DNA from: Liolophura sinensis
Taxonomy: Eukaryota > Mollusca > Polyplacophora > Chitonida > Chitonidae
DNA: 64,000 nucleotides
Assembly: GCF_032854445.1 (NCBI RefSeq)
Contig: NC_088306.1
Coordinates: 27,995,764-28,059,763, forward strand
Reading direction: 5' to 3'
Positions 1-64,000 of the stretch are shown here, in pieces. How positions within the stretch are numbered: position 1 is the first letter of the stretch; the number at the start of each line of letters is the position of its first letter. The notes below the pieces were generated by a model. That model was not told the DNA's origin and made no database searches. It was given only the letters and a program-made list of their open reading frames with translations. The position numbers were made by a program, and so were the translations under genes.

Positions 1-2480
1 ATGGATACCACAACACCTGACCAGTCTACCACAGTTATGGATACCACAACACCTGACCAGTCTACCACACTGATGGATACCACAACACCTGACCAGTCTA
101 CCACAGTGATGGATACCACAACACCTGACCAGTCTACCACAGTGATGGATACCACAACACCTGACCAGTCTACCACAGTGATGGATACCACAACACCTGA
201 CCAGTCTACCACAGTGATGGATACCACAACACCTTACCAGTCTACCACAGAGATGGATACCACAACACCTGACCAGTCTACCACAGTGATGGATATCACA
301 ACAGCTGACCAGTCTACCACAGTGATGGATACCACAACACCTCACCAGTCTACCACAGTGATGGATACCACAACACCTGACCAGTCTACCACAGTGATGG
401 ATACCACAACACCTGACCAGTCTACCACAGTAATGGATACCACAACACCTGAACAGTCTACCACAGTGATGTATACCTCAACACCTGACCAGTCTACCAC
501 AGTGATTGATACCACCACAGCTGGTCAGTCAACCACACTGTTGGATACCACAACAGCTGACCAATCTACCACAGTGATGGATACCACAACAGTTGGCCAG
601 TCTACCACAGTGTTAGATACCACAACTGCTGACCAGTCTACCACAGTGATGGAAATCACAACAGCTGACCAGTCTACCACAGTAATGGATACCACAATAC
701 CTGACCAGTCTACCACAGTGATGGATACCAAAACACCTGCTCGGTCTACCACAGTGACCGATACCACCACAGCTGGTCAGTCAACCACACTGTTGGATAT
801 CACAACAGCTGACCAGTCTACCACAGTGATGGATACCACAACACCTGACCAGTCTACCACAGTTATGGATACCACAACACCTGACCAGTCTACCACAGTT
901 ATGGATACCACAACACCTGACCAGTCTACCACAGTAATGGATACCACAACACCTGACCAGTCTACCACAGTGATGGATACCACAACACCTGACCAGTCTA
1001 CAACAGTGATGGATACCACAACACCTGACCAGTCTACCACAGTGATGGATACCACAAAACCTGACCAGTCTACCACAGTGATGGATACCACAACACCTGA
1101 CCAGTCTACCACAGTGATGGATACCACAACACCTGACCAGTCTACCACAGTGATGGATACCACAACACCTGACCAGTCTACCACAGTGATGGATACCACA
1201 ACACCTGACCAGTCTACCACAGTGATGGATACCACAACAGTTGACCAGTCTACCACAGTGATGGATACCACAACAGCTGACCAGTTTACCACAGTGATGG
1301 ATACCACAACACCTGACCAGTCTACCACAGTGATGGATACCACAACACCTGACCAGTCTACCACAGTGATGGATACCACAACACCTGACCAGTCTACCAC
1401 AGTGATGGATACCACAACACCTGACCAGTCTACCACAGTTATGGATACCACAACACCTGACCAGTCTACCACACTGATGTATGCCACAACACCTGACCAG
1501 TCTACCACAGTAATGGATACCACAACACCTGAACAGTCTACCACAGTGATGTATACCTCAACACCTGACCAGTCTACCACAGTGATCGATACCACCACAG
1601 CTGGTCAGTCAACCACACTGTTGGATACCACAACAGCTGACCAATCTACCACAGTGATGGATACCACAACAGTTGGCCAGTCTACCACAGTGTTAGATAC
1701 CACAACTGCTGACCAGTCTACCACAGTGATGGAAATCACAACAGCTGACCAGTCTACCACAGTAATGGATACCACAATACCTGACCAGTCTACCACAGTG
1801 ATGGATACCAAAACACCTGCTCGGTCTACCACAGTGACCATACCACAACAACTGACCAGTCTACCACAGTGATAGATACCACAACACCTGACCAGTCTAC
1901 CACAGTGATGTATACCTCAACACCTGACCAGTCTACCACAGTGATCGATACCACCACAGCTGGTCAGTCAACCACACTGTTGGATACCACAACACCTGAC
2001 CAGTCTACCACAGTGATGGATACCACAACACCTGACCAGTCTACCACAGTTATGGATACCACAACACTTGACCAGTCTACCACAGTGATGGATACCACAA
2101 CACCTCACCAGTCTACCACAGTGATGGATACCACAACACCTCACCAGTCTACCACAGTGATGGATACCACAACACCTGACCAGTCTACCACAGTGATGGA
2201 TACCACAACACCTGACCAGTCTACCACAGTGATGGATACCACAACACCTCACCAGTCTACCACAGTGATGGATACCACAACACCTGACCAGTCTACCACA
2301 GTTATGGATACCACAACAGCTGACCAGTCTACCACAGTGATGGATACCATAACACCTGACCAGTCTACCACAGTGATGGATACCACAACACCTGACCAGT
2401 CTACCACAGTGATGGATACCACAACACCTGACCAGTCTACCACAGTGATGGATACCACAACACTTGAGCATTCCACAAGT
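1..2480 (+). repeat. 36-bp tandem array coding MDTTTPDQSTTV, with a 1080-bp higher-order copy
   Basis: About 69 head-to-tail 36-bp units, most differing by 0-3 bases. The block at 421-760, with marker variants GAACAG, ATGTATACCTCA and GCTCGG, recurs at 1501-1838, an offset of 1080 bp or exactly 30 units. A third partial copy of the variant string starts near 1907. Identical third-codon-position choices across units (GAT ACC ACA ACA) point to recent DNA-level homogenisation rather than selection on protein sequence alone. Confidence 0.95.
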
Positions 2481-2601
2481 GTCTTAGTTACCACTAATGA
2501 CGATCGTGGTACAACTTTACCAGACACGACCGTTTTTGAACCGTCGACTTTTTCAACCGGTGGTTCTACTGTTACTCCTTACTGGGAGATGTCAACTGGA
2601 G
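1..2601 (+). CDS. Giant Thr-rich mucin-like repeat protein, exon a (5' partial, one frameshift)
   Basis: The reading frame enters the window already inside a tandem array, so the ATG at position 1 is only the first residue of a repeat unit. About 69 units of 12 residues (consensus MDTTTPDQSTTV) run to about 2480. A degenerate Thr/Ser-rich tail follows, and the exon ends in AG/GTTAGT with the donor GT at 2602-2603, in phase 1. About half of all residues are Thr, and Cys is absent. This composition is that of an O-glycosylated mucin-type (PTS) domain, probably secreted or at the cell surface; that function is inferred from composition alone. Near 1840 one G is missing relative to the sister copy at 760 (GACCGATACC there, GACCATACC here). 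This shifts the frame into a stop at 1870-1872 while the repeat continues in frame 3. It is either a real disabling mutation or a sequence error. No named family member could be identified. Confidence 0.75.
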
Positions 2602-3942
2602 GTTAGTGAACCTTTGTTTTGGGTTTACCTATCCGCATGCTGGTAATGGGAGATGTACGCTGTGGACAGGAATATGGTACTGGTATATATATCTCAACAT
2701 TTGTTTAAATTATCATAGTCAAATGTTCAAATGGAGTAGGGCATCCAATATTGATTGCAATGTTTTTTAATTATTCAAACTCAGTCTTTAGTAAACTTGA
2801 ATTGTGAAATTTGATTTTACATGGCCGATTATTTTATACTTTTCTATTTTTAAGAGATAAGAAATAAGCTCTGTATATGGGTCCCTTTTTTAAATTTGTA
2901 CGACCATTTTTTTTTTTGTTTAAATTTATTTAATGTTTACACTCTGTCACTTTTAATACACTTTAGATTTTTTTGCAAATACAGAAAATTGAATCGCAGG
3001 CGATTATATAAATATATTTTATTAGATTTTTATATGTAACTGTCCCTTAGAAAAGCATTCATCGTCTATTTACCATATAAGTGTATATATGTGTTTGTAT
3101 ATATGTCCAAAACTAGTTTCACAACTATAGTAGCTATGCAAATTTAACTTGTGTTAACTTGTATTGATGTCGTTAGATGGCCGTGTCATGTTGTCATTAT
3201 GTGCTATTTGAAAGAAGGGGAAATAAAGTTTTATTAAGTCACAACTGATGAAATAACGGCTGGTCCGTTAAGTCACATAAATTATTGTGTAAATGTAGAT
3301 CTACATTTTTGTTTGAATACCTATGAATACATATTTGCCATGTAAATGTAAAGCATGTAAGCCTATAATCATATACATATGTACAGTGTACAGTTTTCAT
3401 GAAAATAATGAAAATTGTGTAAAATTCTGTGAAAACAATGTGATGTGTTTCAATGAGATGAACTGGAAATTCGAGCGTTAATTATAAAAATTATGATCCG
3501 AATGTGCACTCTGCAATGAATAAACTAAGCCATTTTTTAGAAATTATTCACATATTTTTCTCTTTGTTGTTCATTATTAACACTGTGTCATATTTGTAGT
3601 AACGCCATGTAAACCTTCTAACACGTGATTGAGCATCGCTGTACAGGCAATTGGTGAGACAATCATGGAAGAAAAATTACCTTTCAAATATTCGGATCAA
3701 AATTAAAATTTCCCTCAGACGACGAGAATAAGAAAATTGTTACTATGACGCAATAGCTCGAACTTTCTCGCGTTATAAGACGGTTTAAAGATAATCCTGT
3801 AAGTGAACCGTTAAACAGATAAAAATACAACCAAATGCACATGGTATTCTGGAACTTCACAACTGGCTTAGCTATTAAACTAAAAGAGAGTTCTTTAACA
3901 CCATCGTGTTTTTGTATTTGTATTTAAAAAGTAAATATAAAT

Positions 3943-4165
3943 ATCATAGCTCAGTCGCTAAAGCGTTGTACCCGCCGCGACGATTGGTCCCATGGCCACT
4001 GAGATCACAGGTTCAAATCTGACGCTCGTTGCTTCAGACGCGACTGATGCTTTGTCAGGTTCCTCAGATACCTGAGTAAGCGAGGTTGTTTCACATCCGG
4101 GCATTCCAGTTTCCGCCACCCACAAATCTGACCACCATCATATAAGTGAATAGATTAAAATAGAT
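3943..4165 (+). repeat. tRNA-derived SINE
   Basis: A tRNA-like head starts at 3947 with an A-box-like TAGCTCAGTCGCTAAAGCG, and a B-box-like GGTTCAAATCT lies at 4010-4020. A non-tRNA body follows and ends near an AT-rich tail. The spacing of the two boxes (about 60 bp) suits an internal Pol III promoter. It lies in the intron of the giant gene and is probably a degenerate, inactive copy. Confidence 0.6.
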
Positions 4166-5054
4166 AAATTAACTTTTTCAAAGATCCCCTAACAGGAATG
4201 AAGTGAGAATGATATCTAAAATGCCCATAAAAAGTCACCGCCAAAGCAGGGATGAACAACAGACGTCCTATGTACGGATTACTTTAGGCAGGGAAAATCT
4301 CCCATCTAACACTTTTGTTTTAGACGTCGCAGTACGCGAGGGAACCAAGACTTTACGTCTGCCGAGAGATGTATACTAGATATTCTGATAAAATCTACCA
4401 AAATGGTCAGATAATCCATTTTATTATTTATGTAAAGGTGAAATGTCAGGATTTCCTTTACTGATAAAAGTGATATCTCATTGGTTAGACTTATTACACA
4501 CCCGAACACCATGGCGTCAAAAGGCACGTTGTTTTATAATGTAACAATCCCAGCTTAGCATGACGTTATAATACAAGTACAGTCACCTTTAACACTTCTT
4601 ACGTCACGCAACAAGACACGACGTCATACCAGACATCAAGTGCGTCGTCGGGGGATATACCCAAGTCTGTGAAGGCTTACATCTAAAAACATCGCTTAAA
4701 CTTGTTCAAATACACAAAACCACGATATTGCCAAAATAAAATTAATAAATAGAATACTTCACAGTGAACGTTGAAAACCATAAATATTTTCACCTCTCAC
4801 GACAAGAATATTTATGATATTCAATCTTCACTGTGCAATATCATCTGCATCATTGCTCACAGTGGGCACAATGTATAAACACAGAACATTCAGCCGCCGT
4901 CAGTTAGTTTGAAATTTTCTTAGGCCTTCACAATTTTAACTGTCAAGTTTTGGGACTTGATTTGACCGGTAAAAATTTTGATCTTAATTCGGAAGGCGAA
5001 TGAAAAAATTAAAAAACGACGGAAAATCCCGTACAATCACAGCTGACTTGAGCA

Positions 5055-5185
5055 ATGGACATCATCATCTGATAAAACGACATTCACACGGTGCGATGGT
5101 CGAGTCGACAACTCAAATGAAAATAGGACGTGTGGTATTTGGTGTGCTTCATATGATTCAGCAAAATCGCATCATTTGAACGCTT
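5055..5185. repeat. Dispersed MITE-like fragment (related to 40030-40335)
   Basis: Contains TTCACACGGTGCGATGG, GTCGAGTCGACAA and AAAATCGCATCATTTGAACG. A similar set of words in similar order is found at 40030-40335 (TTCACACGATGAGATTGTCG, ATTCGACAAAAT, AAATCGCATCAGG). The two are divergent copies of one non-coding dispersed family; class unknown. Confidence 0.35.
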
Positions 5186-5269
5186 TTGATGACATAGATC
5201 TGGGTGTCCTATTCTCCACTTGTCTAATTTACGAGTTGACAGACACATCTCACCGAGTGAACATGGTTA

Positions 5270-6050
5270 ATGGCTATGTTCTTTGTCAGATGCGATAATG
5301 TATTCTCGGACATTGGCGAATAAAGTGATATTCTCAGTAAGATGCGTTTATGTACCCTCGGATACTAGCGAATAACATTAGGCTCTGAGTCAGAAGTGAT
5401 AATGTACCCTCGGATACTAGCAAATAACATTAGGTTCTGAGTCAGAAGTGATAATGTATCCTCGGACACTAGCGAATAACATTAGGCTCTGAGTCAGAAG
5501 TGATAATGTACCCTCGGATACTAGCAAATAACATTAGGCTCTGAGTCAGAAGTGATAATGTACCCTCGGATACTAGCAAATAACATTAGGCTCTGAGTCA
5601 GAAGTGATAATGTACCCTCGGACAATAGCGAATAACCTTAGGCTCTGAGTCAGAAGTGATAATGTACCATCGGACATTAGCGAATACCGTTATGTTCTGA
5701 GTCAGAAGCGATAATGTACCCTCGGACATTTGCAAATAACATTAGGCTCTGAGTCAGAAGTGATAATGTACCCTCGGATACTAGCGAATAACATTAGGCT
5801 CTGAGTCAGAAGTGATAATGTACCCTCGGACATTAGCGAATACCGTTATGTTCTGAGTCAGAAGTGATAATGTACCCTCGGACATTTGCGAATAATGTTG
5901 TGTTTTGAATCTGAGTCAAATGCGATAATATACCCTCTGACATCAGCTAATAACATTATGTTCTAAGTCGTGTGACATAATGCAGCATGGGACATCAGTT
6001 AATAACGTAATGTTCTGAATCAGATGCGAGAATGCACGCTCAGACATCAC
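5270..6050. repeat. 52-bp minisatellite
   Basis: About 14 imperfect tandem units of about 52 bp. Each carries GATAATGTACCCTCGGA, then TAGCGAATAACATTAG, then TCTGAGTCAGAAG. The central units (5340-5880) are the most similar and both flanks are degenerate. Non-coding, within the intron. Confidence 0.9.
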
Positions 6051-6130
6051 CTAATAACGATCTGCCCCAGTTTCACAAAGCCTCCTTAGTATTAAATCGC
6101 CCTTCATATTTTTATAATATACACTGTCAT

Positions 6131-6243
6131 GGTTATTTATTTATTTATTTGATTGGGGTTTTACGCAGTACTCAAGAATATTTCACTTATACAACGGCGG
6201 CCCGACCATCTGCAGGATGCTGTCAGACCTTCTTACGTACCAC
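6131..6243 (+). repeat. Molluscan dispersed repeat (TTTA-headed), truncated
   Basis: A (TTTA)n head, then GATTGGGGTTTTACGCAGTA, CTCAAGAATATTTCACTTAT and a GGCGGCC/CCATCTGCAGG block. The order is the same as in the better copies at 51150 and 61090. Shortened by an internal deletion. Confidence 0.7.
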
Positions 6244-6409
6244 TGTCATGGTAGATAAGGGCATAGCTAAGAGCATTGTTATGAAACATGAAACCGGCGC
6301 GAAGTCATCAATTTCGGTGTCCACCAGGTGGTGTTTACTGGTTCACTGGTCGTTGTATGAATATGGTCGGATATAAATGTCTGATATACATGATATACAT
6401 GTAGGTGTT

Positions 6410-6945
6410 GTACACGAACAGCATGTTGTCTTGTCTCTGAATCATCTCCGGTTGTACATGTACAGTATGTTGTCTTGTCTCTGAATGCTTTCCATTTGTA
6501 TATGTACAGTATGTTGTCTTGTCTCTGAATCACTTCCGGTTGTACATGCACAGTATGTTGTCTTGTCTCTGAATAATTTCCAGTTGTACATGTACAGTAT
6601 GTTGTCTTGTCTCTGAATAATTCTCAGTTGTACATGTACAGTATGTTGTCTTGTCTCTGAATCCTTTCCATTTGTATATGTACAGTATGTTGTCTTGTCT
6701 CTGAATCACTTCCGGTTGTACATGCACAGTATGTTGTCTTGTCTCTGAATAATTTCCAGTTGTACATGTACAGTATGTTGTCTTGTCTCTGAATAATTCT
6801 CAGTTGTACATGTACAGTATGTTGTCTTGTCTCTGAATCCTTTCCATTTGTATATGTACAGTATGTTGTCTTGTCTCTGAATCACTTCCGGTTGTACATG
6901 CACAGTATGTTGTCTTGTCTCTGAATCATTTCCGGTTGTACTGTC
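6410..6945. repeat. 44-bp minisatellite with 176-bp higher-order period
   Basis: About 12 units of 44 bp, each with TGTTGTCTTGTCTCTGAAT followed by a variable stretch and GTACATGTACAGTA. The variants recur every four units: the translated frames at 6530-6727 and 6706-6903 are identical, an offset of 176 bp or 4 x 44. Non-coding. Confidence 0.9.
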
Positions 6946-7703
6946 CTGTGCCCAACACTTCAGAAATTTTGGGTGTAGGCTTACAAAAAATTCCCGTATG
7001 TTTAAGTTGTCTTGTTTTCTGTATACTTTACCTCGTGTTTTTATTTTTTCGTCTCTAAAACTAATGTTTCTAAAAAGAAATTCGCATCATGAATCAGATC
7101 TAAAATACCTTGGTGTTTAGTGGCATCTGTAGAGAACCCAAACAAAACAAATTCTATAAAATTCAACGAATGTAACAAGATGTAGTGTACAAACGGAAAA
7201 GGTGTATTGCACCATGAAAATTAGATTAACTCTTCACTTAAATAAATATTTAAATCAGAACCGTGCATGTCTACGACTCCACAGTTCCGTAATTTCCAAA
7301 ACATGAAAACTTACAAGAATACAACTAAAACCATAAATTCAAAACCGCGCCACTTTGTTTAATTTTGATTTAATTCTTCATTTATTTAACGAGGAGTTCT
7401 CACAGCCTGATGGCTACTACGGGGATCTCCTCAAGATATCAATTGACAACATTGACAACTAACGAAGGACATACATATAAATATGTGAATACATATTTCA
7501 GATAACAGAATATCAGTTGAAAAAATTATTATTTACAATGTTCACATCGTTATCATCATTACCTTGGTAATAAAATCTTTCACTTTAGATTCGACGTATA
7601 CATATATCACAAAAAGAGCATCAAGAACATCGCAAAAATAAACGTCTAAACTTGAAAATAATGTAATATAATCTCATCTATTTTCATCATTTCCTCAAAA
7701 CAG

Positions 7704-10700
7704 GTACAACGCAGCCCTACGCTCTAATAGACACAAGTACATCTGGACATCATGCAACAGTTACTACGATACATACAACAACATCCAAGCAGGCTTCACT
7801 GGTGATGAACATCACAAAAGATGACCAGTCCACAACGCCGACGACAGAAATATATCCGTCCAGAAGAAAACCGGATACCACGAGGTATGGCCAGTCTACA
7901 ACAATAATGGACACCACAACATCTAGTCAGATTGAAACAATGCATACCATCACCGCTGGTCAGTCCACAACAGCAATGGACACCACAACAACTGGCAAGC
8001 CTATAACAATAATGAACACCACAACACCTAGTCATTCCATAGCAATCCATACCACCACTGGTTACCAGGCAACCTCTTTGATGGACATGAAAACAGGTCA
8101 TAAAACCACAACTGTATTAGATATCACAATATTAGACCAAAAACCTGTGATGGATACAAAAATAAATGACCAGACCACAGCAGTTATGGATACCACAACA
8201 GTTGACCAGCCCACTACAATGATGGGTACTACAACTGGTGACCAGACAACAACAGTTATGGATACCACAACAGTTGACCAGCCCACAACAATGATGGGTA
8301 CTACAACTGGTGACCAGCCCACTACGATGATGGATACCACAACAGCTGACCAGCTCACTACAATGATGGGTACTACAACTGGTGACCAGCCCACTACGAT
8401 GATGGGTACCACAACTGGTGACCATCCCACTACGATGATGGGTACCACAACTGGTGACCAGCCCACTACGATGATGGGTACCACAACTGGTGACCAGCCC
8501 ACTACGATGATGGGTACCACAACTGGTGACCAGCCCACTACGATGATGGATACCACAACAGCTGACCAGCTCACTACAATGATGGGTACTACAACTGGTG
8601 ACCAGACAACAACAGTTATGGATACCATAACGGTTGACCAGCCCACTACAATGATGGGTACCACAACAGTTGACCAGCCCACTACGATGATGGATACCAC
8701 AACAGCTGACCAGCCCACTACAATGATGGGTACTACAACTGGTGACCAGACAACAACAGTTATGGATACCACAACAGCTGACCAGCCCACTACAATGATG
8801 GGTACCACAACTGGTGACCAGCCCACTACGATGATGGGTACCACAACTGGTGACCAGCCCACTACGATGATGGGTACCACAACTGGTGACCAGCCCACTA
8901 CGATGATGGGTACTACAACTGGTGACCAGCCCACTACAGTGATGGATACCACATCAAGTGACCAGATAACAACAGTGATAGATATCACAACAGGTGACCA
9001 GAAAACAACAGTGATAGATACCACAACAGGTGACCAGATCACAACCGCCATGGACACCAACAAAGGAGACACAACCAAAACTGTAATGGATATCACAACA
9101 GGTGACGAGATCACAACAGTGATGGATACCACAACAGGTGACCAGGTCACAACTGTGATTAATACCACAAAAGGTAAACAGACAACAACAGTGGTGGATA
9201 CCACAAAAGACGGCAAGACCACAAATGCAATGGACAAAACCACAAATGTAATAGATACCACAAAAAGTAACCAGATCACAACTGCGATGGATACCAACCC
9301 AGGGGACACAACCACAACTGTACTGGATATCACAACAGGTAACCAGATCACAACTGCAATGGACAACACCACAGGTGGCCAGCCCACAACAGCAGTGGAT
9401 ACCACAGGCGGTGATCAGACCACATCTGTAATGCCTATAACATCAGGTGCCCAGACCATCACAATAATACATACCACAACAGGGGATAAGGCCACATCGG
9501 GGATGGATACTACAACGGGTAACCACACCACAAGTGTGATCGATACAAAAACAGCTGAAGAGACCACATCGGTAATGGCTAACACTGCAGGAGACAGGAC
9601 CACAACTGTAATTTCTACCACAACAGATGACAGGTCCACCACGTTAATGGATACCACAACAGATGACAGGCCCACCACGTTAATGGATACCACAACAGGG
9701 GAGAAGAATACATCTGTGATGGATATCACAACAGCTGACCAGACAATGATAGTAAAGGATGAAACCGCAGCTGACCAGACCACAACTGTAATGGACATCA
9801 CAAGAGGTGACCAATACAAAACAGTAATGGATACCACAGTAGGTGAACAGACCACATCTGTATTGCCTACCACAAGAGGTGACATAACCACAACTGTAAT
9901 GGATACCACAACAGGGGAGAAGACTACATCTGTAATGCCTACCACAAGAGAAGAAGCAACCACAACTGTGATGTATACCACAAAAGAGGAGATAACCAAA
10001 TCTGTAATGGATACCACATCAGGTGACCAGACCATATCTGTAATGGCTACCAGTGCAGGTGAAAGGGCCACAACTATTATAGATGCATCAGCTAGCCAGA
10101 CAAAAACTGTGATCAATACCACAACAGGCAACCAAAAAACAACTGTAATACATACCTCAACAGCTGGTCACACCACAACTGTAATAGGTAAAACAACACA
10201 TGATCAGACCACTCCAAAAATGGATACCACAACAGTAGACAAAACCACATCTGTAATGGATACCATAACAGGCAACCAAACCACAACTGTGATGGATACC
10301 ACAAAAGCTGACCAGACCAAATCTGTAATGGCTACCAGTGCAGGTGACAGAAACACGACTATGATGGATCACACAACAGGTGACCAGGCCACAACTGTAA
10401 TGGATAAAACATTAGCTGACCAAACCACATCTATCATGGCTACCAGTATAGGTGACATGACCACAACTATGAAGGATGCCACAACAGATGACCATGCCAC
10501 AACTGTGAGGGATATCTCAACAGGTGACCGAACCACAATTTTCACTGATACCACAGGAGCTGACAAGACCACATCTGTAATGCCTACCACAGCAGGTGAC
10601 AAGACCACAACCATGATAGATGCCACAACAGGTGACCAGGTCACAACTGTAATAGATACCTCAACAGGTAACCAGGCCACAACAGTGATAAATGCCGCAA

Positions 10701-13700
10701 CAGTTGACAAAACCACATCTAGAATCGATATCACAACAGGTAACAATTCCACGACTGTAATAGCCACCACAACACCTGGCCAGACTACAACTGTAATACC
10801 TGCCACAACGGATAACAGGACCACCACTGTAATGAATACCACAACAGGGGAGAAAACCACATCTGTGATGGATACCACAACAGCTGACCAGACCACAAAT
10901 GTGATGGATGCCACCACAGCTAATCAGGCCACAACTGTTATCAATATTATAACAGACAACCAAACCACAACTGAAATAAATACCACAACAACTGACCAGA
11001 CCAAAACTGCAATAGGTTACACAACATTTGACAAAACAAAATCTCTGATGGATACCACATCAGATAAGCAGACTACAACTGTGATAGATACCACAACAGC
11101 TGCCCAGACCACAACTTTGATCGATACCACAATAGGCAACCAAACCACAACTGTAATAGATAAAACAACAGCTGGCCAAACCACAACTGTAAAAGATATC
11201 ACAACAGCTGGCCAGACCGCAACTGTGATAGGTAACACAACAACTAAACACACCACTCCAAAGATGGATACCACAACAGTAGACCAGGCAACAATTGTAA
11301 TGGATACAACAACAGATGACCAGACCACATCTGTAATACCTACCACAACAGATTACCAGACCACATCTGTAATAGCTACAACAACAGACGAAAAAATCAC
11401 ATCTGTAATGCCTACCACAACAGATGATCAGACCACATCTGTAATGGCTACCAGTGCAGGTGATAGAACCACAACTATGATGGATGCAACAACAGGTGAC
11501 CAAACTGCAATTGTGATGGATAACACAACAGCTCACCAAACCAGATCTGTAATGGCTACAAGTGTAGGTGACAGGATTACGACTATTATGGATGCCACAA
11601 CAGGTAAACAGGCCACAGATGTAATGGATATCACAATAGGTGACCACACCAAATCTGTAATGGCTACCACAACAGATGAACAGACCACATCTGTAATGAA
11701 CATAACAACAGGGGAGAACACCACATCTGTGACCACAGCAAGTGACAACACTACAACCATGATGGATGCCACAACAGGTGATCTGGTCACAAATGTAATG
11801 GATACAACATTAGGTGACCAGGCCACAACAATGATAAATACCACAACAGTTGACACAACCACATATAGGTTCAACACCACAACAGGTAACAATACCACGA
11901 CTGTGATAGACACCAAAACACCTGGCCAGACCACAACTGTCATGCCTACCACAACATATGACAGGACCACCACTGTAATGGATATCAAAATTGTAATAGA
12001 TACCACAACACCTCAACAGACCACTCCAATCATGGACATTACAACAGTAGACAAAACAACATCTGTAATGGATACCATAATAGGTGATCACGCCACAACA
12101 GTGATAAACACCACAACAGGGAAGAACACCACATTTGTGACCACAGCAAGTGAAAAGACTACAACCATTAAGGATGCCACAACAGGTGACCAGGTCACCA
12201 CTCTAATAGATACCACACCAGGTGACCAGGCCACAACACTGATGAATACCACAACAGTTGACAGAACCACATCTAGGATCGATATCACAACAGGTAAAAA
12301 TCCTACGACTGTGATACACACCACAACAGATGGCCAGAACACAAATGTAACACCTTCCACAACAGATGACAGGACCAACTCTGAATTAGATACCACAACA
12401 TGGGAGAAGACCACATCTGCAATGCATACCAAAACAGCTGACCAGACCACAAATATGACGGATGTCACCGCAGCTAGCCAGACCACAACTGTAATCCATA
12501 CCACAACAGGCAACCAAACCACAACAACTGGCCAGACCACAATTGTCATACCTGCCACAACAGATGAGAAGACCACCACTGTTATGCATACAAAAACACG
12601 GGAGACCACATCTGTGATGACTACAACAACAGCTGACCAGACCACAAATGTGATGAATACCACCACAGCTGACCAGGCCACAGCTGTGATCGATACTACA
12701 ACAGGCAACCAAACCACAACTGTAATACATACCACAACAGCTGGCCAGACCACAACTGTGATAGATACCACAACAGGTGACCAAACCAAAACAATGATAG
12801 ATATCACAACAGCTGGACAGACCACAACTGTAATAAATGTACCAACAGGTGACCAGACCACATCTGTAATGGCTATTACTGCAGGTAACAGGACCACGAC
12901 TACGATGGACCCCTCAGCAGGTGACCAGGACACAACTGTGATGGATACCAAAACAGATAACCAAACCGAAAATGTGCTGAATAACACAACAGCTGACAAG
13001 AACACACCTGTAAAAGCTACCAGTGCAGGTGACAGGACCACGACTGCAATGGATGCCACAATACTTGATCAAACCACAAATATGATGGATAAGACAACAG
13101 CTGACCTAAACCAATCTGTAATGGCTACCAGTGCAGGTGGCAGGACAACGACTGCAACGTATGCCACAACAGGGGAGAAGACCGCATCTGTGATGGATAC
13201 CACAACAGCTGACCTGAACACATCTGTAATGGCTACCAATGCAGGTTTCAGGACCACGACTGCAACAGATGCCACAACAGGGGAGAAGACCGCATTTGTG
13301 ATGGATACCACAACAGCTGACAACAACACATCTGTAATGGCTACCAGTGCAGGTAACAGGACCACGACTGCAACGTATGCCACAACAGGGGAGAATACCG
13401 CATCTGTGATGGATACCACAACAGCTGACCAGAACACAATTGTAATAGCTACCAGTGCAGGTGACAGGACCACAACTGTAATAGATGCCATAAGAGGGGA
13501 GAAAACGACATCTGTAATGGACACCACAACAGCTGACCAGACTACAACCATTATGGATGCCACCACAGCTGACCAGACCACAACTGTAATACCTACCACA
13601 ACAGGCAAACAAACCACAACTGTGATAGATACAACAACAGCTGGCAACACCACAACTCTGATCGATACAACAACTGCCAAACAAAGCACAACTGTCATTC

Positions 13701-16700
13701 ATACCACAACAGCAGGTCATACCACAACTATGATAGGTAACACAACACCTGAACAGACCACTCCAATGATGGATACCACAACAGTACACAAAACCACATC
13801 TGCAATGGATACCATAACAGGTAACCAAACCAAGAGTGTGATAAATACCACAACAGCAGGCCAAACCACAACTGTAATAGATACCACAACAGCAGGCCAG
13901 ATCACATCTGTGATAGGTAACACAACACCTGAACAGACCACTCCAATGATGGATACCACAACAGTACACAAAACCACATCTGCAATGGATACCATAACAG
14001 GTAACCAAGCCAAGACTGTGATAAATACCACAACAGCAGGCCAAACCACAACTGTAATAGATACCACAACAGCAGGCCAGATCACATCTGTGATAGGTAA
14101 CACAACACCTGAACAGACCACTCTAATGATGGATACCACAACAGTAGACAAAACCCCATCTGCGATGGACACCATAACAGGCAACCAAAGCACGACTGTG
14201 ATACATACCACAACAGCTGGTCAAACCGCAACTGTGATGGATACCACATCAGGTGACCAGGCCACATTTGTAGTAGCTATTACTGCAAATGACAGAACCA
14301 CAACTATGATGGATCCTACAGCAGGTGACAAGGCCACAACTATGAAAGATACCACAACAGGTGACCTGGTCACAACTGTAATAGATACAACAACAGGTGA
14401 CAAGGCCACAACAGTGATAAATACAGGTGACCTGGTCACAACTGTAAAAGATACAACAACAGGTGACAAGGCCACAACAGTGATAAATACCACAACAGTT
14501 GACAGAACCACATCTAGGATCAATACCACAACAGGTAAAAATTCTACGACTGTGATACACACCACAACAGCTGGCCTGAACACAAATGTAATACCTACCA
14601 CAACAGATGACAGGACCATCTCTGTAATGGATACCACAACATGGGAAAAGACCACTTCTGCAATGGATACCACAACAGCTGACCAGGCCTCAAATATGAT
14701 GGATGTCACCACATCTGGCCAGACCACAACTGTAATCGATACCACAACAGGCAACCAAACCACAACAACTGGCCAGACCACAATTGTAATACCTGCCACA
14801 ACAGATGAGAGGACTACCACTGTAATGCATACCAAAACACGGGAGAAGACCACATCTGTGATGACTACAACAACAGCTGACCAGACCACAAATGTGATGA
14901 ATACCACCACAGCTGACCAGGCCACAGCTGTGATCGATACTACAACAGGCAACCAAACCACAACTGTAATACATACCACAACAGCTGGCCAGACAACAAC
15001 TGTGATGGACACCACAACAGGTGACCAAACCAAAACAATGATAGATATCACAACAGCTGCACAGACCACAACTGTGATAAATGCACCAACAGGTGACCAG
15101 ACCACATCTGTAATGCCTACTACTGCAGGTAACAGGACCACGACTACGATGGACCCCTCAGCAGGTGACCAGGCCACAACTGTGATGGATACCAAAACAG
15201 ATAACCAAACTGCAAATGTTATGGATAACACAACAGCTGACAAGAACACATCTGTAATGACTACCAGTGCAGGTGTCAGGACAACGACTGCAATGGATGC
15301 CACAACACTTGACCAAACCACAAATATGATGGATAACACAACAGCTGACCAGAACACATCTGTAATGGCTACCAATGCAGGTGACAGGACCACGACTGCA
15401 ACAGATGCCACAACAGGAGAGAAGACCGCATCTGTGATGGATACCGCAACAGCTGACCAGAACACATCTGTAATGGCTACCAGTGCATGTGACAGGACCA
15501 CGACTGTAAAACATGCCACAACAGGGGAGAAAACGACACCTGTAATGGACACCACAACAGCTGACCAGACTACAACCATTATGGATGCCACCACAGCTGA
15601 CCAGACCACAACTGTAATACCTACCACAACAGGCAACCAAACCACAACTGTGATAGATACAACAACAGTTGGCAACACCACAACTCTGATCGATACAACA
15701 ATTGCCAAACAAAGCACAACTGTCATTCATACCACAACAGCAGGTCATACCACAACTATGATAGGTAACACAACACCTGAACAGACCACTCCAATGATGG
15801 ATACCACAACAGTACACAAAACCACATCTGCAATGGACACCATAACAGGTAACCAAACCAAGACTATGATAAATACCACAACAGCAGGCCAAACCACAAC
15901 TGTAATTGATACCACAACAGCAGGCCAGATCACATCTGTGATAGGTAACACAACACCTGAACAGACCACTCTAATGATAGATACCACAACAGTAGACAAA
16001 ACCACATCTGCAATGGATACCATAACAGGCAACAAAAGCACGACTGTGATACATACCACAACAGCTGGTCAAACCGCAACTGTGATGGATACCACATCAG
16101 GTGACCAGACCACATCTATAGTAGCTACTACTGCAAGTGACAGAACCACGACTATGAAGGACCCTACAGCAGGTGACCAGGCCACAACTATGAAAGATAC
16201 CACAACAGGTGACCAGGTCACAACTGTAATAGATACAACAACAGGTGACCAGGCCACAACAGTGATAAATACCACAACAGTTGACACAGCCACATCTAGG
16301 TTCAATACCACAACAGGTAACAATACGACTTTGATAGACACCAAAACACCTGGCCAGACCACAACTGTCATACCTACCACAACATATGACAGGACCACCA
16401 CTGTAATGGATATCATAACTGTAATAGACAACACAACACCTCAACAGACCACTCCAATCATGGATATTACAACAGTAGACAGAACAACATCTGTAATGGA
16501 TACCATAACAGGTGACCAGGCCACAACAGTGATGAATACCACCACAGGAAAGAACACCACATCTGTGACCACAGCAAGTGACAAGACTACAACCATGATG
16601 GATGCCACAACAGGTGACCTGGTCACAAATGTAATGGATACCACAACAGGTTACCAGGCCACAACAGTGATGAATACCACAACAGTTGACAGAACCACAT

Positions 16701-19700
16701 CTAAGATCGATACCACAACAGGTAAAAATTCTACGACTGTGATACACATCACAACAGATGGCCAGAACACAAATGTAACACCAACCACAACAGATGACAG
16801 GACCACCTCTGTAATGGATACCACAACATGGGAGAAGACCACTTCTGCAATGGATACCAAAACAGCTAATCAGACCACAAATATAATGGATGTCACCACA
16901 GCTCGCCAGACCACAACTGTAATCCATAACACAATAGGCAACCAAACCACAACAACTGGCCAGACCACAATTGTAATACCTGCCACAACAAATGAGAGGA
17001 CTACCACTGTAATGCATACCAAAACACGGGAGAAGACCACATCTGTGTTGACTACAACAACAGCTGACCAGACCACAAATGTGATGAATACCACCACAGC
17101 TCACCAGGCCACAGCTGTGATCGATACTACAACAAGCAACCAAACCACAACTGTAAGACATACCACAACAGCTGGCCAGACCACAACTGTGATAGATACC
17201 ACAACAGGGGACAAAACCAAAAAAATGATAGATATCACAACAGCTGAACAGACCACAACTGTGATGAATACTACAACAGTTGACCAGACCACATCTGTAA
17301 TGCCTACTACTGCAGGTAACAGGACCACGACTACGATGGACCCCTCAGCAGGTGACCAGGCCACAACTGTGATGGATACCAAAACAGATAACCAAACTGC
17401 AAATGTTATGGATAACACAACAGCTGACAAGAACACATCTGTAATGACTACCAGTGCAGGTGTCAGGACAACGACTGCAATGGATGCCACTACACTTGAC
17501 CAAACAACAAATATAATGGATACCACAACAGCTGACTTGAACACATCTGTAATGGCTACCAGTGCTGGTGTCAGGACCACGACTGCAACAGATGCCACAA
17601 CAGGGGAGAAGACCGCATCTGTGATGGATACCACAACAGCTGACCAGAACACATCTCTAATGGCTACCAGTGCAGGTGACAGGACCACAACTGTAATAGA
17701 CGCCACAACAGGGGAGAAAACGACATCTGTAATGGATACCACAACAGCTGACCAGACTACAACCATTATGGATGCCACCACAGCTGGCCAGACCACAACT
17801 GTAATACCTACCACAACAGGCAACCAATCCACAACTGTGATAGATACCACAACAGTTGGCAACAACACAACTCTGATCGATACAACAACTGCCAAACAAA
17901 GCACAACTGTCATTCATACCACAACAGCAGGTCATACCACAACTATGATAGGTAACACAACACCTAAACAGACCACTCCAACGATGGATACCACAACAGT
18001 ACACAAAACCACATCTGCAATGGACACCATAACAGGTAACCAGGCCAAGACTGTGATAAATACCACAACAGCAAGCCAAACCACAACTGTAATAGATACC
18101 ACAACAGCAGGCCAGATCACATCTGTGATAGGTAACACAACACCTGAACAGACCACTCTTATGATGGATACCACAACAGTAGACAAAACCACATCTGCAA
18201 TGGATACCATAACAGGCAACCAAAGCACGACTGTGATACATACCACAACAGCTGGTCAAACCGCAACTGTGATGGATACCAAATCAGGTGACCAGGCCAC
18301 ATTTGTAGTAGCTACTACTGCAAGTGACAGAACCACGACTATAATGGATCCTACAGCAGGTGACCAGGCCACAACTATGAAAGATACCACAACAGGTGAC
18401 CTGGTCACAACTGTAAAAGATACAACAACAGGTGACAAGGCCACAACAGTGATAAATACCACAACAGTTGACAGAACCACATCTAGGATCAATACCACAA
18501 CAGGTAAAAATTCTACGACTGTGATACACACCACAACAGCTGGCCAGAACACAAATGTAATACCTACCACAACAGATGACAGGACCACCTCTGTAATGGA
18601 TACCACAACATGGGAGAAGACCACATCTGCAATGGATACCAAAACAGCTGACCAGACCACAAATATGATGGATGTCACCACATCTGGCCAGACCACAACT
18701 GTAATCGATACCACAACAGGCAACCAAACCACAACAACTGGCCAGACCACAATTGTAATACCTGCCACAACAGATGAGAGGACTACCACTGTAATGCATG
18801 CCAAAACACGGAAGACCACATCTGTGATGACTACAACAACAGCTGACCAGACCACAAATGTGATGAATACCACCACAGCTGACCAGGCCACAGCTGTGAT
18901 CAATACTACAACATGCAACCAAACCACAACTGTAATACATACCACAACAGCTGGCCAGACCACAACTGTGATAGACACCACAACAGCTGATCAAACCAAA
19001 ACAATGATAGATATCACAACAGCTGGACAGACCACAACTCTGATAAATGCACCAACAGGTGACCAGACCACATCTGTAATGCCTACTACTGCAGGTAACA
19101 GGACCACGACTACGATGGACCCCTCAGCAGATGACCAGGACACAACTGTGATGGATACCAAAACAGATAACCAAACTGCAAATGTTATGGATAACACAAC
19201 AGCTGACCAGAACACATCTGTAATGGCTACCAGTGCAGGTGTCAGGACCACGACTGCAATGGATGCCACAACACTTGACCAAACCACAAATATGATGGAT
19301 AACACAACAGCTGACCTGAACACATCTGTAATGGTTACCAGTGCAGGTGACAGGACCACGACTGCAACAGATGCCACAACAGGGGAGAAGACAGCATTTG
19401 TGATGGATACCATAACAGCTGACCAGAACACATCTGTAATGGCTACCAGTGCAGGTGACAGGACCACGACTGTAAAACATGCCACAACAGGGGAGAAAAC
19501 GACATCTGTAATGGACACCACAACAGCTGACCAGACCACAACCATTATGGATGCCACCACAGCTGACCAGACCACAACTGCAATACCTACCACAACAGGC
19601 AACCAAACCACAACTGTGATAGATACAACAACAGCTGGCAACACCACAACTCTGATCGATACAACAACTGCCAAACAAAGCACAACTGTCATTCATACCA

Positions 19701-22700
19701 CAACAGCAGGTCATGCCACAACTATGATAGGTAACACAACACCTGAACAGACCACTCCAATGATGGATACCACAACAGTACACAAAACCACATCTGCAAT
19801 GGACACCATAACAGGTAACCAAACCAAGACTGTGAAAAATACCACAACAGCAGGCCAAACCACAACTGTAATAGATACAACAACAGCAGGCCAGATCACA
19901 TCTGTGATAGGTAACACAACACCTGAACAGACCACTCTAATGATAGATACCACAACAGTAGAAAAAACCACATCTGCAATGGATACCATAACAGGCAACA
20001 AAAGCACGACTGTGATACATACCACAACAGCTGGTCAAACCGCAACTGTGATGGATACCACATCAGGTGACCAGGCCACATCTATAGTAGCTACTACTGC
20101 AAGTGACAGAACCACGACTATGATGGATCCTACAGCAGGTGACCAGGCCACAACTATGAAAGATACCACAACAGGTGACCAGGTCACAGCTGTAATAGAT
20201 ACAACAACAGGTGACCAGGCCACAACAGTGATAAATACCAAAACAGTTGACACAACCACATCTAGGTTCTATACCACAACAGGTAACAATACCACGACTG
20301 TGATAGACACCAAAACACCTGGCCAGACCACAACTGTCATACCTACCACAACATATGACAGGACCACCACTGTAATGGATATCATAACTGTAATAGACAA
20401 CACAACACCTCAACAGACCACTCCAATCATGGATATTACAACAGTAGACAAAACAACATCTGTAATGGATACCATAACAGGTGACCAGGCCACAACAGTG
20501 ATGAATACCACAACAGGAGAGAACACCACATCTGTGACCACAGCAAGTGACAAGACTACAACCATGATGGATGCCACAACAGGTGACCTGGTCACAAATG
20601 TAATGGATACCACAACAGGTTACCAGGCCACAACAGTGATGAATACCACAACAGTTGACAGAACCACATCTAAGATCGATACCACAGCACGTAAAAATTC
20701 TACGAATTTGATACACACCACAACAGCTGGCCAGAACACAAATGTAATACCTACCACAACAGATGACAGGACCACCTCTGTAATGGATACTACAACATGG
20801 GAGAAGAACACATCTGCAATGGATACCAAAAAAGCTGATCAGACCACAAATATGATGGATGTCACCATAGCTGGACAGACCACAACTGTAATCCATACCA
20901 CAACAGGCAACCAAACCACAACAACTGGCCAGACCACAATTGTCATACCTGCCACAACAAATGAGAGGACTACCACTGTAATGCATACCAAAACATGGGA
21001 GAAGACCACATCTGTGTTGACTACAACAACAGCTGACCAGACCACAAATGTGATGAATACCACCACAGCTGACCAGGCCACAGCTGTGATCGATACTACA
21101 ACAGGCAACCAAACCACAACTGCAACACATACCACAACAGCTGGCCAGACCACAAGTGTGATAAATACCATAACAGGGGACAAAACCAAAAAAATGATAG
21201 ATATCACAACAGCTGCACAGACCACAACTGTGATAAATGCACCAACAGGTGACCAGACCACATCTGTAATGCCTACTACTGCAGGTAACAGGACCACGAC
21301 TACGATGGACCCCTCAGCAGGTGACCAGGCCACAACTGTGATGGATACCAAAACAGATAACCAAACTGCAAATGTTATGGATAACACAACAGCTGACAAG
21401 AACACATCTGTAATGACTACCAGTGCAGGTGTCAGGACAACGACTGCAATGGATGCCACAACACTTGACCAAACCACAAATATGATGGATAACACAACAG
21501 CTGACCTGAACACATCTGTAATGGCTACCAGTGCAGGTGTCAGGACCACGACTGCAATGGATGCCACAACACTTGACCAAACCACAAATATGATGGATAA
21601 CACAACAGCTGACCAGAACACATCTGTAATGGCTACCAATGCAGGTGACAGGACCACGACTGCAACAGATGCCACAACAGGAGAGAAGACCGCATCTGTG
21701 ATGGATACCGCAACAGCTGACCAGAACACATCTGTAATGGCTACCAGTGCATGTGACAGGAACACGACTGTAAAACATGCCACAACAGGGGAGAAAACGA
21801 CACCTGTAATGGACACCACAACAGCTGACCAGACCACAACCATTATGGATGCCACCACAGCTGACCAGACCACAACTGTAATACCTACCACAACAGGCAA
21901 CCAAACAACAACTGTGATAGATACAACAACAGTTGGCAACACCACAACTCTGATCGATACAACAATTGCCAAACAAAGCACAACTGTCATTCATACCACA
22001 ACAGCAGGTCATACCACAACTATGATAGGTAACACAACACCTGAACAGACCACTCCAATGATGGATACCACAACAGTACACAAAACCACATCTGCAATGG
22101 ACACCATAACAGGTAACCAAACCAAGACTATGATAAATACCACAACAGCAGGCCAAACCACAACTGTAATTGATACCACAACAGCAGGCCAGATCACATC
22201 TGTGATAGGTAACACAACACCTGAACAGACCACTCTAATGATAGATACCACAACAGTAGACAAAACCACATCTGCAATGGATACCATAACAGGCAACAAA
22301 AGCACGACTGTGATACATACCACAACAGCTGGTCAAACCGCAACTGTGATGGATACCACATCAGGTGACCAGACCACATCTATAGTAGCTACTACTGCAA
22401 GTGACAGAACCACGACTATGAAGGACCCTACAGCAGGTGACCAGGCCACAACTATGAAAGATACCACAACAGGTGACCAGGTCACAACTGTAATAGATAC
22501 AACAACAGGTGACCAGGCCACAACAGTGATAAATACCACAACAGTTGACACAGCCACATCTAGGTTCAATACCACAACAGGTAACAATACGACTTTGATA
22601 GACACCAAAACACCTGGCCAGACCACAACTGTCATACCTACCACAACATATGACAGGACCACCACTGTAATGGATATCATAACTGTAATAGACAACACAA

Positions 22701-25700
22701 CACCTCAACAGACCACTCCAATCATGGATATTACAACAGTAGACAAAACAACATCTGTAATGGATACCATAACAGGTGACCAGGCCACAACAGTGATGAA
22801 TACCACCACAGGAAAGAACACCACATCTGTGACCACAGCAAGTGACAAGACTACAACCATGATGGATGCCACAACAGGTGACCTGGTCACAAATGTAATG
22901 GATACCACAACAGGTTACCAGGCCACAACAGCGATGAATACCACAACAGTTGACAGAACCACATCTAAGATCGATACCACAACAGGTAAAAATTCTACGA
23001 CTGTGATACACACCACAACAGCAGGCCAGAACACAAATGTAACACCTACCACAACAGATGACAGGACTACCTCTGTAATGGATACCACAACATGGGAGAA
23101 GACCACATCTGCAATGGATACCAAAACACGGGAGAAGACCACATCTGTGTTGACTACAACAACAGCTGACCAGACCACAAATGTGATGAATACCACCACA
23201 GCTGACCAGGCCACAGCTGTGATCGATACTACAACAGGCAACCAAACCACAACTGTAACACATACCACAACAGCTGGCCAGACCACAACTGTGATAGATA
23301 CCATAACAGGGGACAAAACCAAAAAAATGATAGATATCACAACAGCTGGACAGACCACAACTGTGACGAATACTACAACAGTTGACCAGACCACATCTGT
23401 AATGCCTACTACTCCAGGTAACAGGACCACGACTAATATGGACCCCTCAGCAGGTGACCAGGCCACAACTGTGATGGATACCAAAACAGATAACCAAACT
23501 GCAAATGTTATGGATAACACAACAGCTGACCAGAACACATCTGTAATGGCTACCAGTGCAGGTGTCAGGACCACGACTGCAATGGATGCCACAACACTTG
23601 ACCAAACCACAAATATAATGGATAACACAACAGCTGACCTGAACACATCTGTAATGGCTACCAGTGCTGGTGTCAGGACCACGACTGCAACAGATGCCAC
23701 AACAGGGGAGAAGACCGCATCTGTGATGGATACCACAACAGCTGACCAGAACACATCTGTAATGGTTACCAGTGCAGGTGACAGGACCACGACTGTAATA
23801 GATGCCACAACAGGGGAGAAAACGACATCTGTGATGGATACCACAACAGCTGACCACAACACATCTGTAATGGCTACCAGTGCAGGTGACAGGACCACGA
23901 CTGTAAAACATGCCACAACAGGGGAGAAAACGACATCTGTAATGGACACCACAACAGCTGACCAGACTACAACCATTATGGATGCCACCACAGCTGACCA
24001 GACCACAACTGTAATACCTACCACAACAGGCAACCAAACCACAACTGTGATAGATACAACAACAGCTGGCAACACCACAACTCTGATCGATACAACAACT
24101 GCTAAACAAAGCACAACTGTCATTCATACCACAACAGCAGGTCATACCACAACTATGATAGGTAACACAACACCTGAACAGACCACTCCAATGATGGATA
24201 CCACAACAGTACACAAAACCACATCTGCAATGGTTACCATAACAGGTAACCAAACCAAGACTGTAATAAATACCACAACAGCAGACCAAACCACAACTGT
24301 AATAGATACCACAACAGCAGGCCAGATCACATCTGTGATAGGTAACACAACACCTGAACAGACCACTATAATGATGGATACCACAACAGTAGACAAAACC
24401 GCATCTGCAATGGATACCATAACAGGCAACAAAAGCACTACTGTGATACATACCACAACAGCTGGTCAAACCGCAACTGTGATGGATACCACATCAGGTG
24501 ACCAGACCACATCTGTAGTAGCTACTACTGCAAGTGATAGAATCACGACTATGATGAATCCTACAGCAGGTGACCAGGCCACAACTATGAAAGATACCAC
24601 AACAGGTGACCAGGTCACAACTATAATAGATACAACAACAGGTGACCAGGCCACAACAGTGATAAATACCACAACAGTTGACACAACCACATCTAGGTTC
24701 AATACCACAACAGGTAACAATACCACGACTTTGATAGACACCAAAACACCTGGCCAGACCACAACTGTCATACCTACCGGAACATATGACAGGACCACCA
24801 CTGTAATGGATATCATAACTGTAATAGACAACACAACACCTCAACAGACCACTCCAATCATGGATATTACAACAGTAGACAAAACAACATCTGTAATGGA
24901 TACCATAACAGGTGACCAGGCCAAAAAAGTGATGAATACCACAAGAGGGGAGAACACCACATCTGTGACCATAGCAAGTGACAAGACTACAACCATGATG
25001 GATGCCACAACAGGTGACCTGGTCACAAATGTAATGGATACCACAATAGGTGACCAGGCAACAACAGTGATGAATACCACAACAGTTGACAGAACCACAT
25101 ATAGGATTGATACCACAACAGGTAAAAATTCTACGACTGTGATACACACCACAACAGCTGGCCAGAACACAAATGTAATACCTACCACAACAGATGATAG
25201 GACCACCTCTGTAATGGATACCACAACATGGGAGAAGACCACATCTGCATTGCATACCAAAACAGCTGACCAGACCACAAATGTGATGGATGTCACCACA
25301 TCTGGCCAGACCACAACTGTAATCGATACCACAACAGGCAACCAAACCACAACAACTGGCCAGACCACAATTGTAATACCTGCCACAACAGCTGAGAGAA
25401 CTACCACTGTAATGCACACCAAAACAAGGGAGAAAACCACATCTGTGATGACTACAACAACAGCTGACCAGACCACAAATGTGATGAATACCACCACAGC
25501 TGACCAGGCCAAAGCTGTGATCGATACTACAACAGGCAACCAAACCACAACTGTAACACATACCACAACAGCTGGCCAGACCACAACTGTGATAGATACC
25601 ACAACAGGTGACCAAACCAAAACAATGATAGATATCACAACAGCTGGACAGACCACAACTCTGATAAATGCACCAACAGGTGACCAGACCACATCTGTAA

Positions 25701-28700
25701 TGCCTACTACTGCAGGTAACTGGACCAAGACTACCATGGACCCCTCAGCAGGTGACCAGGCCACAACTGTGATGAACACCAAAACAGATACCCAAACCGC
25801 AAATGTTATGGATAACACAACAGCTGACCAGAACACATCTGTAATGGCTACCAGTGCAGGTGTCAGGACCACGACTGCAATGGATGCCACAACACTTGAC
25901 CAACCCACAAATATGATGGATAACACAACAGCTGACCTGAACACATCTGTAATGGCTACCAGTGCAGGTGACAGGACCACGACTGCAACAGATGCCACAA
26001 CAGGAGAGAAGACCGCATCTGTGATGGATACCACAACAGCTGACCAGAACACATCTGTAATGGCTACCAGCGCATGTGACAGGACCACGACTGCAACGGA
26101 TGCCACAACAGGGGAGAAAATGACATCTGTAATGGACACCACAACAGCTGACCAGACCACAACCATTATGGATGCCACCACAGCTGACCAGACCACAACT
26201 GTAATACCTACCACAACAGGCAACCAAACCACAACTGTGATAGATACCACAACAGTTAGCAACACCACAACTCTGATCGATACAACAATTTCCAAACAAA
26301 GCACAACTGTCATTCATACCACAACAGCAGGTCATACCACAACTATGATAGGTAACACAACACCTGAACAGACCACTCCAATGATGGATACCACAACAGT
26401 ACACAAAACCACATCTGCAATGGACACCATAACAGGTAACCAAGCCAAGACTATGATAAATACCACAACAGCAGGCCAAACCACAACTGTAATAGATACC
26501 ACAACAGCAGGCCAGATCACATCTGTGATAGGTAACACAACACCTGAACAGACCACTCTAATGATAGATACCACAACAGTACACAAAACCACATCTGCAA
26601 TGGATACCATAACAGGCAACAAAAGCACGACTGTGATACATACCACAACAGCTGGTCAAACCGCAACTGTGATGTGATACCACATCAGGTGACCAGGCCA
26701 CATCTATAGTAGCTACTAGTGCAAGTGACAGAACCACGACTATGAAGGACCCTACAGCAGGTGACCAGGCCACAACTATGAAAGATACCACAACAGGTGA
26801 CCAGGTCACTACTGTAATAGATACAACAACAGGTGACCAGGCCACAACAGTGATAAATACCCAAAACAGTTGACACAACCACATCTAGGTTCAATACCAC
26901 AACAGGTAACAATACGACTTTGATAGACACCAAAACACCTGGCCAGACCACAACTGTCATACCTACCTGGAACATATGACAGGACCACCACTGTAATGGA
27001 TATCATAACTGTAATAGACAACACAACACCTCAACAGACCACTCCAATCATGGATATTACAACAGTAGACAGAACAACATCTGTAATGGATACCATAACA
27101 GGTGACCAGGCCACAACAGTGATGAATACCACAACAGGAAAGAACACCACATCTGTGACCACAGCAAGTGACAAGACTACAACCATAGATGGATGCCACA
27201 ACAGGTGACCTGGTCACAAATGTAATGGATACCACAACAGGTTACCAGGCCACAACAGTGATGAATACCACAACAGTTGACAGAACCACATCTAAGATCG
27301 ATACCACAACAGGTAAAAATTCTACGACTGTGATACACATCACAACAGATGGCCAGAACACAAATGTAACACCAACCACAACAGATGACAGGACCACCTC
27401 TGTAATGGATACCACAACATGGGAGAAGACCACTTCTGCAATGGATACCAAAACAGCTAATCAGACCACAAATATAATGGATGTCACCACAGCTCGCCAG
27501 ACCACAACTGTAATCCCATAACACAATAGGCAACCAAACCACAACAACTGGCCAGACCACAATTGTAATACCTGCCACAACAAATGAGAGGGACTACCAC
27601 TGTAATGCATACCAAAACACGGGAGAAGACCACATCTGTGTTGACTACAACAACAGCTGACCAGACCACAAATGTGATGAATACCACCACAGCTCACCAG
27701 GCCACAGCTGTGATCGATACTACAACAAGCAACCAAGCCACAACTGTAAGACATACCACAACAGCTGGCCAGACCACAACTGTGATAGATACCACAACAG
27801 GGGACAAAACCAAAAAAATGATAGATATCACAACAGCTGAACACACCACAACTGTGATGAATACTACAACAGTTGACCAGACCACATCTGTAATGCCTAC
27901 TACTGCAGGTAACAGGACCACGACTACGATGGACCCCTCAGCAGGTGACCAGGCCACAACTGTGATGGATACCAAAACAGATAACCAAACTGCAAATGTT
28001 ATGGATAACACAACAGCTGACAAGAACACATCTGTAATGACTACCAGTGCAGGTGTCAGGACAACGACTGCAATGGATGCCACTACACTTGACCAAACAA
28101 CAAATATAATGGATACCACAACAGCTGACTTGAACACATCTGTAATGGCTACCAGTGCTGGTGTCAGGACCACGACTGCAACAGATGCCACAACAGGGGA
28201 GAAGACCGCATCTGTGATGGATACCACAACAGCTGACCAGAACACATCTCTAATGGCTACCAGTGCAGGTGACAGGACCACGACTGTAATAGACGCCACA
28301 ACAGGGGAGAAAACGACATCTGTAATGGATACCACAACAGCTGACCAGACTACAACCATTATGGATGCCACCACAGCTGGCCAGACCACAACTGTAATAC
28401 CTACCACAACAGGCAACCAATCCACAACTGTGATAGATACCACAACAGTTGGCAACAACACAACTCTGATCGATACAACAACTGCCAAACAAAGCACAAC
28501 TGTCATTCATACCACAACAGCAGGTCATACCACAACTATGATAGGTAACACAACACCTAAACAGACCACTCCAACGATGGATACCACAACAGTACACACA
28601 ACCACATCTGCAATGGACACCATAACAGGTAACCAGGCCAAGACTGTGATAAATACCACAACAGCAAGCCAAACCACAACTGTAATAGATACCACAACAG

Positions 28701-31700
28701 CAGGCCAGATCACATCTGTGATAGGTAACACAACACCTGAACAGACCACTCTTATGATGGATACCACAACAGTAGACAAAACCACATCTGCAATGGATAC
28801 CATAACAGGCAACCAAAGCACGACTGTGATACATACCACAACAGCTGGTCAAACCGCAACTGTGATGGATACCACATCAGGTGACCAGGCCACATTTGTA
28901 GTAGCTACTACTGCAAGTGACAGAACCACGACTATAATGGATCCTACAGCAGGTGACCAGGCCACAACTATGAAAGATACCACAACAGGTGACCTGGTCA
29001 CAACTGTAAAAGATACAACAACAGGTGACAAGGCCACAACAGTGATAAATACCACAACAGTTGACAGAACCACATCTAGGATCAATACCACAACAGGTAA
29101 AAATTCTACGACTGTGATACACACCACAACAGCTGGCCAGAACACAAATGTAATACCTACCACAACAGATGACAGGACCACCTCTGTAATGGATACCACA
29201 ACATGGGAGAAGACCACATCTGCAATGGATACCAAAACAGCTGACCAGACCACAAATATGATGGATGTCACCACATCTGGCCAGACCACAACTGTAATCG
29301 ATACCACAACAGGCAACCAAACCACAACAACTGGCCAGACCACAATTGTAATACCTGCCACAACAGATGAGAGGACTACCACTGTAATGCATGCCAAAAC
29401 ACGGAAGACCACATCTGTGATGACTACAACAACAGCTGACCAGACCACAAATGTGATGAATACCACCACAGCTGACCAGGACACAGCTGTGATCAATACT
29501 ACAACATGCAACCAAACCACAACTGTAATACATATCACAACAGCTGGCCAGACCACAACTGTGATAGACACCACAACAGCTGATCAAACCAAAACAATGA
29601 TAGATATCACAACAGCTGGACAGACCACAACTCTGATAAATGCACCAACACGTGACCAGACCACATCTGTAATGCCTACTACTGCAGGTAACAGGACCAC
29701 GACTACGATGGACCCCTCAGCAGATGACCAGGACACAACTGTGATGGATACCAAAACAGATAACCAAACTGCAAATGTTATGGATAACACAACAGCTGAC
29801 CAGAACACATCTGTAATGGCTACCAGTGCAGGTGTCAGGACCACGACTGCAATGGATGCCACAACACTTGACCAAACCACAAATATGATGGATAACACAA
29901 CAGCTGACCTGAACACATCTGTAATGGTTACCAGTGCAGGTGACAGGACCACGACTGCAACAGATGCCACAACAGGGGAGAAGACAGCATTTGTGATGGA
30001 TACCATAACAGCTGACCAGAACACATCTGTAATGGCTACCAGTGCAGGTGACAAAACCACGACTGTAAAACATGCCACAACAGGGGAGAAAACGACATCT
30101 GTAATGGACACCACAACAGCTGACCAGACCACAACCATTATGGATGCCACCACAGCTGACCAGACCACAACTGCAATACCTACCACAACAGGCAACCAAA
30201 CCACAACTGTGATAGATACAACAACAGCTGGCAACACCACAACTCTGATCGATACAACAACTGCCAAACAAAGCACAACTGTCATTCATACCACAACAGC
30301 AGGTCATGCCACAACTATGATAGGTAACACAACACCTGAACAGACCACTCCAATGATGGATACCACAACAGTACACAAAACCACATCTGCAATGGACACC
30401 ATAACAGGTAACCAAACCAAGACTGTGAAAAATACCACAACAGCAGGCCAAACCACAACTGTAATAGATACAACAACAGCAGGCCAGATCACATCTGTGA
30501 TAGGTAACACAACACCTGAACAGACCACTCTAATGATAGATACCACAACAGTAGAAAAAACCACATCTGCAATGGATACCATAACAGGCAACAAAAGCAC
30601 GACTGTGATACATACCACAACAGCTGGTCAAACCGCAACTGTGATGGATACCACATCTTTGATGGATACCAAAACAGATAACCAAACTGCAAATGTTATG
30701 GATAACACAACAGCTGACCAGAACACATCTGTAATGGCTACCAGTGCAGGTGTCAGGACCACGACTGCAATGGATGCCACAACACTTGACCAAACCACAA
30801 ATATGATGGATAACACAACAGCTGACCTGAACACATCTGTAATGGTTACCAGTGCAGGTGACAGGACCACGACTGCAACAGATGCCACAACAGGGGAGAA
30901 GACAGCATTTGTGATGGATACCATAACAGCTGACCAGAACACATCTGTAATGGCTACCAGTGCAGGTGACAAAACCACGACTGTAAAACATGCCACAACA
31001 GGGGAGAAAACGACATCTGTAATGGACACCACAACAGCTGACCAGACCACAACCATTATGGATGCCACCACAGCTGACCAGACCACAACTGCAATACCTA
31101 CCACAACAGGCAACCAAACCACAACTGTGATAGATACAACAACAGCTGGCAACACCACAACTCTGATCGATACAACAACTGCCAAACAAAGCACAACTGT
31201 CATTCATACCACAACAGCAGGTCATGCCACAACTATGATAGGTAACACAACACCTGAACAGACCACTCCAATGATGGATACCACAACAGTACACAAAACC
31301 ACATCTGCAATGGACACCATAACAGGTAACCAAACCAAGACTGTGAAAAATACCACAACAGCAGGCCAAACCACAACTGTAATAGATACAACAACAGCAG
31401 GCCAGATCACATCTGTGATAGGTAACACAACACCTGAACAGACCACTCTAATGATAGATACCACAACAGTAGAAAAAACCACATCTGCAATGGATACCAT
31501 AACAGGCAACAAAAGCACGACTGTGATACATACCACAACAGCTGGTCAAACCGCAACTGTGATGGATACCACATCAGGTGACCAGGCCACATCTATAGTA
31601 GCTACTACTGCAAGTGACAGAACCACGACTATGATGGATCCTACAGCAGGTGACCAGGCCACAACTATGATAGATACCACAACAGGTGACCAGGTCACAG

Positions 31701-34700
31701 CTGTAATAGATACAACAACAGGTGACCAGGCCACAACAGTGATAAATACCAAAACAGTTGACACAACCACATCTAGGTTCTATACCACAACAGGTAACAA
31801 TACCACAACTGTGATAGACACCAAAACACCTGGCCAGACCAAAACTGTCAGACCTACCACAACATATGACAGGACCACCACTGTAATTGATATCATAACT
31901 GTAATAGATAACACAACACCTCAACAGACCACTCCAATCATGGATATTACAACAGTAGACAAAACAACATCTGTAATCGATACCATAGCAGGTGACCAGG
32001 CCACAACAGTGATGAATACCACAACAGGGGAGAACACAACATCTGTAACCACAGCAAGTGACAAGACTACAACCGTGATGGATGCCACAACAGGTGACCT
32101 GGTCACCAATGTAATGGATACCACAATAGGTGACCAGGCCACAACAGTGATGAATACCACAACAGTTGACAGAACCACATCTAAGATCGATACCACAACA
32201 GGTAAAAATTCTACGACTGTGATACACACCACAACAGCTGGCCAGAACACAAATGTAATACCTACCACAACAGATGACAGGACCACCTCTGTAATGGATA
32301 CCACAACATGGGAGAAGGCCACATCTGCAATGGATACCACAACAGCTGACCAGACCACAAATATGATGGATTCCACCACAGCTGGCCAGGCCACAAATGT
32401 AATCGATACCACAACAGGCAACCAAACCACAACAACTGGCCAGACCACAATTGTAATACCTGCCACAACAGATGAGAGGACCACCACTGTAATGCATACC
32501 AAAACACAGACCACATCTGTGTTGACTACAACAACAGCTGACCAGACCACAAATGTGATGAATACCACCACAGCTGACCAGGCCACAGCTGTGATCGATA
32601 CTACAACAGGCAACCAAACCACAACAGGGAACCAAACCAAAACAATGATAGATATCACAACAGCTGGACAGACCACAACTGTAATAAATGCACCAACAGG
32701 TGACCAGACCACATCTGTAATGGCTACTACTGCAGGTAACAGGACCACGACTACGATGGACCCCTCAACAGGTGACCAGGACACAACTGTGATGGATACC
32801 AAAATAGATAACCAAACCGCAAATGTGATGAATAACACAACAGCTGACCAGAACACATCTGTAATAGATACCACAACAGCTGGCCAGACCACAACTGTGA
32901 TAGATAACACAACACCTGAAGAGACAATTCCAATGATCGATACCAAAACAGCAGACAAAACCACATCTGTAATGGAAACCAGTGCAGGTAACCAAGCCAC
33001 AACTGTGATAGATACCACAATAGCTGGCCAAACCACAACTGTAATAGATACCACATCAGGGGACCAGATCACATCTGTAAGGCCCACCACAAAAGATGAC
33101 CAGACCAGATCTGTAATGCCTACGACAACAGATGACCAGACTACATCTGTCATGGCTACCACAGATGGAGACAAGACCACAATCATCATGGATGACACAA
33201 CAGGTGACCAGGTCACCACACTAATAGATACCACACCAGGTGAGCAGGCCACAACAGTGATAAATACCACAACAGTTGACAAAACCACATCTAGGATCGA
33301 TACCACAACAGGTAACAATACCACGACTCTGATACACACCACAACAGCTGGCCAGACGACAACTGTAATACCTGCCACAACCAATGACAAAACCACCACT
33401 GTAATGGATACCACAACAGGGAAGAAGACCACATCTGTGATGACTACAACAGCTGACCAGACCACAACCATTATGGATGCCACCACAGCTGATCAGGCCA
33501 CAACTGTAACCGATACCACAACAGGCAACCAAATTACAACTGTAATAAATACCACAACAGCTGGCCAGACAACAACTGTGATTGATACCACAATAGGCAA
33601 CCAAACCACATCTGTAATGGCTACCACAACAGCAGGCCAGACATCAACTGTGATAGGTAACACAACACCTGAACAGACCACTCCAACGATGGATACCACA
33701 GCAGTAGACAACACCACATCTGTAATGGAAACCATAACAGGTAACCAAGCCACGACTGTGATAGATACATCAGATGGCCAGACGACATCTGTAATGACTA
33801 CCACAACCGATGAACAGACCACATCTGTAATGTCTACCACAACAGATGACCAGACCACATCTGTAATGGCTACAAGTGCAGGTGACTCCACCACGACTAT
33901 TACAGATGCCACAACAGCTGACCAGGCCACAACTGTAATGGATACCACAGCAGATGACCAAGCCACATCTGTAATGCCTATTACAACAGATGAACAAACC
34001 ACATCTGTAATGGATACCCCAACAGCTGACCAGACCACAAATGTCATGGATGTCACAACAGCTAAACAAACCATGACAGCGATGGATGCCACCACAGCTG
34101 ATCAGTCCACAACTGTGATCGATACCACAACAGTTCACAAAGCAAAATCTGTGATGGATACCACAACAGGTGGACAGACCACAACTGTGACAGATACCAC
34201 AACAGCTGGCCAGACAACAACTAAGATCGACACCACAACAGTCAACCAAACCACAACTGTAATACATACCACAATAGCTGGCCAGACAACAACTGTGATA
34301 GGTAACACAATACCTAAACATTCCACTCCAATGATGAATACTACAACAGTAGACAAAACCACACCTGTAATGAATACCATAACAGGTAACCAAACCAAGT
34401 TGGTGATCAATACCACAACAGCAGGCCAAACCTCAACTGTAATAGATACCACAACGGCTGGCCAGACCACAACTGTGATAGATAACACAACACCTGAAGA
34501 GACAACTCCAATGATCGATACCAAAACAGCAGACAAAACCACATCTGTAATGGAAACCAGTGCAGGTAACCAAGCCACAACTGTGATAGATACCACAATA
34601 GCTGGCCAAACCACAACAGTAATATATACCACATCAGGGGAGCAGATCACATCTGTAAGGCCCACCACAAAAGATGACCAGACCAGATCTGTAATGCCTA

Positions 34701-37700
34701 CGACAACAGATGACCAGACTACATCTGTCATGGCTACCACAGATGGAGACAAGACCACAATCATCATGGATGCCACAACAGGTGACCAGGTCACCACTCT
34801 AATAGATACCACACCAGGTGACCAGGCCACAACAGTGATAAATACCACAACAGTTGACAAAACCACATCTAGGATCGATACCACAACAGGTAACAATACC
34901 ACGACTCTGATACACACCACAACAGCTGGCCAGACGACAACTGTAATACCTGCCACAACCAATGACAAAACCACATCTGTAATGGATACCACAACAGGGA
35001 ATAAGACCACATCTGTGATGACTACAACAGCTGACCAAACCACAACCATTATTGATGCCACAACAGCTGATCAGGCCACAACTGTAACCGATACAACAAC
35101 AGGCAACCAAATTACAACTGTAATAAATACCACAACAGCTGGCCAGACAACAACTGTGATTGATGCCACAAAAGGCAACCAAACCACATCTGTAATGGCT
35201 ACCACAAAAGCAGGCCAGACATCAACTGTGATAGGTAACACAACACCTGAACAGACCACTCCAACGATGGATACCACAGCAGTAGACAACACCACATCTG
35301 TAATGGAAACCATAACAGGTAACCAAGCCACGACTGTGATAGATACAACATCAGGTGGCCAGACGACATCTGTAATGTCTACCACAACAGATGACCAGAC
35401 CACATCTGTAATGGCTACAAATGCAGGTGACTCCACCACGACTATTACAGATGCCATAACAGCTGACCAGGCCACAACTGTAATGGATACCACAGCAGAT
35501 GACCAAACCACATCTGTAATGGCTATTACAACAGATGAACAAACCACATCTGTAATGGATACCACAACAGCAGGCCAGACAACAACTGTGATAGGTAACA
35601 CAACACCTGAACAGACCACTCCAACGATGGATACCACCACAGTAGACAACACCACATCTGTAATGGAAAGCATAACAGCTGACCAGACCACAACCATTAT
35701 GGATGCCACCAGAGCTTCCCAGGCCAAAACTGTAATCGATACCACAACAGGCAACCAAACCATAACTGTAATATATACCACAACAGCTGGCCAGACAACA
35801 ACTGTGATCGGTACCACAACAGGCAACCAAACCACATCTTTAATGGCTACCACAACAGCAGGCCAGACATCAACTGTGATAGGTAACACAACACCTGAAC
35901 AGACCACTCCAACGATGGATACCACAGCAGTAGACAACACCACATCTGTAATGGAAACCATAACAGGTAACCAAGCCACGACTGTGATAGATACAACATC
36001 AGGTGGCCAGACGACATCTGTAATGACTACCACAACCGATGAACAGACCGCATCTGTAATGTCTACCACAACAGATGACCAGACCACATCTGTAATGGCT
36101 ACAAGTGCAGGTGACTCCACCACGACTATTACAGATGCCACAACAGCTGACCAGGCCACAACTGTAATGGATACCACAGCAGATGACCAAACCACATCTG
36201 TAATGGCTATTACAACAGATGAACAAACCACATCTGTAATGGATACCACAACAGCTGACCAGACCACAAATGTCATGGATGCCACAACAGCTAAACAAAC
36301 CATGACAGCGATGGATGCCACCACAGCTGATCAGTCCACAACTGTGACAGATACCACAACAGCTGGCCAGACAACAACTAAGATCGACACCACAACAATC
36401 AACCAAACCACGACTGTAATACATACCACAACAGCAGGCCAGACAACAACTGTGACAGGTAACACAATACCTAAACATTCCACTCCAATGATGGATACCA
36501 CAACAGTAGACAAAACTACACCTGTAATGCATACCATAACAGGTAACCAGTCCATGACTGTAACAGATACCACAACAGCTGGCCAAAACACAACTGTGAT
36601 GGATACAACATCAGGTGACCAGACCACATCTGTAATGGCGACCATTGCAGATGACAAGACCACGACTATGAAGGATCTCACAACAAGTGAACAGGCCACA
36701 AATGTGATGGACACCACAACAGATGACCAGGCCACATCTATAATGGCAACAGATGACCAAACCACATCTGTAATGTCTACCACACCAGATGACCAGACCA
36801 CATCTGTAATGGCTACCAGTGCATGTAATAGGACCACGACTATAATGAATGCCACAACAGATGACCAGGTCACAACTGTAATATATACCACAACAGGAGA
36901 CCAGGCCACAACAGTGATAAATACCGCAACAGTTGACAAAACCACATTTAGAATCGATATCACAGCAGGTAACAATTCAACGACTGTGATACACACCACA
37001 ACACCTGGCCAGACTACAACTGTAATACCTGCCACAACAGATGACAGGACCACCACTGTAATGGATACCACAACAGGGGAGAAGACCACATCTGTGATGG
37101 ATACCACAGCTGACCAGACCACAACCATGATGGATGCCACCACAGCTGACCAGGCAACAACTGTAATGGCTACCACAACAGCTGGCCAGACAACAACTGT
37201 GATAGGTAAAACAACACCTGAACAGACCACTCCAATGATGGATACCACAACAGTAGACAAAACCAAATCTGTAATGGAAACCATAACAGGTAACCAAGCC
37301 ACGACTGTGACAGATACCACAACAGCTGGCCAAACCTCATCTGTAACAGATACCACAACAGCTGACCAGACTACAACTGTGATATATATTACAACAAATG
37401 ATCAGGCCACAACTGTAATGGATACCCCAACACGTGACAAGACCACAACAGTGCTGGATACCACAACAGGTCATAAGACCACATCTGTAATAGATACCAC
37501 AACAGCTGACCAGACTACAACTGTGATATATATTACAACAAATGATCAGGCCACAACTGCAATGGATACCCCAACACGTGACAAGACCACAACAGTGCTG
37601 GATGCCACAACAGGTCATAAGACCACATCTGTAATAGATACCACAACAGCTGACCAGACTACAACTGTAATGGATACCATAACAGGTGACCAGACCACAA

Positions 37701-37833
37701 CTGTAATGTCTACTTTAAGCCTTGATATGTCCACAACAGTCATGGATACCACAAGAAGTAGGCAATTTTCAACGGGAATGGATACCAAAACACCTGATCA
37801 GTTCACAACAGTGGGTGATACGGAAACACCTGG
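7704..37833 (+). CDS. Giant Thr-rich mucin-like repeat protein, exon b (about 30 kb)
   Basis: A single exon of about 10,040 codons built of roughly 830 units of 12 residues. The general form is V-[M/I]-[D/H/N/P/A]-T-T-T-[A/G/P/V]-[G/D]-[Q/K/R]-T-T-[T/S]. About half the residues are Thr, and Cys, Tyr and Phe are rare. Unlike exon a, many units carry N-Q-T or N-T-T, so N-glycosylation sequons are dense alongside the presumed O-glycan sites. The likely role, from composition only, is an extended extracellular mucus, matrix or byssus-like glycoprotein. The acceptor is at 7703/7704. The 3' donor is TGG/GTGAGT with GT at 37834, phase 2; without splicing a TGA follows at 37835-37837. The frame is intact from 7704 to 26674 and from about 27593 to 37833; the stretch between carries six one-base insertions (separate entry). 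No flanking domain (VWD, EGF, SEA, membrane segment) is visible in the window. Confidence 0.8.
8190..8950 (+). repeat. Recently expanded sub-block of the coding array (MGTTTGDQPTTM units)
   Basis: About 21 units of 36 bp alternate between MGTTTGDQPTTM and MDTTTADQ/VDQ variants. Neighbouring units are near identical at DNA level (CCCACTACGATGATGGGTAC recurs many times). The flanking units (7800-8160 and 8950-12400) are far more divergent, so this block expanded later than its surroundings. Confidence 0.85.
26675..27592 (+). other. Patch with six single-base insertions in the coding array
   Basis: Compared with sister copies, one extra base is present at 26675 (T), about 26860-26862 (C), 26968 (T), 27187 (A), about 27514-27516 (C) and about 27589-27592 (G). 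Open frames match exactly: frame 2 is lost at 26675, regained at 26996-27186 after three insertions, replaced by frame 3 from 27189, and regained near 27584 after the sixth. There are no compensating deletions, and no comparable cluster elsewhere in 30 kb. Confidence 0.85.
26996..30657 (+). repeat. Near-identical copy of about 16410-20060, offset 10,593 bp
   Basis: Rare variants are shared at a constant offset. Examples are GTAGACAGAACAAC (16476 and 27065), the AACAACACAACTCTGATCG unit, the 1779-bp-long higher-order unit, and ACATGCAACC near 18911 and 29504. Only scattered single-base differences are seen by eye (for example AACCAAACC to AACCAAGCC). The similarity is clearly higher than between other higher-order copies, so this is the most recent large duplication, or an assembly-level one. 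Confidence 0.85.
29742..31577 (+). repeat. 918-bp tandem duplication
   Basis: 29742-30657 is repeated almost perfectly at 30660-31575, including the private change GACAAAACCACG (30051 and 30969) that replaces GACAGGACCACG of the older copy. The junction at 30651-30662 reads ACCACATCTTTGATGG, joining two units out of register with loss of most of one unit. The length is 306 codons, so the frame is kept. Confidence 0.9.
32870..36330 (+). repeat. Second higher-order repeat, 1578-bp offset
   Basis: The block with NTTPEETxPMID, METSAGNQATT, VRPTTKDDQTRS and MATTDGDKTTI at 32911-34100 recurs at 34489-36300. AACACCTGAAGAGACAA lies at 32911 and 34489, and the NTTPEQTTPTMD unit at about 33656 and 35234, both 1578 bp apart. 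Smaller internal copies lie at about 35596 and 35881. This family is distinct in variant content from the upstream 1.8-2.3 kb family. Confidence 0.85.
37349..37660 (+). repeat. 144-bp (four-unit) tandem repeat at the end of exon b
   Basis: The four-unit string containing VIYITTNDQATT, MDTPTRDKTTTV and GHKTTSVIDTTT begins at 37349 and again at 37493, 144 bp later. Only a few bases differ between the copies. It is the last regular part of the array; units after 37700 become degenerate. Confidence 0.9.
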
Positions 37834-37970
37834 GTGAGTTACAGAAGTAATGGATTTCGCTACAGGTGATGAGCTCAAAACGCCAGCATAGCCCGTCAAT
37901 CAGGGAATGGATATCAAAACAGTTGACGCATTTGTAAATATTAACGTCACGATTTTGTGATGTCCAACAC
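37834..37970 (+). pseudogene. Decayed repeat units beyond the exon b donor
   Basis: The sequence after the GTGAGT donor still reads, in the exon b frame, as degenerate repeat units: an EVMDFATGDELKTPA-like stretch, then stop, then a GMDIKTVDAFVN-like stretch. Stops occur at 37835 and at TAG in GCATAGCCC. The array therefore once extended further, and its end now lies in intron (if the donor is used) or 3' untranslated sequence. Confidence 0.6.
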
Positions 37971-38993
37971 GTCAGCAAAATGTTAACTGAGATTTCATGG
38001 TATTGACCCGTGGTTTTTTTGTATACCAGTTTCAAACAATGTGTATGTTTAAATATCATATTACCTAATACAGACATGTTAATGTTTAACGGTGTGCTAT
38101 ATTAGTGTTATTTTAATTACACTGATGTTGTTTCAGTCGCAGCTGTTCAGGGTAATTTTTCCTGATATTTTTTGTTACTTTTTATTGTAATTTTTTATTT
38201 ATATTTTTATATTAATAAAATCACAACTAGCTATATTTTTGATTTCTGGGATTAAAAGTTTTGTGATAGTTAAATCTCTAGAAATGTTTGAATAAGGGTA
38301 TTTTGAGTTGACTGTTTGTTTTTGTCTGAAACCAGGTTTTCCGTTTAGAAATACGTTCACCAAAACTGATGTGACCTTTGCTATCGCGGCAGATCCGGTT
38401 TTATTTTTTATATCTATACTGCTTGAAATATGAAGAAATGTAATCGCTGGCGGTTTATCAGTATTTTGTAAATGCATAATTTGAGGAGATTTATAAGTAC
38501 ATGTTTTTCCTTTAGCATCCAGCCTACACAAATCATATACAGAGGCTGTGTCCTCGTATCATATCGGTTTTGTGAAGAAAGATTAATGCGTGTTTGCAAC
38601 TGATCATACGTGTCTTTCGGTTTCAATTTCGTTTAATGCTTAAGTGTTGGTTCGTCATAAGCAATATATGTGCACTGTAAATATGCTAATAATAATGCAA
38701 AATATTTTGGCATTTACTAACTTTAAAGAATGTCATATGCACATATCAGTATAACAATCAATCTCATAACGTATTGATATTTGCTCACTAACGATCGTAT
38801 TCTGTGGATTAAATTCACGATATATTACTGTTAAAATTTCCACATCACACGTGTATCATCAGTCATCTAGTGCATGCATTAATATTTGTCCTGAAATAAC
38901 TTTGAAACAAATATTCACATTAATACAAACATGCCCTCGTGTAGAGAAATGAACAAATTATATCATTTTCCAAAGAAACTGTCCTTTATTCTT
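37971..38993. other. AT-rich stretch without a recognisable gene
   Basis: No exon can be supported. A T-rich tract followed by CAG near 38137 and another near 38335 could serve as acceptors. However, the reading frame after 38335 does not match the phase-2 end of exon b, so I do not call a downstream exon. Confidence 0.4.
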
Positions 38994-39205
38994 GTCTGCT
39001 CAATTCGCCTGACTGTGTCTGCTCAATTCGCCCGATTTTGTCTCTCAATTCGCCTAACTTTGTCTGCTCAATTCGCCCGATTTTGTGGGCTCAATTCGCC
39101 TTTGTCTGCTTAATTTGCCCAATTTTGTCGGATCAATTCGCCTAACTTTGTCTGCTCAATTCGCCCGATTTGTCGGCTCAATTCGCCTAAATTTTCTGCT
39201 CAAGA
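38994..39205. repeat. Short tandem repeat with TCTGCTCAATTCGCC core
   Basis: About nine imperfect units of roughly 20-23 bp alternate CTCAATTCGCCTAACTTTG and CTCAATTCGCCCGATTTTG. Translation of this stretch gives a spurious small repeat peptide. Confidence 0.85.
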
Positions 39206-40029
39206 GTTGAAAAGTCCAGGCAGTCGTCCTACAAAGTTCACTTCATGTAATGTGCACGTAGTTACCATGGTAACCACTACTGTAAGTCGCCATTGTGAAA
39301 CATTCTAGATTCTTGAAACGTGATGCTTTTTTTCTGGTTCATCTTTAATGCATGTTCTAACTTGCATGAGTACATAAGCTTTTCAATCTTCATGAAATGG
39401 GGTCAAATTGTCTTTATCAGGAGCCATGATATGCATGTGGCGTCACTTTTGAAAATTTCCGAGTGCTGATGGAAATTATGCGTGAAAGAGCACTCCATTT
39501 ACAAGATTTTACAAGATTTCACAAAACCGCTTTTTGATATATCTCAAATTTCAAAAATTTGTCACAGTGCTTAGTTTTTCGGTGAAGTTGAAAATTCCAC
39601 AAATTTGTGTGAAGATAACACTATGAAGTGGTCAAAACCTTAACCTATAGGGCCAAACATAACACTAAAATTTATTTTCAAATTTTGACGGAAGTCAGAA
39701 TTGGCTTTGTGGCCTCTGGCCAAGAATGTCACGTTCTTTCCCATACAGGTACGTCTGATGACGAGCACAGACCCTCGGCTGAGCCATGCTTTGGGTGCTT
39801 TGATTTAATAACTGATTTCCCTGACTGAAAGTCGCGAATAATTCAATTTCAAACGACGGATTTCAGATTTTATGGGTGGAGAACATACAAAAACCATTGA
39901 TGAGGATTGAAATAATACTGTACTGATTCCTTGTCTTTGAAAGATTTAACAATTTATAGCAGCCCGTTGAGTAACGAAACTGGAGGCGCTGAAGTACATC
40001 GCTAGATCTGAAAATGAATTCTGTACAAA
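39206..40029. other. Non-coding stretch, nothing recognised
   Basis: AT-rich sequence with several short direct repeats (ACAAGATTTTACAAGATTTC near 39500). No open frame longer than about 70 codons and no splice-bounded exon that I can defend. Confidence 0.4.
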
Positions 40030-40335
40030 TAAAGTCGCGTTCACACGATGAGATTGTCGAATTCTACCAGTCGAATGAAAATATGTCATACTCTCTTTCA
40101 TGCCATTGTACCATTCGACAAAATGCATCGTCTAAACTGGCATGTGCTACAGACTTGTGCCACTTTCATCCACTCGTCGAATTCAGCGAATCGACAAAAT
40201 CAAATCGCAACATGTGAACGCAGCTCCACGATTAAATTCGACGAGTCGATGATTTAAATCGCATCAGGTAAAACCGGCTCTACGATTGAGTTCGACGTGT
40301 GGATAAATCAAATCACAGTAATCGAACACGGCCCC
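40030..40335. repeat. Dispersed MITE-like element (second copy of the 5055 family)
   Basis: Several internal copies of words around TCGACAAAATCAAATCGCA and ACGATTNAATTCGACG recur, with a TTCACACGATGAGATTGTCG start matching the fragment at 5055. Non-coding; two small overlapping open frames here are not genes. Confidence 0.4.
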
Positions 40336-40415
40336 ACGCACGGATTACACATTGCCATTCACTCAACTCAGGTTTCTGGAGGCTTTCCAGTTCATATAAA
40401 ACGTTTATAACATAA

Positions 40416-40419
<4 letters not shown>

Positions 40420-40457
<38 letters not shown>
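40420..40457. repeat. (TA)n microsatellite
   Basis: Uninterrupted TA dinucleotides for about 38 bp. Confidence 0.95.
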
Positions 40458-40459
<2 letters not shown>

Positions 40460-40469
40460 CACTTTATTG

Positions 40470-41220
40470 TATATTTGGGCAACCATTCCTGAAAAATATT
40501 CATTTGGGCAACCATTCTTTCATAAACTGATATATTTGCTCAAAATAAACATCTGTGGAACAAAAATTTTTTATTTTCATCTTAAACCATTTACACATCA
40601 AACAGCATAGAAAAATAATTCATCATCTATCAAATAACAAATATACACAATTCACTGCATATATCTGGTCACCCAAAAGTCAATGCGTCATTTAGGCGAC
40701 CGCATATATGTCGCCCAAATGACGCATTACCTTGTGCACAAACATTTTGTGCATTTAGGCGACCACATCTGTATATGTCGTCCAAACAACAAATTTTCAA
40801 GTGATATTTGATCTATTATAAGACCTTTTGTGTAGGTGTTAATATGTCGCACAAATGACAAACTTTCATACCTTTTAAGACAATATTGTATATATCAAAG
40901 TTGTTAGAAATATGGGATTCCCATAAACACCAAGAACCTTTGGAGAGAAATGTGTACCTTTTTAAAAGACCTGTGTAGATTTCCTAAAGCCACCACTTAT
41001 TTGGGGTTATTTATCTTTACACCACTTATTTATCTACGCTTCTTGTAAAGCTGTATTCCCAACTATGCCAATTTTCATACCTTTTAAGACAATGTTGAAT
41101 ATATCAAAGTTGTTAGAAATATAGGATTCCCATAAACACCAAGAATGGTTGCCCAAAGTTAAGCGGGTCACCTAAATGACTTTTTATTTTAAAACGGTCA
41201 CCCAAGTACACAACATATAC
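40470..41220. repeat. Repeat-rich subterminal-like region with GGCGACC/GGGCAACC motifs
   Basis: Many variants of ATTTGGGCAACCATTC and GTCATTTAGGCGACC occur in both orientations at 40480-40830 and 41150-41215. A 70-bp block around AAGTTGTTAGAAATAT is present twice, at about 40869 and 41079, 210 bp apart. The arrangement resembles the subterminal repeats of a DNA transposon. Related motifs recur at 50320-50610. Confidence 0.55.
40684..40726. repeat. Hairpin: 17-bp inverted repeat, 9-nt loop
   Basis: The arm TGCGTCATTTAGGCGAC (40684-40700) and the arm GTCGCCCAAATGACGCA (40710-40726) pair with a single mismatch. A shorter hairpin with the same core lies at 50519-50548. Confidence 0.85.
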
Positions 41221-41600
41221 TTCATACACTCATTCAGACGACCATATATAAGAGAATGTCGTGTATGACTATTTTTGGTCGACCGGTGTTTACACAGTGT
41301 CATTCAGACGACCGCATATAACAGAATGTCGTATATAACTACTTTTGATCAACCAGTGTTTACACGGTGTCATTCAGACGATCACATAAAACAGAATGCT
41401 GTATATGTCTGCCTTTGGTAGACCATCTTTTACACAGTGTAATTCAGACGCCCCTATATGAGAATGTCGAATGTATCCCCTTGGTAGACCAGTGTTTACA
41501 CGGTGTCATTCAGGCGACCACATATAAGAGAATGTTGTACATGTCTGCCTTTGGTCGACTGATGTTTACACAGTGTCATTCAGACGACTCCATATAATAT
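41220..41600. repeat. 70-bp minisatellite
   Basis: About five units of 70 bp, each with GTCATTCAGACGACCNCATA, AGAATGTCGTATA and GACCAGTGTTTACAC. The CATTCAGACGACC core resembles the CATTTAGGCGACC motif just upstream, so the array probably grew from that motif. Confidence 0.9.
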
Positions 41601-41867
41601 GTCTCCCTCCTTACGAATGTTGTCAAACCTATGAAATATGTCTGGCTAAGGCTGTAAAACTCCAATCAACTGTGTTAACGAAAAGGTATTATATGGTGAG
41701 GGTGCAATCCTCTGATCCAGAGAAATCTGTAATTTTTTGCGAAAGGTTGATTTCCTTTCGCAAGTAACTGACATGTCACAGTGGTGGATGGCAGGCTAAG
41801 CAGTCGTAAAAGCATACACAAGAGAGGGGCGCCTATTACTAATAGCCTCCAAGCCCCAAGGGCAATT

Positions 41868-42245
41868 TTTTTGATTTCTGATTGCTGAACATCAAACTCA
41901 AGAATATTTCAATTATTTGATGGCGGCCAGATTTTGTTGGTGTGGTGGAGGGAAGCAGAGTGGCCACGGTAAACCATCGCCCTTTGGCGAGTAACTGGCA
42001 AACTCTCCCACATCTGACATATGCTCATACGAGGAAACTTGTAACTCCTCCCGATACGAGTGTATCTGAAAGTGGTGAAAGGCTGGATATGTGCAGTGAG
42101 CTCTTCCTGTAACATCATATACAACTATTTCCTGTTGACACCAAGGCCCCACAAACAACTGAACAAGGGTAACATTGAAAGTTCCCTGTTCGAGAGTGGG
42201 ATGAAACCCACGTCTGGTGTGACCTATGATTGAACATGAAAAAGG
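41868..42245. repeat. Composite dispersed repeat (TTTA-family core plus SINE half)
   Basis: A CTCAAGAATATTTCAATTAT / GGCGGCCAGAT block at about 41900-41935 belongs to the dispersed family seen at 51150. A stretch at 42180-42240 (GAGTGGGATGAAACCCACG, GTGACCTATGATTGAA) matches the reverse of the tRNA-like head at 46790. The 147-codon minus-strand open frame at 41913-42356 lies across these repeats and is not a gene. Confidence 0.55.
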
Positions 42246-43719
42246 AAGGCTTTCTATCAATCGTGAATAATCGGGATTTGGACCATCACCAAAATGCAAT
42301 GAATTGGTACTAATAGCCCAACAATTCAACGATCTGCTATTAATTAACACATTCAACTCAGCATTTTGACATACAATTTAATTACACCCCTATATACATT
42401 ATTGCAAAACATTTTTCAACCAGCCACACAATTTATTTTTGTTCGCTGACACCAAACCGTAAATCCATAACGATGAGCATGATCTCCTGCTTACTTGGCC
42501 GACCTTTACTTTCAACCTCATGCAGAAACAGAGTTAAAATGGAAGCCTCACTACACAAGCTCAAACTCTACAAAGCCTTTGAATGAAGATGACTGATATT
42601 CGTCTTGTTTTTTTTAAAATTGTGCCCAGCCATTATGAAATATATGTAAAGACTGGACTATGGCAATGTGTCTCTATTTTCACTACACACAACTACGCTG
42701 TCATTCCTTCTCAATCTCATCAACATTACTAGTCAAATAATCAGTTTCCTCGATTGAATGTAATAAAATATTCGCTCAGAGAGATATTTCAAATGTGACT
42801 GAGAATCACAGAATGAGACTACATATTATTCTGCCACATACATGCAAAGGCAACTACATGACATTCCAAACAGCAAACGAAAGAAATAACGTATTGAAAT
42901 CAGATCACAGTTCACAATGTTGCAGAGAGCATCTAATTAATTCATTATAATTTATGATATTTTTAAAGAATTAATGAATTTAATGATAAATAAATGACAA
43001 GAACAAACAAAAACAGGCTGTGGTATAAACGAGATCATAAAGTTTCCACCCCTGAGCTTAAAAACCTTGTCTCTTTGCATTTATGATGAGAATTACCGAG
43101 ATATCGCAGTTCAAATTAAGTAACACGCACACTCCGAGAAAATCTTACGTACTGCCATCATGATGTCAGATGAGTCAAGCAAATTCTAAATTTTAACCAA
43201 AAATGCGCAGCTTATTTGTACAACTCAGAAAGGCCAGTATAGTGAAGCTTTGTGAACCTAGTGACTAGGTTAACTACAAAAAGTTATATTTTTACCTTTA
43301 CTCTGTGCTTATATTTCGCATTCATAACCTTGGCTTGATGGTTTGACAGGAAATGAGACAAACGGATTATCCTTCAGAAAAACGTTGATTTCTCTCTTTC
43401 CTGGGAATCCTTTATAATTGTCACCCATATAACACTGAAGTGAGCCTTGACAATCCCTTCTTCACTTTCCTTCCATCTATGATAAACTCAGTCTGTTGGA
43501 TGATAAGCTCGGTTTTCTGGATAAAAAGAAATCAACCTAACTATTACAAAACATACACACAAAACAAAAGTAAAAAGTTATGCGATCTCATACAATACCT
43601 GCTACTGTAAGCTATATATAAGTTTCAGTTTCAAGCACTAAGCTTTCCTATTAAAACCAGACATGCTAGAGCCAGAAGTGAGTGGGCACACTTAATCCCA
43701 TCAGCATTAAGTAATCAGT
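42246..43719. other. No gene supported
   Basis: AT-rich sequence. On the minus strand near 43300-43530 three short overlapping open stretches in different frames (for example a TEFIIDGRKVKKGL-like peptide and an FPGKREINVFLKDNPF-like peptide) look faintly protein-like. They may be frameshifted remnants of a coding exon. No family is recognised. Confidence 0.3.
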
Positions 43720-43862
43720 CTTCCAGCAACTTGCAGATGGTCGTGGGTTTCCCCCGGGTTCTGCCTGGTTTACACCCACCATAATGATGGCCGCCATAGT
43801 ATAAGTGAAATATTCTTGAGTACGGCGTAAAACACGAATCAAATAAATAAATAAATAAATTA
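43720..43862 (-). repeat. Molluscan dispersed repeat (TTTA-headed), reverse copy
   Basis: Read on the minus strand it starts with (ATTT)n, then GTTTTACGCCGTACTCAAGA, TATTTCACTTATACTATGGC, a CCATCATTATGGTGGG block and a CCACGACCATCTGCAAG end. The order is the same as in the forward copies. Confidence 0.85.
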
Positions 43863-43989
43863 AGTAATACAGCTGTGTGCAAACCCTACAGGTCTAGTGT
43901 TTCGGTCAAGTCTTCAGGAGACACAAAAAAACTCAGTTTTTATTCTGTTACAAAGATGTCCAAACAGTTCTAAAATATACTGGATGGCA

Positions 43990-44395
43990 TAAAAACAAGA
44001 AATTTAATCAATATAACCTCCATTTAAATAGGGTGGTTCACTCCCAACTGAACACATACCCAAAATCTGAAGTGCCTATCTTGTCCTTCACATGGCTATT
44101 ACAGTTGGTTGCCACAGAAACCAGAAATTTAAGCCAAATGACCCGAATTTATATAGGGTCTTAGTTCACCCTCAAATGATAATGTATCCCAATCTGAAGT
44201 TCCTATCTCAACTGATTTGGCTTCTATTCACAGCATGTCTTTGAAATGGCTATTATATTTCGTTGCCATAGAACCAGACATTTAATTGAAATGAACCCAA
44301 TTTAAATAGGAAACCCTAAAGTGAATACGTTGACCCTCAACTAAGCACATCCAAAATTTGAAGTTCCTACCTCAAGGACTTTTGCTCCTATGGTG
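43990..44395. repeat. Degenerate tandem triplication, about 125-155 bp units
   Basis: Three blocks (about 44001, 44126 and 44280) share AATTTAANNNAAATGACCC, AATTTAAATAGGG, CCCTCAACTNANCACAT and TTGAAGTTCCTA. Divergence is high and no coding potential is seen. Confidence 0.65.
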
Positions 44396-44398
44396 AGG

Positions 44399-44505
44399 AA
44401 GTCATGGATCTGAAATTGCCAGATTTCACTTGTGGCGTAATTGTACCCATTGGTGTACATACCACTATCACTAGATTCAGCTGATTCAGACTCTTCCTCT
44501 AGTTG
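44399..44505 (-). other. Possible minus-strand exon, acidic peptide
   Basis: A minus-strand open stretch reads EEESESAESSDSGMYT and continues without a stop to a CTTGAG/GTAGGA donor-like site. An acceptor-like CTAG precedes it. The donor overlaps a degenerate repeat motif, so the site may be chance. No family recognised; no proven link to the exons upstream. Confidence 0.2.
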
Positions 44506-44860
44506 TTAATGCTGTCTTCTCTGTCAGGCCGATGCTCTGTCTTCTACAAAAAACATGAAAATTTGGTACACAGCGTGGGAAAAGCATGGAAAAGTAGAAA
44601 CCTGTAGAAAAAATATAATTCTGATCTTTTACATACAGCTGAACTGTTCACTGTTTTACTGATAAATTCCTCACTGAGTTTATCTGCTTCAAAGGGATAG
44701 AAAAGAAACAGAACAGAAAAGTAATTGCATTGTTGTACATTCCCCTGTAACTGAATGTAATGAAAAGTGCAGATTAAAGTAATGTACATGTATCCTCAGC
44801 AAGTTCCCTGTAGGAACACATGCTCCCTATAGGAATACATGCTAATAAAAAAACACTCAC

Positions 44861-44920
44861 CTTTCTGACGTTGATGGGATGCAGCCATATGTTGCCTTGT
44901 CTCCATATTGCAGTTGTCGT
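44861..44920 (-). other. Possible 60-bp minus-strand exon
   Basis: On the minus strand a pyrimidine-rich tract ending CATTCAG precedes 60 bp with an open frame (contains AIWRQGNIWLHPINVRK), and AAAG/GTGAGT follows. Both splice signals are good and the length is a multiple of three. The frame fits the phase-0 end of the SET-like exon at 45656. The peptide is not recognised as SET domain sequence, so the assignment to the same gene is a guess. Confidence 0.3.
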
Positions 44921-45655
44921 CTGAATGAGCGACAGAAAGAAAAATAATAGTGTCATTTTTATCTTTGCATTTGATACTGAGTTAATTCCTATAAGCTTAG
45001 AAGCAAGATTTTCAATGTCTCTTACTTCACATAAAGTGAAAATACAACTGTGTACCAGTGGTACACACTAGTGTGTCATATATGCACATCCATGTTATTT
45101 TGTTTATCAGTGCCACACAATTTCAAAGATGAACGTACACAAGTCTGTGGATGTGTACATTTGTATACGGCTGTTTTGGAGAGTAAGAGGGAAAATATAG
45201 AAAAGTAGAGACATCACACTGATCTTCTTATGACCAAAACTTTTAGTATAAGTGTCTCACAGGTAAATAAGGAATCCAATAAAACTGACAAACGTAAACT
45301 GAAACTGGTACGAGATGCACATGCAAGGAAGACCAAATGCTTCCATGAAATTTATCAGTCAAAATATAAAATGTACCTTCTTTTAGTTTGAGAGATATAT
45401 ATAGCAGCTTTATTTCATGGGGAACTGCATTAGCTTACCTTAGACTTGCTATCACCCCTGTGATGTAACATAGTGGTTACCTCTGCTGTGCTCAATACTA
45501 CGTAAACACTATTGGTTTATTAGCATTGTGTAAAAAGCTATTTAATTCCAAACTAGGGGTCCAACATGTATTTTAGAAAATATTCTCTGCACTTTGACTA
45601 CAGCATTAACAGAATGGCATGAGAAAAATACACTGCTTTTAGTTGCAGAACTTAC

Positions 45656-46509
45656 CATTTCGCTTTTCCACTGAAAGGGAAAAAATCCAGCTAGGACCCC
45701 ACATTCTTGTCTATGGAATTTTTCCCTTTCCACAGCTTCCTTTTTGCCAGCCTTTCAAAGACATAAAGGAAATCTCTTTTGCAGAATTCAATTGATGTGA
45801 ACACTCCTCCACTGCCTGAAATGTTAAACAAAGACCTTCAGAAAACTCAGAAGTCAAACCTGACATAAATCTTTATAACTTATTTCAAAGATTTAAAATA
45901 TGTCACTGAATAAGATTACTACTTCAGATCTTGGCTTTGATTTCTGATTATTAATAACGCAAAACATGACTTAAAAATCTTCAATGAACAATTCAGATTG
46001 GATATTATGCTGAGGTCACCATATCCTGCCCAGGCAAACACATACATCACATTTGCTAACTAAAGATCAATGTGAATATATTTGTAAAGCCTGGTCTAAC
46101 TTCAACAGACTTCACCACTTTGTCCATCTGGTATGAATCTGGGATACAAATCATGCCCATTTGTTACAGACAAAACAATATTATCCTCCCTCTAAATTAG
46201 CTGAGGCGTCCAAGTATAAAATCTGGCCATCAATAATTGATTTTTGCTTCATGCAACATTAATCATGACTTCAGGTATATGATATCTGAAATCAGATAAA
46301 AGCTGTGAAGGGGGAAACCAATTTACATACTGTGAAAACTTAAATCACATTTTCCTCCATTTTTATTATTTAAGTGTAAATAAAACACACTGTAACATAA
46401 TATTAAATATAAAAACAAAGCACAACTCACCATTTAACTGATTGATAAATTTGACTTCCAGTCCATCTTTATCAAGGTTACAATTTATATAAAAAATACA
46501 ATCCTCCAT
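45656..46509 (-). pseudogene. SET8/KMT5A-like SET-domain fragment, two exons, frameshifted
   Basis: The first exon (46509 down to 46431) reads from a Met through DGLEVKFINQLN and ends AATG/GTGAGT in phase 1. The second (45815 down to 45656) follows a TTTCAG acceptor, completes a Gly, and reads SGGVFTSIEFCKRDFLYVFE. One base then appears to be missing in GAAAGGCTGGC, after which KKEAVEREKFHRQECGV and FQWKSEM continue in another frame to ATG/GTAAGT, phase 0. The order (GLxVxxI, GxGVF, FxxxDF, a KKEA helix, FQW.S) matches the N-terminal half of KMT5A-type SET domains, which methylate lysine on histones. The cofactor-binding GRG is replaced here by SGG. The NHS and GEE.xYDYG parts were not found. 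A frameshift plus missing halves argue for a remnant; such SET fragments can also belong to mobile elements. Confidence 0.5.
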
Positions 46510-46789
46510 TGGATTTGCCTTCCTCCTCCTGCTCAGTCACTGTTTGAAAAAAAATTAATAAATTTTATAAAGTACCCATGGTATGTACTAAGTTTTTAAT
46601 AATAACTACATATCAGGAGACCAATGTACTGTAAAAAAGAAATTCCAAAACACTGATAAGAATTATATGTTTTAAGAGTTTTAGCTGTAAAAAGTTGACC
46701 AATTAAATATGAAGCCTAATTTTAATCACCAGTGAAATTACCCTATGTTCAGGATAGATTTTCAGCAGGCTTGATTTTATCTGAACTTC

Positions 46790-46882
46790 TGAAGTTCTGT
46801 GTCCGAGAATGGGATTGAAGCCACAACCCATGTGACCTATGATTGAAAGACTAGTGCCTTAACCAAGCAGCCAGGGCCAACT
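46790..46882 (-). repeat. tRNA-derived SINE head (minus strand)
   Basis: On the minus strand GGCTGCTTGGTTAAGGCACT (A-box region) is followed about 35 bp later by a B-box-like GGCTTCAATCCCA. The layout is tRNA-like, but the remaining SINE body is not clear. Confidence 0.55.
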
Positions 46883-47535
46883 CCTCAATTTGGATCTTGA
46901 AATGACAGGCATACATATTCATTATGTGTAACATTAATAGTATGGTTTGCAAATATTTACCATTTTTCACTTTGCTCAACATCTTTCAATCTGCAAACAG
47001 AAAGTTATTTTCAATTACTCCACCCAAGCACAAAAATATGCCGTATAAAAGCCGATAAACCTTAATGTGGTTCTAGACTAGGGATGAGAACAAATTTATG
47101 CAGGATTCCCTGCCATTGTTTCAATGATTTTCATGTGCAGCAAATACATGAAAGTCAAACCATCATGCACCATTAATTTTCAGTCAACATTTTAAGTCAT
47201 ATCTGCTGACATTTCTAGGCATATGTACACTAAACAAAACAACATAAAAAACACTGTATTACCAGTCCTAACATTTGCAAAAAGGGGTTAGGTGGCTGGA
47301 GGCAACAGTGGTGAATATGCATCATTTTGTAGAATCATTTAGATCTATTGGCTTGTTTCTTTCTATGTGATAAACTGACAAAAGGCAATCACTGAAACAT
47401 AGGCCTAATGTCAGCAGAATTACTTCAACTTTCATGTGGCTGTTAATGTTGTGGTTAGCGGTAGGTTGAAGGGAATAGGTTCCTGTCTTTTGATGCCTAG
47501 CATTAAAAACGCGATTGATAGGTTGGCAACCCACA

Positions 47536-47561
47536 GGGGGAAGGTGGGGCAAAATGGGACA
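47536..47561 (+). repeat. Left terminal inverted repeat
   Basis: GGGGGAAGGTGGGGCAAAAT followed by GGGACA; pairs with 49754-49779. Confidence 0.75.
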
Positions 47562-47914
47562 CTTAACTTCATGTACTTGTGTGTAGCTAAATTACAAAGC
47601 TGGTGTGTAAAAACAGAGGGTTTGCGATGAAGGGTTATAATGTCTTTAATTTTTTAATCATTTTTGGTTTGTATGCGCGGACTATTCCAGTAGAAAATAA
47701 AAATACTTTCTGTTCGGTATGTCCCATTATTGCCCCGCTGGGTGGGGCAAAATGGACCCACATGTCCCATTTTACCCCAACGTACATGAATTGAAGGAAG
47801 CAATAAATGTTTCAACACAACAAACAAATTTTGGTAGTTGTAGGCCTATGTATTGCCACCTCAAACAAAAACACACCCTTCAAGATGACATAGTATTGTT
47901 TACAGTTTCATTGG

Positions 47915-49128
47915 TTAGTTACACAGTTCGCAAATAAAAGCATCATCGTCATCATCTATGCCAGCGCAAGCTGGGTGTGCCCACAGTAAACATGTTGTAC
48001 ACTGGATCATTCCATCGGTGCCTTTGCTCCACAGTTCAGAACAATAGATACATTCTGTATCGACTTCATCAGTTTCGAGCGAAGGGTGCGTTACATCTGC
48101 AACTTTAGGGGTTTTGGCAACTTTAGACACAATCACTGATTTTGGAAGGTGGTTTCGTGTACGCTTTCCTTTACCTTGGGTTGATGTTTGTGCTTTGCGG
48201 ATGACTTCATGTCGTGAACTAGATGTTGCCCTGAGAGGCTGTACTTTATCACCAAGAAGTGAGGATTTGTATGGGCTGCTGGTGAGAATAGCTGCCTTGC
48301 CACGGCGGACATTTGACTTCCGAGTTTGCCGGACGGTGACTCTGGGTGGGGGTGAAATGTCAAATGGTGACATGTAGCCTGGCGGAACTGAATTACCATC
48401 CGAGGACTTGCTGGTGGAAGACGACACAGGCGTAGACAGCAGCGGAGAAATGGAACAGGTTGGATTTTCGGACTCAGTTTCTGGAGCTTCCGGGATTGTG
48501 GGTAGGCCTACATGTAAAATAGTCTCCTCGGCATGTATGCCAGATGTTGACGGCTGCGGCTCAACCAATGCTTCCTGGATTGCGCTCATGCCTGAAACGG
48601 ACTCCCCTTGTCTGTCAGATGTGGGCTCATCAACAATTGCATCTGTTTGGATGCCATGATCATCTAAATTCATCAATGGGTTGACCGTTTGGGAGATTGG
48701 ATTTGGAACATCTGTAGGTTCTGCGGCAGCAAACTCATGTGGTTGGAAAATATCCCGGTTGATGGGGAATATGCCAGTTTTTCGGAACCCGTGTGCAGCC
48801 GTCTCAGCTGTGCCTGCTTTGACATAGGCTTGGCCAAAGAGATCAGCAACTTGGAAGGTGGTAATCACTCGACCAGGGTTGTTTTGCAGCCATTTCTCTA
48901 ACTCCTGGTCGTAATAGGTTGATAGTGGCTTCATGAAACTCACATCTAATGGTTGCATTTTATGGGAGCAGTGTGGTGGTAGACATAGTATTTCTACGCC
49001 ATTCTCTCCGGCAAATCAATCACGTGTATGTTTCTAGTGTGAGTTGCATGTCCATCCAGAATGAGTAGAACTTGGATGTCTTTGGAAGCGCCAGAAGCTC
49101 GAATAAAGTGCTGGAACCATGTTGTGAA
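47915..49128 (-). pseudogene. Pogo-like transposase remnant (DDE C-terminal half) with C-terminal PHD finger
   Basis: The intact part (48958 to 47915, 347 codons) starts at QPLDVSFMKPLSTYY, which contains the last catalytic Asp of the DDE_1 family, and continues with GFRKTGIFPINRDIF. After about 200 low-complexity Ser/Pro/Thr residues comes a zinc finger with Cys303, Cys306, Cys320, Cys323, His328, Cys331, Cys343 and Cys346 (Cys4-His-Cys3, PHD type). Upstream, 49128 to about 49010 encodes DIFTTWFQHF and LLILDGHATH (second catalytic Asp). One base is missing near 49006, which causes a stop before EILCLPPHCSHKM. The first catalytic Asp and the N-terminal helix-turn-helix/CENP-B DNA-binding region are absent. 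A pyrimidine tract ending CGAAG precedes 49128, so this may be the last exon of a formerly spliced transposase. Non-functional. Confidence 0.75.
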
Positions 49129-49753
49129 TATATCCTTCGTTTGAAGAAAAAAACATCATGACGAGTCATCTTATTTACTTATTTATATTTATTTACTTGC
49201 CTAAATATAGTTAGGTTGATGTAGGGTGTAAATCATCCTTATAAATCCCAAATAAACGTTAAGTATTATAACTTTAATAAAGCCTCGAACTAGTTTGAGT
49301 TATACTATAAAATAATGCAGATTATTATATGGGGCAAAACGGGACACAGTGTGGGGCAAAATGGTCGAAAATGTCCCATTTTGCCCCATTCCAGTGCGTC
49401 CCGTTTTGCCCCCAACTGTTAAAATTGAATCATCGCCATCACGGGCTAAAACTCGTTGCTGAGTTCACATTATTTACTTGTTTGTGGGAGCTAATTATAC
49501 AAAGTTTCAAATAGATATGTTTAAGGTAGTATTTCTTAGGATAAGTTATGCTCAAACCGAGCTTAAAAACGTGCTTACCTTAGATCAAACGGGTCAAAAT
49601 TCATAAACTGCCGCTAAAATGACTTCATGTCCACGTGAGCTTTTAATGACGACCTTGTTGTTGTAAATCGGCCTCGTTCTGATTCTGGACGCGACATCAT
49701 ACGTGGCAGCACCAGTATTATGCGTTTCTGAGAACTGTCCCATTTTGCCCCGA

Positions 49754-49779
49754 GGGTCCATTTTGCCCCACTTTCCCCC
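49754..49779 (-). repeat. Right terminal inverted repeat
   Basis: The reverse complement begins GGGGGAAAGTGGGGCAAAAT, matching the left end. Confidence 0.75.
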
Positions 49780-50117
49780 AAATACAATAGCTCCCCAGTA
49801 ATTGATTAATTGATTGAGTGACTTTATTTAACAAACTTTCATGCTAAGGAACCGAAAGACAATGGCATCGCATAAATGAAATGCGGAGACAGCAACTTAT
49901 TCCCTACAAACTCCCATGTGCTAGTTTCAGCAAGCCCTTTTCGCTTGTTGTTGTTGGGACGTCGCGGGAATGTGATTCGCAGATTGTGAAGCAATTAACC
50001 CTTTAACTGTCTATAATAAAACAAGTACACCTGTTCCTAATTTGTAAAAAGCTTTACAATCACACGGTTTTCAAACAATTTTAAGTAGTTATACAGAGTA
50101 ACACTTAAAAGGCTTAC

Positions 50118-50277
50118 CTTTGATCATTCTTTCCCGATACAAACTCTTCCGCAACTCTAAGACAAACTCGCATCTTGTGCATCGCGTCATTAAACCTGGC
50201 TGTTGCAACGTGCGAGACAGCCTCGTGACAGCATTGCCAATAGTCGTTGCACGGTGCCTAACCAGGCATGTCATTTA
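50118..50277 (-). other. Possible minus-strand 5' exon
   Basis: The minus strand is open from a Met (50274) for about 50 codons (contains HRATTIGNAVTRLSRTLQQP) and ends GATCAAAG/GTAAGC, a strong donor. It could be the first exon of a gene reading leftwards through the SET fragment. The peptide is not recognised. Confidence 0.25.
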
Positions 50278-50319
50278 CCACATATACCGTACATGAGAAG
50301 TCCAGTGAAAGACAAAAGG

Positions 50320-50610
50320 TTTTAGTGGTCGCCTAAATGTCATCTTTTTACCATTGGCCAGATATACACCACTCATTTTAGAAGTGAATAAAACTGGATG
50401 CAAACAGAAGGTAGCACGTCAAAAAGTGGCTTCATAACTTCCTATTAAGCTGACCAACACTGTCAGTCTTCTATATCATTCAAATCTGGGCCTGGCTTTA
50501 CAAATCATAAGGACAAACATTAAGGCGACCAGCAGTAGTCGCCCTAATGAAAAGGGTCGCCTCATTGACACTGTGAAACCCCAATCGGTCACCCAATGGT
50601 ACAATTTTCA
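50320..50610. repeat. GGCGACC-motif cluster with hairpin (right counterpart of 40470-41220)
   Basis: Motifs GGTCGCCTAAATG (50328), GGCGACC...GTCGCC (50524-50543), GGGTCGCCTCATTGAC (50554) and GGTCACCCAATGG (50585) occur within 290 bp. The inverted repeat at 50519-50548 (11-bp arms, one mismatch) has the same core as the hairpin at 40684-40726. Confidence 0.55.
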
Positions 50611-51149
50611 CATCTGACCGCCATCACAGCAGGCCGAGTTATTCTATAGAGCACTGACGTCTAATAAATTTCTATTCACATCGCTGCATATTTCTGGTTC
50701 CTAATTCTGTTTGTGAAGCCGTGGCCGTAAGAAGTGTGTAAGTTATTATTGCTTAAGTATATGCATTTCATGAACAGTTAGAATAAAAGCTGCCGTGCAC
50801 CGCTGCAAGGTTCATTAACTTACCATGACGAAACTGACTGTACAGTACCGATATGACATTGCCACAGAACTCTGGGCGGCTGCCGCAAAGTGCTGCCTGC
50901 ATGTTTTTAACTTTTCTCAACAATACCGCACTCCTTCGAACTGTTCAGTGCCGTGACGCCACGGATCTACTCTGTATACGGACTGGGTATAGTTATTTAT
51001 TTTTTTTATTTTTTTCATCATATACGTCTAATTTCTTGCAAATTCATCTACATTCGGTTTCCATCTTCGACAAACATGATTGCTTCGCTTAAGTAGGCTT
51101 AAATCGTTAAACGCTACCAAATACATCAATAATTATTTCCTTTTATCCC
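50611..51149. other. No gene supported
   Basis: The sequence includes a plus-strand open frame of 79 codons (50853-51092) without homology that I can recognise and with a low-complexity T-rich end. Nothing else stands out. Confidence 0.4.
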
Positions 51150-51365
51150 TGGTGTTTGATGCCGTACTCAAAAATATTTCACCTATACGACGGCGGTCAG
51201 CATTGCGGTGAGAGGAAACCGGGCAGAGCCCGGGTGAATTCCACGACCATCCGCAGGTTGCTGTAGATCTTCCCACGTACGACCGCCTCCAGAAACCTCA
51301 AACGATGGCGCTGGTGAGAGGATCTTGGGTCATTGAGCTGCGCTGGCCCGCTAACTGCAGCGCCC
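51150..51365 (+). repeat. Molluscan dispersed repeat, the most complete copy here
   Basis: GTTTGATGCCGTACTCAAAA, TATTTCACCTATACGACGGC, GAGGAAACCGGGCAGAGCCC, CACGACCATCCGCAGGTTGC, TTCCCACGTACGACCGCCTC, then a GGTGAGAGGATCTTGGGTCA tail. Widespread in mollusc genomes from memory; the class is not settled by this sequence. Confidence 0.85.
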
Positions 51366-52189
51366 AATATACATCAATAGACTTGTTTTATATTCTATAT
51401 AGCTTACGCCTTACCGTCTACGTCGGTTCATTGTGGAATCTCTGAAATTCGTTGTACAGTGCCGGGATGCTCAAAAGTGTATAAGTGTATAAAAAGAGTT
51501 CAGCCTGGTATTTCCAAATGCGAGTATTCATTAAGGATTTATGGTCTGGATTGCTACTGTGAAAAAATCAGACCAGTATATTATCTTCAGCAGTCGAGAA
51601 TATATCAAGGGAGATCACTCTACCGTTAAAATCGATGATTATCGTAACACTGTATACATAGGCCTATAGATACGCTCTGATTGTTACAACAACGTTCCTG
51701 AAGGTAACGTCTACACTGTACCCCATAACCCAGGCCAGGTGGGTAATGTAAGAATAAGTTGTAAACTTATGACCAACGGACAATAAATGCCCAGTGGTTT
51801 GTCCAGCACTAACTGGGGAAAAGAAAGCCTGTAGATTTTTCTATGTTCCTAAAAATGTTTGACTACTACACCCTGTAACCCCGTATCACGTGGGTATTGC
51901 CATGTAGGGTCAATGTAGAATAGTGGTCGAGAACTGCATAAATGTCCAGATGTAAAACATTGGGAGCTATTTAAAAGTGGTACTGCGGTCAGTCGACTAC
52001 CCCAGCCCAAAAGAAGGTGAGGGTCCAGGAGACGGCTAAGCACTGGCCCCCGGGAGCTTTTGAACGCTAAACAGCTAAAGATGCCCTGAAGTCGTTTTAC
52101 GGGGCTTTTATTCTCCATATAGACCCATTGTAATTGTATGTGCTTAACAGTGTACAGTGCACAAGCGTGCACATGCGCCTTCATTTTTA
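51366..52189. other. No gene supported
   Basis: Two loosely similar stretches (about 51715 and 51870, each with CTGTAACCCC- or CCCATAACCC-like words and GGTGGGTA or CGTGGGTA) suggest an old dispersed repeat. The 111-codon minus-strand open frame at 51849-52184 has no recognised features. Confidence 0.35.
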
Positions 52190-52290
52190 GGGACCGGCAG
52201 AGTCCGTATAGGGCCGATTATGGGCGGGTAGAGCTCTTATAGCGCGGTTTAGGGCGGGTAGAGCTCGTATATGGCCGCTTATGGACAGTT
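52190..52290. repeat. Small cluster of about 31-bp G-rich repeats
   Basis: Three units with GGGCGGGTAGAGCTCGTATA and TTAGGGCGGG, related to the larger array at 52996. Confidence 0.75.
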
Positions 52291-52995
52291 AAATGTTTGT
52301 TGTGGCGTCACACTATTGTCGATAAGAATCGACACTTGCGAGTTAGTGGGCTGAGTGATGAAGGTGATGATTTGTATACCCTTGACTGAGTGTACGACAA
52401 AGCGGGATCCGAACACAAGGTTTTAAAACATTCCAGTATCCCACTGAGCTACACGGGAAGACCATATAACCTTCTCCTTATAGACGACTCTTAACTTTTG
52501 TTGTGACGTCAATCCTTTGTCTGACATAAGAATGTTATTTATGAGCATCGAATCCTCCATGGCACTCTGGTGGCGTGAAAATCGGTTTTGTGTTCGAAAA
52601 AGATGGCATCCTCAGAGCTCGCCATGTTTTGAATGAAGTGTCTAAACTCATTCGCTCGGCTTATATACAGCGTTACCTTCTTCGCATAGCCATGCATTAT
52701 TCGAGCACTTCAAGTGAATAAAAGTCGGTATGTGTGCAAATGTTCTTTATGTAAAGCGGCATGAACTAATTGTTCCCTTGTAACATGGGGGTCAGTCCTG
52801 GTATTGCCCAGGTTGAATGAATGCATTTTTGACCCGTAAATCGTTCCAGAGGACAAAATAACAACAACTGTTGATACTTGAGAAATAATGGACAGCTGCA
52901 TAACACTGGACTATGACGTTTAAGTAAGCTTCTCGCCTCGCCCATCATTGTTCAAGAATCGTCATTTGCTTGGTGTTTCTCTACTATGTAACGCT

Positions 52996-53280
52996 CGTAT
53001 AGGGTGGAGCTCGTATAGAGCAGTTTAGGGACGGGTAGAGTTTGTATAGGGTCGCTCGGGGACGGGTAGAGCTCTTATAGGGTCGTTTAGGGACGAGTGG
53101 AGCTAGTATAGGGCCATTTAGGGACGGGTGGAGCTTGTATAGGGCCATTTAGGGACGGGTGGAGCTTGTATAGGGCCATTTAGGGACGGGTGGAGCTTGT
53201 ATAGGGCCATTTAGGGACGGGTGGAGCTAGTATAGGGCCATTTAGGGACGGGTGGAGCTTGTATAGGGTCGCTTGGGTAG
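52996..53280. repeat. 31-bp minisatellite
   Basis: About nine units of 31 bp: GGGACGGGTGGAGCTTGTAT then AGGGCCATTTA. The central copies (53100-53250) are near identical. The unit is shared with 52190-52290, about 700 bp upstream. Confidence 0.9.
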
Positions 53281-53478
53281 TTTTCCATGAAGTTTCCTTG
53301 GGACCACTTGCCTTCTATCAGTATGGGACATACGTACACGAGCAACACTGAGTATGGGTTTCGAGTGACAGTCTGTGCGTCACCTGTGTTAAACCTGTGC
53401 GAAAAGTGTTTCGTGTACTTGCCAACCCACGCTAATCATTACAATCCACCCATGAAAATTATCAGCATACCTGATATT

Positions 53479-53640
53479 TATTTATTTATTTATTTATTTA
53501 TTTATTCGATTGGTATTTTACGCCGTACTCCAGAATATTTCACTTATACGATGGCGGCCAGCATTATGTTACGATGAAAAAGAATAGAGCCAGGAAAAAC
53601 CCACAACTATCAGCTGATTGCTGCAAGACTTTACAATGTA
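53479..53640 (+). repeat. Molluscan dispersed repeat, truncated copy
   Basis: (TTTA)n, then GATTGGTATTTTACGCCGTA, CTCCAGAATATTTCACTTAT and ACGATGGCGGCCAGCATTAT, then divergent sequence. A short reverse piece (CTTGAGTATGGCATTAAAAC) lies at about 53670-53690. Confidence 0.8.
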
Positions 53641-53826
53641 CCCATACTGTAGGCCTATAAGTTACTTATTCTTGAGTATGGCATTAAAACAACAATCAAA
53701 TCAATCAATTAAAACGAAAAGCAAGTCTAATTAAGAAGAAATGCATGTATGTACCACTTAAAAGCAGAGCAGTCGTTATAACCACCCGAAGAATTTATCA
53801 AAAATTACCCGAAGGTTCTTTTTAGA

Positions 53827-53865
53827 GTGAGTAAGTGAGTGCTTGGAGTTTAACGTCGAAGTTCT
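53827..53865 (+). repeat. Fragment of a second molluscan dispersed repeat
   Basis: GAGTGAGTAAGTGAGTGCTT followed by GGAGTTTAACGTCG is the recognisable head of a repeat I recall as abundant in bivalves. The rest is missing. Confidence 0.5.
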
Positions 53866-53994
53866 TTTTCGAACGTGTGTTTTTTTAAATGAGTTATATG
53901 CAGCCAGATGTGTGAATTCTACATTAGACTTTATCAGTAAGACTTGAAATCGTTTGGGATATATTTCTGTATAATGAGCTTTGTATAAAACTCT

Positions 53995-54335
53995 TCTTGA
54001 CTATGCTAATCTAGTGTGCACTTCTACTAATCTAGTGTGCACTTTTACTAATCTAGTGTGCACTTGTGCTAATCTAGTGTGCACTTCTACTAATCTAGTG
54101 TGCACTTCAGTTAATCTAGTGTGTACTTCTGTCAATCTAGTGTGCACTTCTACTAATCTAGTGTACACTTTTACTAATCTAGTGTGCACTCCAGCTAATC
54201 AAGTGTGCACTTCTACTAATCTAGTGTGCACTTCTACTAATCTAGTGTGCACTTCAGCTAATCTGGTGTGCACTTCTGCTAATTTAGTGGCACTTCAGCT
54301 AATCTAGTGTGCACTTCAGCTAATCTAGTGTGAAA
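53995..54335. repeat. 21-bp minisatellite
   Basis: About 16 units of ACTAATCTAGTGTGCACTTC-type sequence. The period is divisible by three, so both strands stay open and give repetitive peptides (TNLVCTS on plus, HTRLVEV on minus). These are not genes. Confidence 0.92.
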
Positions 54336-54355
54336 TAATAAATATTTCATTTATT

Positions 54356-54559
54356 TTGCCCTGTATTATGGTGTTCAATTTTATGTGTGGTAGAAACCAG
54401 GGTTCTTTGTTTCCAAAGGATTGGAAGAGCTCTTGGAAGCTGAATCGAATGGACAAAGACATTCTGAAAGACGAGAACAAACAGAGAATACTTTACGGCC
54501 CCGAAGATGGTCCTGTCAGCGCCGTCAACTGTTTATTTTTACAGAGTAATTGGAGCTAG
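54356..54559 (+). other. Small open frame, unrecognised
   Basis: A 67-codon frame directly after the minisatellite contains GRNQGSLFPKDWKSSWKLN and DENKQRILYGPEDGPVSAVN. The composition is less biased than its surroundings and could be a fragment of coding sequence or of a mobile element. No domain is recognised and no splice context is convincing. Confidence 0.2.
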
Positions 54560-54780
54560 AAGACAAAAAATCCCGGCCTTCGGACCCCCTCACCCCAGTG
54601 CGACGTGATCGGGAGTTACTCGCCTAGATCACAGACCTATTGAACGCTCCTCGGTACAATCATCAGACTCAGTGTGAATTATCTGTCATCGCATTAAATG
54701 CAGCTGCAGTATATAGGAATGTGCTTTAAAATCGAAAGATAACTTGTGTGAAAAACGTTATTGTCAGAACACCAACTACT

Positions 54781-54985
54781 TTGGTGGCCTACTGGTTTGA
54801 GCGCCCGCTTGTAAGTCGGGAAGTCTGGGATTAAACCCGGGTCTGGCCTTACCAAAGACTGGAAATAGGACTGGTAGATCGGTATAATGGTACTGGGTGT
54901 GGTGTCATGTCTGATGTCTTCGACATAATGCATCAGTGAGGGCAGCACTTTGATGTATTCCGGTGTATTTCTGGCCGGTGATTCC
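54781..54985 (+). repeat. tRNA-derived SINE
   Basis: A-box region TGGCCTACTGGTTTGAGCGC at 54784 and B-box-like GGGATTAAACCCG at about 54827. The body shares TACCAAAGACT, GACTGG, GGTATAATGGTACTGGGTGT and GTGTCATGTCTGATGTCTTC with the SINE at 58821, so both belong to one family. Confidence 0.75.
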
Positions 54986-55274
54986 TATTCTGTTTTTTCT
55001 TTTTGTCTATGTTTGGAGCTTTTCGAGATATAATAAACAACTTAATTTTAGGATGTTAAAGTTACTTCATTTCAATGGCTTGTAAAAATTGAAAACTATG
55101 AGCGCTTGAAGTCTATAATTTGCATAAAATTGCAGTCCAGTGTAAGTTCCTCCCGTTGTATGTGGACATATTTAAGCTACGATTAGCAGTTGTCTGGCTA
55201 TAAGTGTTTAAATGATACCAATCAATTTCAGAAATAGTAATTTATATTAATCCCATACACCACCTAGACTTCAA

Positions 55275-55326
55275 TTTTATTTATTTATTTATTTATTTAT
55301 TTGATTGGTGTTTTACGCCGTACTCC
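55275..55326 (+). repeat. Molluscan dispersed repeat, head only
   Basis: (TTTA)n followed by GATTGGTGTTTTACGCCGTA and CTCC, then unrelated sequence. Confidence 0.8.
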
Positions 55327-55588
55327 TTAGACATTAACCAGACAGCTGAACGTCCCTGAATTGCCTCGATAAAGGTAACATAACTCTAAAATGAAGTATA
55401 TATCAGATGGGAAACCATTAAAAACTGTCTAGGTAAATAGTTGTATTTTTTTACAATGTTTCTAATCGAGTAAAATTGTGTTTCAAGGGTCAGATTCTCC
55501 GGTGGTTTGTTGTGACCAAGAAGGTATCCATTAAGTCACATCTATACTTTTACCTGAAGTAATTCGTTTGTAGGTCAAATTAGCCAGA

Positions 55589-55807
<219 letters not shown>

Positions 55808-55809
<2 letters not shown>

Positions 55810-56640
55810 TTTTTTTATGATGAACTGTAGCAGTCTAATGTGTGTTAAGTAGCATAAACCTTGTGTGACGTCACTGGTCCCATTGTGGTCAGAAAAGGCC
55901 ACTGTAGAATAAAATATTCAAGTGAATTTTAATGAGTTTAACAAATTGTAAAAAAAATTAAACTACTTTTCTGAACAGTTTTTAATAGTCTTTCATCTGA
56001 TGGATACATCATTTTAGTCTGCCATTAGCCTTTAATACTCCATAGTTTCCCAAAGTGGACTGGGTGTCTTAATGTACTTCCACCGGCACCGCAGTGTTGC
56101 TGAATGACTGCTTTTAACATTTCCATGTCAAAGACTGCTCTGTATCAAAGCATAAACTGAAAATCATTCATGCGGATGAACCTGGGAGCCGAAAATTATT
56201 ATTTTGGACTTGGTAATTATTGTGTATAACATTTATTTAGTCAAAGAAATTTTTTTTTTAAATTTAACAAATTTTAAAGTTTTACAGTCGTTCAAGGATG
56301 ACACAAAGCCATAGTAGCTATGATTGTAACAAATGTAGGAGTCATGTCTAAACATAGCTGTACCACTCGGCCCGTATATACTGTAGCCTATCCGACTAAA
56401 ACAAGGCATGCCGTCATCTCGCACTTCGAACTTCGCTTAACCTATACACTATACCTGTGCTGTATGGTTATGCACGGGTCGGCCCCGCCCCCCGAGTCTC
56501 TCAAAGCTAAAATACCTTCAGTACCAGCTTGGACATGTGTTTACGAATGGCACTTATAGAGGTTAAAACTATGATAAAGCATGTAGTCACGTGACAGTGT
56601 GTCTATGACAGGGGCCGGTAGATCCGTGTCATGTGTTGAA
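55808..56640. other. No gene supported
   Basis: Upstream flank of the second gene. CACGTG is present at about 56588. No exon is recognised; the 79-codon open frame at 56320-56559 lacks features. Confidence 0.4.
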
Positions 56641-56843
56641 GTTAAATAAGCCACGGTTTTTCTCTGTTCCCGTTTTCTTCTTTTCTTTATTTCCTTATTC
56701 AGCTCCACCGGCAGCTGCAGTCATAAAGTGAAGTGTACGATATACAGTTGGAGGAACGTTTTACATGCCGTAGGCCTGTCGGTATCGTAGTACAGACACT
56801 ACCCGGAATTGCCGCCTTTTAGCTGGTTACGGTAAGGTGCGTG

Positions 56844-56851
56844 TATAAAAG
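56844..56851 (+). promoter_or_regulatory. TATA box of the second gene
   Basis: TATAAAAG lies about 320 bp upstream of a strong start codon, with no competing exon between. Transcription would be expected to start around 56868-56876, giving a leader of about 290 nt. The leader contains a 13-codon upstream open frame beginning at the ATG near 56882. Confidence 0.5.
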
Positions 56852-57164
56852 CTACACGTTGAACTTCGGATTGTTGTCGTTATGTGTGTGTCTGAGAAAC
56901 GCTGTTTGAAGGCACTATTATGAGACATATCACTCCGGTGCCGAAAGAATCAGTGTCACAGCACAACCGCTGAGGGGTTTCAAGGTTGTCAGGTGGACTG
57001 TGACTGACATCGGATACGTGTACCACGTCGAGTCCACCAACAGTGCGTATCACTGTAGCACCTGTAGGGCGTTACAGACCCACTTGTGATACCTATGTTA
57101 TAGCTGATTACGACGATGGAGTTGTTGTGATCGCCAGCCACACCTGGCCTAATTTACAGCCACC

Positions 57165-57240
57165 ATGATAAGGACAGAGATATGTTGTGGTTTACCTGGG
57201 ATACTGACAGCTGTGCTCCTGTGTCAATTTCTTGTCTCAG
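57165..57240 (+). CDS. First coding exon of a secreted or membrane protein (signal peptide exon)
   Basis: The start codon sits in GCCACCATGA, an optimal context. The 25 codons begin MIRTEICCGLPG and continue into a hydrophobic run (ILTAVLLCQFLVS), a textbook signal peptide with cleavage expected near the exon end. The exon stops at CTCAG/GTAAGT, a perfect donor, in phase 1, the usual phase after a signal-peptide exon. A TATA box lies upstream. No in-frame continuation is visible, so the rest of the gene must lie beyond a long first intron, probably outside the window. The mature protein, and hence its function, is unknown. Its closeness to the mucin-like gene does not by itself imply a shared role. 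Confidence 0.65.
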
Positions 57241-57837
57241 GTAAGTAAATATTACTCTGTTTATATCTAGGCCTCCTTAGCTCCGCTATTAAAATGGCGG
57301 AAAATTGTGAAATAAACTGAATTCGAGACACGACAAATTACAATAATAAAAACGTGACAATAATTTTAAGGGATTTTGTGGAATCCCACAATTGACAATT
57401 GTACAGTCAAATTTGTGTGTGTTGATATGAAACTTAACCAGTGGATTATTCAGTTAACTGATTAATTAGTTGCAAGTTAAGAACTGGAACTGTGCCAAGC
57501 TGATTTGTGATTCCAAGGCGCTTTACACCTGTATTCCTACATGAAAGTGAAATAAACCACAAATGAAGTAACCTTTCTCAGTCTGAAGTAAAATATAACA
57601 AAAAGCACGATATAATACTGGTAGTTTATTGATGTAAGATTTAAAGTATTATCCCTGATGTCACGTGACCACAGCAGGGATACAGGCTGTGTGTTACCGC
57701 TGTAGTTTTGCTTTTGTTATTTTAATGTGTAAAGTACGGATACATGAATGATTGCTTATTAACAAAAAACTCTCTCTTAGTGTTTTCCTCTGTACCCAGT
57801 GAAATATTTCTACAATATTCATTCAACCGTCCTTCAG

Positions 57838-58545
57838 TCAGGCAATCAATCAGTTTATTAATCAATCAATCAATCAATCAATCAACCACTCATCCATCCA
57901 TTCGTCCGTCTGTCCACCCTTCCAGTTAAACATCCGACCATCGAACCATCAGTCAGTCAACCACTCATCCATCCATTCGTCCGTCTGTCCACCCGTCCAA
58001 TCAAACATCGGACCATCGAACCATCAGCCAGTCAACCTCTGACCCATCCTTTCGTCCCTCTGTCCACTCGTCCAATCAAACATCCACCCATCCAACCATC
58101 AATCAATCAACCACTCATCCATCTATTCGTCCGTCTGTCCACCCATCCAATCAACAGCCGACCATCCAACTACCAATCAATCAATTAACCAACCACTCAT
58201 CCATCCATTCGTCCGTCTGTCCACCCGTCCAATCAAACATCCGACCATCCAACCATCAGTCAGTCAACCACTCACCCATCCATTCGTCCGTCTGTCCATC
58301 CGTCCAGTCAAACATCCGACCATCAACCAGTCAACAACTCATCCATCAATTCGTCTGTCTGTCCACCCGTCCAATCAAACATCCGACCATCTAACCATCA
58401 ATCAATCAATCAGTCAACAACTCATCCGTCCATTCGTCCGTCTGTCCCCCGTTTAATCACACATCCGACCATCCAACCATAAACTATTCAACCAATCAAT
58501 CAATCAATTCATCCGTGCATACATCCATATATCTGTCAACAGTTT
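57838..58545. repeat. 70-80 bp minisatellite built of CATC/CAAT words
   Basis: About eight imperfect units. Each contains CATCCATTCGTCCGTCTGTC, CACCCGTCCAATCAAACATC, GACCATC and CAATCAATCA or CAGTCAGTCA. Unit length varies from about 66 to 82 bp through gain and loss of tetranucleotides. Confidence 0.9.
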
Positions 58546-58820
58546 CATCAACCCATAAATTTACCATACCGCCGGATTTGGTCACTTCATGTAAATTTAT
58601 GCCTAAAACAATACATTGATACATTAATGCAAATCTTAAGTTATATTCATTTATTGCGAGTGAACTTTGTACGCCTCCCCTTAAATGTAACACTAACAGC
58701 GGCAAGCAGATAAATTTCATGATTTATCAAACACTTCACCTATAGAACGTTGACCGTGGTATATGTCATAGTCTATGTCAGATAATACAACTGACAAAAC
58801 AGTCCGTCTTACACACAGAT

Positions 58821-59155
58821 GACCGCTTCGGTGTCCTGATGGTTAGAGCGTCTGCCGCGAAGTCGGGAGGCCAGGGATCAAACTCCGGTCGGTCACACCA
58901 AAGACTTTAAAAGTTAGACTTGTTGCTGTCTCGCCTGGCGCTCATGATCAGCAAGAAAACAGGACTGGTTCAACCGGTGTCAGTATAATGGGACTGCCTG
59001 GGGTGTCATGTCTGGTGTCATCGGTATGATGCTCCTGTGGCGGCAGCACTTTGGCGGCATGAACTCGCCTTGCCACAAGAAGCGCAGAATATTTACGCAC
59101 AGCTAATGTCTCCTCGTCATCATATGACTGAAAAAAATGTTATGTATGAAGGAAA
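58821..59155 (+). repeat. tRNA-derived SINE, near full length
   Basis: A-box region GTGTCCTGATGGTTAGAGCG, B-box region GGGATCAAACTCC, then TCACACCAAAGACTTTAAAA, TTGTTGCTGTCTCGCCTGGC, GGTGTCAGTATAATGGGACT and GGTGTCATGTCTGGTGTC. The family is shared with 54781. A (CAGA)n tail follows at 59163. Confidence 0.8.
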
Positions 59156-59162
59156 ATCCCAA

Positions 59163-59168
59163 GCACGC

Positions 59169-59213
<45 letters not shown>

Positions 59214-59222
59214 GGCAGGCTG
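59163..59222. repeat. (CAGA)n microsatellite
   Basis: About 12 pure CAGA units, then two CAGG variants. It sits at the 3' end of a SINE and may derive from its tail. Confidence 0.95.
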
Positions 59223-59934
59223 ATAAATGTGTTAATAATCTGCGACTCGGTATACATGTAACAATATTAGTCGCATGTCTGACTAAAGTCATGACTGACA
59301 GAGTCGTTGAGAAGAGTCTGTTGATTAGACTACAACATTTATGTACAAATGACACGTGACTACTAGCAAATGTATCAGAGCCTACCTACATATAACATAA
59401 CCCTCAGAAGCCTTCGGATCTTCATTTCACAACCTGTAAAGCAGCACATGGGTACATGGAACCTAAACTAACAACAGACATGTACCTTTCTGTATATCTC
59501 TCTACGCACCCGATCAGCAGTTTTCCTAATTTCTCTCCAAGCTTCACATAAGCAATATTTTAATATTTCTAAAGGCTTATGTTATGTGTAATATACGCCT
59601 TACTATTTATTGAATTATACAATATCACACAAAATTTACAGAGCTCTAGAAGGACAGTTAAAGTGCGGATATCGATTTTTTTGCCCTTTTGAGAGTTTAA
59701 TTTGCATAATTAATGACAAGGTTTAGTTTATTAGTTTCTATAATAGCCTATATTATATGTTTTAACACCTTGTGTTGACAAAAAAATCTGAGAGAAGGAA
59801 GTGTGCCTTTATACGCCTACGAATTTCCACAAACTTGTGCTTCCTGTTGCTATAAATGTTCATTTTTAACTTAAATTCTGGAATAAGTATCTTCCATTTT
59901 TAAGAAGTGATGTTAATTTCCGTTTCATACGTGA

Positions 59935-60045
59935 GAAGGCCTGCCAGTAACCTGCCGACGGCCGTGGGTTTTCCTCTGTCTGTCGGGTTTCCTCCTATCG
60001 TCGTATAAATGAAATGTTCTTTAGTCTTGCGTTAAATAAATAAAT
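59935..60045 (-). repeat. Molluscan dispersed repeat, reverse copy
   Basis: On the minus strand it begins with (TTTA)n, then an AACGCAAGACTAAAGAACAT core, TTTATACGACGATAGGAGGA and AACCCACGGCCGTCGGCAGG. Divergent and shortened. Confidence 0.6.
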
Positions 60046-60099
60046 GAACACGAAAACCCGATGGATTCATTGATTCAGTTATGACTTATCTATTTACGA

Positions 60100-60230
60100 C
60101 GCGTTTATTTATTTATTTGTTGCTTACAGCCATACACAATACCTTTTCTACTTATACGATAGTGGTCAGCTGTATATGGATAGAGGACACCTTTGTGTAC
60201 GGCGGGAAAACACCCACCTTTGGCAAGTTT
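60100..60230 (+). repeat. Molluscan dispersed repeat, very divergent copy
   Basis: A (TTTA)n head followed by GCTTACAGCCATACACAATA, CTACTTATACGATAGTGGTC and AGC. Only the layout and the TATACGATxGTGGTCAGC block remain similar. Confidence 0.4.
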
Positions 60231-60785
60231 CTGACGTACATTCCTATAGATGTGGTGTACATGCACATACATGTATATGTAGACCATTTTAGTGGAAGAC
60301 AAGTGGTTTATAAATGACCTGTGATCACCATTCATATAATATTTAACCCATTCATTTTTGTTCAAGACAGTTTTTTAAAAAGTTAGCGAAAGTATTTTAA
60401 AGGTCCATGCAGTTTTCAGTGATGTGTTTGTTGATGGCATAGTTCTTTTTGATGTTGATTTGTCTGGTACGGAAACAGCACGTTATAAGTGCGGTATGTG
60501 GCCCCTGGTGCTCTAAATACCGCTGTGGTGTTGAACTGCACGGAATATGGGGATCGGGAGCCGTTATTTAGGCTACGTTTATAGTGTCCACCCGTAAGGG
60601 TTATTATTAGCATATGTAAATCTGCCACAAGCTTTTCAGGTAGATACAACAACTCTAAACAGTCGGTTGCAGTATCAAGACAAACCTGTACGTGTTTGTA
60701 GCGTTTGTTAGTAGTTGTGGGCTATATATTACCTGGTATTAAATCATTCACTGTTGGATTCACAGTCCTATATACACTGAAAAGA

Positions 60786-60787
<2 letters not shown>

Positions 60788-60856
<69 letters not shown>
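60788..60856. repeat. (TA)n microsatellite
   Basis: About 34 TA units. A short duplicate of its flank (ACACTGAAAAGAA then CTATATATATTAACGTTT) occurs at about 61020. Confidence 0.95.
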
Positions 60857-60858
<2 letters not shown>

Positions 60859-61089
60859 CGTTTGTGAATTTATTTGTGTTTCGTGTAAATTGAGAAACAG
60901 ATAAACCCAGTTATTCCAGAATCTCCAAGTTTTGTGTATTGAGTTATACGGACTTACAATTGTCACAAGATAGACGTTAAGAGCTCCGTCTAGAAACATG
61001 TAGGCCTACACATAGACATACACTGAAAAGAAGCTATATATATTAACGTTTTCGAATTTATTTATTTTTTACAGTCATGAACATGTAGG

Positions 61090-61325
61090 CTTATTTATTT
61101 TTTTTTATTTATTTCTTTGATTGGTGTTTTACACTATGCCTCACTTACATGACGGTGGTCAGCATTATGGTGGGATTGAACCAGGCAGACCCAGGAGGAA
61201 TCCAACGACCATCCGTAGGTTGCTGGAAGATGAAGCCGGAGATGAATTCATTATGAGCTGGACTAGAACTCACAGCCACCGCACTGGTAAAAGGCTCCTG
61301 GGTCGTTAGCGCCTCTACATGCAGG
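61090..61325 (+). repeat. Molluscan dispersed repeat
   Basis: A T-rich head, GATTGGTGTTTTACACTATG, CACTTACATGACGGTGGTCA, GCATTATGGTGGGATTGAAC, AACGACCATCCGTAGGTTGC and a GGTAAAAGGCTCCTGGGTCG tail. Nearly full length relative to 51150. The open frames on both strands here come from the repeat. Confidence 0.85.
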
Positions 61326-61523
61326 CCCCAATGTAGACTTACAAAAATGGCTATAATATAACAGATAGCTATGTGTGCTATTTTTAAAAACACCACAGAT
61401 GTATTCAAACATGTAAAAACACGGTTATAGTCGGATGGTCGGATGTTATAATAACAGACACGTGTATTTATAACTAGAAACATCAGCTAATGTACTCGAA
61501 TTATTGAGATAAGTGTATAATAC

Positions 61524-63675
61524 TAGATACATGTAGGCCTCGTTATTTGTAGAATAACCAACAGATGTACAGACATTTAGATTTACAACCACACTTCTGT
61601 AACACTAGATTCATGTAGGCCTCGTTATTTGTAGAATAACCAACAGATGTACAAACATTTAGATTTACAACCACACTTCTGTAATACTAGATACATGTAG
61701 GCCTCGTTATTTGTAGAATAACCAAAAGATGTACAAACATTTAGATTTACAACCACACTTCTGTAATACTAGATTCATGTAGGCCTCGTTATTTATAGAA
61801 TAACCAACAGATATACAAACATTTACATTTAGAACCACACTTCTGTAACACTAGATACATGTAGGCCTCGTTATTTGTAGAATAACCAACAGATGTACAG
61901 ACATTTAGATTTACAACCACACTTCTGTAACACTAGATACATGTAGGCCTCGTTATTTGTAGAATAACCAACAGATGTACAAACATTTAGATTCAGAACC
62001 ACACTTCTGTAATACTAGATTCATGTAGGCCTCGTTATTTGTACAGATGTACAAACATTTAGATTTAGAACCACACTTCAGTAACACTAGATACATGTAG
62101 GCCTCGTTATTTGTAGAATAACCAACAGATGTACAAACATTTAGATTTAGAACCACACTTCAGTAACACTAGATACATGTAGGCCTCGTTATTTGCAGAA
62201 TAACCAACAGATGTACAAACATTTAGATTTAGAACCACACTTCTGTAATACTAGATACATGTAGGCCTCGTTATTTGTAGAATAACCAACAGATGTACAA
62301 ACATTTAGATTTAGAACCACACTTCTGTAATACTAGATACATGTAGGCCTCGTTATTTGTAGATTAACCAACAGATGTACAAACATTTAGATTTACAACC
62401 ACACTTCTGTAATACTAGATACATGTAGGCCTCGTTATTTGTAGATTAACCAACAGATGTACAAACATTTAGATTAGAACCACACTTCTGTAATACTCGA
62501 TACATGTAGGCCTCGTTATTTGCAGAATAACCAACAGATGTACAAACATTTAGATTTACAACCACACTTCTGTAACACTAGATACATGTAGGCCTCGTTA
62601 TTTATAGAATAACCAACAGATATACAAACATTTAGATTTAAAACCAAACGCCTGTAACACTAGATTCATGTAGGCCTCGTTTTTTGCAGAATAACCAACA
62701 GATGTACAAACACTTAGATTTAGAACCACACTTCTGTAATACTAGATTCATGTAGGCCTCGTTATTTGTAGAATAACCAACAGATGTACAAACATTTAGA
62801 TTTACAACCACACTTCTGTAATACTAGATACATGTAGGCCTCGTTATTTGTAGATTAACCAACAGATGTACAAACATTTAGATTAGAACCACACTTCTGT
62901 AATACTAGATACATGTAGGCCTCATTATTTGCAGAATAACCAACAGATGTACAAACATTTAGATTTAGAACCACACTTCTGTAACACTAGATACATGTAG
63001 GCCTCATTATTTGCAGAATAACCAACAGATGTACAAACATTTAGATTTACAACCACACTTCTGTAATACTAGATTCATGTAGGCCTCGTTATTTGTAGAA
63101 TAACCAACAGATATACAAACATTTAGATTTAGAACCAAACGTCTGTAACACTAGATTCATGTAGGCCTCGTTATTTGTAGAATAACCAACAGATGTACAA
63201 ACATTTAGATCTAGAACCACACTTCTGTAACACTAGATGCATGTAGGCCTCGTTATTTATAGAATAACCAACAGATGTACAAACATTTAGATTTAGAACC
63301 ACACTTCTGTAATACTAGATGCATGTAGGCCTCGTTATTTGTAGATTAACCAACAGATGTACAGACATTTAGATTTAGAACCACACTTCTGTAATACTAG
63401 ATACATGTAGGCCTCGTTATTTGTAGATTAACCAACAGATGTACAAACATTTAGATTTAGAACCACACGTCTCTAACACTAGATTCATGTAGGCCTCGTT
63501 ATTTGTAGAATAACCAACAGATGTGCAAACACTTAGATTTAGAACCACACTTCTGTAATACTAGATTCATGTAGGCCTCGTTATTTGTAGAATAACCAAC
63601 AGATGTACAAACATTTAGATTTAGAACCACACTTCTGTAATACTAGATTCATGTAGGCCTCGTTATTTGTAGAAA
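61524..63675. repeat. 82-bp tandem array (about 26 copies)
   Basis: Units of 82 bp carry ATGTAGGCCTCGTTATTTGT, AGAATAACCAACAGATGTAC, AAACATTTAGATTTAGAACC and ACACTTCTGTAATACTAGAT. Most differ by a few bases at a limited set of positions (GATAC/GATTC/GATGC, TTAGAACC/TTACAACC, AGAATAACC/AGATTAACC). One unit near 62041 lacks about 15 bp. The array fades out after 63670 into loosely similar AACACTAAATAC words. Confidence 0.95.
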
Positions 63676-64000
63676 CACCAATATATAATGTATGCTGACT
63701 AAAAGAAACATTGTTACAACACTAAATACAGGTAGTTATTCCTAGAAACACGAGCTGTTGTTCTCTGACTTGTAGAAAAAAGGATTGTAATACTAGGTAT
63801 TGTAGTTATTTCTAGAAACACTTTGAACAGTGTTTGTCAACTTATAAAAACACGGTTTTAATGAAAATAAATATACCTGTTTGCAGAAGTATAAATTAAT
63901 TTATCTTTGCTAGTGGAAGCAGCAACACCTGTTATTACATATACTTCCCTTATAGGTTGTATAAACAATAACGCGAATCTTAGCAGATCAGTTTTTATCA

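Follow-up and report, generated by a model that had tools for sequence, protein, structure and literature searches.

In vertebrates, the SEA-type mucins MUC1, MUC12, MUC16 and MUC17 combine a SEA domain, a membrane helix and Thr/Ser-rich repeats, the latter encoded by an exon of very large size. TMPRSS6 and related type II transmembrane serine proteases carry a membrane helix and then a SEA domain on their N-terminal side. One source gives the mucin order as signal peptide, repeats, SEA, helix and tail, and describes in a sea anemone a mucin-1-like protein that is a SEA mucin outside vertebrates but has the signal peptide first and the helix last (PMC9080433). Another describes IMPG1 and IMPG2, which have two SEA domains, one with a self-cleaving motif, and gives the self-cleaving SEA sequence as GSxxV, x being V or I (PMC9478142); both proteins are interphotoreceptor-matrix proteoglycans rather than 12-mer mucins. 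As to size, a medRxiv preprint reports a range of 55,233 bp among human MUC12 alleles, with up to 23,080 residues (PMC13345508).

The locus described here lies in the chiton Liolophura sinensis. The window, meaning the whole 64,000-nucleotide stretch that was analysed, was placed at C12:27995764-28059763 by a DNA search of the 609-Mb, 632-contig genome, and positions follow window numbering unless a contig is named. On another contig, C8:37880506-37891931 holds eight consecutive matches, free of internal stops, to the mollusc-specific hemocyanin family Haemocyan_bet_s (PF14830), which matched in none of 14 control genomes; for one of these units, 11 different PDB sequences, every one named hemocyanin, match with E values no higher than 1e-100. 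These matches mark the genome as very probably that of a mollusc.

The window seems to hold the final two exons of a mollusc giant-mucin gene. Like the vertebrate SEA-type mucins, this gene joins SEA and helix to Thr/Ser-rich repeats that fill very large exons, and the large Thr/Ser/Pro-rich tandem repeat of that class is present. Unlike them, it has, in the gene model, the helix and SEA A ahead of the repeats, which come last, and it contains three SEA-mucin modules. With the TMPRSS6-type proteases it shares an N-terminal helix and SEA, but mucin repeats follow its SEA domains and the Pfam-scanned pieces gave no protease match; a PDB sequence search with SEA B returned only non-significant matches (E 0.8 and 1.7, the latter TMPRSS6). 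The same scanned pieces, a subset of exons plus downstream minus-strand ORFs, gave no match to the von Willebrand D or cystine-knot domains of gel-forming mucins. The gene stands at the top of the reported mucin size range, not beyond it, and its novelty would lie in the inverted order. A preliminary description of this DNA had ranked its 30-kb repeat exon above those of other mucins, a claim less supported given the human MUC12 sizes in the preprint cited above (PMC13345508). A search of open-licence PMC literature found nothing on a mollusc SEA-domain mucin or on a type II mucin.

Exon structure, SEA domains and the membrane helix

All 13 exons of the gene model lie on the plus strand and have GT-AG edges; together they amount to 73,015 bp, or about 24,300 codons with the broken stretches counted unmended. 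The model opens with a putative cytoplasmic and transmembrane (TM) exon (C12:27948942-27949329, 388 bp) and a linker exon (C12:27949888-27949917, 30 bp). Three modules follow, each with a SEA domain divided over three exons and then a mucin stretch (3 of 3). SEA A occupies exons A1, A2 and A3 (C12:27950360-27950469, 27950682-27950749 and 27951121-27952820; 110, 68 and 1,700 bp), A3 holding the end of the domain and continuing into the mucin stem. SEA B is encoded by B1, B2 and B3 (C12:27953196-27953302, 27953689-27953756 and 27954141-27958362; the first two 107 and 68 bp), and SEA C by C1, C2 and C3 (C12:27958692-27958798, 27958954-27959021 and 27959239-27980582; the first two again 107 and 68 bp). 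In C3 (21,344 bp), SEA C is fused directly to the 12-mer array in a single stop-free frame of 7,114 codons. The mucin exons D (C12:27983696-27998364, 14,669 bp) and E (C12:28003467-28033600, window 7704-37837, 30,134 bp including the stop codon) complete the model, E being the probable last exon. The TM exon starts at a TGG preceded by CAG, as in the neighbour gene discussed below, and an ATG-bearing first exon was not located in the upstream flank sequence.

Within the window, exon D contributes positions 1-2601, a 12-mer repeat, and a 5,102-bp GT-AG intron of phase 1 (2602-7703) separates it from exon E. Two earlier proposals, the array and exon boundaries at 2601 and 7704, are borne out: the donor reads GGAG/GTTAGT and the acceptor AAAACAG/GTACAA, and the adjoining open frames give phase 1 on either side. 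Read in the same way, every one of the module junctions (A3/B1, B3/C1, C3/D and D/E) has phase 1, and at C3/D and D/E the donor and acceptor sequences are nearly identical and in phase. The two introns at these last junctions have two short matches in common (77 and 31 bp), and exon D is preceded by an acceptor whose pyrimidine tract is poor (7 of 16). Intron D-E also holds minisatellites of 52 bp (5285-5895) and of 44 bp with a 176-bp higher-order period (6407-6941). Splice-site scoring finds no acceptor-like site in the 30 kb of exon E, against 1.3 per 10 kb in shuffled sequence. This scarcity might be one reason that an exon of such size is tolerated, an argument weakened by intron D-E, which likewise has none.

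When spliced sequences are searched, all three SEA domains exceed the Pfam cut-off of 26.4 bits (A 40.9, B 58.2 and C 69.7 bits), and these domains, joined in phase upstream, support the earlier proposal of a mucin-like coding repeat. Pfam run on single unspliced exons gave no SEA and produced low-complexity matches that were taken as spurious (MgtE_N in exon D at 28.2 bits, above its cut-off; DUF963 and others below threshold). At the cleavage site, SEA A reads GSIIV, SEA B GSIVI and SEA C GSLII; since the self-cleaving motif is GSxxV with x as V or I, only SEA A, which adjoins the helix, fits it exactly and may cleave itself. The hydrophobic helix lies ahead of SEA A. SEA domains and mucin repeats are extracellular, and by the charge rule a basic stretch before a helix puts the N-terminal part in the cytoplasm; basic residues flank this helix on both sides, so that the rule leaves its orientation as the most doubtful point of the model.

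When SEA B, and the TM exon plus SEA A, were used as protein queries against the genome, every match fell in an exon of the giant itself and the neighbour gene was missed, so further relatives may lie elsewhere in the genome. A genome-wide search for the SEA family found nothing and is uninformative, since none of the 14 control genomes gave a signal.

The 12-residue array and its reading frame

The array unit is a Thr-rich 12-mer (36 bp), and the initial estimate of about 900 copies in the window holds up: TRF counts 68.6 copies at 1-2467, and in exon E, the broken stretch excluded, a cyclic profile finds 522 units in one open part and 285 in the other. Over the array exons of the whole gene, again outside that stretch, the profile gives 1,804 units. 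Thr makes up 35% of exon C3, 38-39% of exon D, 37% of both open parts of exon E and 40% of window 1-1839 (245 of 613 residues), so that the roughly 50% put forward at first is corrected to 37-40% in the window. Exon E is low in Ser (4%) and Pro (2%); Cys is absent from C3 and D and occurs six times in the open parts of E. The units of exon E are nested within larger duplicated blocks, among them two 916-bp copies (29742-30657 and 30660-31575, plus strand, together spanning 29742-31575) of 100% identity, which reflect either a very recent duplication or an assembly effect. A genome search with 166 array residues gave at least 156 matches; scoring covered 150 out of 1,908 candidates, and the array matches among those listed all fall within C12:27959969-28033633.

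Stop-free frames of 7,114 codons in C3 and of 6,322 and 3,422 codons in exon E are too long to be due to chance; in window coordinates, exon E is open at 7667-26677 (6,336 codons) and 27569-37837 (3,422 codons). Both repeat exons first described, the 30-kb one included, do exist, but they are not open throughout, with breaks near 1839 and at 26675-27590. As assembled, three exons carry frame breaks. Exon B3 has a one-base break, and exon D lacks one base near 1839, at the end of a 339/340-base match to an earlier block. The broken stretch of exon E (26675-27590, plus strand) holds six single-base insertions relative to an intact copy and 17 in-frame stops (26675-27566). Across 26500-27700 (1,201 bp), identity to the intact in-frame copy at about 15913-17107 is 98.75%, with nine substitutions, six one-base insertions and no deletions. 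Because the insertions add up to +6, the frame is restored behind them, and the remaining 29 kb of the exon keeps one frame throughout. With six one-base changes of the same sign packed into 0.9 kb, a net shift divisible by three and a frame kept elsewhere in exon E, the likeliest cause is a local sequence error rather than decay. The MUC12 preprint notes that repeat exons were hand-curated to keep their frames and that an indel was found breaking MUC19 (PMC13345508), which illustrates that frame breaks are common in assembled mucin arrays.

Frame maintenance was assessed on non-overlapping repeat pairs, with observed changes compared to random placement of the same changes. The stretches were chosen for being stop-free, so the nonsense counts are biased. 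In E1, the first open part of exon E, 616 substitutions comprise 430 missense, 186 silent and 0 nonsense (expected 441.2, 166.8 and 7.9), and all three indels are of 3 bases. In E2, the second open part, the counts are 258, 98 and 2 (expected 257.5, 96.4 and 4.1), with four of seven indels of 3 bases and three of one base. Exon C3 shows 1,735 missense, 872 silent and 2 nonsense changes (expected 1,885.2, 693.9 and 30.0), and three of its nine indels are divisible by three, six not; for exon D the figures are 1,338, 592 and 10 (expected 1,387.9, 520.7 and 31.4), with three of five indels divisible by three and two not. The leftover nonsense and non-triplet changes in C3, D and E2 are attributed, without proof, to slipped register in long gapped alignments and, for E2, to the border of the broken stretch. 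With caution, the array frame appears to be held, while residues are nearly free to change in exon E and under mild constraint in C3 and D. Such a pattern would be expected of a glycosylated rod.

The 3' end and a tandem neighbour

A TGA at 37835-37837 (plus strand), within a decaying unit, is the probable stop codon, and the giant protein probably ends there. The decayed unit runs on in frame beyond it to a TAG at 37889, and the first candidate poly(A) signal beyond the stop is an AATAAA at 38214-38219. The preliminary description had held that exon E must end in a donor at 37833 and that both protein ends lie beyond the piece it could see. The first claim is now less supported, with a stop codon at that point and the unit decaying behind it; of the second, the N-terminal half stands (at least 46 kb upstream), but the C-terminus is probably inside the window. 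SEA pieces searched against 86 kb downstream gave no match better than E 0.66. Pfam on eight downstream minus-strand ORFs gave weak matches in one (47915-49015), to a DDE_1 endonuclease (21.7 of 22 bits) and a PHD finger (21.4 of 24 bits), both below threshold; this ORF is probably a decayed or domesticated pogo-like transposase. The region downstream of the gene also contains minisatellites of about 23, 70, 31 and 21 bp (38992-39203, 41230-41597, 53002-53268 and 54004-54332) and, at 57803-58482, a low-complexity repeat (HPSIRPSVHPSNQ-like) whose open frames overlap, each of the three plus-strand frames being open.

A tandem neighbour gene (window -89568 to -83631) lies some 40 kb upstream of the giant's TM exon; it has a TM exon, a linker, a diverged SEA and a short Thr/Ser/Asn-rich stem, after which it stops at a TAA with an AATAAA nearby. 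Its exons measure 364, 24, 107, 68 and 886 bp, and their phases are those of the giant's first five exons (388, 30, 110, 68 and 1,700 bp); the 107/68-bp exon pattern is common to the neighbour, SEA B and SEA C. The neighbour's SEA-like region is without the GS site and falls below Pfam detection. Against a profile of A, B and C it scores E 0.0058, and the best of 998 shuffles reached 0.8; this profile excludes the neighbour's own piece, an earlier one that included it being circular. The TM exons of the two genes resemble each other no more than chance allows (E 0.29). With the SEA diverged and the TM exons not alike, kinship is argued mainly from exon order, phases and the 107/68 pattern. A basic stretch precedes the neighbour's helix, which by the charge rule would place its N-terminal part in the cytoplasm, and the gene as a whole supports a design that would terminate in a mucin stem. 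The interval between the two genes also holds a coding-like tandem repeat of a VTFSDSSDF-like unit (-64900 to -62476), open in several frames on both strands, and a weak SEA-like frame of 36 residues (-61309 to -61202, plus strand, E 0.023).

A proposed inverted tethered mucin and its alternatives

The favoured reading, which we consider somewhat probable, is a giant mucin, tethered to the membrane and some 24,300 residues long, with inverted order (cytoplasm, TM, SEA, mucin), that would end at TGA 37835. Once transcribed and spliced, the gene would yield a cytoplasmic N-terminal part, one helix, SEA A, a Thr/Ser stem of about 500 residues, SEA B, a stem of about 1,340 residues, SEA C and a final stretch of about 22,000 residues, made mostly of the 12-residue unit and spread over exons of 21.3, 14.7 and 30.1 kb. 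Dense O-glycosylation of the Thr-rich units would turn this stretch into a long stiff rod projecting from the cell. At the membrane, SEA A would cut itself at GSIIV while its halves stay together, so that the giant ectodomain could be torn off by shear or released into mucus. Growth of the rod may have come about by in-frame duplication of units and of larger blocks such as the identical 916-bp pair.

An unlikely variant places the end of the gene elsewhere: the same SEA mucin uses the donor-like GTGAGT overlapping the TGA and the protein runs on, perhaps to a C-terminal anchor. That hexamer is a fair donor, and vertebrate mucins do carry SEA, helix and tail at the C-terminus (PMC9080433). The resulting junction, however, would be of phase 2 against phase 1 at the other module junctions, the decayed unit extends past the TGA, an AATAAA lies at 38214, no SEA piece matches well in the 86 kb downstream, and the neighbour ends after its stem. 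It is more doubtful still that the frame breaks are real, which would mean a truncated gene, or at least a truncated allele, with untranslated arrays beyond each break. The assembled sequence does show six insertions in E and a one-base break in each of B3 and D, yet the broken stretch of E, with its six same-sign changes, is 98.75% identical to an intact copy, and the remaining 29 kb of E, although it follows the break in D, still reads in one frame.

The large introns and the weak acceptor before exon D would suit a separate secreted Thr-rich gene, for glue, byssus or mucus, whose arrays do not belong to the SEA gene. We regard this as improbable, with SEA C and the first 7,000 array residues sharing one exon and the C3/D and D/E splice sequences nearly alike and in phase. 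Least probable by far is a non-coding satellite open by accident: tandem 36-bp units within larger duplicated blocks are what such a satellite would show, but frames of 7,114, 6,322 and 3,422 codons, frame-keeping in E1, the in-frame fusion to SEA C and, among the matches listed, the confinement of the unit to this locus all speak against it. The preference for coding over satellite, voiced in the preliminary description, is thereby upheld.

For the inverted tethered mucin, the wider proposal is that molluscs evolved a type II giant mucin with an N-terminal anchor, a self-cleaving SEA at its root, two more SEA domains along the rod where it could also break, and a C-terminal end that stands free, the rod being some 22,000 residues long; we give this an even chance. 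If true, the protein would be among the longest mucins reported, and a SEA-plus-mucin design would be seen to function with its anchor at the opposite end. It would also offer a case for studying transcription, splicing and secretion from a 73-kb coding message with exons of 15-30 kb, and would let one ask whether SEA is a general breakaway joint irrespective of topology.
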